This document shows, piece after piece, positions 1 to 64,000 of a DNA stretch of 64,000 nucleotides. This stretch comes from Metaclostridioides mangenotii (lineage in GTDB: Bacteria > Bacillota > Clostridia > Peptostreptococcales > Peptostreptococcaceae), in contig NZ_JAHLOF010000001.1 of NCBI RefSeq assembly GCF_018917235.1, forward strand, positions 248,001-312,000. The letters are read 5' to 3'. Below the pieces are notes generated by a model, which was not told the DNA's origin, ran no database searches, and worked only from the letters and a program-made list of their open reading frames with translations. Made by a program: the position numbers and the translations under genes. Position 1 is the stretch's first letter. Every line of letters starts with the position of its first letter.

Positions 1-42
1 CTTAACAACACAAATTTACAATTTAATTATATGATATTAATA

Positions 43-109
43 AATGTGCTGGTTTTAAATCTAATCATTATAAAAGGCACTGCATTCATTTTATACAAAC
101 CAGCACATT
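43..109 (-). terminator. Inverted repeat downstream of deoC
   Basis: A 13-bp inverted repeat (AATGTGCTGGTTT and its complement) flanks a loop of about 40 nt just past the deoC stop. It may act as a terminator for the sigma-deoC transcript. The long loop and lack of a clean U-tract make this uncertain. Confidence 0.35.
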
Positions 110-144
110 ATATTTATGTCTATATGTTTAAAATTAAATTCAAA

Positions 145-777
145 TTAATCATTTAATACTGAACTAGAACCAATTCTAGATGCACCTGCCTTTATAAGTT
201 CTTCAGCAAATGCTCTTGTTCTTATTCCACCGGAAGCTTTTATTTTGATACAACCTTCAGAATGCTCCGACAAAAGTTTTATATCATCTAAAGTGGCACC
301 AGATGTACCATATCCAGTTGAAGTCTTTACAAAATCAGCTCCTGAAGATTTTATAATTTCACACATTTTTATCTTTTCAGACTTATCTAGATAACATGTC
401 TCTATTATAACTTTTAAAATTTTTTCTCCAACAACATCTTTTATTCTCTTTATTTCATCTTCGATTTTATCATATTCTCCATTTTTTATATCAGTCAAAT
501 TAACTACCATGTCAATCTCACTAGCACCATCTTTTAAAGCACCTTTAGTTTCAAAAACTTTAGTATCAGTTGTTTGATAACCTAGAGGGAATCCGATTAC
601 TGTACATACTTTAAAATTATGATTTAAATATTCATTAGATCTCTTTACATACACTGGAGGAATACAAACTGAAAAAGCTCTGTATTTTTTTGCTTCATCA
701 CATAACAGCCTTATATCTTCCCACTTAGAAGTAGCTTTTAAAAGTGTTAAATCTACCTTACTCATTACATCTATCAT
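145..777 (-). CDS. deoC: Deoxyribose-phosphate aldolase DeoC
   Basis: Class I aldolase that cleaves 2-deoxyribose-5-phosphate to glyceraldehyde-3-phosphate and acetaldehyde, for cytosolic catabolism of deoxynucleosides. The 210-residue protein keeps the family landmarks: VCTVIGFPLG (57-66), EIDMVVN with Asp89, the Schiff-base Lys151 in FVKTSTGYG, Lys180 in KIKASGG, and the phosphate-binding GASRIGSSS near the C-terminus. The N-terminal motif reads DLTLLK instead of the usual DHTLLK. The start has a good ribosome site (AAGGAG). The gene lies 11-17 bp downstream of a sigma-factor gene on the same strand, so the two are probably cotranscribed. No other deo genes are adjacent. Confidence 0.93.
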   Translation of the reverse strand: MIDVMSKVDLTLLKATSKWEDIRLLCDEAKKYRAFSVCIPPVYVKRSNEYLNHNFKVCTVIGFPLGYQTTDTKVFETKGALKDGASEIDMVVNLTDIKNGEYDKIEDEIKRIKDVVGEKILKVIIETCYLDKSEKIKMCEIIKSSGADFVKTSTGYGTSGATLDDIKLLSEHSEGCIKIKASGGIRTRAFAEELIKAGASRIGSSSVLND

Positions 778-788
778 TTTTTATCTCC

Positions 789-1667
789 TTAGTAAAAATT
801 CTCAAGCTGCTTTAATTTACTTGGATGTCTTAGTTTCCTCAAGGCTTTTGCCTCTATCTGTCTTATTCTCTCCCTCGTTACACCAAACATTTTTCCAATT
901 TCCTCAAGGGTCTTAGGCTCATATTCTCCTAAACCAAACCTGCTTCGTAAAACCTCCGCTTCCTGATCCGTTAGGAATGAAAGTACTTCGTCTATTTTCT
1001 CTGATAAATTATGCCTTTCTACTTCATCTAATACAGTATCGTTCATATTATCATCAGAAGGAATAAATTCTACTAGACTTCCATCTTCATCATCCTTGAT
1101 TGGCCCGTCAAGCGAAATTACATTTTTATTGTTTGTAAACAACTCCGTTACTTTCTCTGTTTCCATATTACAGTATTCTGCTAGTTCCTCTACCGTTGGC
1201 TCTTTTAAATAAATATTAATAAACTCTTGTTTTTTTCTTTTTAAAACACTAAGTTTTTGTTGTAGATGAACTGGTAGTCTAATAGTGTATTCACAGTCAT
1301 CAATATATCTAGTTATACTTTGTTTGATCCACCATGTAGCATAAGTACTAAATTTAAACCCCTTTTTATAATCGTATTTATCCACCGCTTTTATAAGACC
1401 AATATTTCCAGCTTGAATTAAATCTAGCATTTCTATATTATCTCTCTTATATTTTTTAGCAATACTTACAACCAAACGATAATTTGAATTTATAAATGTT
1501 TCTTTTGCGGTGATAGATGAATTGACAATCTGTTTTGCAAGATCTACTTCTTCATTAGCTGTAAGCATCTTATAATTTTCTATATCGTTCAGATACATTC
1601 TCATAGAATTTGAAACACTATCACGTGAATTATTATTAAATCCTGATGTTTTTTCTAGAACGTTCAT
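789..1667 (-). CDS. Second RpoD-like sigma-70 factor, without region 1.1
   Basis: An RNA polymerase sigma factor of 292 residues. Region 2 is intact ([12 protein letters not shown], then LIQAGNIGLIKAV and [13 protein letters not shown]), region 3 follows, and region 4 ends [19 protein letters not shown]. It resembles the housekeeping SigA encoded at 22208-23374 but is about 100 residues shorter and has a short N-terminus in place of the acidic region 1.1. That makes it a group 2 (alternative SigA-like) factor. The ATG at 1667 is preferred over an upstream GTG because the AAGGGG ribosome site runs into that GTG. It is the first gene of an apparent pair with deoC. Its regulon is unknown. Confidence 0.85.
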   Translation of the reverse strand: MNVLEKTSGFNNNSRDSVSNSMRMYLNDIENYKMLTANEEVDLAKQIVNSSITAKETFINSNYRLVVSIAKKYKRDNIEMLDLIQAGNIGLIKAVDKYDYKKGFKFSTYATWWIKQSITRYIDDCEYTIRLPVHLQQKLSVLKRKKQEFINIYLKEPTVEELAEYCNMETEKVTELFTNNKNVISLDGPIKDDEDGSLVEFIPSDDNMNDTVLDEVERHNLSEKIDEVLSFLTDQEAEVLRSRFGLGEYEPKTLEEIGKMFGVTRERIRQIEAKALRKLRHPSKLKQLENFY

Positions 1668-1958
1668 AAGCACACCCCTTTATCAAACTAACATTTAATT
1701 TTACTCACTATAAACTATACTTAACTCATTAATTCGTTATGTGTATTTTAGAAATGTTATAATGATAAAAAACTATATAAATATATTCTTCTTTTATATC
1801 TATTTTCCTCCCTATATTATGTAAATTTCTACATTTTCAATAAATAATTTTCAATATATGTCAAATTTAAGTGGGAATACACAACTTCACTATGATATAT
1901 TAAAAAATATTTAGTATTATCGTATTGATATAAGTATATAAAGTAACTAAATTGAAAA
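1668..1958. other. Intergenic region, no gene seen
   Basis: About 290 AT-rich bases upstream of the second sigma gene. No convincing ORF or structured RNA was seen. It presumably holds that gene's promoter, which was not resolved. Confidence 0.4.
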
Positions 1959-2001
1959 GAATTAAGCCAGAAAACATTCCTAGTTTTCTGGCTTAATTCC
2001 A
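1959..2001 (-). terminator. Strong hairpin terminator
   Basis: A stem of about 17 bp, GAATTAAGCCAGAAAAC with its complement, around a 7-nt loop. It lies just past the stop of the gene at 2048-2521 on the minus strand. Confidence 0.75.
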
Positions 2002-2047
2002 TTAATAAAATTATGTAAACTAGATTTATTCTAATTTATAATTTTTT

Positions 2048-2521
2048 CTATTGATGATCATGGTCACAGCAGTCACAATTCTCATGATCATGACCATGCT
2101 CTTTTTCAAGCTCTAGAGCCAATTTTTCTGATTCCTTAAACTCTTTTACCATAGTCTCGTAATTTGGAAGGGCTGATTCTGTATCGTATTCTTCACCTTT
2201 CCAGTCAGCGTACATCATTTCATCCCCATTAGTAAGAACAAGTCTTCCTGATGTAGTTATATTGTCAACTTCTTCCAGGAAATCTATTTGTTTCTCTAGT
2301 ATATCTCCTTCTAATGGAATATCTTCATCTAAACACTGACAAATCAACACTGGTACGTAGAAATCATCTTCATCAACTACATTTACAACTATATCTATTA
2401 TTCCCTCTGCTCCCTCTTCAAACTCTGATAATTCAACGTTAGTATCTATCATTTCATGAGGTACTAATAAATCCTCTATAAAGTATTTTATTACTCTATC
2501 TTTTACTAATTCTTTAGACAT
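2048..2521 (-). CDS. Type I restriction N-terminal-like (HsdR_N_2-type) protein with His-rich tail
   Basis: A 157-residue acidic cytosolic protein. The central part (IIDIVVNVV, VPVLICQCL, then a Q..FLEEV segment and RLVLTNGDEMMYADW) resembles the PD-(D/E)xK-like N-terminal fold of type I restriction subunits, which often occurs as a free-standing protein. The usual E-x-K is not evident, since the strand reads CQCLDE, so nuclease activity is doubtful. The C-terminus is rich in His, Asp and Cys (HGHDHENCDCCDHDH), suggesting metal binding. The start at 2521 (MSKELVKD) has an AAAGGAGA ribosome site. No modification or specificity subunits are adjacent. Function unknown. Confidence 0.6.
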   Translation of the reverse strand: MSKELVKDRVIKYFIEDLLVPHEMIDTNVELSEFEEGAEGIIDIVVNVVDEDDFYVPVLICQCLDEDIPLEGDILEKQIDFLEEVDNITTSGRLVLTNGDEMMYADWKGEEYDTESALPNYETMVKEFKESEKLALELEKEHGHDHENCDCCDHDHQ

Positions 2522-2816
2522 TTTTTCTCCTTTCACACTAAAAGTTACAAATTTTACTACATTTAATATAGTATAATAAATGTAGTAATTTTTCAATTGA
2601 TTGAATAAAATAGTGTAAATTCACATTTGTTAAAATTTATATAATACATTAATTATATTTGACATATCTTCAATCTTTTATTACAATCTTGTAATCGCAT
2701 TAGTTTTAATTTTAGTTTATATTAAATATAACTTTAATATACACTTAAATGCAAATTAACTAAATTAGTTTTAGCAAAAACAATTAATATAAATTTAGTT
2801 TACTGGGAGGTTTATT

Positions 2817-3962
2817 ATGAAATTTAAAAAAATGGCGAGTTCAATAATCGTATCTGCAATGGTTATTTTAGGAAGCTTCAACATAGCTTATGCAGATGGA
2901 TCTAACGTCGTTACTCTTGGTGTAAACTTAACACCTACGCAAAAGCAACAAATGTTAGATTATTTTGGTGTTAATAAAGATGAAGTATTGACTTTAGATG
3001 TAACAAACGCTGAAGAGAGAAAGTATCTACAAGGAGTAGCAAGTGAGGCTCAATTAGGTAAAGCAACTATCTCTTGTTCATATGTTGAACCTACTTCAAA
3101 TGGTGGTATAAACGTTAAAACGGCTAATTTAACATGGGTAACTAGTTCTATGATAGCAACTACACTTTCTACTGCAGGTCTTGACAATGCCAACGTAATA
3201 GCAGCTGCTCCATATAAAGTAAGTGGAACAGGAGCTCTAACTGGTATTATGAAGGCTTTCGAAGATGCTTCAGGTGAAAAACTGAATGAGACCAAAAAAG
3301 AATTAGCTTCAGAGGAGCTCGTGGTGACTGGTAACTTAGGAGAAGAAGTTGGACAAGAAAAAGCTACTGGAGTTATGAATGATATTAAATCAGAAATAAT
3401 AAAAAATGGAACATCTGATGTCATTCAAATCGCCGATACAATAAACAATATAACAAATAACTATAATATCACACTTACACCAGAACAGAAAAAACAAATA
3501 GAAGATATAATGACTAAAATATCTAAACAAGATTACGACTATAGTAGTATGAAAAACACGCTTGAAAATGTTAAAGATAATGTAAATCAAGAGTTAAACA
3601 ATATAGGCGAAGGAAACAACGAAGGTTTCTTCACAAAAATAAAAGACTGGTTTGCAGGAATATTCTCTGGGGGAAGTAAAAATCTTGGAATACTAAACAA
3701 CACTAATGATAATGCATTAGGATCTGGTGCAGTAATAGATGCTACGGATAAAGATGTGTTAAATACTTCTAATAATTCATCAGATAATACCGACAACAGT
3801 GCAAGCAATAGCTCTAGCGATAACAACTCAAATCAATCTGGAGATAAAAATTCAGAAAATCAAAATAATGACTTAGAAAATAACTCCAATGATCAATCAA
3901 CTGAGAATCAAGATGATGGATTCTTAACAAAGATTATAAACTGGGTAAAAGGGTTATTCTAG
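2817..3962 (+). CDS. Secreted DUF1002 protein with repeated amphipathic C-terminal segments
   Basis: An exported protein of 381 residues with a signal peptide of about 26 residues ending in AYA. Residues of about 30-200 match the DUF1002 family (LGVNLTPTQKQQML; SCSYVEP; APYKVSGTGALTG). A helical segment follows, then a low-complexity Ser/Asn/Asp tail. Two similar amphipathic segments frame the tail: GFFTKIKDWFAGIF (about 269-282) and GFLTKIINWVKGLF at the extreme C-terminus. The start has a GGGAGG ribosome site and a strong hairpin terminator follows. The family's function is unknown. The aromatic/basic repeats suggest membrane or wall association, which is inference. Confidence 0.75.
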   Translation: MKFKKMASSIIVSAMVILGSFNIAYADGSNVVTLGVNLTPTQKQQMLDYFGVNKDEVLTLDVTNAEERKYLQGVASEAQLGKATISCSYVEPTSNGGINVKTANLTWVTSSMIATTLSTAGLDNANVIAAAPYKVSGTGALTGIMKAFEDASGEKLNETKKELASEELVVTGNLGEEVGQEKATGVMNDIKSEIIKNGTSDVIQIADTINNITNNYNITLTPEQKKQIEDIMTKISKQDYDYSSMKNTLENVKDNVNQELNNIGEGNNEGFFTKIKDWFAGIFSGGSKNLGILNNTNDNALGSGAVIDATDKDVLNTSNNSSDNTDNSASNSSSDNNSNQSGDKNSENQNNDLENNSNDQSTENQDDGFLTKIINWVKGLF

Positions 3963-3977
3963 ACATATATAATTGAT

Positions 3978-4017
3978 AAAACAAACCATCTCCTTTAAGG
4001 AGATGGTTTGTTTTATT
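3978..4017. terminator. Bidirectional terminator
   Basis: A near-perfect stem, AAACAAACCATCTCCTT with its complement, has A-rich and T-rich flanks. It separates the convergent DUF1002 gene and the cupin regulator. Confidence 0.85.
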
Positions 4018-4038
4018 AATTTATTAAGTTTTATTTCT

Positions 4039-4620
4039 TTACTCTTGCTCACTTTCTTCTTCTTTAAATGGATTTGGTATACTAACGACCAATATCTTAA
4101 CTAATTTATTAGTATAATTTGCCCAATTATGCTTATTTTTTTCGCTGTTATAATGTATAGAGTCTCCTGGATACATATCTATTTGTTCATCACCTAAAAA
4201 TACAGTTAAAACTCCCTCTAATACATATACAAATTCCTCACCCTCATGTATGTAACTACAAATTTCCTCTTCAGTCTTATTTGGAAGAATCTCTATTAGC
4301 CTTGGAAGAAGTTGCTTGTCTTTTAAACTTGCTGATAGATGGTAGTGTATAAACATTGAGTTTGAAATATCAAAAACTTCTTTTTCATAACTTCTAAGAA
4401 CTCTTCTTTTTCTCTCCTTCGGTCTCATAAAAAAGTATGTAAGCTCTACTTCTAAAACATCAGCTATTTTAGCTAAAGAATCAGTAGCTACACTAGTCAA
4501 TCCTCTTTCAAGTTGAGATAAAAAACCTATAGATAAATTTGTCTGCTCACTCATGTATTTTAGAGTCATTTGTTTTTGTGTTCTAAGTTGTTTTATTTTA
4601 GCACCTATATCTTTATTCAA
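4039..4620 (-). CDS. XRE-family regulator with C-terminal cupin
   Basis: A transcription regulator of about 193 residues. The N-terminal helix-turn-helix (IKQLRTQKQMTLKYMSEQ, then LSIGFLSQLERGL) is of the XRE/SinR type. The C-terminal half is a cupin barrel (HEGEEFVYVLEGVLTVFLGD, then YPGDSIHYNSEKNHNW-like strands). Such HTH-cupin proteins usually sense a small ligand and control amino-acid, polyamine or antibiotic-response genes. The TTG at 4620 is preferred because the GAGGTG ribosome site overlaps an upstream GTG. No target operon is adjacent. The upstream histidine kinase gene is about 140 bp away on the same strand. Confidence 0.85.
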   Translation of the reverse strand: MNKDIGAKIKQLRTQKQMTLKYMSEQTNLSIGFLSQLERGLTSVATDSLAKIADVLEVELTYFFMRPKERKRRVLRSYEKEVFDISNSMFIHYHLSASLKDKQLLPRLIEILPNKTEEEICSYIHEGEEFVYVLEGVLTVFLGDEQIDMYPGDSIHYNSEKNKHNWANYTNKLVKILVVSIPNPFKEEESEQE

Positions 4621-4764
4621 AATTGCCACCTCAAATATTCTGTTCCATATTTTATATGTAACTGTATTTTCTTAACATCATTAATTTAAATATAATTTAT
4701 TAAATGCAATTTGTCTATGTTTTGATTACAATTTATAATATAAAAAAACTATAATGAAATAAAT

Positions 4765-7521
4765 TTAACCTTCTTTGTAGATGTCAAAAAATTCAATTTC
4801 GAATTTTTCAATGTTGTTATCGTATTCTCTTATATCAGATATTTCTTCTATAACTTCTTTTATCGGGAACGTAACTGTAACTTCTGTACCCTCGTCTAAC
4901 TTACTAGAAATATCTATACTTCCACCTTGTATTTCAACCAGAGATTTAGTTAAGCAAAGTCCTATTCCACTTCCAAATTCATTTGAAATTCCGCTATTTT
5001 CAATTTGCTTAAATCTTTTAAATATATCCTGAAGCTTTTCAGATTCTATACCTACACCACTATCCTTAACAACTATTTGTACCTCGTCTTCTTTTCTATA
5101 AATACCAACTAAAATTTCGCCACCACTATGAGTAAATTTAATAGCGTTGGAAATCAAGTTTAATATAATCCTTTCAATAGACTCTGGATCTAGTCCTACC
5201 ATAATCACTTCTTCATTAGTATCAAATACTACATCTATCTCTTTTGATTTAGAATAGCTACTTATTGATGTTACTATACCCTCAGTAATCTCTATAATAT
5301 CAAAGTTTACAGCTTTTACTTTATATATCTCAGATTTTACCTGAGATATGTTTATAATATTGTCTATTAATCTCATAAGTCTAAACATATTTTGTTTTGT
5401 AACTTTTAAATGTTCTCCTAAAACAGATTGTGTTTCTTGAATTTTTCCTTTTTCGAATAATTTTTCAATTAATTGAGATGAACTATATATATTATTTAAT
5501 GGCGTCTTAAGCTCATGTGAAATATTTGCGTAAAACTCCATTTTCATTTTATCGTACTGTCTCTGTTTAATCAGTGCGTCCTTTAATCTTTCTGACTCTC
5601 TTTGAACACTTAGATCTCTTATTATTCTTACTCTACTTTCTTTTTGTCCAAAATAAAGTTTTCTTGATATCATCTCAACCTCTTTTATCTGGTTTTTTTC
5701 ATTTACTAAATGTATACTCTTGTTTTTGTCTCCATTTTTTAGATTATTTATATATTTTTTTACTAGTATATTTCTATACTTTTGCGTATTTACACCCAAG
5801 ACATCATCTTCTATGCCAAATAATTTATTAAATGCTATGTTAGTATATATAACACGTGATGTAGAAATATTTTCTAAAAATAATGCTTCTGGTATTGCGT
5901 CTAGCAATTTCTCATACACTATTTTTTGGTCATTTGTATCTTTTAAGATCTTAATTTCTTTTGTAATATTTCTGTAGGTAAGTAATTTATACAATTTATT
6001 ATCTGAATAGTAATCTCCTACTCTAACTTCTTCAACTCGTTCTTTACCAAATCTATCTTTCAATGCAAAATTTACTATGCAGCTAGATGCCGAACCATAA
6101 TTTATTATATCCTCCCTTTCATCTATATTTAGCCCTAATCTTTTAAAATTTCTATTGTCAAATAAATCGATATCAAATTTAGATATGTATTTATCTAATT
6201 TCATATGTCTAAACTCTTTTGCTGAAACTCCAAAGCTATTTTCAAAGCTTTTATTTATACTTACAATAGTATTATCACCACTAGGCGCATCCGTCGTTCT
6301 AACCATTATTGGACATGGTATATTTAAAATTATCTTTTCATAATCTTCATTAAGATCTCTAATCTTCTTATCCATTATAGATTCTTGTGTTATGTCGTTT
6401 AAACTAACCAAATAATTATCTTCTTCCATATTGTAATTTATACTCAATAGAAAGGCTTTATCAAGTAAAGAAATTCTTTTATCATTAAAATTAAATGTCT
6501 CATCTCTACTGTCAAAAACCTTTTTCTCATTTCTTATTATTTCTAAGAGTTTTTTTAAATATCGTTTTTTACTCATAAACTCTTTGTTGAATTTAAAGTT
6601 TCCGTAAACGATATTCAAATCCTGATTGATTATAGCCCAGGCATCAGGCATATTATTTAAAGCTTGTATTAATAGTTCCTTTCTATGTACAATGTGATTT
6701 TTTAAAGTTTCCTGTATACGTATATCTTTTTCTATAGCTGAATTCAGTTTATCGAGTCGATTTCTATTTATGTTCAGTTTTTCATTGCTATAATGGAGCT
6801 CTGAATGTGGAACTATAACTTTCTGTCTTACATTAAATATATAAGATATATATATAACAAAACAAAGTATAAATTGAGATAAACTTGCAAACTTCATTTT
6901 ATCTAAAGTAGCCACATTTTTTACTGAAAGTAAACATGCTATTGTTGAAATTACCATTAAAATGGATAAAAAATTTAACAATCTATTATCACTATATTCA
7001 CTATATTCACTATTAGCTCTATTAGCTCTATTAAATTGAATTGCAGCAAAACTGAATATACTAACATATAAGTTTATATATATTATCCATATATTCACAT
7101 TAATATCATAAAAAAACTTCCTTGATATAAATTCTAAAGCTATTATAATTAAATATGAAATTAGTAGTTTCCTTTCACTAATCCTAAATTTTTCAATCAA
7201 TACTTTATAAGCAAATATAGAGAAATTGTTCAAAGACAGTGTAAGCAATAAAAACCTAGTGTACTCTTCGATGTCAACACTTACACCTAATATCCCTACT
7301 ATAATTGATATTGTACAGGTGATTTTAAGATTATTCATAAATACATCCTGTCTTGTACCCATTGAATATACTATTGAATAAGCATATATACAAAGTAAAG
7401 TTACTCTAAAAATGTTGATAAAAAACATATACATATCGATATTGTAAAATAATATAATAGTAAGTAGAATCATTAAAACAATAAACATCTTATTTTCTTG
7501 TAAAGCTGATTTAAATCTCAT
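4765..7521 (-). CDS. Membrane PAS-domain sensor histidine kinase (orphan)
   Basis: A sensor kinase of 918 residues. About seven hydrophobic segments fill the first 230 residues. PAS-like domains follow around residues 290-390, 400-540 and 540-650. The transmitter comes last: H-box FYANISHELKTPLNNIYSS, N-box NLISNAIKF, G1 VVKDSGVGI, G2 FGSGIGLCLTKSLVEIQGG. All residues needed for autophosphorylation are present. The start at 7521 (MRFKSAL) has a GAGAGG ribosome site; an upstream in-frame ATG lacks one. No response regulator is adjacent, so the partner must lie elsewhere, as with the orphan kinases that feed Spo0A in clostridia. That link is inference. Confidence 0.88.
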   Translation of the reverse strand: MRFKSALQENKMFIVLMILLTIILFYNIDMYMFFINIFRVTLLCIYAYSIVYSMGTRQDVFMNNLKITCTISIIVGILGVSVDIEEYTRFLLLTLSLNNFSIFAYKVLIEKFRISERKLLISYLIIIALEFISRKFFYDINVNIWIIYINLYVSIFSFAAIQFNRANRANSEYSEYSDNRLLNFLSILMVISTIACLLSVKNVATLDKMKFASLSQFILCFVIYISYIFNVRQKVIVPHSELHYSNEKLNINRNRLDKLNSAIEKDIRIQETLKNHIVHRKELLIQALNNMPDAWAIINQDLNIVYGNFKFNKEFMSKKRYLKKLLEIIRNEKKVFDSRDETFNFNDKRISLLDKAFLLSINYNMEEDNYLVSLNDITQESIMDKKIRDLNEDYEKIILNIPCPIMVRTTDAPSGDNTIVSINKSFENSFGVSAKEFRHMKLDKYISKFDIDLFDNRNFKRLGLNIDEREDIINYGSASSCIVNFALKDRFGKERVEEVRVGDYYSDNKLYKLLTYRNITKEIKILKDTNDQKIVYEKLLDAIPEALFLENISTSRVIYTNIAFNKLFGIEDDVLGVNTQKYRNILVKKYINNLKNGDKNKSIHLVNEKNQIKEVEMISRKLYFGQKESRVRIIRDLSVQRESERLKDALIKQRQYDKMKMEFYANISHELKTPLNNIYSSSQLIEKLFEKGKIQETQSVLGEHLKVTKQNMFRLMRLIDNIINISQVKSEIYKVKAVNFDIIEITEGIVTSISSYSKSKEIDVVFDTNEEVIMVGLDPESIERIILNLISNAIKFTHSGGEILVGIYRKEDEVQIVVKDSGVGIESEKLQDIFKRFKQIENSGISNEFGSGIGLCLTKSLVEIQGGSIDISSKLDEGTEVTVTFPIKEVIEEISDIREYDNNIEKFEIEFFDIYKEG

Positions 7522-7611
7522 AACATGCCTCTCTTTATATATTTTTTGTCTCATATATGAATATACTATCACGATTTAAGAGAAAATTTTGTCAGTTTCT
7601 GAATAATAAAA

Positions 7612-7640
7612 AAAGTAAGTAAAAAATTTTACTTACTTTC
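7612..7640 (-). terminator. Terminator of the metNIQ operon
   Basis: The stem AAAGTAAGTAAAA with its complement sits just after the metQ stop on the minus strand. Confidence 0.7.
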
Positions 7641-7650
7641 TCTAAAAATA

Positions 7651-8484
7651 TTATTCAAAAGCTGGTATTATACTTCCTTGATACTTTTCTTCTAAAAAAG
7701 CTTTAATTTCTTTGCTATTTAATGCTTCGGACAATACTTTTATCTTTTCACTGTCTTTATTATTTTCTCTACAAGCTAATATATTAGCATATGGTGAATC
7801 TTTAGATTCTAATGCAAGAGCATCTTTTAAAGGATTTAATTTTGCATTTAATGCATAGTTTGTGTTTATTACTGCACCATCTACATCTTTTAGAACTGTA
7901 GGTAATTGTTCTGCATTCATCTCTTTAATCTTTATATTTTTAAGATTTTCTGTTATGTCGTTTTTAGTTATTAATTCCGCATCTTTTACTTTTATTACTC
8001 CATTGTCAGAAAGTAGTTTGAGTGCTCTAGTTCCATTTGTTGGGTCATTTGGAACTGCAATAGTTGCTCCATCTGATATATCTTTTATATCATTAAGCTT
8101 ATCTGAATAAAATCCCATTGGCTCTATATGAACCTTCGCTGTATGTGTAAGCTTATAACCCTTCTCTTTAACAGTTTCCTCAAGATAAGGTATATGTTGG
8201 AAGAAGTTTGCATCTAAAGATCCTTCCTCAAGTGCAGTATTTGGCAAGACATAGTCGTTAAATACTTTTATATTTAAATCATATCCTTTTTCTTTAAGTA
8301 GCGGTTTAACCTCTTCTAAAATTTCAGCATGTGGATTAGCTGTTGCACCAATTGTTATTACCTTATCTTCCTTTGATGCAGTGTTTGTACCCTCTTTTTC
8401 TTCATCTTTATTTGGTGAACATCCTATCATTGATGCTGTAACCAATACTGATAGTGTAAGCGTTAAAAACTTTTTAATTTTCAT
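7651..8484 (-). CDS. metQ: Methionine ABC transporter substrate-binding lipoprotein MetQ
   Basis: A NlpA/MetQ-family solute-binding lipoprotein of 277 residues. The signal peptide ends in a lipobox (ASMIGCS) that places Cys22 at the lipidated N-terminus. The mature part shows the family's IGATANPHAEILEEVKP start, ANFFQHIPYLEE, and IAVPNDPTNGTRALKLL. It captures methionine at the outer membrane face and delivers it to MetI. It is the last gene of the metN-metI-metQ operon and should be controlled by the SAM-I riboswitch upstream of metN. Confidence 0.93.
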   Translation of the reverse strand: MKIKKFLTLTLSVLVTASMIGCSPNKDEEKEGTNTASKEDKVITIGATANPHAEILEEVKPLLKEKGYDLNIKVFNDYVLPNTALEEGSLDANFFQHIPYLEETVKEKGYKLTHTAKVHIEPMGFYSDKLNDIKDISDGATIAVPNDPTNGTRALKLLSDNGVIKVKDAELITKNDITENLKNIKIKEMNAEQLPTVLKDVDGAVINTNYALNAKLNPLKDALALESKDSPYANILACRENNKDSEKIKVLSEALNSKEIKAFLEEKYQGSIIPAFE

Positions 8485-8571
8485 ATTAATACCCCCTGTA
8501 TTTTAAATTGTATTTTCATAGTAAATATATAATTTCAAAACTTATATATTTATGTACATATTAATTAATGT

Positions 8572-9225
8572 TTATCTAAGTTTCTTATAAAGAAGATTTC
8601 CTAAACCTTGTATAATTTGAACTAAAATTATCAGAGCTATAACAGTGTAAACTATTACTGCTGTATCAAACTGTTGATGACCGTACACTAAAGCTACATT
8701 ACCCAACCCACCAGCGCCAACAACTCCTGCCATAGCTGTATAACCAAGTATAGATATTACTGATAAAGTTATGCCTGAAATTATAGAAGGCATAGCTTCT
8801 TTTATCATAACTTTAGATATTATCTGTCTCTTTGTAGCCCCAAATGATTTTGCTGCCTCTATGAGACCTTTGTCTACTTCATTTAGAGCACTCTCTATAA
8901 CTCTAGCAATAAATGGAGCTGCCCCGATTGTTATTGGAACAATCGCTGCTGTTTCTCCTATAGAAGAACCGACTATTAATCTTGTAAATGGTATTAGTGC
9001 AACGATAAGTATCATAAAGGGGAAACTTCTAAATACATTTACTATAAACCCCAATATGCTGTATATAGTATTATTTGGCTTTAGCCCGTTTGGCGCTGTA
9101 ACTACTAATATGATTGCAAGTATAAATCCTAATATTGTAGCAGCTAATGTTGGTACAATTATCATATATAACGTCTGTAATAGTGCCTCTATAAAAATAT
9201 TACTTAAAAAATCACTCAATGCCAT
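8572..9225 (-). CDS. metI: Methionine ABC transporter permease MetI
   Basis: An integral membrane permease of 217 residues with about five transmembrane helices. The ABC permease EAA loop is clear (EAAKSFGATKRQIISKVMIKEA), as is the Met-subfamily GYTAMAGVVGAGGLG segment. It forms the methionine channel with the MetN ATPase. Its start overlaps the 3' end of metN by 14 bp, which indicates translational coupling, and metQ follows. Confidence 0.94.
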   Translation of the reverse strand: MALSDFLSNIFIEALLQTLYMIIVPTLAATILGFILAIILVVTAPNGLKPNNTIYSILGFIVNVFRSFPFMILIVALIPFTRLIVGSSIGETAAIVPITIGAAPFIARVIESALNEVDKGLIEAAKSFGATKRQIISKVMIKEAMPSIISGITLSVISILGYTAMAGVVGAGGLGNVALVYGHQQFDTAVIVYTVIALIILVQIIQGLGNLLYKKLR

Positions 9226-10183
9226 CGGTTAAATCCTCCCATCTTATGTCTTCGCTGTTTAAAAACGCTTTTACTTTTTTACCATTTTCAGATGGAACAT
9301 TTATTATTAAGGATCCAAGTATATCATCCTTAAACTGTTCAAGTTTTCCAAAAATAATGGATACATCTATATCCAATTTTCTTGCCATTGTAGTAATAAT
9401 AGCATCATTTGAAATATCTTTTGGAAATAGTATTTTTATATTAGTCCCTTCTGGTAGTATCATACTCTCTTCCCCAATAAGTTTTCTAAGACTCTTGTTA
9501 TTATGTAAGAATATATCTTCTGTATCACCTATTTCAAGGACCTTCCCACCTTCCATAATTGCAAGCCTAGAACATATTTGTTTTATAACTTCCATCTGGT
9601 GAGTAACCATAATTATGGTTATCCCTAAAGTTCTATTAATATCTTCCAATAGAGAAAGTATAGACTTTGTAGTATTTGGATCTAGTGCTGAAGTTGCCTC
9701 ATCACAAAGTAATACCTTTGGGTTTAATGCTAATGCTCTTGCTATTGCAACTCTCTGCTTTTGCCCACCACTTAAATTTCTAGGCTTTTCATCTTTCTTT
9801 TCAGAAATACCAACTAAGTCTAATAACTCTGTCACCCTTTTATTTACTTCCTGTTTAGTGTACCCAAAACATTCGAGAGGTAATGCTATATTATCAAATA
9901 CAGTCTTTCTTTCCAAAAGAGAAAAGTGTTGAAATATCATACCTAAATCTTTTCTCAAGTTCCTAATTTCTTTTTCGTTAAGTAAATTTACCTCATTCCC
10001 ATCAACTTTAATACTTCCCTCTTGATATTCTTCAAGACCATTTATACATCTTAAAAGTGTAGATTTACCTGCACCACTGTGTCCGATAATCCCAAAAATC
10101 TCACCGGATTCTATATTTATGCTTATATTTTCTAAAACTTGTGTATCCCCATAATACTTGTTGACTTTATTTATGGTAATCAT
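9212..10183 (-). CDS. metN: Methionine ABC transporter ATPase MetN
   Basis: An ATPase of 323 residues. It has Walker A (GHSGAGKSTLL), the signature LSGGQKQRVAIARAL, Walker B (VLLCDEATSALDP) and the H-loop (IIMVTHQM). Residues of about 250-323 form the NIL domain, which in MetN proteins binds methionine and inhibits transport allosterically. It is the first gene of the operon, with a GGGGG ribosome site, directly downstream of a SAM-I riboswitch. Confidence 0.95.
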   Translation of the reverse strand: MITINKVNKYYGDTQVLENISINIESGEIFGIIGHSGAGKSTLLRCINGLEEYQEGSIKVDGNEVNLLNEKEIRNLRKDLGMIFQHFSLLERKTVFDNIALPLECFGYTKQEVNKRVTELLDLVGISEKKDEKPRNLSGGQKQRVAIARALALNPKVLLCDEATSALDPNTTKSILSLLEDINRTLGITIIMVTHQMEVIKQICSRLAIMEGGKVLEIGDTEDIFLHNNKSLRKLIGEESMILPEGTNIKILFPKDISNDAIITTMARKLDIDVSIIFGKLEQFKDDILGSLIINVPSENGKKVKAFLNSEDIRWEDLTDGIE

Positions 10184-10261
10184 TTAAGAACCCCCTTCTA
10201 ATGCTAAAACTACTCCAATACTATGCAACTAACAAATGACTTTTATCCAAAAGATTTTTAT

Positions 10262-10300
10262 TTTAAAAATTAAATAAGGCCTGAGTATAAACTCAGGCCT
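10262..10300 (-). terminator. SAM riboswitch expression-platform terminator
   Basis: The stem AGGCCTGAGT with its complement is followed on the minus strand by a U-rich tract. It sits between the SAM-I aptamer and metN, so it is the regulated terminator. Confidence 0.85.
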
Positions 10301-10317
10301 AAAAGACTCTATTTATA

Positions 10318-10421
10318 CTCATCTATCAACTATATTAGTTGCAGGATTTAGCACCAATGTATATAAAATATACTGGTTGCCGGGTTTCATAGGGCCAGTC
10401 CCTCCACCTCTCTTGATAAGA
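10318..10421 (-). promoter_or_regulatory. SAM-I (S-box) riboswitch upstream of metNIQ
   Basis: Read on the minus strand, the aptamer has the P1 strand CTTATCAAGAG, the core GGTGGAGGGACTGGCCC, TGAAACCCGGCAACC, GGTGCTAAATCC, and the closing TGATAGATGAG. These are the conserved S-box elements in order. When SAM is abundant the downstream terminator forms and methionine uptake is switched off. Confidence 0.95.
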
Positions 10422-10566
10422 CGTACAATTATTAATTTTTTCTTTTTAGTTTTTCGCTGTTTCGTTTTGTTGTTAAATACATGATATATTGATTAAATAC
10501 AATTGTCAATAACTTTTTTAATCTTTTTATAAAAAAAAGTTAAAATACTTAATATAATTAGGAGTA

Positions 10567-11157
10567 TTATCTAGTTATTCCAAGTCTTTTATTCATATCA
10601 TTGATCATGTTATTAAATCCATTTTGTACATCATTTCCTGTATGAGTTATTCCATGAACTAAAGTAATAAATCCATTTTGATCTCTTTTCATATCTTCAT
10701 CTGAAATTTCATCTAGTCTTTTGATTCTAGAATCCATTTCTTTTATTGTTCTTTCACCTTCAGCTATAAGCTTTTCGTGCATATCACCAAGCTCTTTATC
10801 GTCAGTTTTATTATCTTTTTTTAGAGAATCTACAAATTCTTGAGTTTTATCTCTAGAATCTTTGTAAGCAGCTTTTACTTCTTGAAGATACTTTTCATTA
10901 CCAGGGTATTCTTTTGTCTCATATACTTTGTTTACATCTGCTACGGTATTATACATAGAATATTTATCCATCCCTGTTGAATACTTGTTGTAAGCTGAAG
11001 AATAGTAATTTGTATAATCACCGACTTTTTCTTCAACATTATTATTAGCATTATTTACATCTTCTCCAACTTTTTCTTGAGTCTTTTTAGTACAAGCTAC
11101 AACACTAAGTGATAATAGCAAAGATAAACCTAATAACGATATTTTTTTTAATTTCAT
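10567..11157 (-). CDS. Putative lipoprotein of unknown function
   Basis: A 196-residue protein with a lipoprotein signal (LLLSLSVVACTKK; lipidated Cys about residue 22). The mature part is hydrophilic and mostly helical, with many Tyr, Asn and Lys residues (YTNYYSSAYNKYSTGMDKYSMYN). I recognise no family with certainty. It is a single gene on the minus strand, anchored on the outer membrane face if the lipobox is used. Its neighbours give no functional clue. Confidence 0.65.
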   Translation of the reverse strand: MKLKKISLLGLSLLLSLSVVACTKKTQEKVGEDVNNANNNVEEKVGDYTNYYSSAYNKYSTGMDKYSMYNTVADVNKVYETKEYPGNEKYLQEVKAAYKDSRDKTQEFVDSLKKDNKTDDKELGDMHEKLIAEGERTIKEMDSRIKRLDEISDEDMKRDQNGFITLVHGITHTGNDVQNGFNNMINDMNKRLGITR

Positions 11158-11282
11158 ACTTATATTACCTCCTAAATTTTATAATTAGCTATTTTTACGC
11201 TGTATTAGTAGTATTTCAATATTCACGTATTTTATTTACATATATATAAAATTTTGGAGTTTTATTATATTTTTTTAAATTT

Positions 11283-14200
11283 TTATTTTTTATACTGATC
11301 GATAACTCTTTCTTTACTAACTTTTATATCATCTCTATTTACTAAGTTTATGCCTTCAAACCCTATTTTATTATTAAAAATTCTTGTACTCTGAACCCTT
11401 ATTAATATATCAACAAAAGCCTCTGCAATTCTGCTATTTTTAAGTCCTATCAAATCACTAAAATATAAGTCTTCAATAGTTTTTTCAAGGATGCATTCAA
11501 TTCCTTTTTCAAGTACAAAACCACTGTCTTTTATTAAATTTAGAGTTAAATTATATAGCTCATGTGGTCCTCTATTCCCAAATTTTAAAAGTATTGGAAA
11601 TATAGAGTTTTGAGATTTGTATTCAGTTAAATTTTTATCATAATTTTCAGATTCATCTATTAAAGCCACTATTATTTTTTTACCGTTTTCTTCAATAAAT
11701 TTATAAATATATTGTAAAATTTCTTTATTACTACTATCTTCAAAAAATTTATTAACTCTATCTATTATAAGTATTTTTCCTAAATGCCTATTTAGTAATT
11801 CATACACACTTTCTCCACTATGATAAAAGCTTATTATTTCTGAACTATCTAGAGTTACAGGCTTTTTATAATCTATAAACCCAAGTGAATAGTACATTTT
11901 AGATAACAATTTCAATGCTGGTTTTTTACCTGTACCTTGCTCTCCAACTAAGATGATATTTTGGTATATTCTAGAATCCCTATATAGACCATACTTCTTT
12001 CTTTTATTTTGAATTTTAATAAATTTGTATTGTTCTCTAAAAAAATTCTCAATATTATCGTTAAAAGTTAGTCGACTTAAATTATCTTCTAAATTAAACT
12101 CGCTGTCTGTATTTATTATATTACTTTTATCTATATCAGTAGATATAATCAAATTCATATCATATATATTAGACTCGCTTTCAGCAACTCTTATACTCTG
12201 ATTTCTAATTATATCCTCTACATAATTTTTTACTAAACGCCCATTCCTTGACTGTTCCTCTATGCTATCACTTACAAAAATAAAGCTATTTTTTAATGCT
12301 TTGAATCCTGAATTAGATATTCTAAATCCTTTTGATTCTATAAGTCTAGTTGCCATTTCAAATAATTCATTTGGCTCGTAATCTTCAAAGACAGTCCACT
12401 GAGGAAATTTTGATTGTAGTCCACTATTTGTCTCAAAAAATTCCTTCATTTTATCTTCATGCCCAGACAATATTACAATGACATCATCAGAATAATTTTT
12501 TATTAGATTCAGTAAAGTATCAAATGCAAGTCGTCCAGTATGATCACTGCAAAGTGAATAAGCTTCATCAATATAAAGAATTCCGCCTATTGCCTCTTTG
12601 AACTTATTTTTAGTTTTTTTAGGAGTTTCAACTACAGTTTCAGCAACAAAGCTAGATCTGTTTGTCTCTATAAGTTGGCCTAGTTTCAGTACACCCATAC
12701 TGTTTAACATCTCGGCTACTATTCTAGCTACACTAGTTTTACCAGTTCCTGAATTTCCTATAAAAACCATATTTAAATTCTGTTCAACTTTAGTATTAAT
12801 ACCCGCAGCTCTTCGTTTTTCTTGAGCAATAATAAGCTTATACTGACTTCTTAGTAAATCTTTTACTTGTGGTAAACCTATAAGATCCTTTAACTTTTTT
12901 TCTAAATCAAATTTTGTATTAACTTTGAAGTTAAAGTTATCTTTTTCTAGTAAATCAATCTCTTTATCTCTGTTTGTTAAATACTTTTTAGATGCATCCA
13001 TTATTGCATTCTCAACAATGTTTCTAACAAATCTAGCGTTACCGAGATCATTTTTACCCGCAAACTGATTTCTTTCAAATAGATCTATTAATCCAGGTTT
13101 AACATCATCTGCTATCCTATATCCTTTGGAATCTGCTATATTAACTGCAATATCATACATTTCCCTAGGATTATAATCTTCAAAATGAATCCAGTTTGGA
13201 AATCTTGACTTAAGTCCTTGATTAAAACTTAAAAATCTCTCCATGTCTTCTTCATATCCAGCTAATATTACTACTAAATCGTCTCTGTTATCCTCTATTC
13301 CTTTTAAAAGTGCATCTACTATCTCTTTTCCTACCTTATCTTCTTCGCTTTCACAAAGTGAATACGCTTCATCGACGAACAAAACTCCTCCGATAGCAGA
13401 ATTAATTATATCATTTGTTCTTTTAGCTACATCTGCAGTATTCTCCGTAACAAAATCTGCTTTACTAACTTCTTTAAACACCCCCTTAGATAACACACCA
13501 AGGGCATTTAAATATTCAAAAGTAATCCTAGCTACATTTGTTTTACCTGTCCCCGCATTTCCTGCAAATATCATATTAAGTGATATGTTAGACGCTTGTA
13601 GCCCAAGTCTATGTCTTATTTTTTGAACCTTAAAATTAGTCCTCACATTATCTATAAAATCCTTAAGATCTTTTATACCTATAATAGAGTTTAATTTGTA
13701 TTTAGCTTCTTGTAATGTTGGCGTAGAATAATCATTTAAATTATAACTTTCACCTTGTATCTTACAGAATATATCATCATTTTCAACATATATTGCGACA
13801 GTGTTAATTCCCTCATTTACATATCTATACATCAAGTTCGTTATTGGTTTTGTAAATATATAAGAAACATATTCTGATACACCAAAATTACTATCTCTTT
13901 TGTAATTCTTTTGAATAAATTTATATAGTTTAGTATATTCATCAGTGTCGCCTTTTTGAGCCACAATATCTACTTTAAATTGATTTTCTATCGTCTTAAT
14001 AGCATTTATTACTTCTCTTTCAAGAAGCTGACTCTTCTCTTCTTTATTCAATTGCTTTGTATATAGAAGAGAATCTACTTTTTTTATAAATTCCTGTCCC
14101 ATAGTTTTTTCTATGTTAAATGAGATATTATTAGCTGTAAATACTAAAAATTTTTCTTTACAATCTAAACTCTTAATGGTGTCTTTGTCTTCATCAGCTG

Positions 14201-14672
14201 CTTTTACCATAAATTTATTTTTTACTACGTACTCATCATCTAAATCTATATGACTGTTAGGGTGTATCTTTGAGAGTATTCTGATAGTATCTTCATCAGC
14301 TTTATCCGCATGCTTAAATAGTATACACTCTACTTCACTATTTAGTGCTTCATATAAATCTGTTAAGAACGCATAATAACCAAAATTAAAATTATAAGAA
14401 GACAAGTCTAGCTCTACTATTTTTTTATTAATTTTACTTGAGCTTTCAAGATTTAAATTTCCAAGTGCTTCAAAGATTTTCCTAACACTAGTTTTCTTTC
14501 CAGTCTCTTCATCTCCAATTAAAAATAACATCCCACATTCATTATTTTTAAACTTTTCGTAAAAAAAGCAACATAAGTCTGAAATAAATTTATCTTGTCC
14601 AATCAATCTATCAGTTAGTTCTTTTTCAATTTTATTTAACTTCTCTTTTATCCTATCATAATTATATTCCAT
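11283..14672 (-). CDS. Four-module AAA+ ATPase of the SpoVK/CbbX type
   Basis: A cytosolic protein of 1129 residues that reads as four successive AAA+ modules. Modules 2 and 3 are canonical CbbX/SpoVK type: Walker A GNAGTGKT near residue 371 with Walker B LFVDEAYSL near 434, and GNSGTGKT near 639 with ILYIDEAYSL near 704. The flanking modules are degenerate: module 1 has GDEETGKKTS near 53-61, and module 4 has GEQGTGKKPA near 911 with IIDRVNKF in place of a D-E Walker B. CbbX-type proteins are remodelling ATPases, and SpoVK is a sporulation member. The substrate here is unknown. It appears to be a single gene with a hairpin in its upstream region. Confidence 0.8.
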   Translation of the reverse strand: MEYNYDRIKEKLNKIEKELTDRLIGQDKFISDLCCFFYEKFKNNECGMLFLIGDEETGKKTSVRKIFEALGNLNLESSSKINKKIVELDLSSYNFNFGYYAFLTDLYEALNSEVECILFKHADKADEDTIRILSKIHPNSHIDLDDEYVVKNKFMVKAADEDKDTIKSLDCKEKFLVFTANNISFNIEKTMGQEFIKKVDSLLYTKQLNKEEKSQLLEREVINAIKTIENQFKVDIVAQKGDTDEYTKLYKFIQKNYKRDSNFGVSEYVSYIFTKPITNLMYRYVNEGINTVAIYVENDDIFCKIQGESYNLNDYSTPTLQEAKYKLNSIIGIKDLKDFIDNVRTNFKVQKIRHRLGLQASNISLNMIFAGNAGTGKTNVARITFEYLNALGVLSKGVFKEVSKADFVTENTADVAKRTNDIINSAIGGVLFVDEAYSLCESEEDKVGKEIVDALLKGIEDNRDDLVVILAGYEEDMERFLSFNQGLKSRFPNWIHFEDYNPREMYDIAVNIADSKGYRIADDVKPGLIDLFERNQFAGKNDLGNARFVRNIVENAIMDASKKYLTNRDKEIDLLEKDNFNFKVNTKFDLEKKLKDLIGLPQVKDLLRSQYKLIIAQEKRRAAGINTKVEQNLNMVFIGNSGTGKTSVARIVAEMLNSMGVLKLGQLIETNRSSFVAETVVETPKKTKNKFKEAIGGILYIDEAYSLCSDHTGRLAFDTLLNLIKNYSDDVIVILSGHEDKMKEFFETNSGLQSKFPQWTVFEDYEPNELFEMATRLIESKGFRISNSGFKALKNSFIFVSDSIEEQSRNGRLVKNYVEDIIRNQSIRVAESESNIYDMNLIISTDIDKSNIINTDSEFNLEDNLSRLTFNDNIENFFREQYKFIKIQNKRKKYGLYRDSRIYQNIILVGEQGTGKKPALKLLSKMYYSLGFIDYKKPVTLDSSEIISFYHSGESVYELLNRHLGKILIIDRVNKFFEDSSNKEILQYIYKFIEENGKKIIVALIDESENYDKNLTEYKSQNSIFPILLKFGNRGPHELYNLTLNLIKDSGFVLEKGIECILEKTIEDLYFSDLIGLKNSRIAEAFVDILIRVQSTRIFNNKIGFEGINLVNRDDIKVSKERVIDQYKK

Positions 14673-14699
14673 TTCTTAATCACCTCTATGTAAAGTATT

Positions 14700-14727
14700 A
14701 TAGGTGCATCCTTTAGAATGCACCTAT
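14700..14727. other. 10-bp-stem hairpin upstream of the AAA+ gene
   Basis: The inverted repeat ATAGGTGCAT with its complement encloses an 8-nt loop about 30 bp upstream of the AAA+ start. It could be a terminator for plus-strand transcripts, since TATATTTTATA follows. It could instead be a 5'-leader structure of the AAA+ gene. Confidence 0.5.
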
Positions 14728-15152
14728 ATTTTATATACTATTATACATATTGTGCCAAGCTATGTACAATTTTATTCTTAGTTATATCAAAGTTTTTGTA
14801 TGTTTTCACTATGTAAATTACATTAAAATTAATTTTTATCATTATATAATTTAATCTTTAATTGTAAATGCTATATTTCTGGCTAATTCTAAAAATTAAA
14901 TCTATAATTACATAAAATTTACAAAAGTAAATAAATATGATAATAATGTAAAAACTATTATATAAGTAGAAAAGAATCATTTATATTTAGAATTTTCCTT
15001 CCTTATATTATCTCATAAACACCTTACTATACTTATGTAAAGAATATAAATAAAGTGGTACAAATATAAGGTTCTCTCACTCTAAAATAAGTATAAACTT
15101 AAGAACTTATATTTTCATAGATAATAAAGATTCTAGAAAATGGCAAATATAT
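14728..15152. other. Long intergenic region without a recognised gene
   Basis: About 425 AT-rich bases between divergent genes. No ORF with a ribosome site and no known structured RNA was recognised. It must contain the promoter of the minus-strand AAA+ gene. Confidence 0.4.
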
Positions 15153-15180
15153 TTGACTCTTTAGTAAAATAGGATATAAT
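15153..15180 (+). promoter_or_regulatory. SigA-type promoter upstream of the YhgE/Pip gene
   Basis: TTGACT and TATAAT separated by 16 bp. Transcription from here would give a leader of about 200 nt before the TTG start at 15384. Confidence 0.55.
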
Positions 15181-15301
15181 ATTCTTTGTCACTGAAATGC
15201 TACTTATGGGGGCAATTCGGTGGCAAATACTTATTTTTAGGACTTTTAAATTTATTAAATTTTTAGAAATATTAGTATTTCAACTTTATTTTAATTTTCA
15301 C

Positions 15302-15330
15302 TTTACTTGATGCAAGAAAAGGAATATAAT
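15302..15330 (+). promoter_or_regulatory. Second SigA-type promoter, proximal to the YhgE/Pip gene
   Basis: TTTACT and TATAAT separated by 17 bp, about 50 bp before the start codon. Confidence 0.5.
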
Positions 15331-15383
15331 CTAGAGTTGATTACAAAAATATATTTACAACATAAATGAAGGAGGTGAGATTT

Positions 15384-17531
15384 TTGAAGAATATTCTTGA
15401 AATTTTTAAAGGTGATTTAAAAGACATCAAGGGAAATTATACAGTACTCGTTATAGTAATAGGTTTAGCACTTCTACCATCGCTTTATGCATGGTTTAAT
15501 ATAGAAGCCTCGTGGGATCCATATGGAAATACTAAAAATATGAAGGTTGCCATCACCAATAAAGATAAGGGTACAGAAATCTCAAACCAAAAGATTAATG
15601 TCGGTGATCAGTTGATGGAAAAACTTCACGAAAACGACAGCTTAGGTTGGCAATTTGTAGATGAAAAAACGGCTCTCAAAGGTGTAAAAACTGGTGAATA
15701 CTACGCTTCAGTCGTTATTCCTGGAGATTTTTCAAAAGATTTAACTTCTTTAATAACATCGGATGTGAAAAAAGGGACAATCATCTACACTGTAAACGAA
15801 AAGATTAATGCAATTGCTCCAAAAATAACCGAAAAAGGAGCTTCAACTATCCAGCTTCAAGTTAATCAAACAGTTGTTAAAACTGTCAGTGAAATTATAT
15901 TAGGATTCTCAAACGAAATTGGAGTAGGATTAGAAAAAGAACTTCCAAAATTATCAAAGGTAGAAAATTCACTTAAAGATCTGCAAGGAAAATTCTCAAA
16001 CATTGATAAAACAATGAATACTGCGTCTAAAGCGACATCCAAATTAAATGACACAGTAAATGGTGTGAAAAATGATTTACCTACTATAAAAAACACAATC
16101 AATGATACTAAAAATCTTTCTAATGATATTAAAGGATTTTTGCAAGATACTAATAACAATGTAAATAGAATTGCTCCACTTATTAAGTCTGATCTGAATT
16201 TAATAGTAGATATATCATCATCTGCTTCTACTCTAACATCTGATTTAGTAAATGCAGTTAATAATGGGAGTGAAGACGCAAATAAAATACTAGATAATAT
16301 AAACAATAAGCTCTCTAGTACAAAATCTTTAAATCAAACTCTACTTGATTTTGTAAGAAAACTTGACGAACTATCCAGCTTACATTCGTTTACAAATGTA
16401 ATAAATAAATTGGAAAATATGAATTCAAAAGTCGACAGTGCAATAAGCACAGTAAATGAAATTAAAGGACAAATAGCAAGTGGTCAAAAACCTTCTGTAG
16501 ATTCTTTAAATAACCTTAAAAAGATATGTGATGATATAGGCTCTCTAGGAACAGATTTACTAAACAATTTCGATAGAGATATTTTAAATCCTATAAACAG
16601 TATATTTGAAGGTGGAGTTAAAGTAGCAAATGACATAATCGATGTACTAAATAAGGCTGAGAATAAACTTCCAAAAGTAGAAGAAATACTTACTCTTTGT
16701 TTAGATATATCTAACGATGCAAATGACACTGTAAAACTGGTACAGGATAAACTTCCTGTAGCAAAGGGAATGGTTGATGAAATCATAGGAGTACTAGATA
16801 AAATAAATAATAGTGAAGATATGCAAAAACTAGTAGAACTCTTAGAAAGTGATATTTTATCAAAATCTGAATTTTTAAAAGAACCAGTAAAAGTTGATAC
16901 TAAAAAGCTTTATCCTATAGATAACTACGGAGCGGCTATGACTCCTTTCTATAGTGTTTTATCAACTTGGGTTGGAATATTACTATTATCTGCCTTATTG
17001 ACTACAAGTGTTAAAGGAGACTATAAGCCTTATGAAGCATACTTTGGTAGAGCTCTTACATTCTTAAGTATAGCTCTTGTACAAGGTTTTATAATCGGAG
17101 TTGGAGATATACTTCTCCTTGGAGTAAAAATGGTACACCCAATACTATTTGTATTACTTTTAATGTTTACTAGTATGGTATTTAACTTTATAGTTTACTC
17201 ATTGGTTTCAGTATTCGGAAATATCGGAAAGGCTATGGCGATTATATTATTGGTACTTCAAATCGCTGCTGCTGGGGGAACTTTCCCTATACAAGTAACG
17301 CCTAAATTTTTCCAAGTTCTAAATCCATTGCTACCATTTACTTACGCTATATCGGCTTCTAGAGAAGCTTTGGGTGGAATTTATATGCCTAACTTGATCA
17401 AAGATCTGATTGCTATGGTAATATTTATGTTACTTGCAATTGGAGTAAATGTATTCTTAAAAGGTCCGATTAATAAATTTGGTGCTCCACTTAAAGAAAA
17501 ATTTGGTCAAAGTAGACTTACAGGTCATTAA
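15384..17531 (+). CDS. YhgE/Pip-family membrane protein
   Basis: A membrane protein of about 715 residues. The N-terminal helix and LPSLYAWFNIEASWDPYGNT segment are typical of the YhgE/Pip (phage infection protein) family. A long extracellular region (about 60-510) follows, with coiled-coil/helical repeats rich in Leu, Asn and Lys, and then five or six C-terminal helices like an ABC-2 permease domain. Family members act at the cell envelope; one is the lactococcal phage receptor and others take part in type VII secretion. The TTG start is chosen because the AGGAGGTG ribosome site lies inside the first codons of the longer ATG reading. Two SigA-like promoters precede it and a strong terminator follows. 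Confidence 0.85.
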   Translation: MKNILEIFKGDLKDIKGNYTVLVIVIGLALLPSLYAWFNIEASWDPYGNTKNMKVAITNKDKGTEISNQKINVGDQLMEKLHENDSLGWQFVDEKTALKGVKTGEYYASVVIPGDFSKDLTSLITSDVKKGTIIYTVNEKINAIAPKITEKGASTIQLQVNQTVVKTVSEIILGFSNEIGVGLEKELPKLSKVENSLKDLQGKFSNIDKTMNTASKATSKLNDTVNGVKNDLPTIKNTINDTKNLSNDIKGFLQDTNNNVNRIAPLIKSDLNLIVDISSSASTLTSDLVNAVNNGSEDANKILDNINNKLSSTKSLNQTLLDFVRKLDELSSLHSFTNVINKLENMNSKVDSAISTVNEIKGQIASGQKPSVDSLNNLKKICDDIGSLGTDLLNNFDRDILNPINSIFEGGVKVANDIIDVLNKAENKLPKVEEILTLCLDISNDANDTVKLVQDKLPVAKGMVDEIIGVLDKINNSEDMQKLVELLESDILSKSEFLKEPVKVDTKKLYPIDNYGAAMTPFYSVLSTWVGILLLSALLTTSVKGDYKPYEAYFGRALTFLSIALVQGFIIGVGDILLLGVKMVHPILFVLLLMFTSMVFNFIVYSLVSVFGNIGKAMAIILLVLQIAAAGGTFPIQVTPKFFQVLNPLLPFTYAISASREALGGIYMPNLIKDLIAMVIFMLLAIGVNVFLKGPINKFGAPLKEKFGQSRLTGH

Positions 17532-17561
17532 AAACAAACTTAAGATTCTTTTTAAATATAT

Positions 17562-17607
17562 AATAAAAAAGATCTATAAAAAATTAATTATTTTTATAGA
17601 TCTTTTT
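17562..17607. terminator. Terminator after the YhgE/Pip gene
   Basis: The stem AAAAAGATCTATAAAAA with its complement is followed by seven T residues on the plus strand. Confidence 0.85.
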
Positions 17608-17653
17608 TTATTAGTATTTAATACTTTTTCGAGTTTAGTAGAAATTTTTAATT

Positions 17654-18121
17654 TTATTTCACTGTACTATCATTTTTCTTATTATCCATTTTGTTTTCTA
17701 CCTTATTTTCAACTTTAGCTTTCTCATCATTTTTAGCTTTTATATGGTAGTTATGCCCTTTGTTATCGCCTTGATGATTGTGATGATGATCTTTATGATC
17801 TTGATATCCACTACTTACTTTATGAGAATTATTAAATTCATTAACTTTTTTCTTTAATTCATTATAATCATTGTTATGTTGTCTGTGGCAATTACCATAA
17901 TGAGTACCATAATTATAATCAAAATCATTATATCCATAATCATCATCAAATGACATATTCATTTGATTTTGTTGGCTATTATTTCTTATTGCTTTATAAG
18001 ATGCATATGCACCTACGCCAGCTAATGTAGCACCAGTTATCATCATTGAAGTCTTCATCATTGATCTTTTTTTTGGCATTATTGCATCTGCCATCATTGA
18101 TTTTTTTGACATATTAAACAT
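17654..18121 (-). CDS. Small membrane-anchored His/Asn-rich protein
   Basis: A 155-residue protein. A Met/Lys-rich N-terminus leads to one hydrophobic segment (ITGATLAGVGAYASYKAI, about 28-45). The rest is a hydrophilic tail of Asp/Tyr-rich (DDDYGYNDFDYNYG) and His-rich (DHKDHHHNHQGDNKGHNYH) stretches ending in Lys/Glu/Asn. I recognise no family. The His-rich section suggests metal binding. It has a GGAGAA ribosome site and stands alone. The localisation is inferred only from the hydrophobic segment. Confidence 0.6.
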   Translation of the reverse strand: MFNMSKKSMMADAIMPKKRSMMKTSMMITGATLAGVGAYASYKAIRNNSQQNQMNMSFDDDYGYNDFDYNYGTHYGNCHRQHNNDYNELKKKVNEFNNSHKVSSGYQDHKDHHHNHQGDNKGHNYHIKAKNDEKAKVENKVENKMDNKKNDSTVK

Positions 18122-18313
18122 ATATATTCTCCTCTCTATTTATTATATTACTTGTAATTAGTATCTGTATTATTTAAATAAAAATTATGTTTTAAGTAAA
18201 ATACATTATTTACAACTAGATACAAAATATATAAATTTTATATTCAATTAACCAATTTTTTATTTTTTTGAGATAATTTTTTTTTAAAATTTTATTAAAT
18301 TAACTTAATTCTA

Positions 18314-18859
18314 CTATGCAGACGCAGTTCTGCTCACTGTCATTTTAACAACTTTAAATAAGAACAATCCAGCCACCAAGTTTAAAACTGTTGCAGGAAG
18401 CACTGCTACTACAAATAATGCCGTAAATGAACCTGGTAGACCTACAATTAGTTTTGCTGAGAGTAAAAAAGAAGTTCCACTAATTAAAGTTCCTATTGGT
18501 AATAATAAAGTTGTAACTACAGTATCTTTTTTCTTCTCAGTTAATTTTTTTATTAAAGGTAATCTATAAACAATATACATAAATACGAACATTATATTTA
18601 CAGTTATAGTTTTATCAACTATATTTGGTATTTGTCCTGCTGGGAATTTTGTTGTTAGAGCTGTAAAGACTCCTGTTATAATCCCTGCTACAAGGCAAGT
18701 CTTATAGTCATCTTTATTAAGAACCATTATTACAAACAACATTGCTAGTGCCATATCAGGCTGTATTGGTAATCCTAGGGCTGGTGTTAATTGGTGCAAC
18801 AGTAAACCTATCGCCAGTAGTATTGAGTTTAAAACTAATTTTCTTGTATTTGTTTTCAT
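18314..18859 (-). CDS. trpP: Tryptophan transporter TrpP
   Basis: An integral membrane protein of 181 residues with about five or six helices, of the TrpP family. It starts KLVLNSILLAIGLLLHQLTP and includes LPIQPDMALAMLFVIMVL, GIITGVFTALTTKFPAGQIPN and the GLPGSFTALFVVAVLPATVLN segment. It probably takes up tryptophan. The start at 18859 has a GGAGG ribosome site; the longer upstream reading has none. The T-box leader upstream, with an apparent UGG specifier, supports the substrate assignment. Confidence 0.85.
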   Translation of the reverse strand: MKTNTRKLVLNSILLAIGLLLHQLTPALGLPIQPDMALAMLFVIMVLNKDDYKTCLVAGIITGVFTALTTKFPAGQIPNIVDKTITVNIMFVFMYIVYRLPLIKKLTEKKKDTVVTTLLLPIGTLISGTSFLLSAKLIVGLPGSFTALFVVAVLPATVLNLVAGLFLFKVVKMTVSRTASA

Positions 18860-18991
18860 ATTCTTTCCTCCATGATATAAATTTATTTTTATTTTTAGCA
18901 AAATAGTCTATATGATAATTTTCATTCACTGTTCACAACATGACTTCACCTCCCTAGACGAAATTTTTAAATTCTATACATTTTTTGAAAA

Positions 18992-19025
18992 TAAAAAAAC
19001 TCCGTCCTAAATCAATAGGACGGAG
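18992..19025 (-). terminator. T-box terminator hairpin
   Basis: CTCCGTCCTA pairs with its complement around a short loop and is followed on the minus strand by a run of U residues. It directly follows the T-box sequence. Confidence 0.9.
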
Positions 19026-19275
19026 ATTATCCGCGTTGCCACCTAAATTATATAGCGACTTCTAATCTCATTTTAAAAACCACTATACATCTCATTTCAA
19101 GTACTATCATACTCTATCCGCTATAACGTGCGTCATCCCGATAAAGCCTAGTATTGTTTGCACAATTTCAGCCAATTCCTCAGAGGCCCATTCACCAAAT
19201 TATTTCTTGTTGAGATTCCACCATCCTCAACTCTCTATTTTGAACCTAAATTTGATTACTCTTCCTCATCAAAGG
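18992..19275 (-). promoter_or_regulatory. T-box leader controlling trpP
   Basis: Read on the minus strand, a long leader has a stem I with a distal GATGGTGGAA loop. It is followed by TTTGGTGAA, which offers a UGG (Trp) specifier at 19195-19197. The T-box sequence AGGTGGCAACGCGG (19030-19043) comes next, then a terminator hairpin. Uncharged tRNA-Trp would favour the antiterminator and so tryptophan uptake. The specifier register was assigned by eye. Confidence 0.9.
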
Positions 19276-19360
19276 ATTATATATTTTATTTAATCTGTTT
19301 ATATTATCATATTCAAATTTTTTAAAAATGTCAATAACTTTATTTATATTTTATTTATCT

Positions 19361-20230
19361 TTAATGAGATAGTACTTCATAACCTGCTTCTGTTACTAAT
19401 ACCATAATTTCCCATTGAACTGAAGGTTTTTTATCTGATGTATAAATCGTCCATCCATTTTCTTCGTCTAAATAAACTTCTTCTGATCCCAAATTAATCA
19501 TTGGCTCAATTGTAAAAACCATGCCTGGAACTAACAACATTTCAGTCCCTTTTTTTGAAACATAGCTTACAAAAGGATCTTCGTGGAATTCTTTGCCTAT
19601 ACCATGTCCTCCTACTTCCTCTACTACAGTATATCTATGTTTTAATGCATGGTTATAAACGGCCTCTCCCATATCCCCAAGAAATCCCCATGGCTTCACT
19701 TGTTCCAGCCCTTTTTGGACACATTCCTTACAAACTTGTACAAGATCTTTATATTCTTTTTTTACGTTACCTATACAATACATTCTAGAAGAATCAGAGA
19801 AGTATCCTTTATATATTGTCGAAACATCAACATTGATAATATCACCGTCTTTTAACATTATATCTTCTGATGGTATTCCATGGCATACTTGATTATTTAT
19901 AGAAGTACAGCAACTCTTTGGATATCCTTCATAACCTAAGGTCGCTGGAATGCCTCCCTGCTTTGTAGTTACATCATTTACCCAATCATCTATCTGCTGT
20001 GTTGTGATTCCTTCTTTTATATGCTCACCTATATAGTCAAGAACACTTATATTTATTTTTGCACTAGACTTTAAGCCTTCAATATCTTCTGGTAACTTTA
20101 ATAAATCATGTGATGGAACAATATGTCCTTTTGATCTATATTTTTCTATTTTTTGATCAAATGCTTCATGACATGTTTTATATTTCTGTCCACTGCCACA
20201 CCAACATTTATCATTTCTACCTATCTTCAT
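19361..20230 (-). CDS. map: Methionine aminopeptidase with N-terminal SEC-C motif
   Basis: A type I methionine aminopeptidase of 289 residues that removes the initiator Met from nascent proteins. Residues 1-21 carry a SEC-C zinc motif (CWCGSGQKYKTCH), found in a subset of clostridial and other MetAPs. The pita-bread metal ligands are present: INVDVSTIYKGYFSD (two Asp), GHGIGKEFHEDP (His), FTIEPMI (Glu) and WEIMVLV (Glu). It stands alone here, not in the ribosomal-protein operon where map is often found. Confidence 0.93.
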   Translation of the reverse strand: MKIGRNDKCWCGSGQKYKTCHEAFDQKIEKYRSKGHIVPSHDLLKLPEDIEGLKSSAKINISVLDYIGEHIKEGITTQQIDDWVNDVTTKQGGIPATLGYEGYPKSCCTSINNQVCHGIPSEDIMLKDGDIINVDVSTIYKGYFSDSSRMYCIGNVKKEYKDLVQVCKECVQKGLEQVKPWGFLGDMGEAVYNHALKHRYTVVEEVGGHGIGKEFHEDPFVSYVSKKGTEMLLVPGMVFTIEPMINLGSEEVYLDEENGWTIYTSDKKPSVQWEIMVLVTEAGYEVLSH

Positions 20231-20325
20231 ATAACCACCTCTATTATTCTGTCATACACATTTTATAAATTGTAACTTTATTATACAGTATAATTTAAGT
20301 ACCTATATATTTACAATAACAGTTT

Positions 20326-21423
20326 TTAAAATGTTTTAATTGGATTTAAGTCAACTTCACTTTGAACTACTTTTAAATCAACCTTTTCATCCAAGAATTC
20401 CTTCATTATATCTTTAAATATATACTCACTTTCAAAATGCCCGCAATCTATAATATTCATTCCAATGTCTGACGCATCTTGAGCCTCATGATATTTAAGA
20501 TCTCCTGTTATTAATACTTGTGCACCTGATTTTTTTGCATCTTTTACATAACTACTTCCAGATCCTGTTACAACAGCAATTTTTGTAATATCCGAATTTA
20601 AATCCCCAACTACTCTAATATAATTCATATTTAGTTTCTCTTTAACTAATTGAGCTAGTTCTTCCAGATTCATTTTTTTATCTAATTTCGCTATTCTACC
20701 AAGACCGAAAACTTCGCCTTTATTTTCTATTTTATATAAGTCATATGCAACTTCTTCATACGGATGTGATTTTAGCATTTCATTTAGAACAGAATTTAGA
20801 ACTTTTTTTGGAACAACAGTTTCAACTTTTATCTCTTCTACTGTCTCTAACGAATTTATTGCTCCTATAAACGGATTTGTACCCTCTTTAGGCATAAAAG
20901 TACCTTTGCCATCAATGTTAAAGCTACAATGGCTATAATTTCCTATAAAACCAGCTCCCGCCTCACACATTTTAAGTCTAACCGTATCGGCATAATCTTT
21001 AGGTACATAAACAGCCAATTTGTAGAGTTGTTCTGAATATGTCACGTCTAATATTTCGCTTTTTTCAATACCTAAGAGACTCATGAAATAATCATTAAGG
21101 CCTTCATTTGCTATATCAAAATTGGTATGCATACTGTAGATTGCTATATCATTTTTGATTAATTTATGTATAAGCTTGCCTTTTAATTCCGAAGTTGTAA
21201 TTCTTTTTATCTTACTAAAAATAAATGGATGGTGAGTAACTATTAAATCAATATCATTCTCTATTGCTTCTTCTATAAGTTTTTCATTAGCTTCAATGCT
21301 TACTAAAACCTTATTTATTTCACTATCCCAATCGCCAACTAATAAACCAACATTATCCCAATCATAGGCTAAATTAGTCGGATACTTTTCTTCAATTACT
21401 TTTATTAAATCACGTAATCTCAT
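20326..21423 (-). CDS. Nif3-like dinuclear metal-centre protein (YqfO family)
   Basis: A 366-residue NIF3-family protein. The metal-site motifs VTHHPFIFS near the N-terminus and DCGHFESE near the C-terminus are separated by the inserted domain typical of the Bacillus YqfO subfamily (around 130-230, with SHCSFNIDGKGTF and HPYEEVAYDLY). The biochemical role is unsettled; a GTP cyclohydrolase-like metal hydrolase activity has been proposed for the family. The start at 21423 uses a GAGGAG ribosome site. It follows trmK by only 4 bp, the conserved rpoD-trmK-yqfO order of Firmicutes. Confidence 0.9.
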   Translation of the reverse strand: MRLRDLIKVIEEKYPTNLAYDWDNVGLLVGDWDSEINKVLVSIEANEKLIEEAIENDIDLIVTHHPFIFSKIKRITTSELKGKLIHKLIKNDIAIYSMHTNFDIANEGLNDYFMSLLGIEKSEILDVTYSEQLYKLAVYVPKDYADTVRLKMCEAGAGFIGNYSHCSFNIDGKGTFMPKEGTNPFIGAINSLETVEEIKVETVVPKKVLNSVLNEMLKSHPYEEVAYDLYKIENKGEVFGLGRIAKLDKKMNLEELAQLVKEKLNMNYIRVVGDLNSDITKIAVVTGSGSSYVKDAKKSGAQVLITGDLKYHEAQDASDIGMNIIDCGHFESEYIFKDIMKEFLDEKVDLKVVQSEVDLNPIKTF

Positions 21424-21427
21424 TTGA

Positions 21428-22135
21428 TCACTCCTCAATAGTTTTTCTAATTTCTATAAGTTTAGCTATCTTGGCTCTAGTTTCATTTTTCTTTTGTTCT
21501 ATTGATTCACTATCAATATTTTCTAAATGGTCAAGTACATCATTATAAGACTTCAGCTTTTTATCTACAAAATCCTTTAAAAGAGGATCTCTTTTTTGTA
21601 CAAGCTTTTCGCCTACTTCAAAGTATATTTCGTTTTCTACCTCAGAGTATTTACCCGTATACTTAGCCACAATTATTTCATAAATCCTAAAATCCTCTCT
21701 TACAAGTACCTCATCTATAATCTCATAACCATTTTCAAGCAAATACATTCTCAATTTGTTTTGTGCTTGCATTGGTTGAAGTATTAACTTTTTAAGGCGG
21801 TGAGCTACTTCTTTTTTATTTTCTAATATATCTGAAATAAGAATTCCACCCATTCCTGCTATAATTACCTCATCTACTTCACCTTGATTTAATACGTCAA
21901 TTCCTGAACCTAATCTGAAATCTACTTTATCTAATAAATTGTTCCATTTTACAAATCTTTTACCATTATCAAGAGGCCCCTTATTTATATCCGCCAATAT
22001 TGCAAAAGGTACTATATTATTTTTTAGTAAATGTACTGGAATGTAACCATGATCTGTACCAATATCAGCGACTTTGCTGCCTTTTGTTACTAGGGACGCT
22101 ATTGTTTCTAACCTGCTAGTCAATTTAATATTCAA
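21428..22135 (-). CDS. trmK: tRNA (adenine-N1)-methyltransferase TrmK
   Basis: A SAM-dependent methyltransferase of 235 residues expected to modify A22 of tRNA. The Rossmann SAM motif VADIGTDHGYIPVHLL is at about 20-35, ILADINKGPL follows, and VIIAGMGGILISDIL marks the catalytic/adenine region. A C-terminal coiled-coil tail is usual in TrmK. It sits between rpoD and the Nif3-like gene, as in Bacillus, which supports the name. Confidence 0.92.
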   Translation of the reverse strand: MNIKLTSRLETIASLVTKGSKVADIGTDHGYIPVHLLKNNIVPFAILADINKGPLDNGKRFVKWNNLLDKVDFRLGSGIDVLNQGEVDEVIIAGMGGILISDILENKKEVAHRLKKLILQPMQAQNKLRMYLLENGYEIIDEVLVREDFRIYEIIVAKYTGKYSEVENEIYFEVGEKLVQKRDPLLKDFVDKKLKSYNDVLDHLENIDSESIEQKKNETRAKIAKLIEIRKTIEE

Positions 22136-22176
22136 TTTATAGCTTCCTCCTTATAAAATATATCTGTTAAAAATAT

Positions 22177-22204
22177 AAAAGAGCTGTTAATTATCAGCTC
22201 TTTT
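22177..22204 (-). terminator. Terminator after rpoD
   Basis: AAAAGAGCTG pairs with its complement directly after the rpoD stop. It lies between rpoD and trmK, so read-through into trmK may be partial. Confidence 0.7.
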
Positions 22205-22207
22205 ATA

Positions 22208-23374
22208 TTAATCTAAGTAATCTCTAAGTTTTTTTGATCTACTCGGATGTCTCAATTTTCTTAAAGCTTTAGCTTCTATCTGTCTAATTCTCTCTCTTGT
22301 CACATCAAATTCTTTTCCGACTTCTTCAAGAGTTCTAGCTCTTCCATCTTTAAGTCCAAATCTCAACTTTAAGACTTTTTGCTCTCTCTCATTTAGAGAA
22401 TCCAAAACATCTTCTATTTGCTCTTTAAGTAGAGAATAAGCTGCTGCTTCTGCAGGAGCTGGCGCATCATCATCAGGTATAAAATCACCTAAGTGGCTAT
22501 CTTCTTCCTCACCTATTGGTGTTTCTAAAGAAACTGGATCTTGAGCAATCTTCATGATTTCCCTAACTTTTTCTTCTGTCATATCCATTTCTTTTGCTAT
22601 TTCTTCTGGCTTAGGATCTCTACCTAGCTCTTGTAGTAACTGTCTCGATACTCTTATAAGTTTATTGATCGTTTCAACCATGTGCACCGGTATTCTTATT
22701 GTTCTAGCTTGATCTGCTATTGCACGAGTTATTGCTTGTCTGATCCACCATGTTGCATAAGTACTAAATTTATAACCTTTTGTATAGTCAAATTTCTCAA
22801 CTGCCTTTATTAGACCTAAGTTTCCTTCTTGGATCAAATCAAGGAACAACATGCCCCTTCCAACATATCTTTTTGCTATGCTGACAACTAGCCTAAGGTT
22901 GGCTTCAACCAGTCTTTGCTTTGCTATCTCGTCTCCGTCGTTCATCCTCTTTGCATACTCAACTTCTTCATGCGGTTTAAGTAGAGGTATTTTTCCTATT
23001 TCTTTTAAGTACATTCTAACTGGATCGTCTATACTTATACCTTTAGGTAAAGACAAATCAACTTTTTCCAAATCTGCAGTAGACGTTTCATCAGCGATAT
23101 CTTCATCAACCTTATGTTCATCCAGTACGGCTACATCTAGGTCATCGTCTTTAGATGAAAAGTTTACTGATGCATTTCCTTCTTTTGTATCAATAACTTC
23201 TATTCCAAAGTTACCAAATGTTTCATAAAGACTCTCTATTTTATCCTTATCTATCTCAGTATCTGAAAGTGCTTCTACAATTTCTTGTAGCGTAAGAGAT
23301 CCTTGTTTTTTTCCTTTTTCAATTAAATTCTTTGCTGCTATTTTACTTGATTCTTTAATAGATTTATTCTCCAC
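22208..23374 (-). CDS. rpoD: Primary sigma factor RpoD/SigA
   Basis: The housekeeping sigma-70 factor, 388 residues. It has an acidic region 1.1-like N-terminus, region 1.2/2 ([52 protein letters not shown]), region 3, and region 4 ([32 protein letters not shown]). The GTG at 23374 is preferred, because the AAAGGAGG ribosome site lies inside the longer reading. It follows dnaG directly, giving the conserved dnaG-rpoD macromolecular-synthesis order. Confidence 0.97.
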
Positions 23375-23391
23375 ACTTAAACCTCCTTTCA

Positions 23392-25182
23392 CTACAAACT
23401 CTTTAACATTTTATTTATCTCAACAATTTTCAAAGCTATTTCCATAATTTTACCATCTACCTCTTTCGCATCATGATTATTCTCTAATTCTTTTTGCTCT
23501 ATTAATAATTTCTCTATCTTTGCTTCAAGTGTATTTCTTTTGACTGTATTTAAAATTTCATCTATCTCTTTTGTGTTTTCGAAATCAATATTTTTTAAGC
23601 TCATAGAACTAATATCTTCAAAATATTCTTCGTCTATACAAAAACTTTCACTTTTGTCAATAGTTATTTTATCCATTTCTCTATTTTTAATAATAAAATT
23701 CGCAATTTTTTTGTTTTTTTCAATAAAAAAGTCGTCTCTACTTATCTTTAGTAGTATTAATTCCCTTAACTTTTTACTTTCTAACATTATTTTTAATAAT
23801 AATTTTTCGGAAATAATTTTGCCATCAGTTCTAACTTGAATTTTTTCAATAGGTTTTTCCTTTATTTTATTATTAAACTTACGGTTATATGATTTATTAT
23901 AGTTATTTCCGTAAACTTCTCTTTTTACAGAGTCTATACTAATACCCATAGATTGGCTTAAATAGTTTATATAATAATCCATATCTATAGGGCTTTTTAA
24001 TGTCTTAATTATATTACAAGCTTCCTTTATATACTTTACTTTATCATCATCTTTGTTTAGATCGTATTTTCCTCTAAGATTATCTATTTTGTACTTTATA
24101 TAGTGAGTTGCATTTTCAATTTCTTTCTTATATTCATCAAATCCATATTTTCTGATAAATTCGTCGGGATCTTTGCTATCTCTTAAATTAAGTACTTTGG
24201 CATTAATACCTGCTTTAACAAGTATATCAATTGCCCTCAGTGTAGCTTGTACTCCCGCTGAATCCGAGTCGTACGAAATGATTACATTATCCGCGTATCT
24301 CTTTATAAGAGAACTTTGCTGATCTGTAAGTGCAGTTCCAAGAGTTGCAGATACATTCTCTACTCCGTATTGGACTAATGAAATTAAGTCCATATACCCT
24401 TCAACCAGTATAATTGTTCTATTGTCGATCTTCTTTCTAGCAAAGTTCAAACCATATAAGTTCTCCCTCTTATTAAATATCAATGTTTCAGGTGAATTTA
24501 GATATTTCGGAATTGAATTGTCTAAAGTCCGACCACCAAAAGCTATTATATTTCCCCTATAATCAAAAATAGGAAACATAACCCTGTTCCTAAATCTATC
24601 ATAGGTATTACTTCCGCCCTTGTTCTCTAATATTAATCCACATTCAAGTAATTCCTCTTCACTATATCCCTTTGTAACTAAAAAATCTTTGAGATTGCTC
24701 CAAGAATCTTTAGAAAAACCTAGGCCAAACTTTTTTATAATTTTGTCACTTAAGCCTCTTTTTCTCAAATAATCGTAACCTTTATTTCTTCCTTCTGTTA
24801 GATTCGAAAAGTAAAATCTAGCGGCTTCGGTGTATACATCTTGAAACTTTTTGGATTTCTCTATTTTTATCCTAGTATCATTACTTATATTGGTATTTAT
24901 TTCTAATCCACATTTACTAGCTAATAGCTTTACAGAATCCATAAAGTCTAAGTTTTCCATTTTCATTACAAAGTTTATTACATCTCCACCTTCACCACAT
25001 CCAAAACATTTGTATATTTGTTTAGATGTATTTATATGAAATGAAGGTGTCTTTTCACCATGAAAAGGACATAATCCTTTATAATTTGAGCCAGACTGCT
25101 TAATTGCCATATACTCTGAAATTATACTTGATATTTCACATCTAGATTTAATTTCATCTATAATGTCTTTCATATCATTCAT
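23392..25182 (-). CDS. dnaG: DNA primase DnaG
   Basis: The replication primase, 596 residues. The N-terminal zinc-binding domain has [13 protein letters not shown] and [12 protein letters not shown] (ligands C-H-C-C). The TOPRIM core follows with [10 protein letters not shown] and [18 protein letters not shown], and then a C-terminal helicase-binding helical domain. It synthesises RNA primers at the fork with DnaB. The start has an AAGGTG ribosome site. It is the first gene before rpoD. Confidence 0.96.
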
Positions 25183-25443
25183 ATTATCACCTTCTGGTGT
25201 GATTATTTTTTATGTTAACATTTCCATTTTACACGATATTGTAAATTTGTCAATCACTCTTGTACATAATTCGACTTTTTATGTTGATATCCTTCTTAAA
25301 AATAAAATTTTTTTATTTAATTTGAATTATTTTAATCAAATTTGACTTTTTATGTTTTTATTAATCTTTAATAAAAAAGTGGATTAGTTATCTCCTTTAT
25401 TAAAGATTAATTACAATATCTATATCTCTAATATAAGGTTAAT

Positions 25444-26226
25444 TTATAAACCTACAGACTTTATTAAATTTTCAAATTGCTTAAAATTAAGAGATTGTGC
25501 TCCATCTGAAAGTGCATTTTCGGGATCAGGATGAACTTCTATCATCAATCCATTAGCACCACAAGCTAATGCAGCCTTTGACATTGGTTCAATTAAATAT
25601 CTAATACCTGTGGAATGACTAGGATCAACTACTACAGGAAAACCGGTCTCCTTGTGTATAATTGGCACTGCTGCTAAATCTAAAGTATTTCTTGTGTAGT
25701 CATTAAATGTTCTTATACCTCTTTCACACATAATTATTTTATGGTTTCCTTCACTTGTAATATACTCAGATGCTCCGATCCACTCACTAATTGTTGCAGA
25801 CATTCCCCTTTTTAGCAAAACAGGTTTATCTTGCTTTCCAACTTCACTAAGTAGTGTAAAGTTCTGCATATTTCTAGAGCCAATTTGGATTATATCAGCA
25901 ACATCGTAAAGATATTCTAAGTCTCTAACATCCATAAGCTCTGTTATAACTGGCAACTGTATCTCATTTTTCACTGATTTTAGTATATCTAATCCTTCTC
26001 TTCCTAATCCTTGAAAAGAGTCTGGAGATGTTCTTGGCTTATATGCACCTCCACGAAGTACATTTACTCCCGTTTTCTTGACAAATTTTGCAGTTTCTAA
26101 TAACTGCTCATAGCTTTCAATTGCACAAGGACCAGCAATCATCAGTTTGTCTTTTTTTAAATCTATGATACTTTCATATGATCTAATAATTATATTCTCA
26201 TTGCAATTTAATGTATTATCTTTCAT
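25444..26226 (-). CDS. aroF: 3-deoxy-7-phosphoheptulonate synthase (AroF-type)
   Basis: Class I-beta DAHP synthase, 260 residues, the first step of the shikimate pathway (PEP plus erythrose-4-phosphate). Motifs are IAGPCAIES, RGGAYKPRTSPDSFQGLG, QIGSRNMQNF, LLKRGM and VVVDPSHSTG. No N-terminal ACT or chorismate-mutase domain is fused, so feedback control is not evident. It is the last gene of the folate operon and overlaps folK by 11 bp. The pathway leads to chorismate, the source of the p-aminobenzoate that FolP uses. Confidence 0.93.
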   Translation of the reverse strand: MKDNTLNCNENIIIRSYESIIDLKKDKLMIAGPCAIESYEQLLETAKFVKKTGVNVLRGGAYKPRTSPDSFQGLGREGLDILKSVKNEIQLPVITELMDVRDLEYLYDVADIIQIGSRNMQNFTLLSEVGKQDKPVLLKRGMSATISEWIGASEYITSEGNHKIIMCERGIRTFNDYTRNTLDLAAVPIIHKETGFPVVVDPSHSTGIRYLIEPMSKAALACGANGLMIEVHPDPENALSDGAQSLNFKQFENLIKSVGL

Positions 26227-26719
26227 TAATTAAAACTCCTTTATCCTTTACCCCTTCAATATCCACCCCAGGAAGAAGATCTAAATAATGTCTAAGTTTT
26301 TTCCCCTTAAGCATTATATCTTCATCTAAATCCAGTAGTGGTATAATAACAAAAGCTCTCTGCTTTATCCTCGGATGTGGTAATATTAGCTCCTCATCAT
26401 CAGAGACAAAATCATTATAAAACAATATATCTACATCTATGGTCCTAGGACCCCATCTAATAATTCTTTTTCTGTGAAGTCTCTGCTCGACCTCCTGACA
26501 AATTTGAAGTACTTCATGCTTATCAATATCTGTTTCAACTTCTAGACACATATTTAAAAAGTCATCTTGGTCAGTATATCCCCAAGCTTTGGTCTCATAA
26601 ACTTTAGACAGCTTCACTATTCTTATACCCTCAAATGACTCTAAATACTCAACTGCTCTTTTTAGATTTAATAGTCTATCTCCCATATTGGTACCTAAAC
26701 CCAAATAAACTTTATTCAT
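26216..26719 (-). CDS. folK: HPPK, 2-amino-4-hydroxy-6-hydroxymethyldihydropteridine pyrophosphokinase
   Basis: A pterin pyrophosphokinase of 167 residues that activates hydroxymethyldihydropterin with ATP. Signature motifs are YLGLGTNMGDRLLNLKRAV at the N-terminus, YETKAWGYTDQDDFLNMC, the catalytic RWGPRTIDVDILFY (Asp pair binding Mg), and LPHPRIKQRAFVIIPL. It overlaps folB by 8 bp and aroF by 11 bp, so the operon is tightly coupled. Confidence 0.95.
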   Translation of the reverse strand: MNKVYLGLGTNMGDRLLNLKRAVEYLESFEGIRIVKLSKVYETKAWGYTDQDDFLNMCLEVETDIDKHEVLQICQEVEQRLHRKRIIRWGPRTIDVDILFYNDFVSDDEELILPHPRIKQRAFVIIPLLDLDEDIMLKGKKLRHYLDLLPGVDIEGVKDKGVLINER

Positions 26720-27086
26720 ACCTGCATCTCCTTATCTCAACGCCAAAGTAATCATAAATGCCATTAACTGGTGCCTCAGGTTTTTTAACTCTAACTAAAA
26801 CTTCATTTATAAGTACAAATTTCTCCAAAATTTCTATTGCAATATTTTCAGCAACTGCTTCAATAAGTTTATATCTTCTATCTTCTACTATATTTTTAAC
26901 TAAATTGTATACATCAGCATAACTAACCGATTTATTTATATTATCACTAACACCTGCTTCATGAGTATCTAAGTACAATTCAATATCTAAAAAAAATTTT
27001 TGTCCTAATATATTTTCCTCAGCTAAAACACCATGATAACCATAAAAACCTAAATTATTTAGAAGTATTTTATCCATATTATCCAC
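26712..27086 (-). CDS. folB: Dihydroneopterin aldolase FolB
   Basis: A 124-residue aldolase that converts dihydroneopterin to 6-hydroxymethyldihydropterin and glycolaldehyde. The family signature GFYGYHGVLAEENILGQKF lies near the N-terminus. SVSYADVYNLV and the Glu-containing LIEAVAENIAIEIL follow, then VRVKKPEAPV. It is the third gene of the fol operon, 1 bp after folP. Confidence 0.94.
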   Translation of the reverse strand: MDNMDKILLNNLGFYGYHGVLAEENILGQKFFLDIELYLDTHEAGVSDNINKSVSYADVYNLVKNIVEDRRYKLIEAVAENIAIEILEKFVLINEVLVRVKKPEAPVNGIYDYFGVEIRRCRYE

Positions 27087-27087
27087 C

Positions 27088-27876
27088 TTATCTTATAATT
27101 GCATCAGCCATTTTTGCTGCACGAGAATTTTCGAGAACGTCATGTACTCTAACTATATCTACTCCATCTTTTATACCTAAAACTGTAGTGGCCACTGTAC
27201 CTTCTACTCTGTCTTTTGGTTCTGTATTTAAAACATTTGCTATAACCCTTTTTCTAGAAGTACCCAAAAGTATAGGATAACCTAGTTCCTTCAGTTCAGC
27301 CATTCTCTTTAATACCTCTATATTTTGCTCAAATGTTTTTCCAAATCCTATTCCTGGATCTAGTACAATTTTTTCTTTTTTTATACCTGAATTTAAAGCA
27401 ATCTCTATACTTTTATTTAAAAAAGATTTAATTGAACACATAATATCACCTTCATATTCCGTACCATCTTGATTGTGCATTATGCAAACTTCTGCATCGT
27501 ATTTAGCTATTGCCGAAGCCATAAGTTCATCTTTTTGAAGACCCCAAATATCGTTGATCATATCAGCTCCAAGTTTTAAAGCAGCTTCAGCTACATCAAC
27601 CTTATAAGTATCTACGGATACAGGAATATCAAGTTCACTTTTTATTCTTTTTATTACTGGTGTTATTCTCTCTATTTCTTCTTCAGATGTTATCACTGTA
27701 TGTCCAGGTCTAGTAGATTCTCCGCCTAAATCTATTATATCTGCACCCTGATTAACCATTTCTTTCGCATGTTTAATTGCTTTATCGAGTTTATTGAAAT
27801 AACCACCATCAGAAAAGCTATCCGGTGTCACATTTAAAATTCCCATTATATAAGTTTTTTTACCGTATTTAAACAA
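27088..27876 (-). CDS. folP: Dihydropteroate synthase FolP
   Basis: A TIM-barrel enzyme of 262 residues that joins p-aminobenzoate to hydroxymethyldihydropterin pyrophosphate; it is the sulfonamide target. Motifs are MGILNVTPDSFSDGG, IIDLGGESTRPG, SVDTYK, INDIWG, LDPGIGFGKTFEQN, LLGTSRK and VRVHDV. It lies 17 bp downstream of folE. Confidence 0.96.
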   Translation of the reverse strand: MFKYGKKTYIMGILNVTPDSFSDGGYFNKLDKAIKHAKEMVNQGADIIDLGGESTRPGHTVITSEEEIERITPVIKRIKSELDIPVSVDTYKVDVAEAALKLGADMINDIWGLQKDELMASAIAKYDAEVCIMHNQDGTEYEGDIMCSIKSFLNKSIEIALNSGIKKEKIVLDPGIGFGKTFEQNIEVLKRMAELKELGYPILLGTSRKRVIANVLNTEPKDRVEGTVATTVLGIKDGVDIVRVHDVLENSRAAKMADAIIR

Positions 27877-27893
27877 AAATTCTCCCCTCCTAC

Positions 27894-28469
27894 TTAGCTT
27901 CTCATTGTCAGTAAGCTCATAGCCTCTGATCTAACCGCCAAGTCCTTTTCAAACACACCTCTGACTGCGGATGTAATGGTTTTTGATCCTGGTTTTTTAA
28001 CTCCTCTCATAGTCATACACATATGTTCAGCCTCTATTACTACTATAACTCCATAAGGGTTTAATTCATTCATTATAATATCTGCTACTTCTTTAGTAAT
28101 TCTTTCTTGCAATTGAGGTCTTTTAGCTAAAGTTTCTACTACTCTAGCAATCTTAGATAATCCTGTAAGTCTACCTGCCTTTGGTATATATCCTATATGA
28201 GCTTTTCCAAAAAACGGTACTAGATGATGTTCGCAACATGAATAAAAAGGAATATCTTTTACAATAACAAGCTCTTCATGATCCTCGTCGTGAAACACTA
28301 CTTTTAAGTGTTCCCTTGCATCCTCATTTAACCCAGAAAAAATTTCTTCATACATTCTAACCACTCTATCTGGAGTATCTGCAAGTCCTTCTCTTGTTGG
28401 ATCTTCTCCAATAGCTTCTAATATATCCCTTACGGCATTTCTTATTTTATCTTTGTTTTCTTGGTTCAT
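27894..28469 (-). CDS. folE: GTP cyclohydrolase I FolE
   Basis: A 191-residue enzyme that converts GTP to dihydroneopterin triphosphate, the first step of folate synthesis. Key segments are [20 protein letters not shown] (zinc Cys and His), [21 protein letters not shown] and [17 protein letters not shown] (second zinc Cys). It is the first fol gene of the folE-P-B-K-aroF operon. Confidence 0.96.
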
Positions 28470-28486
28470 ATAATGTCACCCCATTT

Positions 28487-29188
28487 TTAGTAAATTAACT
28501 TTATAAACTTCTCTCTGTCATCATCCTTAAACACATATAAATAAATTTTTTTTAACTCTTCATAACCTTTAATTTTATATGCATTCTCAATTAATTTATA
28601 TAATTCTATATCTTCTTTATTTAACGCCTTAATTAATTTTTTTTCTTTAGGCAACCATTTATCATTTATACTAAAGTACCCAATTATTATATCTTTTAAA
28701 AATAAATTCGTCAAAAATTCATATTCTAATTCACCCATATTGTCTTTATTTTTTAACTTATTAAGAGTAGAATTGAGTTCATACTTAATAAAGTATTTTT
28801 CACTATTTTGAAGCTTTACAGGTCCTTTATCGTATGTTTGTTCACAAATTTTTATTAAACATTGTGAAAATCCTCCATTGTCGTATTCAACTTTAGCATC
28901 CCTAACCTCATTTATAAAGAATTTCTCTCTATTTTTAACCATTTCTTTACAATTTTCTATAGAAAAGTAATTTATATCAAAGCTTATTCCATTAACTTCT
29001 TTAATAATCCGTATTTGACTTTCAATATTATCGCAAATGACAAATAAATCTATATCATTTATTAATTTAGCATCTTTTTTAAAATCTTTATCCTTACTTG
29101 ATCCAACTAAAAAAATAGCGTTAACCCCGCTATTTTGTTTAATTTTATTCATTTCCTCTTTGTAAATTTTAATTAAATCATTCCTCAT
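28487..29188 (-). CDS. Nucleotidyltransferase-fold protein
   Basis: A 233-residue protein whose N-terminus matches the polymerase-beta nucleotidyltransferase core: FLVGSSKD (usual G-S/G-S) followed by INDIDLFVICD (the D-x-D pair). A further acidic strand may be FDINYF. The rest is helical. The specific substrate cannot be told. It lies 17 bp upstream of folE on the same strand and may be cotranscribed, but the context does not link it to folate synthesis. Confidence 0.6.
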   Translation of the reverse strand: MRNDLIKIYKEEMNKIKQNSGVNAIFLVGSSKDKDFKKDAKLINDIDLFVICDNIESQIRIIKEVNGISFDINYFSIENCKEMVKNREKFFINEVRDAKVEYDNGGFSQCLIKICEQTYDKGPVKLQNSEKYFIKYELNSTLNKLKNKDNMGELEYEFLTNLFLKDIIIGYFSINDKWLPKEKKLIKALNKEDIELYKLIENAYKIKGYEELKKIYLYVFKDDDREKFIKLIY

Positions 29189-29223
29189 ATTAACACCCCA
29201 ATACTATAGCTACTTTCGATTAT

Positions 29224-29970
29224 CTAATCAATAAGGTCTGATACAGTAGTAAATTTGTACCCTTCTTTTTTCATCTTTGGTATTAAAATATTTAATGCCT
29301 CAACAGTGTTATCTGTACCATAGTCATGAAGTAAAATTATATCTCCGTTTTTTACATTCTTGTATATAGTATCAGCTATTTTCTCTGCTGATGGATTCTT
29401 CCAATCTTTTGCATCAAATCCAGTCCATAGAACAATCTTATATCCATTTTTTTCAGCTATATCTACTAAATTATTTTTTCTATAGCTTCCAAAAGGGGGT
29501 CTGAATAATTTTGTTTTCTTCCCTGTAACAGATTTTATTGCCTCTTCACACTTCATAATCTCTTCTTCTAATTGACTGCTATTAAGTGTACTTATGTCGT
29601 AATGATTAAAAGTGTGATTACCGATCTCATGCCCTTCTTTACTAGCCCTAATAAGAGGTTCTTTGTACCACTGAGCATGTTTTCCCGCAATAAAAAAAGT
29701 CCCTTTAACATCATATTTTTTTAGTACATCAAGTACTTGATCTGTCTCTTTAGGATGCGGTCCATCATCAAATGTAAGAGCTACAACTTTTTTTCCCCTT
29801 GAACCGTGCTTAATAACTATATTGTCTGCTTCTTCCATTTTAGAAGTCTCATTAGCTTGATTTTTATTACAAGCGAATAGGCTAAATGAAAATAAAATTA
29901 CTAAAGTTGTTAAGGCAACAATCTGGAATGAAAGATTTAATGGCTTTACAAAAATTCTAAACTTTTTCAT
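29224..29970 (-). CDS. Polysaccharide deacetylase lipoprotein
   Basis: A 248-residue CE4-family deacetylase. The long N-terminal signal ends in a lipobox-like FSLFACNK. NodB motifs are complete: VVALTFDDGPH (catalytic Asp pair), IGNHTFNHYD (metal His pair), FRPPFGSYR, and ILLHDYGT. It probably removes N- or O-acetyl groups from cell-wall polysaccharide outside the membrane. It stands among cell-envelope genes and is distinct from the PdaA-type enzyme at 58240. Confidence 0.9.
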   Translation of the reverse strand: MKKFRIFVKPLNLSFQIVALTTLVILFSFSLFACNKNQANETSKMEEADNIVIKHGSRGKKVVALTFDDGPHPKETDQVLDVLKKYDVKGTFFIAGKHAQWYKEPLIRASKEGHEIGNHTFNHYDISTLNSSQLEEEIMKCEEAIKSVTGKKTKLFRPPFGSYRKNNLVDIAEKNGYKIVLWTGFDAKDWKNPSAEKIADTIYKNVKNGDIILLHDYGTDNTVEALNILIPKMKKEGYKFTTVSDLID

Positions 29971-29998
29971 GATTTTAAAGTCCCTTCAAAATATTTTG

Positions 29999-31000
29999 CT
30001 ATCTATAGAAGTTTTGGCCATAGTACATATTATAACTTCCACCAAATTCTACTCCAACTCCTATATATTTATAATCCCCCAAAATATTTTTTCTATGTCC
30101 TTTTGAATTCATCCATGCTTCATGAGCATATATAGCATTAAATTGACCAGCTGCAATATTTTCTCCTGCTAATGTAAATTTAATTCCTTCAGCTTTCATT
30201 CTATCCCCGGGACCTTTCCCTTTTTTATTTACGTGATCAAAAAATTTATTAATCTTCATATCTTCACAGTGTTTCCTAGTGCTAATAGTAGCTTGTTGAC
30301 TATAGTTAAGTTTATTTAAATTTCTCTGTTGTCTAACACTATTTACCATATCAATGACTTGAAGCTCATATGATTTTCTAAGTTGTTCGCTTTCTTTTGG
30401 AAATAATGCTATTTTGTCTTCAGCTTCTTTGTTAACAACTAAATAAGATGTTATCGTATTATTTTCATAGATATCATAGAATACAGTAATATACTTATCA
30501 TCAACTTCAAGAATGTCATATTGTTCATTTGAATTTATAGCATAGTTGATATTACCTTTTCTAATTTGTTTTAATGGTGTATAAACTTCTTTTATTAAAT
30601 TTCTATTTCCATTTATTTTTATATTTCTTAGTTCATCTGAATTAATACTATTACTGTATAACGCAACAACTTTCTCTTTATCAACACCAACCATACAGAA
30701 TTTTTTTCCGTATTGATTGTAAACATACCAATTAAAACTGTATTCGCTATTATCTACTCTTGCAGGATCTCCTATTTTATTAATTAATGTACTTTCATTA
30801 TCTCCAATTTTTAAATTATAAAAATTATCTATACTTGTTCCATTTTTTTGAATACCTTCATTATTTTCAGTACTTTCGGCTATATTATTTTCTTGCTTTA
30901 CACTTTCATTATTGTCTAGATCTATTAATTGATCTACTAATTCTTGATCATAAAAAGCAATCAAGATAATAACTATAAATACTGTAATCAGCTTTTTCAA
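29999..31000 (-). CDS. Exported CAP (SCP/PR1) domain protein
   Basis: A protein of about 333 residues with an N-terminal signal/anchor (KKLITVFIVIILIAF). A middle domain (about 60-190) looks like the CAP-associated N-terminal region (LKIGDNESTLINKIGDPAR). A C-terminal CAP domain follows: KLNYSQQATISTRKHCEDM, FFDHVNKKGKGPGDRM, GENIAAGQFNAIYAHEAWMNS, HRKNIL. It resembles the YkwD family. A TTG start is chosen because GGAGGAG is correctly placed before it. It is extracellular or wall-associated; the activity of bacterial CAP proteins is largely unknown. Confidence 0.85.
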   Translation of the reverse strand: MKKLITVFIVIILIAFYDQELVDQLIDLDNNESVKQENNIAESTENNEGIQKNGTSIDNFYNLKIGDNESTLINKIGDPARVDNSEYSFNWYVYNQYGKKFCMVGVDKEKVVALYSNSINSDELRNIKINGNRNLIKEVYTPLKQIRKGNINYAINSNEQYDILEVDDKYITVFYDIYENNTITSYLVVNKEAEDKIALFPKESEQLRKSYELQVIDMVNSVRQQRNLNKLNYSQQATISTRKHCEDMKINKFFDHVNKKGKGPGDRMKAEGIKFTLAGENIAAGQFNAIYAHEAWMNSKGHRKNILGDYKYIGVGVEFGGSYNMYYGQNFYR

Positions 31001-31031
31001 TATAACACTCCTCCAAAAACACAACCTTGGT

Positions 31032-31844
31032 TTACAATCTTAAAGAAAAAATTTCATCTAGACTTTTATCGAATATAGATGGCTTGTCAAATTTCCATGT
31101 TCCATCATACACAAGCTCATCGTTTAAATAGAATATCCCTTTTCCGTGCTTTTTACCCTGAAAAAACTCACCTTCATATCTTTTTCCATTTCCCCAATTG
31201 TAAACACCTAGACCATCGATTAAGTTATTTTTCCATTCTCCATTATAAATTATTTCTCCTAAATCATTATAACAAATACCTTGACCGTCCATTTTTCCAT
31301 CTTTAAAATCTCCAGCATAGACATAGTTATCACTCCAGATATATATTCCAAAATCGTTTTTTTTACCATTATCCCAATTCCCAATATATACATCACTGCT
31401 ATTATAAATAATTTGACCTATACCATTCATAGTGTCTTCATCAAAAGACCCTGTATATACATTACCATTTTCAAATTTAAATTCTCCACAACCACACTTT
31501 TTACCTTCTTTAAATTCACCGGAGTATGTAGTGTAGTTTTCTTCTCCTTTTACATGAAAAAACTCATAGCAACCTTTTCCATGCATATTTCGTCCTTCAA
31601 CTTCTCCAATATATAAATCTCCATTAGAAAATTTATATATCTTATTTTTTACTTTTTTTGATTTATTTTCTTCTTCTAATTCTTTTTTTCCTTCTAACTC
31701 AAATATCTCTTCTTCATTAGCAAAGAGTTCTTTTTTAATCGAATGCCTTTTCATATTTGCAACACTTTTGACTAATTTATTTACATTATGTATATGTTTA
31801 AGATACTCTTTATAAGTATCCATATGTTCATTAGATAAATTCAT
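31032..31844 (-). CDS. MORN-repeat protein
   Basis: A 270-residue cytosolic protein. After a charged helical N-terminus (about 1-65), residues of about 70-255 form roughly eight MORN repeats of Y-x-G-x-W/F plus G-x-G units: YIGEVEGRNMHGKGCYEF, YSGEFKEGKKCGCGEF, YTGSFDEDTMNGIGQI, YIGNWDNGKKNDFGIY, YAGDFKDGKMDGQGI and so on. MORN repeats form elongated beta-sheets that bind proteins or membranes. No catalytic domain is present. It ends 30 bp before the CAP gene. The role is unknown. Confidence 0.88.
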   Translation of the reverse strand: MNLSNEHMDTYKEYLKHIHNVNKLVKSVANMKRHSIKKELFANEEEIFELEGKKELEEENKSKKVKNKIYKFSNGDLYIGEVEGRNMHGKGCYEFFHVKGEENYTTYSGEFKEGKKCGCGEFKFENGNVYTGSFDEDTMNGIGQIIYNSSDVYIGNWDNGKKNDFGIYIWSDNYVYAGDFKDGKMDGQGICYNDLGEIIYNGEWKNNLIDGLGVYNWGNGKRYEGEFFQGKKHGKGIFYLNDELVYDGTWKFDKPSIFDKSLDEIFSLRL

Positions 31845-31987
31845 TAATTATTCCCCCAATGTCAGTAAAGTAAATCTTAGTATAATTATATATCAATGAT
31901 AAGAAATTTCCTATATATATTGACCAAAAGTATTATAACTCAATGTCAAATTTTTGATATATTTTAAAATTAAATTAAACAAAAATA

Positions 31988-32025
31988 GATTGTGCTAATT
32001 TGAATAAAATCACTTGAGCACAATC
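31988..32025 (-). terminator. Hairpin terminator after the YitT gene
   Basis: GATTGTGCT and its complement enclose a 20-nt loop just past the YitT stop, followed on the minus strand by a U-rich stretch. Confidence 0.6.
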
Positions 32026-32059
32026 CATCATGTTTTATATAAAATATTTGTATATCTAT

Positions 32060-32926
32060 TTATAAATCTTTTGCTTTAAATCCTCTTCCTTTAACTTCAT
32101 TTACATCATTAACAGATATAAATGCCTTTTTATCATACTTAAGGGCAATTCTTTTTATTTTCGGAATTTCACACGAAGATACTACTGTGTAAATTATCTT
32201 TTTATTTTCGTGAGTATATGCACCCTCTGCTTTTAAAAAGGTAACTCCCCTAACTAATGTCTTCATTATTTCCTCTGCTATTTGATCATTTTCTTTAGAT
32301 ATCACCATTACCGATTTTTGGTAATTTAGTGCATCTTTAATGTAGGACATTGTATAGGCATTTAAAAATAAACCTATTAATGTGTATAGTGCTAAATCTA
32401 ACCCAAACAAAAAGCTTCCCACAAGTACAATAACCGCATTTATTGCAAATCCTGTATCTTTCATTTCAATATTTCTTTTTATCTTTAAAATAGCTGCTAT
32501 AATATCTGTACCCCCTTGGGAAGATTTAGTTCTAAGAACCATACCCACACCCAACCCAGATAGAATACCACCATAAACACTTTGAAGTAAAATATCATTT
32601 ATAGGTATATATTGACTTATATCTTGTGTCAATCCAAGTAGTACTGAAAATATAATCATATTTATCATACTTATTATACAAAACTCTTTTTCTAGATAAA
32701 TAAATCCCAAAATAAAAATTGGTATATTTATTATAAATGTTAACAATCCTACGTTTATATTTGTCAGATAATTTAGTGATGTAGAAATACCAGTAGCTCC
32801 ACCACTTAGCAAGTGTGCAGGCCTTAGAAAACCATTTATACCTATCGCAGATACTACCATACCCAACATCATAAAAAGAAATCTTAACCATTGACGCTCT
32901 TGTAGGACGTCTCTTACCTCACTCAT
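32060..32926 (-). CDS. YitT-family membrane protein (DUF161/DUF2179)
   Basis: A membrane protein of 288 residues. About five helices fill residues 15-190, with the family's LLSGGATGISTSLNYLT, GLGVGMVLRTKSSQGGTDIIA and FAINAVIVLVGSF segments. The C-terminal soluble DUF2179 domain (about 205-285) includes VTFLKAEGAYTHENKKIIYTVV and ISVNDVNEVKGRGFK. YitT proteins are widespread and of unknown transport function. It stands alone. Confidence 0.9.
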   Translation of the reverse strand: MSEVRDVLQERQWLRFLFMMLGMVVSAIGINGFLRPAHLLSGGATGISTSLNYLTNINVGLLTFIINIPIFILGFIYLEKEFCIISMINMIIFSVLLGLTQDISQYIPINDILLQSVYGGILSGLGVGMVLRTKSSQGGTDIIAAILKIKRNIEMKDTGFAINAVIVLVGSFLFGLDLALYTLIGLFLNAYTMSYIKDALNYQKSVMVISKENDQIAEEIMKTLVRGVTFLKAEGAYTHENKKIIYTVVSSCEIPKIKRIALKYDKKAFISVNDVNEVKGRGFKAKDL

Positions 32927-33385
32927 TTTATTCTCCCTTCAGGATTTAATCCTCAATCACTTTTGTTTCTAATAGTAAATTATACGAAATTAAAAATATA
33001 CTCAATCTCTTTATTACATGTATATTATATTCTCTTTATTTTATATGTCCAGAGTCTAATTTTAGTTATTTGACAAATAAATTATACTATTGAACAGCAT
33101 AACTTATATCCGCCAAATTCTGATAATATGGCCTTTATTCTTGCAATCGTATATATTTATTTGTATTTATAGTTTTTGTCTATGAACATTTTATATTCAT
33201 ACTATTAGACACCAACTTATGTAATATTTCAGGTTTTTAATCTATAAAAATGCAATTTAAAATTCATATTATGCATAAAATGATTTTACGGTATATATAC
33301 CTTCATTTTTAAAGGGAAATTTTTTTTTATTTTTTTATGAAAATTTATTAACAAGATGTTGTTTTTATAAAATAAGCATATAATT
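32927..33385. other. Intergenic region without a recognised gene
   Basis: About 460 very AT-rich bases between two minus-strand genes. I see no ORF with a ribosome site and no known RNA structure. Confidence 0.4.
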
Positions 33386-34798
33386 TTAGCTTTCTTTAAG
33401 TATTTCTTTTACCTTCGAATTATTGTACATACTGTTTGGCACTTCGCTTTTTAAACTGTAAAAAGTCTTTTTCGCATTTTTTAAATCACCATTTTCATAA
33501 TACAACATACCAAGTTCATAATATGAATCATCATAGTATGTATCATCTTTTGAATATGTATTTATATATTTTTTATAGTATTTTATAGCTTCATCATTAT
33601 TTTTTATTTTAGAGTTTAGAACAGCAAGTTGATACATAGACTCTGATATGTACTTCTTCCTATTTCCCCTATCAACTATTTTCTCAAAGTAATTTATAGC
33701 ACCTTTATAGTCTTCAACTTTTCTAAGTTTTAAAGCATTTTCAAAATAATCATTTTCTTCTTTATTTGTTAGTTTTTTAATTTCTTTTTTTTCTTCAGAT
33801 TTCTCATTTTTTGACTTATCATTGTTATTATCGTCTTTATTTTTATTTATTTTATCCTCTAGCATATTAAGTTTCTGTTCTTTTTTATTTAATTTTTTAT
33901 TTAGATCATTTATTTTATTATTATTATTGTAGACAAATACTATAGCAAGTATTGCTACAATTGATATTCCAATCACCAACTTAAAAGACTCTACCTTTTT
34001 GCTTTCTACATTACTTCCGTTTTTATGTTTTGATACTGCATTTATTTTTTGTTCTTCCTCTTCCTCTAATTCCAAACTTCTTTTTTGTACTACATCATTA
34101 TCCCTATCCACAAATTTAAGTTTATCTAAAACTAAATTGCTTTTAGACTGCTTTTCTATTTTGTTAAAAATAAGTGAAAGCATAACATAAGGATTTATAA
34201 ATTCCGGCTCTTCTTCAATAATATTTTCTAATATCTCAATAGCTTCGTAATTTAAACCTTCATTTATAAATCTAACTGCGTGATTATACCTCTCCAAGAA
34301 AACTTCAAAATCTTCTGTTTTAAACATATCTATGTATTTTTTTGACAACATGTCATCCTTAGCAAAACTTATATAAAAACTATTAAAAGCCTGTGAAAAG
34401 TCACATTTTAATAATTTTATTATCCCTCTTAGATTTAATATATCTACATCTCTTTTGTAAATATTATAAGCTTTATCTATAAGCTTTTCAGCACCAGTTA
34501 TATAATTTACAGCAGCTAAACTTAAAGCATTATTGTATAATTCATAAGATTTAATTATTTTTTCATCACTTATCTCTTTTATATCATCACTTGCTGTAAA
34601 TTCTAGTGAATCAAGAGTTTCTTTTTTAATGTTTTCTGTAATTAGACTTTCTAACAATATTTTTGATATTTTATCTTCTTCTTCGTTTTTTACTTTAAAA
34701 AAAGTTAAATCATTTCTTTCAATCAAATTTACATCTAATTCTTTTACCTTCATGCTTTTTATATCTTCTATAAAATCTATACCTAAAATGTTAATCAC
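33386..34798 (-). CDS. Membrane-anchored TPR protein
   Basis: A 470-residue protein with one transmembrane helix (about 274-291, LVIGISIVAILAIVFVY). The N-terminal half is cytosolic and helical with TPR-like repeats (YNNALSLAAVNYITGAEKLIDKAY; EAIEILENIIEEEPEFINPYVMLS). After the helix come a Lys/Asn/Glu coiled coil and three C-terminal TPRs (YFENALKLRKVEDYKGAINYFEKIV and onward) of the YbgF type, probably outside. It is presumably a scaffold. Partners and function are unknown. Confidence 0.75.
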   Translation of the reverse strand: MINILGIDFIEDIKSMKVKELDVNLIERNDLTFFKVKNEEEDKISKILLESLITENIKKETLDSLEFTASDDIKEISDEKIIKSYELYNNALSLAAVNYITGAEKLIDKAYNIYKRDVDILNLRGIIKLLKCDFSQAFNSFYISFAKDDMLSKKYIDMFKTEDFEVFLERYNHAVRFINEGLNYEAIEILENIIEEEPEFINPYVMLSLIFNKIEKQSKSNLVLDKLKFVDRDNDVVQKRSLELEEEEEQKINAVSKHKNGSNVESKKVESFKLVIGISIVAILAIVFVYNNNNKINDLNKKLNKKEQKLNMLEDKINKNKDDNNNDKSKNEKSEEKKEIKKLTNKEENDYFENALKLRKVEDYKGAINYFEKIVDRGNRKKYISESMYQLAVLNSKIKNNDEAIKYYKKYINTYSKDDTYYDDSYYELGMLYYENGDLKNAKKTFYSLKSEVPNSMYNNSKVKEILKES

Positions 34799-34907
34799 TA
34801 CCTTTCTCTTTTAGTATAACTTTAAATATTTGAATTTCATTATAACATTTGATCTAAATAAATCAAAATTCTTCTTATTTAAAAATAATTATACTTCTCT
34901 TATATTA

Positions 34908-36296
34908 TTAAAAGTGGTTAAATAACTTTTTTATGAGTTTATATGCTCTTTCAGTATATGGTGGGTACTTAAACTTAATATCAATAAAAGAATTTGATCT
35001 CATTATACTCTTTTTGTGTGAAAAAGAGTCAAAGCTCTTTTTACCATGATATGATCCTATTCCACTATTTCCAATTCCGCCAAAAGGTAAATTATAATTT
35101 GTAATATGCATTATTGTATCGTTAATACAGCCACCACCAAAAGAAATATTCTCAACTAATCTATCTATAAAATCTTTTTCTTTAGAAAAAATGTACAATG
35201 CCAATGGATTTTTGTTAGCTTCTATAATTTTTACTATGTCATTAAAATTACCATATTCTATTATAGGTATCAATGGTCCAAATATTTCTTCTTGCATAAT
35301 TCTATCTTCTAACAATACATTTTCTAATATTGTAGGCTCTATTTTAAGCTGTTTTTTATTATACTTACCACCAAAAACAACTTTAGATGTATCAATTAAT
35401 TCTACTAATCGGTGAAAGTGCTTTTCATTTATAATACTTACATAATCATCACAATTTAAAATATTACTTGTATAAAATTTTTCTATATAGAAAATCATTT
35501 CTTTTATAAGTTGTTCTTTTATATCATGATGTGCAACTATATAATCAGGGGCAATACAGGTCTGGCCAGCATTGATAAGTTTGCCCCATATTATCTTTTT
35601 AGCACTTAGAGCTATATCTGCTGATCTATCCACTATACATGGACTTTTCCCACCTAATTCCAAAGTAAAAGGAGTCAAATTGTTGCTTGCTTTACTTGCT
35701 ACTATCTTTCCAATCTTAGGGCTACCCGTAAAGAAAATATAATCAAAATCTTGATCAAGAAGATATCCATTCACATCTACACCGCCTTCGACTACATCTA
35801 TATAGCCTCTTTCAAAGCACTCTTCTAATATAAATTTTATAACTCCAGAAGTGCTTTGAGATAATTCAGAAGGTTTTAATACATTGCAATTTCCTGCAGC
35901 TATACTTCCTATAAGTGGTGATATAGCCAATTGGAAAGGATAGTTCCAAGGAGATATTATCAGACAGCTTCCGTAAGGCTGATTGTATATAAAGCCCTTT
36001 GATCCTAAATTAATAATAGGTGTTTTTACTTTGATGGGTCTTCTCCACTTCCGTACATTATTAATTGCGTAGTTTATTTCAGAAATAATTATTCCTACTT
36101 CAGTTTCATAAGCTTCAAATTTGCTTTTATTTAGATCATTTTTCAATGCTTCAAGTATTAGGTCCTCATGCTTAATAATCGTGCCTTTAAGTGCTTTTAA
36201 TTGTCTCAAAATAAACTCTGCATCTCTAGTCTTCCCTGTATTTAAAAATTTTTTTTGATTGTGAAGAATCTTATCTATATTATCAATATAACTCAT
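34908..36296 (-). CDS. Aldehyde dehydrogenase (ALDH3-like)
   Basis: An NAD(P)-dependent aldehyde dehydrogenase of 462 residues. It shows SPWNYPFQLAISPLIGSIAAGN (cofactor region), FTGSPKIGK, the general-base Glu in TLELGGKSPCIV, and the nucleophile Cys in NAGQTCIAPDY. EEIFGPLIPI and LPFGGIGNSGIGSYHGK complete the family pattern. Length and spacing fit the ALDH3/fatty-aldehyde class. The C-terminal amphipathic helix (RAYKLIKKLFNHF) may touch membranes. It stands alone, so its substrate is unclear. Confidence 0.92.
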   Translation of the reverse strand: MSYIDNIDKILHNQKKFLNTGKTRDAEFILRQLKALKGTIIKHEDLILEALKNDLNKSKFEAYETEVGIIISEINYAINNVRKWRRPIKVKTPIINLGSKGFIYNQPYGSCLIISPWNYPFQLAISPLIGSIAAGNCNVLKPSELSQSTSGVIKFILEECFERGYIDVVEGGVDVNGYLLDQDFDYIFFTGSPKIGKIVASKASNNLTPFTLELGGKSPCIVDRSADIALSAKKIIWGKLINAGQTCIAPDYIVAHHDIKEQLIKEMIFYIEKFYTSNILNCDDYVSIINEKHFHRLVELIDTSKVVFGGKYNKKQLKIEPTILENVLLEDRIMQEEIFGPLIPIIEYGNFNDIVKIIEANKNPLALYIFSKEKDFIDRLVENISFGGGCINDTIMHITNYNLPFGGIGNSGIGSYHGKKSFDSFSHKKSIMRSNSFIDIKFKYPPYTERAYKLIKKLFNHF

Positions 36297-36467
36297 ACTA
36301 CACCTCTATCTTTAAATTTCATATTAATTTCCGTATAATTATAGTATAATCAACTTTTTAACTCTTTAAAGCATATTTCATTAAAATTAGTACTAATTGA
36401 TATTTTTTAGCATTTTACATATATATATATTTACTGTTGTTGTAACAAATTAAATCAATAAATAAAA

Positions 36468-36492
36468 GATTGCCCAAAACCATTGGGCAATC
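36468..36492 (-). terminator. Hairpin terminator
   Basis: AGATTGCCCAA pairs with its complement, followed on the minus strand by TTTTATTT. It follows the regulator gene at 36506. Confidence 0.8.
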
Positions 36493-36505
36493 TCATGTCG
36501 TTAGA

Positions 36506-37099
36506 TTAATTATTTAAATTATACTTTTTAACTTTCCTATAAAGTGTAGCAATACCTATATTTAAAACGTCAGCTATTTGTTTCATAGCTTCAGTATTGG
36601 TACCGTATTTCTTTATCGCTTTTTCTATAACTTCTTTTTCCACATCAGACATAGTTTTTATTTCTTGATCGTACATTTCATCCAATTTAAATGAAATCAA
36701 ATCAGACATGCTCTTTATAAACTCAGTGAGATCTTTATCTTTTGAAAGTATATTATTTTTTTGTTCTTCACTAAATGCTGCTACACCCAAAATACCAAGT
36801 ATTTGATCCTCAAGCATTACAGGTGTGCAGATATCTGCTAGTTCTTTACAATTTTTTCTGTTTGAACAATTATTGCATTTTTCATCCAACTCTTTGACTA
36901 TGACGTACGATTCGCCTGTCTGCAAGACCATAGAGTACGCAGACTTTTCAGAGATTGTTTCTCCTATTTTCTCTTTGAATATTCCTGTTCCTGCTATTCT
37001 AGTTAAATCGTTAGTAACTAGGGTTACATCTACATCGAGTACATTAGAAATATTCTCACAAATACTCTGAATATAATTCGTTATGTTATTCAAATTCAA
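36506..37099 (-). CDS. GAF-like sensor with Fis-type HTH, lacking an AAA+ domain
   Basis: A 197-residue regulator. Residues of about 1-135 look like the GAF-type sensor region at the N-terminus of sigma-54 activators of amino-acid and carbon catabolism (LDVDVTLVTNDLTRIAGTG; ADICTPVMLEDQILGILGVAAF). A Cys cluster (CNNCSNRKNC and a further Cys) could bind a metal or cluster. The C-terminus is a Fis-type helix-turn-helix (VEKEVIEKAIKKYG, then ADVLNIGIATLYRKVKKYNL). The central sigma-54 ATPase is missing, so it must act by another mechanism. The target is unknown. Confidence 0.7.
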   Translation of the reverse strand: MNLNNITNYIQSICENISNVLDVDVTLVTNDLTRIAGTGIFKEKIGETISEKSAYSMVLQTGESYVIVKELDEKCNNCSNRKNCKELADICTPVMLEDQILGILGVAAFSEEQKNNILSKDKDLTEFIKSMSDLISFKLDEMYDQEIKTMSDVEKEVIEKAIKKYGTNTEAMKQIADVLNIGIATLYRKVKKYNLNN

Positions 37100-37131
37100 A
37101 GTAATCCCTCCTAATGTGGCAAAATTTATAT

Positions 37132-38658
37132 CTATTGTCCTTCAACTGGTGTCTCTGGAGTACTTCCTCCACCAGATCCTCCAGATTCTGATCCACCTGT
37201 ACTTGCTTCTCCTCCAGATCCTGATCCACTTGTACTTCCTGATCCGCCTGAACTTGATTCTCCTCCAGCTGGTGAATTTGGTTGATTAGTATTTTCATTA
37301 TTAGTATCATTGTCATCTTTTTCAGGAACTTTTGCTGTACCTACAAGGATAACTCCTTCTTTTTTAGGATAGTAAGAAGATGCAACTTTTTCTTTCTTTA
37401 TTACTTTCCCATCTTTATCCTTGAATATTCTATATGTAGAAACTGAATATGCATTTCTTCCATTTTTTTCTATCTTTTCTTTCCCCTCAGGCATACTTGG
37501 ATCATCCACTCTCTTATATCCAGTAGAAGAAACTCCATCAACGCTTGTTGTTATTTCAATATTTTTAATATCTGCCTCGTTTCCATAAATTGCAGTATAA
37601 AGTATATTTCCATCTACATGGCTCTTTAAGAAAATTGGATGCTCATTATTGTTTTTAAATAAAAAATCTATACCACTATCTGCTACAGTAGCATCTCTTC
37701 CTTTAATAACATAACTTGAAGGTATAGTATGGTTTTTAACATGAACTAATTCAAGTCCTGATAAAAGTACTGAATTATAAAGTGTAGAAGATACTTGGCA
37801 AACTCCTCCTCCATAATCAAGTTGCATCTCACCATTTTCTATAACAGGAGCGCTTTTATAACCATTTGCTTTAATTCTCTTGCCTGTTGCTTTATTAAAT
37901 GAGAATTCTTCACCTGGTTTTATCATTACATTATTTAAACTCTTTGATGCAACAGCTATATTAAAGCTTCTATTAACTTGACTTGTAGAGAATCTTGTTG
38001 AATAAGTACCTAACGTAGCGTTTATATCTTTTAAATCTTCTTTTTTAACCTTTGCTTTTTCTTCATTTACTGTTAATTGATCCTCAAACTTTCCTTTACC
38101 CACTTGTAATTTAAGTGTTTTTATACTCTTATGAATATCAAGTTTTCTCCCAGTCTTCTCTGGAACAACAACTACTTGTTCATTTTCAATTTTTATAGTT
38201 GCATTCTCAACGTTTCTGTCAATTTCCTTAGAAATAACATTCATTTCATGTTTAAGTTTTACTTCATCGTAGTTTGTTACTGCTAATACATTATTCTTAG
38301 TCCCAAAATTGTATGATATCGTATTTTTTAGATTGTTGAAAAATCCATCGTTTCTATTTGAATTATATGCATTTTCAACTGTCTTATTTAAATCGTAATG
38401 TATATCGACTTGACTAGGTTCAATGTCCCATTCTTTCCCATCAAATTTCAATTTGATATCCTTAAATTTATAATTATTATTAATTTCTTGTTTTGCTTGT
38501 TCTTTAGTTAACCCACCTACTTCTACATTCCCAATATAAGTGTTTTTAACAACTTTATCGCCACTAATTTGTAATGACATAACGACTACAAAAGCTAATA
38601 ATAAAACCCCTATGATAGCAGCCGTTATTGCTGCTATTTTTTTCTTACCTTCTAACAT
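37132..38658 (-). CDS. VanW-family membrane-anchored wall protein
   Basis: A 508-residue protein with one N-terminal transmembrane helix. YoaR-type putative peptidoglycan-binding domains follow (VGGLTKEQAKQEINNNY and onward, about 45-205). The VanW domain (about 215-350) has FSTSQVNRSFNIAVASKSLN, VMIKPGEEFSFNKATGKR and LDYGGGVCQVSSTLYNSVLLSGL. A G5-like strand region precedes a C-terminal Ser/Gly/Glu-rich low-complexity tail (about 445-508), probably extended and wall-spanning. VanW proteins occur in vancomycin clusters and widely outside them; the function is not established. Confidence 0.88.
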   Translation of the reverse strand: MLEGKKKIAAITAAIIGVLLLAFVVVMSLQISGDKVVKNTYIGNVEVGGLTKEQAKQEINNNYKFKDIKLKFDGKEWDIEPSQVDIHYDLNKTVENAYNSNRNDGFFNNLKNTISYNFGTKNNVLAVTNYDEVKLKHEMNVISKEIDRNVENATIKIENEQVVVVPEKTGRKLDIHKSIKTLKLQVGKGKFEDQLTVNEEKAKVKKEDLKDINATLGTYSTRFSTSQVNRSFNIAVASKSLNNVMIKPGEEFSFNKATGKRIKANGYKSAPVIENGEMQLDYGGGVCQVSSTLYNSVLLSGLELVHVKNHTIPSSYVIKGRDATVADSGIDFLFKNNNEHPIFLKSHVDGNILYTAIYGNEADIKNIEITTSVDGVSSTGYKRVDDPSMPEGKEKIEKNGRNAYSVSTYRIFKDKDGKVIKKEKVASSYYPKKEGVILVGTAKVPEKDDNDTNNENTNQPNSPAGGESSSGGSGSTSGSGSGGEASTGGSESGGSGGGSTPETPVEGQ

Positions 38659-38736
38659 TACATAATATCTCCTTACCCCAAATTATTTTATATCTATATT
38701 TAAAATACATATATTTAACAACTTTGAAATTATTAA

Positions 38737-40125
38737 TTAGTAATTACTTAGCTTACCATTTGACACATAATGAATCTGTTTTGTATAAATATTAATTGCA
38801 TATACTTCTTTCTTCTTAAAGAATCCCTTGTTAACTACAGCAAGGTAGTAAATATTCTGTTTATCCCCTAAAATACTTTCTATAGTTTTATCGCTGTCAA
38901 TATATCTATTGGCTTTATTTTGATCTACAATCTCTACTTTTTTGTATTCATTTTGCTTTGCATCTAACCTATTTTTTAACATCATGATTGCATCGCCTTC
39001 TGAAATACTGAACTTAAACTCACCTGTATCATTGATCATAAAATATCCTTTTCCATAAGAAATTTTATAATCCTTCTTACCATATTTATATGAATAGAGA
39101 TTTTTAGTTTCGGCACTTATTAAGGCCTCGTTGATCAGTGAATTCCCCTCGTATACTTCTACATAGTAATATTTATTATCATTGATCATTTGAGGAAGAG
39201 AAGTTATAGATAACTTATTTTTCTCTATATTACTTTCTTTTGAAACTATATTTAATATATCCTCATTAGTTAAGGTATACAATGATAAATTCTTTTGGTA
39301 ATCTTTTTCTAATTTTTGTACTTCTGAATCATCAGCATAATACGTCTTTAGATATTCTATATTTTCAAGAGCACTTTCGTAGTCCCCTGATATATTAGCC
39401 TCTTTTGATTTTTTTATATAATAATCATACATTTCATCAATACAGACGTCCTTAGCTTTTTGAGCTAAATCATAAGTCTTTTTATCTTCTTTTAAGACTT
39501 TGTCATATTCTTCAATCGCTTCTACATAATTGTACGTCTTTTGGTTTTCTACACCTTTTTTGTACACTTCTCTAGACTCGTGAAAAGTCTCTATATTCTG
39601 TTTGTATTTATCAATTTCTTTACCCACATTATTTAAAATTGAAACAGAATTTATGTACGACATCGCCACTTCATAATCAACTTTTTCCTTCTCGTACACA
39701 TCGCTAACTCGGTTTGCTTGGTCTATTATATCATCTAGTCTAATTTCAACTTTATCTAATGAATTCATCGTGTTTACAATATTGATAAACTGTTCTTTAG
39801 ATATCTGTCCTTGTATGTATTTATCGCCACTAGTTATAAGTAGTTTGTTTATCTTTTTCGAAACAACTTTATTAAATCTATTCATCTTAGATTTAGAAAA
39901 CTTTTTCTCCGTATTGTCGTAATATTCTAGTGCAATTGAATACTGTCTCTTTTCAATGTTATCGACTAATATAGTAGCTTCATTTCTCACACCAGAATTA
40001 TTATTAAGTAGTAACACGATGAGTAAAACTATAAGTCCTAATATAGATACTGAAATTCTAACTATTGATTTACTGTGGGTTTCAATAAAATCAACAGTCT
40101 TTTCAAATAACTCTTTCAAGTTCAT
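38737..40125 (-). CDS. Membrane-anchored helical-repeat protein of unknown function
   Basis: A 462-residue protein with a short cytosolic N-terminus and one transmembrane helix (about 20-42, IVRISVSILGLIVLLIVLLL). The outer region has TPR-like helices (YNYVEAIEEYDKVLKEDKKTYDLAQKAKD; ISGDYESALENIEYLKTYY). A C-terminal beta-rich part (about 310-460) with YYVEVYEGNSLINEALIS and IYYLAVVNKGFF may be PepSY-like. It lies upstream of the VanW gene with a short gap, so the two may form a cell-envelope operon. No family is confidently recognised. Confidence 0.65.
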   Translation of the reverse strand: MNLKELFEKTVDFIETHSKSIVRISVSILGLIVLLIVLLLNNNSGVRNEATILVDNIEKRQYSIALEYYDNTEKKFSKSKMNRFNKVVSKKINKLLITSGDKYIQGQISKEQFINIVNTMNSLDKVEIRLDDIIDQANRVSDVYEKEKVDYEVAMSYINSVSILNNVGKEIDKYKQNIETFHESREVYKKGVENQKTYNYVEAIEEYDKVLKEDKKTYDLAQKAKDVCIDEMYDYYIKKSKEANISGDYESALENIEYLKTYYADDSEVQKLEKDYQKNLSLYTLTNEDILNIVSKESNIEKNKLSITSLPQMINDNKYYYVEVYEGNSLINEALISAETKNLYSYKYGKKDYKISYGKGYFMINDTGEFKFSISEGDAIMMLKNRLDAKQNEYKKVEIVDQNKANRYIDSDKTIESILGDKQNIYYLAVVNKGFFKKKEVYAINIYTKQIHYVSNGKLSNY

Positions 40126-40283
40126 TATTTAACCTCTCCGCTTACAAATATTTATTCTATACTCAAATTATCCCTATTTTTTATTATAGCATACATAATA
40201 TTGGAAAAAAAATAAAAACACATTAACATTGTGTTTTTACTTTATCTTTATAATGTCACACCACACTAAAGTGTATACATAGA

Positions 40284-40559
40284 TTATGATATTTTTCTTC
40301 TTGCCACTCTCGCTGTGCTTCTTTGAGGTGATGCAGCTGGTCTACTTTTTCTAACAACCTTCTTGTGTTTTGCAAAGATTTTTCTTGAGTTACATAAAAC
40401 TGTTCCTAAAGATAAACACATTGTAAATACGCAAGCAGCCAAGAAATAGTAATCTAGGCTAATATGTACCCCCATTATTGAGTTAATTAATATAAGAGCG
40501 AAAGTCACGGAAAAACATATTAATGCTGACATAACAAATATTTTTGATATTTTTTTCAA
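40284..40559 (-). CDS. Small two-helix membrane protein with basic tail
   Basis: A 91-residue protein with two hydrophobic segments (IFVMSALICFSVTFALILI and YYFLAACVFTMCLSLGTVLC) and a very basic C-terminal tail (KHKKVVRKSRPAASPQRSTARVARRK, read in parts). The TTG start is chosen because GGGGGGATTAGG lies directly before it. The longer reading has no ribosome site. It is divergent from cotE. I recognise no family; the tail could bind nucleic acid or acidic polymer. Confidence 0.55.
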   Translation of the reverse strand: MKKISKIFVMSALICFSVTFALILINSIMGVHISLDYYFLAACVFTMCLSLGTVLCNSRKIFAKHKKVVRKSRPAASPQRSTARVARRKIS

Positions 40560-40699
40560 CCTAATCCCCCCATGCTTTTCATAATTCTGACATTTATCGT
40601 TATACATAACTATACCAAAAATGTTGTAAAATAGCAATTCTTATTCCAAATTATCTAAAAAAAAGTATATATTCCCAAACTTCTAAATTAATATACGGT

Positions 40700-40727
40700 A
40701 ACATTAATAAATTTTCATTAATACAAT
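40700..40727 (+). promoter_or_regulatory. Candidate mother-cell (SigE-like) promoter of cotE
   Basis: AACATT, 14 bp, then AATACAAT. The -10 matches the SigE-type CATACAAT at seven of eight positions with fitting spacing. It was assigned by eye and lies 33 bp before the start codon. Confidence 0.4.
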
Positions 40728-40759
40728 AAGGTAGACGATATATATAAGGGGGGATTTAC

Positions 40760-41290
40760 ATGCCAAATCTGCCAAATCTAGGGTCCAAAGCACCTGACTT
40801 CACGGCTAATTCTACTGACGGCCCTATTAGGCTATCCGACTTTAAAGGAAAATGGGTTGTACTATTTTCTCATCCAGGCGATTTTTCACCAGTTTGTACA
40901 ACAGAGTTTTTAGAGTTCACAAAGTACCACAAAGAATTTACAGAAAGAAATACTGAGTTGCTTGCTATTAATAATGATAGTAACAATGCGCACTTAGCAT
41001 GGATGTACAATATTTTTATGATTACGGGTGTAGAAATTCCGTTTCCAATTGTTGAAGATAGGGATCTTAGAATTTCTAGAACTTATGGTATGATCTCTAA
41101 ACCTACAGAAACATACTCTGTTAGATCTGTATTTATAATTGACTGTGACCAAGTTCTAAGAACCATACTTTACTATCCTGTCACAACAGGAAGAAATATT
41201 CCAGAGATTCTTAGAATCGTAGATTCTCTACAAACTACAGATAAAAACGAAGTCCTTACTCCTGCAAATTGGTTACCAGGTATGACGTGA
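40760..41290 (+). CDS. cotE: CotE-like spore coat protein, piece 1: peroxiredoxin domain
   Basis: The 5' piece of a split peroxiredoxin-chitinase gene. The 176-residue reading is a 1-Cys/Prx6-like peroxiredoxin: KAPDFTANSTDGPIRLSDF, peroxidatic Cys46 in HPGDFSPVCTTEFLEF, and RSVFIIDCDQVLRTILYYP. Residues 1-167 belong to the coat gene. After VLT-PANW the reading runs into element 1 and stops after LPGMT, so the family's C-terminal PVILP and DWYLCF segments are missing; they lie at 48038 onward. C. difficile CotE has this domain order and is a mother-cell-made coat protein. The ribosome site is GGGGGG. Unexcised DNA would still give a truncated peroxiredoxin. Confidence 0.88.
   Translation: MPNLPNLGSKAPDFTANSTDGPIRLSDFKGKWVVLFSHPGDFSPVCTTEFLEFTKYHKEFTERNTELLAINNDSNNAHLAWMYNIFMITGVEIPFPIVEDRDLRISRTYGMISKPTETYSVRSVFIIDCDQVLRTILYYPVTTGRNIPEILRIVDSLQTTDKNEVLTPANWLPGMT
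41261..41274 (+). repeat. attL core of element 1
   Basis: The 14-bp sequence CCTGCAAATTGGTT, identical to 48038-48051. It lies in frame inside the peroxiredoxin codons for P-A-N-W. Recombination between the copies joins VLT to PANWFPGQPVILP. Confidence 0.85.
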
Positions 41291-41671
41291 GTACAATAAT
41301 ACTCACTCATTATTTTAGTGTAGGTGGATACTATTGCTAAATAAATTGGTTACAAATTAAGTATAAGAATATTAAAGATGAGTTTATACAGGAAATAAAG
41401 GGAGTATTAAATAAAGTTGAGATAACAATATCTTGTATTCTCTTAATAGATATAACCATTTATAAATGAAAAAGAGCCAATGTATCAATTTACATGGCTC
41501 TTTTTTTCACTTCATCTAACTAAGACATAATTAAAAACATCTAAGAATATCATTATATTTTATTTTTCAATTGAAATGGTAATATATAAGCAATAATCAA
41601 TATTTTACTAGATGAATTTAATATGTATAAATCCGCTGTACATTTCTTTATTTTAGATTAAGTTAAAAACA
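41291..41671. other. Left end of element 1, no gene seen
   Basis: About 380 bp without a supported gene. It holds an 11-bp second copy of part of the att core (AAATTGGTTAC at 41343-41353) and a terminator-like hairpin at 41471-41508. Confidence 0.5.
41471..41508 (+). terminator. Terminator inside the left end of element 1
   Basis: AAAGAGCC-ATGTA pairs with its complement, followed by seven T residues on the plus strand. It would end transcripts entering from cotE piece 1, so unexcised cotE cannot read into the element. Confidence 0.8.
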
Positions 41672-42229
41672 CTATTTAATAGCATCTTCATAAACATTTT
41701 TAGTATTCTCTTCCATTTGCTGTAATCTAGCCTTAATACTATTTAATTCAGATTTAGCTTTTTCTGATTCTGATTTGTACTGATCCCTCTCGGCATTTGC
41801 TTTGCTTACTTCATTAGCCTTTTCATTGATCTCTTTTACCTTCTCATTTATCTCATTAATTTTCTGATTTATCTCATTTTGTTTATCAGACAATTGCTGC
41901 CTTAAACTTTTAATCTCTTGTTCTGATGACTGATTCCCCTGTTTCAATGAGTTCAATTCATTTTCTAATTGTTGTTTTTGAGATTCTAACGTTGTCTTTT
42001 CAGATATCAATTGCTCTTTATTTTTTAGTAATTCATTTGCTTTATTCTCTAGCGTAACATTATCGGTTTTACTTCGCTTTAAACGACCAGCTAGATCATT
42101 CACTCTGCTTTCAGTATTAGCTATAATCGAATTCCAATCTATTGAAGATTGAAATGCCAAAACTGTTCCTCCAGAGAAGATAATAGCGGATACTAAAAGA
42201 CTTATACCTAATTTACTAAATTTTTTCAT
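41672..42229 (-). CDS. Exported coiled-coil protein (element 1 cargo)
   Basis: A 185-residue protein. The N-terminal hydrophobic segment (KLGISLLVSAIIFSGGTVLAF) is a signal peptide or anchor. Residues of about 45-180 form a long heptad coiled coil with tandem seven-residue units (INQKINEINEKVKEINEKAN). No enzymatic domain is visible and no family is recognised. It lies alone near the left end of the element. A spacer or surface scaffold role is possible but not shown. Confidence 0.7.
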   Translation of the reverse strand: MKKFSKLGISLLVSAIIFSGGTVLAFQSSIDWNSIIANTESRVNDLAGRLKRSKTDNVTLENKANELLKNKEQLISEKTTLESQKQQLENELNSLKQGNQSSEQEIKSLRQQLSDKQNEINQKINEINEKVKEINEKANEVSKANAERDQYKSESEKAKSELNSIKARLQQMEENTKNVYEDAIK

Positions 42230-42439
42230 TTCATACTCCTTGTCGTATAATAGAATTTTAATTTACAAGTTTCTAGCATGCTAATTAGTTTTTGTAAATA
42301 CATTTAATAAAAATATAGAGTGATCACCTACCCTCTTATATATACACAATAATTTTCTTCTTAATCACAAAACAATTATTATTTATATATTACTAAGGGT
42401 TATTACTTATAAACTTAATTACATTCTATGTAAACCACA
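42230..42439. other. Intergenic, element 1
   Basis: AT-rich sequence upstream of the coiled-coil gene. No feature was recognised beyond its presumable promoter. Confidence 0.35.
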
Positions 42440-42469
42440 TTGCCATGATTCCTTTTTCTTCGAATATAT

Positions 42470-42726
42470 TCATATAATCGCCTCTTTAAACAGCAGGACA
42501 CTTAGTATTCTGTATCTCATGTAAACCCCAAGATAATCTTTAATCTTACCCCTATTCTTAAAACCTATAATGTGTAAAATCGGTACGTATCTATCGTTTA
42601 ATCTAGGTATGCTCTTGCATGCTACCCTAATCCTAATACATGCTCAAATTTATAAATCCTATCAGAATGCTCGTATATTCTGCACTCTTTTATATCGAGT
42701 ATGTTTTCAAATAAATCTTCATTCAT
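42470..42726 (-). pseudogene. Frameshifted coding remnant (element 1)
   Basis: On the minus strand an ATG at 42726 opens a 34-codon reading (MNEDLFENILDIKECRIYE...) that stops at TAG. The plausible continuation, two bases out of phase, reads RLNDRYVPILHIIGFKNRG and KIKDYLGVYMRYR before stopping near 42474. This looks like a decayed gene of unknown family, with base composition slightly richer in G+C than its surroundings. It could be chance. Confidence 0.3.
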
Positions 42727-42769
42727 ATATCAATCTCTAATCATTTGTTTAGTTTATATTGAAATAAAA

Positions 42770-42793
42770 AAGCACCTACTATTTGTAGATGCT
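42770..42793 (-). terminator. Hairpin after the DUF2089 operon
   Basis: AAGCACCTAC pairs imperfectly with GTAGATGCTT, followed on the minus strand by a U-rich tract. It lies downstream of the 64-residue membrane protein gene. Confidence 0.6.
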
Positions 42794-42839
42794 TAGAAAA
42801 TTAATTCTTATATCTAACTTTTTTAATTTAAAATAGCTA

Positions 42840-43034
42840 TTATTTATTTCTAATAAAAGTTTTTATTAATAAAAATACTGACATTAAAAAACCTATAATT
42901 ACAATTGGCATTAACTTTAAACCTGGTTCTAAAACTGTTCCATCATCTTTTATTATTACTCCAAATTTCACTGCAAAAATTCCAATTATTAGAGAAATTA
43001 TAAAAATCAGCATTGATAAATAATATTTTTTCAT
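42840..43034 (-). CDS. Small two-helix membrane protein (element 1 cargo)
   Basis: A 64-residue protein, almost entirely two transmembrane helices (LSMLIFIISLIIGIFAVKFG and LKLMPIVIIGFLMSVFLLI). It is the third gene of a three-gene minus-strand operon after a DUF2089 regulator and a 104-residue membrane protein. I recognise no family. The context suggests a small membrane complex regulated by the DUF2089 protein. Confidence 0.55.
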   Translation of the reverse strand: MKKYYLSMLIFIISLIIGIFAVKFGVIIKDDGTVLEPGLKLMPIVIIGFLMSVFLLIKTFIRNK

Positions 43035-43058
43035 AATATTTCTCCTAACATTAATGAG

Positions 43059-43373
43059 TTATTCTAAATCTTGTAAATTCATTTTGTCTAATTCATTATT
43101 CCTCTCTATTTCTTTACGACCAAGATAATATATCACTAATAGAACTATTGACGGTATATTAAACATTATAAATATAAATATAAATCTAAATATATCTGTA
43201 AAGCTAAAATTAATAATTGAGATAGTCATAAATGCAAGTATAATAGATCCTATAAAAGTAATTAAAGGAAATATCAATCCTAAAAATTTATTTGATTTAG
43301 ACGAAAGTATACTTTGAAAATAAGCAACTCCAAATATTAAAATGATTCCTAAAATAATAGTCATAATTTTCAT
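43059..43373 (-). CDS. Membrane protein of the DUF2089 operon (element 1 cargo)
   Basis: A 104-residue protein with about three hydrophobic helices (MTIILGIILIFGVAYFQ; FLGLIFPLITFIGSIILAFMTI; IFRFIFIFIMFNIPSIVLLVIYYL) and an acidic C-terminal tail. It starts 3 bp after the DUF2089 gene ends, so the two are probably translationally coupled. No family is recognised. It may be the membrane partner of the DUF2089 protein. Confidence 0.6.
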   Translation of the reverse strand: MKIMTIILGIILIFGVAYFQSILSSKSNKFLGLIFPLITFIGSIILAFMTISIINFSFTDIFRFIFIFIMFNIPSIVLLVIYYLGRKEIERNNELDKMNLQDLE

Positions 43374-43376
43374 AAT

Positions 43377-43670
43377 TTAAACCTCCTGTTTTGTTTTTTT
43401 ATACTCTTTTATTAAAAGTTTTGCAGTTTCAAAATCGATTTTATCTTCTATTGCAAGACTTTTAATTATTGCTACATACGGTTCTGTATCGATATCTTGA
43501 CTTAAATTAATTTTTTGTATTAATCTATCTAATCTTAAGCGAACAGTTGGATAGCTAACATCATAAATTTTTGCAACTTCTTTTAAAGATCCTGATGAAG
43601 TTATAAATATTTTGATAAAATTTATATCTTCATCATCAAGATTTTCTAACCATTTTGGAAGATTTCTCAC
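43377..43670 (-). CDS. DUF2089-type helix-turn-helix protein (element 1 cargo)
   Basis: A 97-residue cytosolic protein. Residues of about 12-60 form a sigma region-4/HTH-like fold (DEDINFIKIFITSSGSLKEVAKIYDVSYPTVRLRLDRLI, read in parts) that matches the DUF2089 family. A C-terminal helical part follows. DUF2089 proteins are probably DNA-binding regulators paired with small membrane proteins, and two such genes follow here. It is the first gene of the operon. Confidence 0.75.
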   Translation of the reverse strand: MRNLPKWLENLDDEDINFIKIFITSSGSLKEVAKIYDVSYPTVRLRLDRLIQKINLSQDIDTEPYVAIIKSLAIEDKIDFETAKLLIKEYKKTKQEV

Positions 43671-44071
43671 ACAAATGCCCCCTTTTTAATTTATTTATAA
43701 AATCTAAAGAGTTTTTCTATAATTGGTATTTTTATAATAAGTGTTATAAATACAAATAATTATCCTCCAAAGATTCTTATTGATTTCTTCGATATATTTA
43801 TAATAAACTTTAATATTGTTAAAGTCAATATTAATTTTATTAAATATTTTATTTATTATTTTTTAAATAAAATTAATATTAAAGTAATGTTTTTTATATG
43901 ATTATTTATTTTTACTCATTAACTTTTGCATTAAAAAAGAACCCTATATAGTAGAGTTCTTTTTATACTTATTTTTTTCTATAACGCTGGCGATCGCTCT
44001 TCATTTCACAATATAATTAACCCGTTTAATTATTATTGAAACAGGCAATAAAAATACAATTGATTTTACTA
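43671..44071. other. Intergenic, element 1
   Basis: About 400 very AT-rich bases. The only clear structure is a hairpin at about 43930-43965 (AAAAAGAAC with GTTCTTTTT), a possible terminator. No gene was seen. Confidence 0.4.
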
Positions 44072-45493
44072 TTATTCTAATTGTTTTAAATGTGTAACAG
44101 TTCTTTCATACTTATAACCATTATACACATTTATAACTTCTTCTTTCTCAATACTAAATTTATCATTGTCTCCAGAAACAATTGTAGCTACATTATCTTT
44201 ATACTCAGACTTACTAATATTTACATCTATCCCAATATCATTTATATTACCGTATAAATAACATACAGGTTTATTATCTTTTATAAATACCATTTGTGTC
44301 ATGTCTGAGCCTTCAGTTTCAGTTATACTTCTCCATTTGTAACCAACTTTTTTATATATGATTTCTCTTGGTGTTTCTGGAGCAAATACATATGCCTTAT
44401 CCCATTTAAATGGTGTTATTTCTGATAAACTGGCCTCTTTAACTTTATCTTCAATCTCATATAACGCCATCGACAACAATCCAAAGTTTTCTTCTTCTTT
44501 TTCTAAATCACTTAAATCAAATATTGTTAAATCACTAGTTTTATTAACAACATTCCACTCATTATTTTTCTTTTCTAATTTAAAGTTTATTTTAGATATA
44601 CACTCACCATGTTTACCCGGTTGTGTAACTATAACATTTTCGCCAGACTTATTTTTATAATTATGTTGAGTAATTTGCTTATGCGTATGACCTGCAACTA
44701 TAGCATCTATTCCTTCTACCTCATGTGCTAAATCTTGTATTCTATTACCTGGATTTCTTGGTTTCTTAGGTTTTTCACCTGAATGAACAACTGCTACTAT
44801 GATATCAGCCTTATCCTCTTTCATTTTACCAACCCATTTGTTTGCATCTTTTACTAAATCATTCATATATAATTTTCCTTCATACTCTGGCTGGTCTTTT
44901 AATTCCCTAGATTTTAAATCAACAAGTTTTCCATCCCGAGTACCATCATCTACTCTAGTTTGCCTTTCACCAACTTCCTTTATTGTAAGTCCTAGAATGC
45001 CTAACTTTACTGTCCCACTTGATGTTGGAATATCTTTAATTATATAAGGATCAGTATAACTCTCACCATCTTTTTTATATGTATTTGCTGATAATACTTT
45101 CATACCATGTTTTTCAAAGTCAGAAATAATATTATCTAATTGAAGTTTATTTAATATAAACTCATGATTTCCAAGTACTACTGAATCATATCCCAATTCT
45201 TTCATGTCTTTTACAATAGGTGCTTGTCTGTATTCATATGGATTTTCGATACTTTTTTCAAAATATTTAGCCATGTCTTCATTGCTTCCAGAATCAAAAA
45301 AATCACCGGCATCAACTAAGGTTAAATTTTTATCTTTTTTAAACTCATTCTTTACATATGAAGATAGCTTGTAAGGTATCTCTCCATGTAAATCAGTAGT
45401 GGCTAATATATTTATTTCTTCTTTGTCAGTACTACAACCTGTTATTAGAAAAACTGTTAATACTACCAAATATGTCATTAATATTTTTCTCAT
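44072..45493 (-). CDS. Lipoprotein metallophosphoesterase, 5'-nucleotidase/UshA-like (element 1 cargo)
   Basis: A 473-residue protein with a lipobox (VFLITGCSTD, lipidated Cys20). The metallophosphatase motifs are complete: ILATTDLHGEIPY, VDAGDFFDSGSNED, VLGNHEF, IVAVVHSGE and VAGHTHKQI. The C-terminal part is the less conserved 5'-nucleotidase region. It probably hydrolyses nucleotides or cyclic nucleotides at the cell surface for purine salvage. It is an ordinary metabolic gene in the element and would leave the mother-cell chromosome when the element excises. Confidence 0.88.
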   Translation of the reverse strand: MRKILMTYLVVLTVFLITGCSTDKEEINILATTDLHGEIPYKLSSYVKNEFKKDKNLTLVDAGDFFDSGSNEDMAKYFEKSIENPYEYRQAPIVKDMKELGYDSVVLGNHEFILNKLQLDNIISDFEKHGMKVLSANTYKKDGESYTDPYIIKDIPTSSGTVKLGILGLTIKEVGERQTRVDDGTRDGKLVDLKSRELKDQPEYEGKLYMNDLVKDANKWVGKMKEDKADIIVAVVHSGEKPKKPRNPGNRIQDLAHEVEGIDAIVAGHTHKQITQHNYKNKSGENVIVTQPGKHGECISKINFKLEKKNNEWNVVNKTSDLTIFDLSDLEKEEENFGLLSMALYEIEDKVKEASLSEITPFKWDKAYVFAPETPREIIYKKVGYKWRSITETEGSDMTQMVFIKDNKPVCYLYGNINDIGIDVNISKSEYKDNVATIVSGDNDKFSIEKEEVINVYNGYKYERTVTHLKQLE

Positions 45494-45652
45494 TTTCTAA
45501 AACCTCCTGATTAGTATTTACATAATTTGACACATTTTATAGTATATCAGAAAATTTATTGTAATTCGGATTATTTTGTTATAAAAATATCTATCAAAAA
45601 GATATTATTGTAAATTCTACTTTTAATATTTTCACCCTCATAATGCAATTGA

Positions 45653-45680
45653 ATAGAAGGTACTTAACGTACCTTCTATA
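45653..45680 (-). terminator. Hairpin after the 60-residue membrane peptide gene
   Basis: ATAGAAGGTAC pairs with GTACCTTCTAT around a short loop, just past the stop of the gene at 45685. The U-tract is weak. Confidence 0.55.
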
Positions 45681-45684
45681 GTAG

Positions 45685-45867
45685 CTAACTTTGTTTTTTA
45701 TTTCGAATATCATTCTCTGATTTATTATTTTCATTAGATAGTTCCTCATATTTTTTTCTTTGATCTAAGTTAATTTCACGCTCTACCTTTCTTCCCAAGT
45801 TATATACTATTATAAGACACACAACGCCTACTGTTAAATAGATAGATAAAGTTATTATATTATTCAT
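45685..45867 (-). CDS. Single-helix membrane peptide (element 1 cargo)
   Basis: A 60-residue peptide: one transmembrane helix (ITLSIYLTVGVVCLIIVYNLG) and a charged cytosolic tail rich in Lys, Glu and Asn. The ATG at 45867 is preferred because GGAGGGTGG precedes it. The longer reading starts inside that site. I recognise no family. It is the nearest cargo gene to the recombination module. Confidence 0.5.
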   Translation of the reverse strand: MNNIITLSIYLTVGVVCLIIVYNLGRKVEREINLDQRKKYEELSNENNKSENDIRNKKQS

Positions 45868-46135
45868 AGTTCCACCCTCCAATTCCCCTCTAAGCATTTT
45901 TAATAGTTTTAAAAATTTTCATTTTATCTATTTTATGCAATACGTATTAGTGTATGTCTATACCGTTTATCTTCTAGTAAATATGTCTTTACTAATTTTT
46001 ACTTTCATTTCATATCAACATAATTTAGATCATTCATCCTAAATCACTTGTTAATTAATATCGGTTAAGCTCCTAACTTGTCCTATTTATTTGTAAAGAA
46101 GTGCTTAAATAGCACATCTTATTAATATCTACAAT

Positions 46136-46324
46136 CTACATAACACTTTCTCTTTCTGCCATGCCTTTTAATATTTGAATATGCACTCTCTTTATCTCTT
46201 CAAGTACAGCATCATTTTCTTCTTTAGAGTGTCTTGCAAATTTAACATAAACCTTTGTGTTTCCAACTGTATTAACTTTGTCATACTCATGTCCATGCCA
46301 TAACTTTTCTGTTTTATTATCCAA
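46136..46324 (-). CDS. Candidate recombination directionality factor of element 1
   Basis: A 62-residue protein encoded divergently from the recombinase. It begins with TTG (46324) behind a strong GGGGGTGG ribosome site. It shares the segment VYVKFA and a following charged helix with the 66-residue protein at the same position in element 2 (54884-55084). Large serine recombinases need a small accessory protein (RDF) to excise; SprB in SPbeta and CD1234 in the C. difficile skin element are small proteins of this kind (recalled from memory). Position, size and conservation suggest the same role. No sequence match to a known RDF was tested. Confidence 0.6.
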   Translation of the reverse strand: MDNKTEKLWHGHEYDKVNTVGNTKVYVKFARHSKEENDAVLEEIKRVHIQILKGMAERESVM

Positions 46325-46376
46325 GAAACCACCCCCTAATATGGTTTATGCTTTTCAAAATTTGTCCTATTCTAAT
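46325..46376 (-). promoter_or_regulatory. Conserved promoter of the element 1 small ORF
   Basis: On the minus strand, GAATAGGACAAAT is followed by a CATA box, with ATA-17 bp-CATA spacing. The same motif and spacing recur in element 2. A CATA-type -10 is the hallmark of SigE/SigK promoters. Assigned by eye. Confidence 0.45.
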
Positions 46377-46424
46377 TAATCATTGATATTTGTGGATCTT
46401 GCTCTTTTAGTAATTTCTTTAATA

Positions 46425-46470
46425 TACAAGCATAAGTGATAATAGAATATTCATATCAATATAATTACTA
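46425..46470 (+). promoter_or_regulatory. Recombinase 1 promoter with near-palindromic operator
   Basis: GTGATA and TATAAT separated by 18 bp, SigA-like. The near-palindrome ATATTCATATCAATAT (46447-46462) overlaps the -10. The same arrangement, with a perfect palindrome, is found upstream of recombinase 2. Confidence 0.5.
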
Positions 46471-46496
46471 TAGAGAAGTCTTAAGGGGGTTTACTT

Positions 46497-48014
46497 ATGA
46501 ATGTAGCTATTTACCTGCGTAAGTCTCGTGCTGACTTAGAAGCTGAGAAAAACGGTGAATTTGAAACTTTAAATAGACATAAAACAACTCTTCTAAAAGT
46601 GGCTAGAGAAAATAATCTAAATATAATCGAAATAAAAGAAGAGATTGTTTCTGGAGAATCTATTATACATAGACCGAAAATGATAGAACTCTTAAAAGAG
46701 GTTGAAGCTAAAAAATACGATGCTGTACTAGTAATGGATATTGACCGTCTTGGACGTGGAGATATGAAAGATCAAGGAGTTATATTAGAAACATTCAAAG
46801 ATAGCAGTACTAAAATAATAACTCCAAGAAAAGTTTATGACCTTACAAACGAATTTGATGAAGAATACTCTGAATTCGAAGCTTTTATGGCTCGTAAAGA
46901 GTTAAAATTAATTACTAGAAGGATGCAAAGAGGTAGAATAAAAAGTCTCGAAGAAGGTAATTACATTTCTACTGATGCCCCTTTTGGTTATGATATAGTT
47001 AATCCAAATAAAAAAGAAAGAACATTAAGTCCTAACGAGCACGCTGATACAGTGAAACTTATTTATGATTTGTACATCAATGGCGATATGGGTTATACCA
47101 AAATTGCTAGCTATTTAAATAAAAGACATATACCCGCTTACAAAAGTGATAAATGGTCCGTATCTTCTATAAGAAATATCATACAAAATAGAACTTATAC
47201 TGGTGTATTAGAGTGGCAAAAAATAAAAACTACAAAACAGATGAATGAAAATGGTAATTCTGTTCGAATAAGAAATGATGAAGAAAATGTAATTGTAGCT
47301 AATGGAAAACATCCTGCAATAATTACAGAAGAAATTTGGGAAAAAGCTAGAAAAATAAGAGAATCGTATACTCATACAAATCACTCTAATAAACTAAGTA
47401 ATCCGCTTGCTGGAGTTCTAAAATGTAAATTATGTGGTAAAGTAATGTATGCACATCATGGTCGTGGAACAAAACATGTAACATGTAGAAGTAAATGTGG
47501 GAATAAAGGTTCTCGTTTCGAATATGTCGAAAAAGCACTAAATGATACTTTGGAAAAGTATTTAAATATATATGAAATAAAAACAGTTAAATCAGATATC
47601 AAATCAGTAAAAACATACTCTGAAAAAGAAATAAATGAAAAAGCACTAAATGAGCTAGAAAACGAACTTGAAGAATTAGGAAAACAAAAAAATAAACTCT
47701 TTGAATTACTTGAAAGAGGTATTTATGATGATGATACTTTTCTAGAAAGAACTCAAATTATACAAAATAAAACTGATACTCTAAATAATAGTATCGAAGA
47801 CATAAAAACAAAAATGAAAACAGTTATGAAAGATGATAAGCAAATTGCAGTAGGAATTAGAAAAGTATTAGAATTATATCCAATTACTGATTCAGCAAAA
47901 GAGAAAAATAATTTAATAAAATCAATTGTGAAAGAAGCAATTTATTATAAAAGGCAAGATCAAAGAAAAGATGAATTTGAGCTATACGTTGAATTAAAAG
48001 TCCTTGAGGATTAA
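46497..48014 (+). CDS. Large serine recombinase of element 1
   Basis: A site-specific recombinase of 505 residues. The N-terminal resolvase domain has the nucleophile Ser10 in AIYLRKSRADLE and the Arg-rich VMDIDRLGRGDM. The recombinase domain follows (DAPFGYDIVN; HIPAYKSDKWSVSSIRNII), then a zinc ribbon (CKLCGKVM and CRSKCG) and a C-terminal coiled coil. It resembles the SpoIVCA-type recombinases of skin elements. It ends 23 bp before the attR core and has a GGGGG ribosome site. Its N-terminus is nearly identical to recombinase 2, but the DNA-binding half differs, which fits different att sites. Confidence 0.93.
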   Translation: MNVAIYLRKSRADLEAEKNGEFETLNRHKTTLLKVARENNLNIIEIKEEIVSGESIIHRPKMIELLKEVEAKKYDAVLVMDIDRLGRGDMKDQGVILETFKDSSTKIITPRKVYDLTNEFDEEYSEFEAFMARKELKLITRRMQRGRIKSLEEGNYISTDAPFGYDIVNPNKKERTLSPNEHADTVKLIYDLYINGDMGYTKIASYLNKRHIPAYKSDKWSVSSIRNIIQNRTYTGVLEWQKIKTTKQMNENGNSVRIRNDEENVIVANGKHPAIITEEIWEKARKIRESYTHTNHSNKLSNPLAGVLKCKLCGKVMYAHHGRGTKHVTCRSKCGNKGSRFEYVEKALNDTLEKYLNIYEIKTVKSDIKSVKTYSEKEINEKALNELENELEELGKQKNKLFELLERGIYDDDTFLERTQIIQNKTDTLNNSIEDIKTKMKTVMKDDKQIAVGIRKVLELYPITDSAKEKNNLIKSIVKEAIYYKRQDQRKDEFELYVELKVLED

Positions 48015-48034
48015 TACTTATTCGTTGTCATGTT

Positions 48035-49012
48035 GTGCCTGCAAATTGGTTCCCTGGTCAGCCAGTTATTTTACCGCACCCGAAAAAGTATAAAGATTTA
48101 AAGAACAGTTTGAAAAATTGTAGTAAAAAGTATTCTACTATGGATTGGTACTTGTGTTTTGTTCCTCATGAGAGCGACAAAGCTTCTTCCTATAAAAATA
48201 ACTTCTTCGAAAATAAAACTTCGGAAGAACAACTAAAATGTGAATTAAAATCCGATAAGAAAACTCATGAAGAACAACTGAAATGTGAATCAAAATCCGA
48301 TAAGAAAACTCATGAAAAACCAATAAAAAGTGAATCAAAATTTGATAAGAAACTTTCGGAAAAGCCAACAAAAACTGAATCAAAACCGGATAAAGAAGAT
48401 CTAGATATGGAAAAAGAAATATCTGATTTTTATAATAAAAGTTATTTGAATCACGACTATAAAGAAAATAAAAATATAAAAGACATAGCAAAAGAAACTA
48501 TAAATAATTACAGTAGTAAAAAAAATAACAATAGACCTCAAATTTCTGATTTATATAATGTAATAAACGAAGAGCTAGATTGTCCTGAACTTGATAGGAT
48601 AGTTGCAACGTATGTATTTGGTAATCCTACTAATCTAGATGCTCAACTAGTTGATGCCGCTATATACGCGTTTGTTGAAATTAACCCTAATGGAACTCTT
48701 ATGGTTCCAACTCCTAATTATCTTAGACAAATGGTAAATCTAAAAGCAGAAAAACCAAGTCTAAAGGTAATTGCTGCAATAGGTGGATGGGGAGCCGAAG
48801 GCTTTTCCGATGCTGCACTTACACCTACTTCTAGATACAATTTTGCTAGAGAAGTAAATGCTCTAATAAATGAATATAATCTAGATGGCGTTGATATTGA
48901 TTGGGAGTACCCTGGTACTAGTGCTGCTGGAATAGTATCCAGACCTGTAGATAGAGAGAACTTTACGTTACTTCTTACAGCTATTAGAGATGTTATAGGT
49001 GATGATAAATAG
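48035..49012 (+). CDS. cotE: CotE-like spore coat protein, piece 2: Prx tail, repeat linker, GH18 N-terminal half
   Basis: The middle piece of the split coat gene; genuine cotE sequence runs 48038-49009. It opens with PANWFPGQPVILPHPKKYKDL and DWYLCF, the missing peroxiredoxin C-terminus. Next comes a charged linker with four 14-15 residue repeats (EEQLKCE-S/L-KSDKKTH type, 48224-48400). The GH18 domain follows, with IVATYVFGNP, VIAAIGGWG and the catalytic motif LDGVDIDWEYPG (48881-48916), including the proton-donor Glu. It then stops at a TAG supplied by element 2 after DVIGDDK. The GTG at 48035 has no ribosome site, so this piece is not expected to be translated alone. Confidence 0.88.
   Translation: MPANWFPGQPVILPHPKKYKDLKNSLKNCSKKYSTMDWYLCFVPHESDKASSYKNNFFENKTSEEQLKCELKSDKKTHEEQLKCESKSDKKTHEKPIKSESKFDKKLSEKPTKTESKPDKEDLDMEKEISDFYNKSYLNHDYKENKNIKDIAKETINNYSSKKNNNRPQISDLYNVINEELDCPELDRIVATYVFGNPTNLDAQLVDAAIYAFVEINPNGTLMVPTPNYLRQMVNLKAEKPSLKVIAAIGGWGAEGFSDAALTPTSRYNFAREVNALINEYNLDGVDIDWEYPGTSAAGIVSRPVDRENFTLLLTAIRDVIGDDK
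48038..48051 (+). repeat. attR core of element 1
   Basis: CCTGCAAATTGGTT, the direct-repeat partner of 41261-41274. Beyond it the coat-gene frame continues as F-P-G-Q-P-V-I-L-P. Confidence 0.85.
48224..48400 (+). repeat. Tandem 42-45 bp coding repeats in the CotE linker
   Basis: Four imperfect units encode E-x-x-x-K-x-E-x-K-x-D-K-K segments between the peroxiredoxin and chitinase domains. They give a highly charged, probably extended linker. Such repeats can vary in copy number between strains. Confidence 0.75.
49005..49010 (+). repeat. attL core of element 2
   Basis: ATAAAT, shared with 56815-56820 within a longer imperfect match (AT-ATAAAT-GTTA). It covers the D-K/N-K codons. Joining here turns GAT AAA TAG into GAT AAA TGG. 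The adjacent arm TTACAATCATTGTTAC (49013-49028) is half of an attP palindrome. Confidence 0.8.
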
Positions 49013-49036
49013 TTACAATCATTGTTACTGTATAGG

Positions 49037-49077
49037 AAAAAACATACTTTATCCTTTTTCCATCGTTAAAGTATGTT
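49037..49077 (-). terminator. Terminator of the csp operon
   Basis: AACATACTTTA pairs with its complement around a 14-nt loop, followed on the minus strand by a run of U residues. It lies past the cspC stop. Confidence 0.75.
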
Positions 49078-49190
49078 ACATATCCAAACAATATAAATAT
49101 AGGCTATACTAAGAGACATGCACATTTCAAAATAGTATAATACACTTTATTACGCAAGTGAATAACAAGCATAGCGTTCAGGATAATGTA

Positions 49191-50867
49191 TTATAAACTA
49201 TCAGAGATTATTTGAATAGTCCTTCTGAAATCGACTACACCATATCCTTGAGAATCATTAGGATATTCATACAATTCATTTCTTGTTGCACCAATCATTA
49301 AATATGTTTTTAAAACTTGCGAATATAATAATAGTTTTGGATATCTACTTTGTCGACTTAGATACTCCATTATTAGTGCTAACATACCTGATGTTACAGA
49401 ACTGCTAATACCTGTACCTGTACCTGTTCTATAACTATCATTGCCGTAAGTTGATACAATATTAACACCAGGAGCTACTAAATCAGGTTTCGTAGAAACC
49501 CCTCTAGTAGGGCCTCTTGAAGAACCAATCCATATACTATCATATCTATTGTCATAAGCACCTACTGTAATTATATTCTCGCCAGTTCCAAATAAAGTTA
49601 TAGTTGAAAAAGAACTTGTATCTATAAAACCATCATCATAACCTAAAAGATTACTGTTTGGTAGATAAACATGGTATTCTCCATTTAGGAATACATCTGG
49701 CCTAACTCTAAGTGTCCACGCTCCAGGCTTCATATTTCTGAGGTTTATCTCAATTAATTGTGATCCTGTAGGTGTCCAAGGATAGAAGTATCTAATTCTA
49801 TATGTTGTGTTTTCTAAATTGAAAACTCCTGTGTACTCATAGTAATCTGGCGCATAAGGTGCTGTATAACTAACTTCTCCTGATGGCGAAATGATAGTTG
49901 CAATTATTCTATCCAAATCTCTCCCCTCAAGATAAATATCTAAATTTTGACCATCACCATATTCAATAATAATATCATTTACATCCATCTGATTTCTAAA
50001 TCTACCAGCATAATGAATATATGTATTTCTTTGATTGCCTGCACCACTTACTACAACAATTCCTGGGTATTCTAATTCTGTAAATGTATTTAAAGCTGTT
50101 ATATATCCCAATGAGGATCTCTCCCCAACAGTTAAATTTATTATGAGGGATTTTTCCTCCCTAAGTGCAATGTCTATAGCATATGAAAACGCAGCTAAAA
50201 AATCGGATGTTGTATAATTACGCTTTTCTACATAATACCTTCCGGGATATGATTTTAATTTTACAACAATTAAATCAGATCCTTCTGTTATTCCTTTGTA
50301 GTTAGAGTTTATCCTTCCGCTACCGACTGTAATTCCAGCAGCCATTGTACCTGTTCCTACATCATCTCTACTTAAACTTCCATCATTTCTAGCTATGGCA
50401 GCATTTAATTCTTCTCTTGAAAATTCACTTCCAAACAAATATCCTTCTGGAGGGGGATTTATAGTCCCTTCTTGATCCCATAACTTTAATATTTTGCTTG
50501 ATCCGTCATCTCTAATTAAATCAGGATGTAAATAATCGACTCCTGAATCTATTATTGCAATAAGAACTCCTCTCCCTGTTATATCATTGTAAACATTATT
50601 ATAAATATAATTCACTCCAGAAACACTTCTTGCTCCATCTCCAACTTCAACATAGTTTGTTAAATCTATCATAGAACTCATTGGGGCAGATTCATCGTAC
50701 CAAGAGACTTCATATATACTTCTTAATATATTTGAGTTGAAATCTAATGGTGTGTATAGGACAGCAAGTCTTTCATTTAATATAATAAAGTTATTTAAAC
50801 CTCTCTCTCTAAGGGCAGATCCTATGTCTGAACCCTCTTGATAAACTATATAAAATGATTTTTCCAT
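49191..50867 (-). CDS. cspC: CspC-like germination pseudoprotease (element 2 cargo)
   Basis: A subtilisin-fold (S8) protein of 558 residues. The catalytic Asp107 is kept (IAIIDSGVDYLHPDL), but His is replaced by Thr172 (GTGTMAAG, usually GHGTHVAG) and Ser by Gly486 (TGTGISSSV, usually GTSMA), so it cannot be a protease. C. difficile CspC, a bile-acid germination signalling pseudoprotease, has Thr and Gly at nearly the same positions (170 and 485, from memory) and nearly the same length. A jelly-roll insert lies at about 290-420. It is the second gene of an operon, 9 bp after a CspA-like gene. Csp proteins are made in the forespore. Confidence 0.85.
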   Translation of the reverse strand: MEKSFYIVYQEGSDIGSALRERGLNNFIILNERLAVLYTPLDFNSNILRSIYEVSWYDESAPMSSMIDLTNYVEVGDGARSVSGVNYIYNNVYNDITGRGVLIAIIDSGVDYLHPDLIRDDGSSKILKLWDQEGTINPPPEGYLFGSEFSREELNAAIARNDGSLSRDDVGTGTMAAGITVGSGRINSNYKGITEGSDLIVVKLKSYPGRYYVEKRNYTTSDFLAAFSYAIDIALREEKSLIINLTVGERSSLGYITALNTFTELEYPGIVVVSGAGNQRNTYIHYAGRFRNQMDVNDIIIEYGDGQNLDIYLEGRDLDRIIATIISPSGEVSYTAPYAPDYYEYTGVFNLENTTYRIRYFYPWTPTGSQLIEINLRNMKPGAWTLRVRPDVFLNGEYHVYLPNSNLLGYDDGFIDTSSFSTITLFGTGENIITVGAYDNRYDSIWIGSSRGPTRGVSTKPDLVAPGVNIVSTYGNDSYRTGTGTGISSSVTSGMLALIMEYLSRQSRYPKLLLYSQVLKTYLMIGATRNELYEYPNDSQGYGVVDFRRTIQIISDSL

Positions 50868-50876
50868 ATTTACCTC

Positions 50877-52535
50877 CTATCTAAAAAAATCAAACATTCT
50901 TCTTACGTTTAAAACTCCATATCCATAACTATAATTTGGATAAACTATATTTGTAGCTCGATCTGCACCCAATTTTATAAATGTTTTAAAATTAGATAGA
51001 TATGCTTGATTATAGTAGTTTCCATCCACAAATGTATACTGAAAATACAATGCTGCTGCCCCTGAAACATGTGCTGCTGATGCTCCTGTCCCTGTTATAG
51101 TACCATACGTATTGCCAGGATAAGGAGCGATAATATTTACACCTGGAGCAATGATATCTGGTTTTGCCCAATTTTGTATAGTAGGCCCTCTTGAAGAACT
51201 ACTCCATAAACTCCTGTTGAATGAATTATAGGCACCAACAGTTATATTTTCTTCTATAACTGCTGGGTAATTTATGGTATAAGATGGGTCGGGATTTCTA
51301 AATCTTGTTCCACTTTTTAAGAATATTCTATTTGGCAAGTATATATTATATCTCCCATTGATTATATTAATTCCAGTTATTCTTATCGTCCAAACACCAC
51401 GTACTACATTTCGCAGATATATTTGTATAAATTGTTGACCTGAAACGGTTGTAGGATATCTTGAAGTTATTCTATAATAAGTACCCTCTAAATCAAGTAG
51501 TCCGCTAACTTCTAGATAGTTAGTGTACGCACTTACCCCCCTGGTACTTTCACCTGAAGGAGTAACTAGTTCCATTTCTATTAAATCAGGCCTTTGTACC
51601 CACAGGTCTAATGTTAGTTCTTCTTCATCTTCACTAAGCTCAAACTCCACATTGGCTGTATCTCCATTAAGCTGTAGTCTTCCTGTTGTATGTGTTTGTG
51701 TATCACCCTCATCTCCTGCTCCAACAACCTCGCAATATCCCCTATTGTAGTATCTTGACGTATTCGTGTTAGTTAACCCCAAGAGATTGTTACTTCCATA
51801 AGATATATTTATTACTACAGGCATATTTAGTTGTCGGGCTTTTCCATATGCATACTCTATTGACGCAAACAACATTGCATTATTATAATATCCTTCTATA
51901 GTTCCAAGTTTTACAATAATCAATTCGGCTTCATATGCAACACCTGCATATTCGGGATTCACATTACCCATACCAGCACATATACCACTAATCATTGTTC
52001 CTCTTCCTATTTCATCTTGAGATAAACTAGAGTCATTGTTCTGTATAGCTATATTAATATCTTCCCTTGTATACTCTGTACCAAAATAAAATCCTTCTGG
52101 AGGTATACCATCTTTTGTCTGGTCCCATAAATAAAGTATTTTAGATGTACCATCGGGGTATATAAAATCAGGATGTAAATAATCTATACCACTATCTGCA
52201 ACTGCTATTATTACACCTCTACCCGTTATAGATATATTGGGGTTGTTTTTGAAGTAGTTAACACCTATTTCTTCAGTTGCCACGATACCATTTTCAACCC
52301 CTTGACTGACTTGAGATAGTGGAGCCATTCTTATAGTTCTTTCGACATTAATGACTGATCGCAACATTAATATATCTTCAAGCCCTTGTGAATATGTTTC
52401 TTCACTTAATCGCAGAATTCCTAAATCATTAGTTAATCTTATGAAATCATACGGATAACCAGCCGATTCAAACTCATTAAAAAAATTAGGTGTAAATGTT
52501 ACATTTAAATCAAAAATAATATTATTTCCATTCAT
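50877..52535 (-). CDS. CspA-like pseudoprotease (element 2 cargo)
   Basis: A second S8-fold protein of 552 residues, paralogous to its neighbour. Asp114 is present (IAVADSGIDYLHPDF). The His position is Arg178 (GRGTMISG) and the Ser position is Gly484 (TGTGASAAHVSG), so it too is catalytically dead. In C. difficile the CspB protease and the CspA pseudoprotease are fused and lie before cspC. Here the gene before cspC encodes a single unfused domain of CspA size. No active CspB is in this window. The A versus B assignment rests on the dead active site and gene order. The start has an AAGGAG ribosome site. Confidence 0.75.
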   Translation of the reverse strand: MNGNNIIFDLNVTFTPNFFNEFESAGYPYDFIRLTNDLGILRLSEETYSQGLEDILMLRSVINVERTIRMAPLSQVSQGVENGIVATEEIGVNYFKNNPNISITGRGVIIAVADSGIDYLHPDFIYPDGTSKILYLWDQTKDGIPPEGFYFGTEYTREDINIAIQNNDSSLSQDEIGRGTMISGICAGMGNVNPEYAGVAYEAELIIVKLGTIEGYYNNAMLFASIEYAYGKARQLNMPVVINISYGSNNLLGLTNTNTSRYYNRGYCEVVGAGDEGDTQTHTTGRLQLNGDTANVEFELSEDEEELTLDLWVQRPDLIEMELVTPSGESTRGVSAYTNYLEVSGLLDLEGTYYRITSRYPTTVSGQQFIQIYLRNVVRGVWTIRITGINIINGRYNIYLPNRIFLKSGTRFRNPDPSYTINYPAVIEENITVGAYNSFNRSLWSSSSRGPTIQNWAKPDIIAPGVNIIAPYPGNTYGTITGTGASAAHVSGAAALYFQYTFVDGNYYNQAYLSNFKTFIKLGADRATNIVYPNYSYGYGVLNVRRMFDFFR

Positions 52536-52595
52536 AACAACAACTCCTTATCTTATTGTAGTTATTTTTAGTCTTTTATATTAAATCTATTATCA

Positions 52596-52624
52596 TTATA
52601 TTTTCAGCTTAGACAGTGTATTCA
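52596..52624 (-). promoter_or_regulatory. Candidate SigG-like promoter of the csp operon
   Basis: On the minus strand TGAATA, an exact SigG/SigF-type -35, is followed after 16 bp by AATATAA (four of seven to CATACTA). It lies about 60 bp upstream of the CspA-like start. Forespore expression would match known csp regulation. Confidence 0.4.
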
Positions 52625-52858
52625 CTAATTGAAAGAAAACATAGATATATACAATACATCAATGTAAAATATGTTATGAAAGAAACAGTATAATTACATA
52701 TTGAGAATCTACTCGGCTCCCTACTGCTAGAGGAAATTCTAATTAAGGATTAAATAAAGGTAGACTCGAATATGGAGAAGAAATTATAAATAAAAAGAAA
52801 TAGATTTTAAATTAATTTGAAATATAGTGTAAAATTCTTATAACTAGAGACAAAAAAA
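52625..52858. other. Intergenic, element 2
   Basis: About 230 bp between the csp promoter and the flagellin terminator (the whole gene-free stretch is 52536-52895). No gene or other feature was seen. Confidence 0.35.
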
Positions 52859-52888
52859 TAAAGAGTAGAGAAAACTCTACTCTTTATA
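52859..52888 (-). terminator. Terminator after the flagellin gene
   Basis: AAAGAGTAGAG with CTCTACTCTTT around an AAAA loop, just past the flagellin stop. Confidence 0.8.
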
Positions 52889-52895
52889 AAGTAAA

Positions 52896-53744
52896 TTATT
52901 GCATTAATTGTAATATGCTTTGTGGTTGTTGGTTAGCTTGAGCTAACATTGATTGAGATGCTTGAGCTAATATGTTTAATTTAGATAATTGAACCATTTC
53001 GCTTGCAACATCTGTATCTCTTATTCTTGATTCAGCAGCTGTTATATTTTCTACAGTATTAGATAAATTAGCTGAAGTTGATTCAAGTCTATTTTGTTGC
53101 GCACCTAATGTTGATCTTGCAGAGTTTACTTTAGCAAGAGCAGCGTCTATGTTTGACATCATAGTTCTTGCAGCAGTAGTTCCATCTGAAGTTCCTGCTT
53201 TCATAGAAGATATATTAGCTGAAGTTATTCCAGCATCAGTCATTATTTTAGAAGTGTTTACTAAGTCAACGTTGATTTGGTTATTAGATGAACCATCAGA
53301 ACCTACTTGTAGACTTAATTGAGTATTAGAGCCGTCTAATAACTGTTTACCATTGAACTCAGTAGTTTTAGACATTCTAGTTAATTCGTCATTTAATTGT
53401 GTTAACTCGTTTGCTATTTTCTCTCTTTCATCCTTTGTATTTGTTTCATTAGCTGATTGAACAGATAATTGAGACATTCTTTTTAGAATATTACCTGTTT
53501 CTTCTAATGCACCCTCAGCAGTTTGAACAACAGAAATACCATCTTGTACGTTTAATCCAGCTTGGTTTAATCCTTTAATTTGATTTCTCATTTTTTCAGA
53601 TATAGCTAGTCCAGCTGAATCGTCTGCCGCTCTTTTGATTCTTAATCCTGAAGATAATTTCTCCATTGATCTACTTTGTAAAGCTGTATTTTTGTTCATT
53701 TGGTTGTTTGCTATTAAAGCATTTACATTGTTGTTAATTCTCAT
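52896..53744 (-). CDS. fliC: Flagellin (element 2 cargo)
   Basis: A flagellin of 282 residues with intact terminal domains. The N-terminal D0/D1 has MRINNNVNALIANNQM, SMEKLSSGLRIKRAADDSAG and LAISEKMRNQIKGL. The C-terminal D1/D0 has RSTLGAQQNRLESTSANL, ESRIRDTDVASEM and AQASQSMLAQANQQPQSIL. The variable centre is short (about 60 residues). It is a single gene away from any flagellar operon, inside the intervening element. The leader carries a CsrA-like site and a SigD-like promoter. It may be one of several flagellins in the genome or the only one; the window cannot tell. Confidence 0.95.
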   Translation of the reverse strand: MRINNNVNALIANNQMNKNTALQSRSMEKLSSGLRIKRAADDSAGLAISEKMRNQIKGLNQAGLNVQDGISVVQTAEGALEETGNILKRMSQLSVQSANETNTKDEREKIANELTQLNDELTRMSKTTEFNGKQLLDGSNTQLSLQVGSDGSSNNQINVDLVNTSKIMTDAGITSANISSMKAGTSDGTTAARTMMSNIDAALAKVNSARSTLGAQQNRLESTSANLSNTVENITAAESRIRDTDVASEMVQLSKLNILAQASQSMLAQANQQPQSILQLMQ

Positions 53745-53769
53745 CTTATTACTCTCCTTAGTCTATATA

Positions 53770-53781
53770 GGCATCCTTGCC
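53770..53781 (-). promoter_or_regulatory. CsrA-type hairpin in the flagellin leader
   Basis: On the minus strand GGCAAGGATGCC forms a 4-bp stem with AGGA in the loop. It contains CAAGGATG, the core of the CsrA consensus, and lies about 10 nt upstream of the AAGGAG ribosome site. This is like the two-site CsrA control of Bacillus hag. Confidence 0.5.
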
Positions 53782-53813
53782 AAAATTTGTAAGTAAATTA
53801 ACTTACAATATAA

Positions 53814-53840
53814 TAATCGTCCTATATTACAAAAACATTA
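53814..53840 (-). promoter_or_regulatory. Candidate SigD (sigma-28) promoter of the flagellin gene
   Basis: On the minus strand TAAT, 15 bp, then GACGATTA, against the TAAA-N15-GCCGATAA consensus (three of four and six of eight). The spacing is exact. Confidence 0.45.
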
Positions 53841-54128
53841 ACATATATTTAAAAATAACTGATAAAGGGTAAAAAAGTGATATTGCCATATCTAATTATA
53901 TTATCTCTATCTGTCGGAATATACACTGGATGCTCTAGTTGGAAACTTTGGTATGATTTTAAAATCTCTCTTATTTCTTAAATCCGTATTATCTTTATTT
54001 GATTATGCAATGCATTCTCATGGTTTCAGTATAGTCAAACACAAATAATTTTAAGCTACATTTATATAAATGTATCCAAAATATTATTTAACACATATAT
54101 CTATAGTAAAACATTTAGGAGGTTTATT
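53841..54128. other. Divergent intergenic region, element 2
   Basis: AT-rich sequence between the divergent flagellin gene and the unknown gene at 54129. Beyond the promoters it must contain, no feature was recognised. Confidence 0.35.
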
Positions 54129-54647
54129 ATGTATCAAAATATTTATCCAAATCCTCTTCAATTGCAAAATTCAATAAATTTGATACAGGATACAATAAAC
54201 GCTATGGAGCAAGATTTTCTTTTATATAATTGGTTAAATGGTAAACTACCTATTTCAGAACTTCTAACTTTACCCTCACCTAATCTTGAAGAGATATATG
54301 ATATTCTAGAAATAATTGAAACACTAAAAAACGATAGCATTAAGAATAGCACTTTATTGAAAGAAATATATTTTCAACTGACAGGTACTCATGCCAATAT
54401 CGAACAGGGTTTTTATTTCGTTCCGCCGAGAGATTTATTTACAGGTATATACGATGCCATTGTAAAATCTACTGGGTATGTAAAGCAATTAAGACTTATA
54501 ATGTTTGGATTACCAAATTTTTATTATAGAGATGCACTTTTCAGTATAATATCTGATGAATTAAATCATGGGACTTTAGTTAATTATGTGCATTCAAAAT
54601 TAATACGTATTCAAAATGAGCGAAATCTTAATATCCCCATACTATAA
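54129..54647 (+). CDS. Unknown helical protein (element 2 cargo)
   Basis: A soluble protein of 172 residues, predicted all-helical with no signal peptide or membrane segment. It begins NIYPNPLQLQNSINLIQDTI. Conserved-looking acidic and His positions (EQDFLLYNWL; EEIYDILEIIETL; THANIEQGFYF; DELNHGTLVNYVH) are spaced in a way reminiscent of ferritin-like four-helix bundles, but no E-x-x-H pair is certain. It has an AGGAGG ribosome site and its own terminator. I recognise no family. The setting next to spore genes suggests a spore-related role, as inference only. Confidence 0.55.
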   Translation: MYQNIYPNPLQLQNSINLIQDTINAMEQDFLLYNWLNGKLPISELLTLPSPNLEEIYDILEIIETLKNDSIKNSTLLKEIYFQLTGTHANIEQGFYFVPPRDLFTGIYDAIVKSTGYVKQLRLIMFGLPNFYYRDALFSIISDELNHGTLVNYVHSKLIRIQNERNLNIPIL

Positions 54648-54726
54648 AATTCAAATTATCTATTGTATAAGTTCTATGGGTTTTATTTAAGAGCTATCTT
54701 TCCTAAGTATAGCGTATAGTGAGGTT

Positions 54727-54770
54727 AACATGCCATCTTATTAAACATATTAGGTGGTATGTTCTTTTTT
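54727..54770 (+). terminator. Terminator after the unknown helical protein gene
   Basis: AACATGCCATCTTAT pairs imperfectly with ATTAGGTGGTATGTT and is followed by a run of T residues. Confidence 0.75.
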
Positions 54771-54883
54771 ATATTTCAATCTTTAATTACAATGATCTAA
54801 TAACTTACAATTCATTTTTTAACCTCCTGATTGTCCAATTTATTTTTAAAGAAGTGCTATAAAAGCACATCCAGTATTTATCA

Positions 54884-55084
54884 TCAAAGTTGTATACCTC
54901 TTTTTGCATATTCATAAATATACTTACAATTTAAATCGATAACATGTTGTCGTCTCTTTTTATTTATTTCATCTGGGATATCTGCAAATTTTACATATAC
55001 TTCGCAAACATCAGTTACATTTAATGCATCTGCTTCGAATCCTGATATATCATTTATGAATTTACCTCTTTGAACTTTTTCCAT
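54884..55084 (-). CDS. Candidate recombination directionality factor of element 2
   Basis: A 66-residue protein divergent from recombinase 2, with an AAAGGGGGAG ribosome site before ATG at 55084. It shares VYVKFA and the following basic/acidic helix with the 62-residue protein of element 1. The sequence downstream of both genes is also alike, including a GTGCT...AGCAC hairpin. By position, size and conservation it is the best candidate for the excision-promoting partner of the recombinase. It could instead be a repressor of the shared palindromic promoter. Confidence 0.6.
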   Translation of the reverse strand: MEKVQRGKFINDISGFEADALNVTDVCEVYVKFADIPDEINKKRRQHVIDLNCKYIYEYAKRGIQL

Positions 55085-55134
55085 TAGATCTCCCCCTTTT
55101 TCTATAGGTATGTTTGAATAGATTTGTCCTATTC
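55085..55134 (-). promoter_or_regulatory. Conserved promoter of the element 2 small ORF
   Basis: On the minus strand GAATAGGACAAAT is followed by CATACC, with ATA-17 bp-CATA, the same as in element 1. This suggests a mother-cell (SigE/SigK-type) promoter. Confidence 0.45.
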
Positions 55135-55224
55135 AAAACAACATTCTTATCTAATTTCAAATAATTCTTTAAAATCTACTTAAACAATTCCGCTAACTTT
55201 TTAGCTAACTTATGTCCTACAATG

Positions 55225-55256
55225 AGTGATATTAAAATATTGATATCAATATAATT
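55225..55256 (+). promoter_or_regulatory. Recombinase 2 promoter with perfect 16-bp palindrome
   Basis: GTGATA and TATAAT separated by 18 bp. The perfect palindrome ATATTGATATCAATAT (55237-55252) overlaps the -10 and looks like a dimeric repressor operator. Confidence 0.5.
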
Positions 55257-55287
55257 AATATAGACGAGTTTTGAGGGGGGATTACAT

Positions 55288-56760
55288 ATGAATGTAGCAA
55301 TCTATTTACGTAAGTCACGTGCAGATTTAGAAGCAGAAAAGAATGGTGAATTTGAGACGTTAGATAGGCACAAAACAACCTTGCTAGAACTTGCAAATGA
55401 CATGGATCTAAATGTTCTTGAAATAAAAGAAGAAATTGTATCAGGAGAATCTTTAGTAAGTAGACCTAAGATGTTGGAACTCTTAAAGGAAGTTGAATTA
55501 AAAAAATATGATGCAGTTTTAGTAATGGATATTGACCGTCTTGGACGTGGTGGTATGCAAGATCAAGGTGTTATATTAGATACATTTAGAATTAGCAAAA
55601 CAAAAATTATTACACCTAGAAAAATGTATGATCTGACAGATGAATTTGACGAAGAATACAGTGAATTCGAGGCATTTATGGCACGGAAGGAGTTAAAAAT
55701 AATTAAAAGACGTATGATGAGAGGTAGATATAAAAGTGCTAAAAACGGCAGTTATGCCTACGCCAATGCACCTTTTGGGTACGATATAAAAAAAGTAAAC
55801 AGTGACTATATATTAATTCCGAATAAAGACGCAGATACTGTAAAGTTAATATACAATTTATATGTAAACTACGGTTTAGGATTTAATAAAATAGCTTCCA
55901 GTCTAGACGAATCCGGCGTTAAAACAATGAATGGTGGCAAATGGAATCCTTCTACCATATCAGGGATAATAGACAATATAGCATATATAGGCTTTGTAAC
56001 ATGGCAAAACAATAATAAAAATGAAGAAACTCAAACATTTAAAGGATTACACGAAGCTATAATCGATGAAGAAATATTCAATCAAGCAAAGGAAATTAGA
56101 AAAGCACGACATATTGCCCCTAGAACTAAAGAACTAAAAAATCCTCTAGCCGGATTATTAGAGTGCGGTGTCTGCGGTAAAAAAATGATAATGAAAAAAA
56201 TAGGATCAAACAATAACCCTTACTCTGCCCTATGTAGATATAAATGCGGAAACAGATCCAGTCTTTTTGAAGATGTGGAAATTTCTTTGATACATGCCCT
56301 TAATAATATTTTAAGTCAAGATGTATATGAAATTAACGATAAAGATGTATATGATGATTCAGAAAAAGATGATTTCTTGAGAAAAAATCTAAAAAACTTA
56401 AAATTCGAACTATCTGAACTGGAAAAACAGCAAAGCACAGCTTATGATATGTTGGAAAGACATATATACACAGAAGATATTTTTCTTGAACGAATGAATA
56501 ATATAAAAAATAGAATTTTTGAAACTAATGAAGCTATAAAAAATATAAAAAATAATTTGAAAAAAAATAGTAATGGAACCGAGGAAAAAATAGATATAAT
56601 AAATAAGGTTAGAAATGTCATTGAGTTATATAATAAGTTGGAAGATGTACAAGAAAAAAATGAATTATTAAAATCTATTATTGATTCTATAAAATACTAT
56701 AAAAATAATAGTGAAGATACAATAAAATTGGATGTAACTCTAAGACTAAATGAATCTTAG
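55288..56760 (+). CDS. Large serine recombinase of element 2
   Basis: A 490-residue serine recombinase. It has Ser10 in AIYLRKSRADLE, VMDIDRLGRGGM, the recombinase domain (NAPFGYDIKKV; SGVKTMNGGKWNPSTISGII), a zinc ribbon (CGVCGKKM and CRYKCG) and a C-terminal coiled coil. The catalytic domain is close to that of recombinase 1 (the first 25 residues are the same), while the zinc-ribbon/coiled-coil half has diverged. It ends 54 bp before the attR core. A GGGGGG ribosome site precedes it. It is expected to act on the symmetric attP formed by the ends of element 2. Confidence 0.93.
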   Translation: MNVAIYLRKSRADLEAEKNGEFETLDRHKTTLLELANDMDLNVLEIKEEIVSGESLVSRPKMLELLKEVELKKYDAVLVMDIDRLGRGGMQDQGVILDTFRISKTKIITPRKMYDLTDEFDEEYSEFEAFMARKELKIIKRRMMRGRYKSAKNGSYAYANAPFGYDIKKVNSDYILIPNKDADTVKLIYNLYVNYGLGFNKIASSLDESGVKTMNGGKWNPSTISGIIDNIAYIGFVTWQNNNKNEETQTFKGLHEAIIDEEIFNQAKEIRKARHIAPRTKELKNPLAGLLECGVCGKKMIMKKIGSNNNPYSALCRYKCGNRSSLFEDVEISLIHALNNILSQDVYEINDKDVYDDSEKDDFLRKNLKNLKFELSELEKQQSTAYDMLERHIYTEDIFLERMNNIKNRIFETNEAIKNIKNNLKKNSNGTEEKIDIINKVRNVIELYNKLEDVQEKNELLKSIIDSIKYYKNNSEDTIKLDVTLRLNES

Positions 56761-56796
56761 TAATATCAACCTTTACAGCTTTTTTTTATTTTTAAT

Positions 56797-56820
56797 GTAA
56801 CAATGATTGTAATAATAAAT
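56797..56820 (+). repeat. attR arm and core of element 2
   Basis: The arm GTAACAATGATTGTAA (56797-56812) is the exact complement of 49013-49028. The ATAAAT core follows (56815-56820). On the excised circle the arms flank a 10-bp centre with the central dinucleotide AA (56817-56818). Confidence 0.82.
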
Positions 56821-57407
56821 GGTTAAGCGTTGCAGGAACTGGTGATAGTGCATATGTAAACAACAGTGCAGAAATTGATAAAATAGCACCTATAATTGAC
56901 TACTTTAATCTTATGAGTTACGATTTTACAGCTGGTGAATCTGGCGCTAATGCAAAAAAACATCATGCAAACTTATTTCCTTCAGATTTGTCTTTAGCCG
57001 GATACAGTGTCGATGCAATGGTAAATAATCTTATAAATGCCGGAATGCCTCCTGAAAAGATACTATTAGGAATACCTTTTTACGGTAGATTAGGATCAGC
57101 TATCACTAGATCATATGATCAGCTTAGAAGGGATTATATAAATAAAAATGGATATCAATATAGATTTGATCAAGAAGCTCTAGTTCCATACTTAACTCGA
57201 GAGGGAGAATTTGCTATGTCATTTGAGGATTCACTATCTATATTCTTAAAAACTCAGTATGTTCTTTCAAGATGTCTCGGTGGAATATTCTCTTGGACTT
57301 CTACTTATGATCAAGCAAATATACTTGCAAATACAATGTACCAAGGTATTAATGATCCTGAGAGATTAAGAGAAGAGCTTGAAGGTGTTTACGGTATTTT
57401 TACTTAA
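56820..57407 (+). CDS. cotE: CotE-like spore coat protein, piece 3: GH18 C-terminal half
   Basis: The 3' piece of the split coat gene, 195 codons, in frame from TGG at 56820. It reads WLSVAGTGDSAYVNN, then IDYFNLMSYDF (the GH18 substrate-binding Tyr/Asp strand), LGIPFYGRL and GGIFSWTSTYD (terminal barrel Trp). It completes the chitinase fold begun in piece 2. The frame is open back to a stop inside element 2. An internal ATG at 56913 has no ribosome site, so this piece probably depends on excision for translation. It is followed by a bidirectional terminator. Confidence 0.87.
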   Translation, partial: WLSVAGTGDSAYVNNSAEIDKIAPIIDYFNLMSYDFTAGESGANAKKHHANLFPSDLSLAGYSVDAMVNNLINAGMPPEKILLGIPFYGRLGSAITRSYDQLRRDYINKNGYQYRFDQEALVPYLTREGEFAMSFEDSLSIFLKTQYVLSRCLGGIFSWTSTYDQANILANTMYQGINDPERLREELEGVYGIFT

Positions 57408-57436
57408 ACTTAAGTTTAAAATTAACTAAAATATAA

Positions 57437-57468
57437 GCCTCATTATGAAATAATCATAATGAGGCATT
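57437..57468. terminator. Bidirectional terminator after cotE
   Basis: GCCTCATTATGA pairs with its complement, with T-rich flanks. It separates cotE from the convergent RNase H gene. Confidence 0.8.
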
Positions 57469-57472
57469 TGTC

Positions 57473-58072
57473 TTATAAATCTATCGATTGTTTAGCGAGC
57501 CTATCAGCTTCATCATTAAACTTATTACCGCTATGTGCTTTTACTTTTACAAATTTTACATTTAAACTATCTTTGATTCTGTCATAGTATCTTTTATAAT
57601 TGATAGTGCCTTCTTTATTTGTCTTCCAAGCGCCAGTACACCATTTTTCTATTCCCTCATAATCAAAGTATAAAATTAGATTTTTTATCTCATTTTCTAA
57701 ACAATAATTCATAGCTAATTTAGAAGCCTCTATTTCTCCAGCCACATTTCTCATATCAACTAGATCTTTATCATTCCCTTTTACGCTTAATGTTTTTATT
57801 ACTTCTCCACCTTTAAGTATAACTACTCCTGATCCGTAAAGTTTAATAGAGTGTTCATAACTTCCATCTACGTAAGCTTCTACTGTATTATCATCTATTT
57901 CAAAATTTTTATTATTAGTCCCATTTATGTAATCTTTAGCTTCTTCTATTGTCTTAAAACTTTTATATTCAGCACCTTTATAACCACTAACTTGTTCTTT
58001 GCACTCATCCCAAGAACTAAAAATCCCTGTTTTCCTGCCGCTTCTAACAGCATAAACCTTTTTATTTGACAA
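57473..58072 (-). CDS. rnhA: Ribonuclease H with N-terminal RNA-binding (caulimovirus viroplasmin) domain
   Basis: A protein of about 199 residues. The N-terminus (KVYAVRSGRKTGIFSSWDEC) is the viroplasmin/hybrid-binding domain seen in eukaryotic and clostridial RNase H1. The catalytic domain has the carboxylates in AYVDGSYEHS, AGEIEASKLAM, LYFDYEGIEKW and DEADRLAKQ. It degrades RNA in RNA-DNA hybrids. The TTG at 58072 is chosen because TTGGAGGTCG lies directly before it. Confidence 0.9.
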   Translation of the reverse strand: MSNKKVYAVRSGRKTGIFSSWDECKEQVSGYKGAEYKSFKTIEEAKDYINGTNNKNFEIDDNTVEAYVDGSYEHSIKLYGSGVVILKGGEVIKTLSVKGNDKDLVDMRNVAGEIEASKLAMNYCLENEIKNLILYFDYEGIEKWCTGAWKTNKEGTINYKRYYDRIKDSLNVKFVKVKAHSGNKFNDEADRLAKQSIDL

Positions 58073-58239
58073 GAATACGACCTCCAAAATTTATTATAGT
58101 TACTTATCTCCTAAAAAAATTATAGTTTAAGTTCATCCAAATGTAAAATTATTTTTAAAGCATCCTATGAATAATTTTAGCTATAATAATCAAAACTATA
58201 ATAGAATAAATACGTAGAATTTTTACAAGAGGTGATTTT

Positions 58240-59055
58240 ATGAAGTATATAAACAATAAGAAATATATTTTTCTTGGACTTTTTGGACTTATTATTTGTG
58301 GAGTAGTTCTATTCGATTCAAGTTTTTTAAGTAAAACTAAAACTCAGATATCCGATCTAAGTACTACTGAGTACAACTGGTATTTTAACCCGAGAGAAGA
58401 CGGTAAACAGCCAACTCCAATTAAAGAAGCTGATTTTTTTAGAAAATACGATTCGTATTATGTAGGTGATAAAAATAAAAAAGACATCTATCTATCTTTT
58501 GATGCTGGATATGAAAGCGGAAATACCGAAAATATTCTAGATACATTAAAAAAACATAATGCAAAAGCCCAATTTTTCGTAGTGGAAAGTTATATTACAA
58601 AAAATCCAGATTTAATTAAAAGAATGGAAAAAGAGGGACATCTAGTTTGTAATCATTCAAAAACCCATCCATCTATGGCTGGAATAACAGATTTCGAAAA
58701 ATTTAAAGAAGAGATTAAAAGTGTAGAAAAAGCATATAAAAAAGTTACGGGCAAAGACATGCCAAAATACTTTAGACCTCCTATGGGTAAATTTAGCGAG
58801 CGTTCACTAAAATATACTAAAGATCTTGGATATAAATCTATTTTTTGGAGCTTTGCTTATGTAGACTGGTATGAAGATAATCAACCAACACATGAATTTG
58901 CAAAAGAAAAAATATACTCGAGAACTCATCCAGGTGCAATTGTATTGCTTCATCCCAATTCCAAAACCAACACTGAAATACTAGATGAAGTTATAACTCA
59001 CTGGAAAAAAGAAGGGTATAAGCTTAAAACTTTAGATGAATTGCCTAAAAACTAA
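58240..59055 (+). CDS. pdaA: PdaA-type polysaccharide deacetylase (cortex delta-lactam)
   Basis: A membrane-anchored CE4 deacetylase of 271 residues with an N-terminal helix (YIFLGLFGLIICGVVLF). After YNWYFNPREDGKQPTP come the NodB motifs in the PdaA variant: YLSFDAGYESGNTENI (SFDAGYE rather than TFDDGP), CNHSKTHPSM, FRPPMGKFSERS and IVLLHPNSKTN. PdaA deacetylates muramic acid so that spore-cortex delta-lactam can form, which is required for germination. It lies about 800 bp from cotE, but nothing shows they are cotranscribed. Confidence 0.9.
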   Translation: MKYINNKKYIFLGLFGLIICGVVLFDSSFLSKTKTQISDLSTTEYNWYFNPREDGKQPTPIKEADFFRKYDSYYVGDKNKKDIYLSFDAGYESGNTENILDTLKKHNAKAQFFVVESYITKNPDLIKRMEKEGHLVCNHSKTHPSMAGITDFEKFKEEIKSVEKAYKKVTGKDMPKYFRPPMGKFSERSLKYTKDLGYKSIFWSFAYVDWYEDNQPTHEFAKEKIYSRTHPGAIVLLHPNSKTNTEILDEVITHWKKEGYKLKTLDELPKN

Positions 59056-59081
59056 TGATTTAAATTTGATTGTTCTGATTC

Positions 59082-59125
59082 AAAAAGGTTAAATAGTTAT
59101 ACTAATATACTATTTAGCCTTTTTT
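59082..59125. terminator. Bidirectional terminator between pdaA and the MerR gene
   Basis: AAAAAGG-TAAATAGT pairs with ACTATTTA-CCTTTTTT. It overlaps the last codons of the merR-type gene. Confidence 0.7.
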
Positions 59126-59926
59126 AATGGGAACTTGTATTTCTGTTATAAACTCCTCTATCTCTCCTGTTTCATGAATATCTATTTTATATATTTCTAT
59201 TGCGTTATCTATTATTTTATAGTTACTCTCTTCTAAAAATTTGTATATTTTTTCTATACATTCTTTATTGTTGATATAGTTCCCAGTATAGTTAAGTGCA
59301 GCGTAATCTCCTTCTTGAAAAACTATATCGTATACTTTTTCAGTATCTTCTAAGAAGCATATTACAGATTTAAATTCATTGTATATATTATTTTTTATAG
59401 ACTCCTCAGAAAATACTGCTCCTAATTTATTGTTTCCTATAATATCAAATTTTCCCTCATGTTCTTTTTGTAGGCGTTGTATCAATATATCAAAGTCCTC
59501 ATCTTTTTTTATACTTGCATTTAGTATAAAAGCTTTTCTACATTTTATATGCTTAACTACTACTTCATCTGTTACTACATTCTTTAGCGCATATTCAATA
59601 GAAGATAATCTTTTTATTATATTTTTTTTGTGTCTTATTAACTCTTCTATTTTTTTATCTATTATACCTAGCTCTTCATTTAGAATTTGTTTCGTAGATT
59701 CAATAGTCCTGTCATCCATATAATCTTTTATTGTCTTCATTGGAAATTCCAAAATTCTAAATTCTTTTATCATGTTTAGTTTCCATATATCTGATAAACT
59801 GTACATTCTATAACCATTAGTATCTCTTAATGGCTTTAGTATACCTATTTCTTCATAATACATGAGTGAGTCTCTACCAATATTGTATATTTTTGAAATT
59901 TCTCCGATTTTATAATAATCTTTCAT
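59114..59926 (-). CDS. MerR-family regulator with GyrI-like effector domain
   Basis: A regulator of 270 residues. The N-terminal MerR helix-turn-helix (YKIGEISKIYNIGRDSLMYY, then GILKPLRDTNGYRMYS) is followed by a dimerisation coiled coil (about 75-110) and a C-terminal effector domain of the GyrI/BmrR type (about 115-265). Such proteins activate divergent multidrug exporters on ligand binding. The MATE exporter gene starts divergently about 180 bp away, a classic pairing. Confidence 0.88.
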   Translation of the reverse strand: MKDYYKIGEISKIYNIGRDSLMYYEEIGILKPLRDTNGYRMYSLSDIWKLNMIKEFRILEFPMKTIKDYMDDRTIESTKQILNEELGIIDKKIEELIRHKKNIIKRLSSIEYALKNVVTDEVVVKHIKCRKAFILNASIKKDEDFDILIQRLQKEHEGKFDIIGNNKLGAVFSEESIKNNIYNEFKSVICFLEDTEKVYDIVFQEGDYAALNYTGNYINNKECIEKIYKFLEESNYKIIDNAIEIYKIDIHETGEIEEFITEIQVPIKKG

Positions 59927-60102
59927 CTTTCCTCCTTTTATATATTTTTTAAAAAGTTGTTTATGTTATAATTTAACAAAATAAATTTAAAAATTTATTT
60001 AAAATTCCATTGACCTTGGTATTATACCATAGTTTATTATCAATTATAGATAAAGATGTATTATCAAATTTTTACTTTAATAATTGCATAAGGAGCGATA
60101 AT

Positions 60103-61449
60103 ATGGATACTAATATTTTATCTAATGAAAATATTAGTCTAAAGAAAAAATTTATAAGGTATCTAGGACCTTCTGTGGTGGCTATGTGGGTGTTTTCACT
60201 CTATACAATGGTTGATGGTATCTTCGTTAGTAAAGGAGTTGGAGAGCTAGCGTTGGCATCTGTAAATATATCTATGCCTTTTATAAACTTTATATTTGCA
60301 GTTTCTCTACTCTTTTCTACAGGGGCTTCTACTGTTATAGCAGTTCTTCTAGGAAAAAAAGATATAAAATCTGCAAATGAAATATTTACTTTTAATATTG
60401 TATCTATAATAGCTTTATCCGTAATTATTTTTCTATTGGCCTTTTTTAACTTAGATAGACTTGCTTTGTTTCTAGGAGCTACAGACTCTACTATAGGTAT
60501 GGTAAAAGATTACCTTGGAATTATTATGTTTTTCAATGGATTCTTTATAGTTTCATACTCGTTAGAAGTTATTGTTAAAACTGATGGATTCCCAATTCTA
60601 GCTACCGTAGGAGTTGTAATTTCAGCACTTACAAATATTATTTTGGATTATTTCTTTGTTATTGAATTTGGATGGGGAGTAAAAGGAGCTGCCTATGCAA
60701 CTGGACTATCTCAAGTTTTATCAACAGTATTCTTTTTAATACACTTTTTTAAAAAGAATTCAACATTAAACTTTTCAAAATTTAAAGTGGATTTTAAAAC
60801 TTTAGGTAAAATTACTGCAATTGGTTTCCCTGATGCCTTAACTGAATTAAGTGCAGGAATTGTAATTCTTCTATTTAACTTAAGTATTCAAAAATATATA
60901 GGTGAAACTGGTATAATCTACTATAGTGTTATAAACTACATAAGTATACTTGTACTTATGACTATGATAGGTATTGCTCAAGGTATGCAGCCACTTTCTA
61001 GCTACTACTTTGGAGCTAAAGACTTTAAAAAAGTACAAGCACTGTTTAAGATGGGATCAAAATCTATAATCACAGCATCAATAGTAGTATTTATAGTTTG
61101 TATAGTTTTCAGTGATCCCATAGTCTCTTTATTTATCCATAGAAGTGAAACTACTCTATTTATCGAGGCGATAAGAGTGTTTAAGATATATTCAATATCA
61201 TTTTTATTCTTAGGTGTAAATGTAATTGTATCTGCATTCTTTGTTTCAGTAGAGAATCCAATAGTTTCAACAATTATATCACTTGGTAGAGGCTTTGTAA
61301 TAGTTACAATATCCCTATTCACAATGATATTTCTATTTGGTGGAGAGGGGATCTGGTATACTACCATCGTTTCAGAGCTAATATGTATGCTAATATCTTT
61401 AATACTTTTAAAGAGAAATTATAAATTGATAACAGAACCTAAAAACTAA
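60103..61449 (+). CDS. MATE-family multidrug efflux transporter
   Basis: A transporter of 448 residues with twelve hydrophobic segments. The MATE landmarks are near the N-terminus (YLGPSVVAMWVFSLYTMVDGIF; LASVNISMPFINFIF) and in the second half (ITAIGFPDALTELSAGIV; GIAQGMQPLSSYYFGAKD). It belongs to the MepA-like branch and exports drugs or cationic compounds using an ion gradient. The start at 60103 has an AAGGAG ribosome site. It is probably induced by the divergent MerR regulator. Confidence 0.9.
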   Translation: MDTNILSNENISLKKKFIRYLGPSVVAMWVFSLYTMVDGIFVSKGVGELALASVNISMPFINFIFAVSLLFSTGASTVIAVLLGKKDIKSANEIFTFNIVSIIALSVIIFLLAFFNLDRLALFLGATDSTIGMVKDYLGIIMFFNGFFIVSYSLEVIVKTDGFPILATVGVVISALTNIILDYFFVIEFGWGVKGAAYATGLSQVLSTVFFLIHFFKKNSTLNFSKFKVDFKTLGKITAIGFPDALTELSAGIVILLFNLSIQKYIGETGIIYYSVINYISILVLMTMIGIAQGMQPLSSYYFGAKDFKKVQALFKMGSKSIITASIVVFIVCIVFSDPIVSLFIHRSETTLFIEAIRVFKIYSISFLFLGVNVIVSAFFVSVENPIVSTIISLGRGFVIVTISLFTMIFLFGGEGIWYTTIVSELICMLISLILLKRNYKLITEPKN

Positions 61450-61463
61450 CTTATATTATAATA

Positions 61464-61513
61464 AAAAAGACTTTGAATATTAGCATATATTATGCTATAT
61501 CCTAAGTCTTTTT
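61464..61513. terminator. Terminator after the MATE gene
   Basis: A long imperfect stem (AAAAGACTT...AGCATA with TATGCT...AAGTCTTTTT). It can serve both converging genes. Confidence 0.75.
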
Positions 61514-61552
61514 TATTGTGATATATCTTATTTTATATTTTTAATTAATTTT

Positions 61553-62203
61553 TTACTCTATGGTTAAATTCCCATATCCATTTTCAAGAGAGATTTCTCC
61601 AATGCTCAGTTCTATTCTTGTTTTAAAAATAGGCCCATCCACTACTACTGTATGATATTCACCATTTTCACCACAACAATCGCATCCAGTGTTTTTTATT
61701 TTTGCTAAAATATCCTTTGTTAATTCTTTACCTAAAAAACTTTCATCCAAGTACTCTAAATTAACTTTTTTAATAATTGCAGTAAATCCCGAATCGATAA
61801 AATCATTTACAATAGACTCTCTTTCTTCATTCCAAAGCGGAAAAACTGGATTTAAGCCGACAGCCTTACATCTATCTTCATCCCATTTTCTATGTTCAGA
61901 TATATCAATATCACCGAATACACACATAGTCGCTCCCAGGTTTTTTGCCCTATTTAACGATTTCTCAAAATTAATTTCGTAATCCTCCACCCCACACTCA
62001 GAATATAGGATTTTTATATCTAAACTTTTACTTATTCTATGTAATATACTATCTTGCAAACTATGTGTCCATGAATTTCCATTATTTTTGTTTACTGTAG
62101 TAAGAAGTGCAACAGGTTTATTTCCTTCCCTAATCATTCTATAAAGTGCTAGTATACTATCTTTACCTCCACTAAAAGATAAAACAAACTTATTTTTATC
62201 CAA
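61553..62203 (-). CDS. PP-loop ATP pyrophosphatase, diphthine-ammonia ligase family
   Basis: A protein of 216 residues with the adenylation PP-loop FVLSFSGGKDSILAL at the N-terminus. The family segments YSECGVEDYEINFEKSLNRA, VFGDIDISEHRKWDEDRC and VFPLWNEER place it in the Dph6/MJ0570 family. Bacteria lack diphthamide, so the real substrate is unknown. A C-terminal CDCCGENGEYHT motif is typical. It stands alone. Confidence 0.85.
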   Translation of the reverse strand: MDKNKFVLSFSGGKDSILALYRMIREGNKPVALLTTVNKNNGNSWTHSLQDSILHRISKSLDIKILYSECGVEDYEINFEKSLNRAKNLGATMCVFGDIDISEHRKWDEDRCKAVGLNPVFPLWNEERESIVNDFIDSGFTAIIKKVNLEYLDESFLGKELTKDILAKIKNTGCDCCGENGEYHTVVVDGPIFKTRIELSIGEISLENGYGNLTIE

Positions 62204-62279
62204 TTTAATTCCTCCTAAAACTTTTATAAAATAAGTATACCAAATCCTGCACTATCCTGTCCTAAAAAATATCAGCATT

Positions 62280-62708
62280 TTAATTTAGTATAAAGAATGC
62301 TCCAATACCCATCAGTACTATTCCTATGTATTTATAAAGATGCATAGTTACATTTCCTACTAATGCAGAATCAATAAAGAAACCAAGTAAAATTTGAGAA
62401 ACCAATATAATCACAAGTGTATTAGATACTCCAAGTGCTGGGATGGCCATAATTGTAAAGTAAATTATTAGTCCGCCAAATATTCCTCCAAGAAAAAATT
62501 TAGGATTTACATCTTTAATGAACATTAATTCTTTTGCATCTCCAGCTAAAACTATACTTATTAGAAAAAATACAGCTCCAACAAGTAAACTAAAAAATGT
62601 CGCTACAAGTGCAGTAGTGTTTTTTCCAAGTTCACCATTTATAAAAGCTTCTAGCGCAGTCGAACCTCCTGCTAGTAAAGCAAATATCACAGAAGCAAAT
62701 TTGTACAC
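62280..62708 (-). CDS. DMT-family (YdcZ/DUF606) membrane protein
   Basis: An integral membrane protein of 142 residues with five helices. It begins FASVIFALLAGGSTALEAFING and includes the family's IYFTIMAIPALGVSNTLVIILVSQILLGFFIDS. These half-size DMT proteins are thought to form dimeric exporters; the substrate is unknown. The ribosome site is GGAGG. Confidence 0.85.
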   Translation of the reverse strand: MYKFASVIFALLAGGSTALEAFINGELGKNTTALVATFFSLLVGAVFFLISIVLAGDAKELMFIKDVNPKFFLGGIFGGLIIYFTIMAIPALGVSNTLVIILVSQILLGFFIDSALVGNVTMHLYKYIGIVLMGIGAFFILN

Positions 62709-62920
62709 GAAATTACCTCCTATAGTTTGTTTATGTATAATATTAATTCTATGATTTAAAATATATATAATTACAAATCTAGTATTTAGAAAATTTCATT
62801 TATTGTTAAAGGTAAATATGTCAATTTATTTTTAATATGCTATTTGTACGCTATGGCGATTTGTGATAACATATCTGTGTTAGATTTTTAATATAACTTA
62901 TACTGAAAAAGGTGAATAAT

Positions 62921-63868
62921 TTGAAAAAATTTGAATACGCATTCGATAATAAAAGATACCACACATGGAATTATTACCTTAAAAAAACTTTTGGTGAAAA
63001 AGTCTTTAAGGTATCTATAAATGCAGGTTTTACATGTCCAAATATAGATGGAACTATAAGTCACGGAGGTTGTACATATTGTAGCAAAGAAGGATCTGGA
63101 GATTTTGCTGGAAATCCTAATGACGACCTTATAGATCAATTTTACAAAATAAAAGAAATGATGCATAAAAAATGGCATAATGCTAAATATATTGGCTATT
63201 TTCAAGCATTTACAAACACTTATGCAGAACTAAACGTTTTAAAGGAAAAATACGAAACTATCCTTGCACTCGAAGATGTCATTGGTCTCTCTATATCCAC
63301 TAGACCAGATTGTTTACCAGACGATGTAGTCGAGTATCTTGGAGAGTTGAATAAAAGAACTAACCTTTGGGTTGAGCTAGGTTTACAGACTATACATGAT
63401 AGTACATCAAAAATAATAAATAGAGGTCATGACTACAAAACTTTTCTTGAAGGAGTAAATAAGTTAAAGGCAAAGAACATTAAAGTTGTTGTCCACATTA
63501 TAAATGGTCTGCCGGGTGAAGACTATAATATGATGATGGAGACCGCAAGAGCAGTTGGTAAAATGGGTGTTGATGGAGTTAAGATCCACCTTTTACATGT
63601 AATAAAGGATACCCCTATGGAAAAAATGCTGGAAAATGGATTGCTAAAACTTATGGAGAAGGACGAATATATAAATCTTGTGTGTGATCAACTGGAAATT
63701 TTGCCCAAAGAGATGATTATACATAGGTTGACTGGAGACGGAAAAAGAGACGAACTTGTCGGACCGCTTTGGAGTCTAAAAAAATGGGAAGTTCTAAATG
63801 ATATAGACGATACACTAAAGAGTAGAGACTCTTACCAAGGAATCAAATTAGAAAATATGCAAAATTAA
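62921..63868 (+). CDS. Radical SAM protein of the YtqA (TIGR01212) family
   Basis: A protein of 315 residues. The iron-sulfur motif is in GFTCPNIDGTISHGGCTYCS (three Cys). Family segments are YFQAFTNTYAELNVLKEKY, GLSISTRPDCLPDDVVEYL, LWVELGLQTIHDSTSKIINRGHDY, HIINGLPGEDYNMMMETAR and KIHLLHVIKDTPM. The reaction is not established. A TTG start is chosen because AAAGGTG, which overlaps a possible GTG start at 62912, serves as its ribosome site. Confidence 0.88.
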   Translation: MKKFEYAFDNKRYHTWNYYLKKTFGEKVFKVSINAGFTCPNIDGTISHGGCTYCSKEGSGDFAGNPNDDLIDQFYKIKEMMHKKWHNAKYIGYFQAFTNTYAELNVLKEKYETILALEDVIGLSISTRPDCLPDDVVEYLGELNKRTNLWVELGLQTIHDSTSKIINRGHDYKTFLEGVNKLKAKNIKVVVHIINGLPGEDYNMMMETARAVGKMGVDGVKIHLLHVIKDTPMEKMLENGLLKLMEKDEYINLVCDQLEILPKEMIIHRLTGDGKRDELVGPLWSLKKWEVLNDIDDTLKSRDSYQGIKLENMQN

Positions 63869-64000
63869 TTTATGGTATTCTGGCAACAGTAATAAAATAT
63901 ATTGATTAAGATTACTAATGACTAAATGGCTAATTATCAATAATTTAACGTGTATTTACACTATTTTCATATTGTAAAAACAATTATTAACTGGTATTAT

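What the first reader, a model, noticed from the sequence alone, without database searches (positions are those of the whole stretch)
40760..57407. A CotE-like spore coat gene split in three by two recombinase-bearing intervening elements
Sequence: pieces at 40760-41260, 48038-49009 and 56820-57407 encode successive parts of one peroxiredoxin-linker-GH18 protein. Joining them at the direct repeats gives an uninterrupted frame of about 686 residues (VLT-PANWFPGQPVILP and DVIGDDK-WLSVAGTGDS). Both inserts end in a large serine recombinase. Knowledge: C. difficile CotE has this domain order, and sporulation genes (sigK, spsM and others) are known to be interrupted by skin-like elements excised in the mother cell. 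Inference: cotE is made whole only after two independent excisions in the mother cell, an AND gate on one coat protein. I know of no description of a doubly interrupted coat gene.
Basis: partly seen in the sequence, partly recalled or inferred. Interest (0 to 1): 0.95.

Follow-up and report, generated by a model that had tools for sequence, protein, structure and literature searches.

The report
Spore coat gene interrupted twice
In a relative of Clostridioides (Metaclostridioides) mangenotii, the only copy found of the spore-coat gene cotE is cut into three pieces by two DNA elements, each carrying a recombinase gene and a predicted excision-switch gene, so the gene would become whole only after both elements are cut out, likely in the mother cell during spore formation.

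Summary
One cotE gene (peroxiredoxin, linker, GH18) lies in three successive open pieces at window 40760-41274, 48038-49010 and 56815-57407, separated by elements of 6.8 kb (E1) and 7.8 kb (E2). Each element ends in a skin-type large serine recombinase and carries a small divergent gene related to CD1234, the proven directionality factor of the C. difficile skin element (clear for E1, weaker for E2). No other cotE copy was found in the genome. The tested segments of all three pieces are under purifying selection, and 120 of 120 listed intact homologues are contiguous at both breakpoints. The genus also holds an intact cotE, a once-interrupted one and another twice-interrupted one at partly different sites; Terrisporobacter petrolearius has an independent insertion at the E1 site. 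The small genes share an ATA-N17-CATA promoter with an embedded GACAA box, which points to SigE/SpoIIID control. sigK is uninterrupted here. cotJB, a LonC-type protease gene and an SsuA-like gene are interrupted too. Excision itself was not observed. A doubly interrupted sporulation gene, and a set of such elements in late spore genes, look new; multiply interrupted nif genes are known in cyanobacteria.

The parts
40760..41274 (+). cotE piece 1 (peroxiredoxin domain, residues 1-167, running into the E1 core repeat)
   Evidence: Pfam AhpC-TSA 1.4e-32; 89-90% aa identity to the same piece in G001/G004, dN/dS 0.07-0.09
41261..41274 (+). E1 left core repeat CCTGCAAATTGGTT (attL)
41275..48037 (.). 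Element E1 (about 6.8 kb core to core)
   Evidence: absent at the same place in G004 and in 120 of 120 listed intact homologues; present in G001 with an 83% identical recombinase
44072..45493 (-). E1 cargo: calcineurin-like phosphoesterase (2',3'-cyclic-nucleotide phosphodiesterase/5'-nucleotidase-like)
43377..43670 (-). E1 cargo: DUF2089 HTH protein
   Evidence: Pfam 1.4e-20
41672..42229 (-). E1 cargo: predicted coiled-coil protein
   Evidence: only weak coiled-coil profile matches
46136..46324 (-). E1 predicted recombination directionality factor, CD1234-like, 62 aa
   Evidence: found at 2.5e-18 by a profile of nine related genes, CD1234-like ORF included, built without it
46347..46370 (-). 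Promoter-like ATA-N17-CATA with GGACAAA box in front of the E1 directionality factor
46497..48014 (+). E1 large serine recombinase, 505 aa
   Evidence: Pfam Recombinase 6.5e-24, Resolvase 1.1e-17; 55% identical to the skinCd recombinase
48038..48051 (+). E1 right core repeat (attR)
48038..49010 (+). cotE piece 2 (linker and first half of GH18)
   Evidence: Pfam GH18 8.1e-28, profile 14-137; two GH18 segments dN/dS 0.03-0.05 against G001/G004, linker not tested
49005..49010 (+). E2 left core ATAAAT (attL)
49011..56814 (.). Element E2 (about 7.8 kb core to core)
   Evidence: empty site natural in G001, G003, G004, G020 and in 120 of 120 listed homologues
49191..50867 (-). E2 cargo: CspC-type germinant-receptor pseudoprotease
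   Evidence: NF040808 787 bits, cut-off 675
50877..52535 (-). E2 cargo: subtilase matching the CspA half of CspBA
   Evidence: NF040809 positions 557-1099
52896..53744 (-). E2 cargo: flagellin
   Evidence: Pfam Flagellin_N 3.4e-41
54129..54647 (+). E2 cargo: 172-aa protein of unknown family; a similar-looking ORF sits in the cotJB element of G004 (L093:1933-2451)
   Evidence: likeness seen by eye
54884..55084 (-). E2 predicted directionality factor, 66 aa
   Evidence: weakly recovered (0.0012) when left out of the profile; position and promoter as for the others
55109..55132 (-). Promoter-like ATA-N17-CATA in front of the E2 directionality factor (position computed from the -48 offset)
55288..56760 (+). 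E2 large serine recombinase, 490 aa
   Evidence: Pfam Recombinase 2.1e-21; 52% identical to the E1 recombinase
56815..56820 (+). E2 right core ATAAAT (attR)
56815..57407 (+). cotE piece 3 (second half of GH18, to the stop codon)
   Evidence: Pfam GH18 3.1e-27, profile 149-317; 92% aa identity to G001/G004, dN/dS 0.03-0.04

Best explanation
The window holds one cotE gene cut into three open, conserved pieces by two skin-type elements, and the gene would become whole when each element's own serine recombinase, likely helped by its small CD1234-like directionality factor made under SigE in the mother cell, cuts that element out. Shown by sequence: three in-register pieces, two pairs of core repeats, two recombinase genes of one family with skinCd, two small divergent genes (E1's clearly, E2's weakly of the CD1234 family), no other cotE found, and natural empty sites in relatives. 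Predicted: different central dinucleotides (TG for E1, AA for E2), which should stop E1 and E2 ends from recombining with each other and deleting the middle piece. Inferred: the recombinases act on these sites; the shared promoter is read by SigE with SpoIIID; both cuts therefore follow one trigger, just before SigK transcribes cotE. The forespore would keep both elements because the cuts are confined to the mother cell, which dies.
For: Register: 120 of 120 listed intact homologues contiguous at both breaks. Natural states in the genus: G003 intact; G004 without E1 but with another element (E3) in GH18; G001 with E1 and E3; window genome with E1 and E2. Selection: dN/dS 0.03-0.09 in eight window-to-G001/G004 comparisons of four segments. 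Single copy: one match each for pieces 1 (E<=1e-5), 2 (E<=0.001) and 3 (E<=1e-20) in the genome. att sites: reconstructed attP dyads with p 0.0000-0.014 against shuffles, five sites. Recombinases: same-site orthologues 72-97% identical, other skin-type 42-60%, conventional ones 18-26%. Directionality factor: profile of seven seeds finds the held-out skinCd ORF L090:4189-4407, 72 aa, at 2.3e-7; leaving each of ten members out in turn, all ten are recovered, E1 at 2.5e-18, E2 at 0.0012. CD1234 is 72 aa, lies in skinCd, is the published RDF and is under SigE and SpoIIID (PMC5025042). Promoter: AT(A/G)-N17-CATA in 15 of 15 element small genes, not in the one prophage homologue; a stricter pattern has 13 hits in five whole genomes, 12 in front of such genes. 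cotE is a SigK target in C. difficile (PMC3789822, passages). Independent case at the E1 site in T. petrolearius.
Against: No excised junction, circle, transcript or protein was seen. E2's small gene is only weakly linked to the family, and its promoter departs by one base from the strict pattern. E1 of G001 and the cotJB element of G004 show no directionality factor in six frames, so those would need one in trans. My first dyad test, with a fixed gap, was not significant for E1 (p 0.18) or E3 (p 0.98 and 0.48), only for E2; the significant results came with a free centre. SigE/SpoIIID reading of the promoter is by resemblance: the SpoIIID consensus WWRRACARNY is recalled and found in no held paper, and the SpoIIID motif that PMC5025042 names for CD1234 (TGTAACAAT) is absent from the 200 bases before the G020 ORF, so my box is not the authors' box. 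The reversed-pattern control has 8 hits against 13, so the pattern alone is not rare; its placement is what counts.
Confidence: 0.85

Rival explanations
1. Dead gene: cotE was destroyed by two mobile elements and its pieces are decaying remnants.
For: Excision is not observed. A frame break is seen in one other interrupted gene (second piece of cotJB in G004).
Against: All three pieces are open, and four segments covering piece 1, most of the GH18 part of piece 2 and piece 3 are under purifying selection; both recombinases, both cores and both small genes are open. E1 sits at the same site in two species whose piece-1 dS is 0.7.
Confidence: 0.06
2. The pieces are made and used as separate proteins (peroxiredoxin alone, GH18 halves apart).
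For: Piece 1 is a complete peroxiredoxin domain with its own start.
Against: GH18 is cut inside the fold, at profile positions 137/149. Reading the sequence, I see no Shine-Dalgarno-like motif just before the first starts of pieces 2 and 3. The selection test on piece 3 includes the 31 codons before its first ATG at 56913, though they were not tested apart.
Confidence: 0.04
3. Reversible switching in growing cells (phase variation or active lysogeny) rather than terminal mother-cell excision.
For: Recombinases of this family can integrate as well as excise; CD1231 alone integrates (PMC5025042). The yin element in C. botulinum exists as two subpopulations in culture (PMC10747680 abstract).
Against: The predicted directionality factors share a SigE-like promoter arrangement with CD1234, whose expression is confined to the mother cell.
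Confidence: 0.05

Closest known systems
skinCd element in sigK of C. difficile (CD1231 recombinase, CD1234 directionality factor; PMC5025042: outline, passages and one section read)
   Same: Same recombinase family (55% to E1, 49% to E2), related small factor, same ATA-N17-CATA arrangement in front of it, element inside a mother-cell gene.
   Different: Here the target is a structural coat gene, cut twice; sigK is one open frame in this genome.
Other sporulation gene-intervening elements: SPbeta in spsM (PMC4191935, listing and abstract start only), vfbin in spoVFB (named in PMC10747680), gin in gerE (PMC5595907, discussion read), yin in yabG (PMC10747680, introduction read)
   Same: Element in a late sporulation gene with its own recombinase; gin likewise has a short shared core and lacks phage genes.
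   Different: What I read describes one excisable element per gene; here two in one gene, with a third site used by relatives.
Interruption elements of heterocyst genes in cyanobacteria (PMC4874684, passages)
   Same: One gene may carry several elements: 10 of 87 interrupted genes, with nifD of Rivularia sp. PCC 7116 carrying four. So multiple interruption of a developmental gene is not new in bacteria as such.
   Different: Other recombinase genes (xisA, xisC, xisF), other cell type, mostly nitrogen-fixation genes.

Membership tests
Sporulation gene-intervening (skin-like) elements | Element lies inside a sporulation gene, pieces collinear | tested here: met
   cotE orthology and order; cotE in the SigK regulon of C. 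difficile (PMC3789822, passages)
Sporulation gene-intervening (skin-like) elements | Short direct repeats at the ends; removal at the repeats gives the uninterrupted frame | tested here: met
   cores 14 bp and 6 bp; natural empty sites in relatives and 120 of 120 listed homologues in register
Sporulation gene-intervening (skin-like) elements | Encodes a site-specific recombinase | tested here: met
   Pfam Resolvase and Recombinase in both
Sporulation gene-intervening (skin-like) elements | Excision occurs during sporulation in the mother cell | not testable with these tools
   no reads, transcripts or cultures at hand
skinCd-type recombinase/RDF module | Recombinase of the CD1231 family | tested here: met
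   55% (E1) and 49% (E2) identity over the length; conventional recombinases 18-26%
skinCd-type recombinase/RDF module | CD1234-type directionality factor, E1 | tested here: met
   2.5e-18 when left out of the profile; function not tested
skinCd-type recombinase/RDF module | CD1234-type directionality factor, E2 | tested here: inconclusive
   0.0012 when left out of the profile, searched over 1313 ORFs; same position and promoter
skinCd-type recombinase/RDF module | Directionality factor under SigE and SpoIIID | tested here: inconclusive
   shared ATA-N17-CATA and TAGGACAAAT box; published CD1234 motif TGTAACAAT not seen in G020; binding not tested
skin element proper (in sigK) | Insertion in sigK | tested here: not met
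   sigK of the window genome is one open frame, 312.8 bits, cut-off 298.65
Complete temperate prophage | Phage structural genes in the element | tested here: not met
   nine small E1/E2 ORFs against PHROGs: no capsid, portal or terminase; one weak tail-tape-measure match (0.002) to a coiled coil; the larger ORFs are phosphoesterase, Csp, flagellin and recombinases by Pfam/NCBIfam

The most novel reading that the evidence does not exclude
In this genus, coat and late spore genes have become a programmed genome rearrangement: four to six elements of one recombinase family per genome, in cotE (up to twice), cotJB, a LonC-type protease gene and an SsuA-like gene, are released together by one mother-cell promoter type, so the mother cell assembles its coat genes by DNA splicing while shedding cargo that in relatives includes lysine-fermentation and suf genes. 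The switch that C. difficile has in sigK has here spread to the structural genes.
Probability: 0.58. Interest if true: 0.92.

Novelty: new variant of a known kind. Interest (0 to 1): 0.85.

Why it matters
As far as the library searched here shows, it would be the first sporulation gene that needs two separate DNA excisions, and it comes with natural zero-, one- and two-insert alleles for comparison. It turns the question of why skin-like elements settle in spore genes into a comparative test. The shared promoter gives a handle for predicting such elements in a genome. It also shows that searches for coat genes by intact open frames can miss them.

Tried and rejected
Plasmid search with piece 1: no match. 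First dyad test with a fixed gap between arms: significant only for E2, replaced by a free-centre test. A first SigE pattern found only 4 of 12 upstream regions; the shared box was then read by eye from the printed regions and counted genome-wide, so that count is partly circular. Found by the pattern but not used to draw it: SBP element of the window genome, SBPb of G004, SBP of C. difficile G020, T. petrolearius. For the cotJB small gene of the window genome I took an internal ATG (L056:9551) as start, since the longer ORF begins inside the promoter. Idea that E2's CspC/CspA pair is the genome's only one: rejected, further copies exist. Idea that all cotE recombinases descend from one capture: rejected for E1+E2+E3 (AU p 5.5e-7) and for E1 with the T. 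petrolearius recombinase (p 2e-5); E1+E2 alone is not rejected (p 0.24). The groups are set by insertion site, but I had seen a first tree before testing. One conventional recombinase was dropped and both, as too distant. Seeds of the first small-gene profile were picked by eye; a leave-one-out check followed. Structure prediction was not run, as nothing depended on it.
Full report
WHAT IS THERE. The window lies at G000:C1:248001-312000 of a 2.87-Mb assembly, 97.8% complete. Piece 1 (40760-41274) is a peroxiredoxin domain, piece 2 (48038-49010) a linker plus the first half of a GH18 domain, piece 3 (56815-57407) the second half. The three pieces sum to 686 residues. Element E1 (41.27-48.04 kb) and element E2 (49.01-56.81 kb) separate them. 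E1 is bounded by CCTGCAAATTGGTT, E2 by ATAAAT. Each element ends, just before the next cotE piece, in a large serine recombinase of 505 or 490 aa on the same strand as cotE.

WHOSE GENOME. G003 matches a MAG named Clostridioides sp. Hs463_bin118. The window's own record is not named by any search. Piece-3 DNA is 83-84% identical to G001/G004, so I take it as a different species.

ONE GENE, NOT THREE. The best-scoring listed intact homologue, P0001 (651 aa), aligns to piece 1 at residues 1-167 (79%) and to piece 3 at 457-651 (84%). In all 120 intact homologues listed (best 120 of 330 found; 7975 candidates scored) piece 3 follows piece 2 with no gap and piece 2 follows piece 1 with no gap. Among 147 genomes searched with piece 3, 45 had a match at E<=1e-20; 41 of these hold it in one frame of 584 aa or more, and four in a shorter frame: G000, G001, G004 and G047. 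Pieces 1, 2 and 3 each have one match in the window genome. In eight comparisons of four segments (piece 1; 85 and 65 codons of the GH18 part of piece 2; piece 3) of the window with G001 and G004, dN/dS is 0.03-0.09; G001 against G004 gives 0.03-0.19. The linker was left out. Against G003, dS was saturated in two of four segments.

NATURAL ALLELES. G003 has an intact 822-aa cotE. G004 has pieces 1 and 2 contiguous, so it shows the natural empty E1 site, and is interrupted later in GH18 by a third kind of element (E3, about 24 kb, C4:32495-56502). G001 has E1 at the window's site (C1:756427-762560) and E3 at G004's site (763279-795695, about 32 kb). The empty E2 site is natural in G001, G003, G004 and G020, the empty E3 site in the window, G003 and G020. 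G002, 84% complete, gave no cotE match. In Terrisporobacter petrolearius LAM0A37 (G047; L149, L226) cotE is cut at the E1 site by an element of about 12 kb: piece 1 aligns up to residue 167 at L226:3710-3207, and the rest follows a recombinase at L149:7771-9270. Holding its recombinase together with E1's is rejected (AU p 2e-5), so this site was likely entered independently. E1, E2 and E3 recombinases as one clade are rejected (p 5.5e-7); E1 with E2 is not (p 0.24) (tests made after a first tree was seen).

MACHINERY. Reconstructed attP sites show dyads centred on TG (E1: 15 of 25, p 0.008; G001 E1: 18 of 25, p 0.0000), AA (E2: 20 of 25, p 0.0000) and AG (E3 of G001 and G004: 18 and 14 of 25, p 0.0000 and 0.014). 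A cruder fixed-gap test had been significant only for E2. Recombinases at the same site in different species are 72-97% identical; between sites 42-60%, including skinCd; conventional recombinases 18-26%. Relatives occur in phages at 50% or less (58 of 50,697 records at E<=1e-20; best Terrisporobacter phage TVCOM_ph1) and in nine IMG/VR loci at 38-51%. Divergent from each recombinase is a 62- or 66-aa gene. A profile of seven such genes, picked by eye and including those of E1 and E2, found, not among its seeds, the LonC element's gene of the window genome (8.8e-21), the skinCd ORF L090:4189-4407 (2.3e-7) and the E3 genes (7e-4 and 2e-3). Leaving out each of ten members in turn, all ten are recovered among 1313 ORFs: E1 at 2.5e-18, the skinCd ORF at 1.6e-9, E3 of G004 at 4.1e-6, E2 at only 0.0012. 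The skinCd ORF is 72 aa, as CD1234 is, and lies in the skin element; the identification is mine, not from an accession. CD1234 is the published directionality factor, required with CD1231 for excision and controlled by SigE and SpoIIID (PMC5025042: outline, passages and one section read).

PROMOTER. All 15 small genes of interrupting elements examined, the CD1234-like one included, carry ATA or ATG, then exactly 17 bases, then CATA, starting 38-50 bases before the start codon. A homologue in a G004 prophage (L225:6030-6230) does not. For three of the 15 (SBPb of G001 and G004, SBP of G020) membership rests on position only; the one of the window genome's SBP element scores 0.007 with the seven-seed profile and 1e-5 to 4e-4 with the nine-member profiles. 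The spoIIID promoter of C. difficile is ATA-N16-CATATATA (PMC3789822, passage). The embedded TAGGACAAAT matches the SpoIIID consensus WWRRACARNY as I recall it; no held paper has that string. Against: the SpoIIID motif named for CD1234 in PMC5025042 is TGTAACAAT, which I do not find in the 200 bases before the G020 ORF. The stricter pattern AGGACAAWTT-N8..14-CATA has 4, 4, 1, 3 and 1 hits in G000, G001, G003, G004 and G020; the reversed control gives 1, 2, 2, 2 and 1. Twelve of the 13 hits lie in front of such small genes; the one in G003 was not looked into. The pattern was drawn from regions printed, so its sensitivity is circular; the extra cases are not. The box also occurs inside the T. 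petrolearius element, within an ORF that matches the small-gene profile at 8e-4.

NOT ONLY cotE. The window genome has five skin-type recombinases, G001 six, G004 four, G003 and G002 none. cotJB is split in the window genome (L056) and in G004 (L093, where the second piece shows a frame break); in G001 it is assigned by an orthologous recombinase beside cotJC, its pieces not both seen. A LonC-type protease gene is split in the window genome (both pieces, L057) and in G001 (first piece seen; contig ends). An SsuA-like gene is split in the window genome (last piece seen, contig end), in G001 (last and middle pieces seen) and G004 (middle and part of the first seen), which together imply two elements in mangenotii, and once in C. 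difficile G020; in R. lituseburensis G031 only the first piece beside a recombinase was seen. Whether this gene serves sporulation is unknown. sigK is one open frame in G000, G001 and G003 and split by the skin element in G020; in G004 its match breaks in two adjoining pieces with a stop but no insert. Over 71 family genomes the small-gene profile matched 12 and the E1 recombinase (E<=1e-90) 19.

WHAT IT DOES. Most likely the elements are cut out in the mother cell after SigE, with SpoIIID, turns on both small genes, and cotE is then transcribed by SigK as a whole gene. cotE is a SigK target with a mapped promoter in C. difficile. Since both small genes carry one promoter type, the two cuts would be a two-step requirement on one trigger: a delay and a safeguard against early CotE, rather than a coincidence detector of two signals. 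That is inference.

NOVELTY. The listings of eight library searches and the parts read name sigK, spsM, spoVFB, gerE and yabG as interrupted sporulation genes. I saw no cotE, cotJB or lonC case, nor a sporulation gene with two elements; most searches list only their best 20 papers, and subscription papers are largely not held. None of the 20 papers listed held the word mangenotii. Multiple elements in one gene are known in cyanobacteria. I therefore rate it a new variant of a known kind.

Noticed in passing
L056:7053-12911 (G000:C4); L093 (G004:C46): cotJB is interrupted too; in the window genome the element carries agrB-like and agrC-like genes, seen by eye in the ORF list only.
   Followed up: partly
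L057:1251-10608 (G000:C3); L096 (G001:C3): A LonC-type protease gene is interrupted; the element region carries a CotJC-like gene, and in G001 a Csp-like subtilase as well.
   Followed up: partly
L094, L092, L055, L220, L222: An SsuA-like substrate-binding protein gene is interrupted in this genus, in C. difficile G020 and apparently in Romboutsia lituseburensis; twice in mangenotii, where the second element holds what looks like a suf operon (by eye).
   Followed up: partly
L053, L032, L033, L054: The 24-32 kb element E3 in cotE of mangenotii carries what look like lysine-fermentation genes (aminomutase, CoA transferase, acyl-CoA dehydrogenase, etf), recognised by eye.
   Followed up: no
G000:C1:297194, C1:654357, C3:331724, C2:403156 and G004: CspC-like germinant-receptor genes are multiplied in this genus (about four in the window genome, one of them broken in frame; five in G004), one CspC/CspA pair riding on E2.
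   Followed up: partly
window 54129-54647 and L093:1933-2451; L052:7466-7849 and L093:2794-3231: Different elements carry similar-looking cargo ORFs, suggesting that cargo moves between elements at different genes.
   Followed up: no
L052:5928-12700 and L093: E1 of G001 and the cotJB element of G004 have a recombinase but no directionality-factor match; a factor from another element might serve in trans.
   Followed up: partly
window 56779-56820 and 49005-49034: The E2 attP arms contain TGTAACAAT, the same letters given as a putative SpoIIID motif for CD1234 in PMC5025042; meaning unknown.
   Followed up: no
L221 (G025), L223 (G056): sigK of two other genera appears interrupted by elements with a glycyl-radical enzyme and a large CoA-enzyme activase as cargo (by eye).
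   Followed up: no
L225:6030-6230 (G004:C9): A prophage-like region carries a homologue of the directionality factor without the SigE-like promoter.
   Followed up: partly
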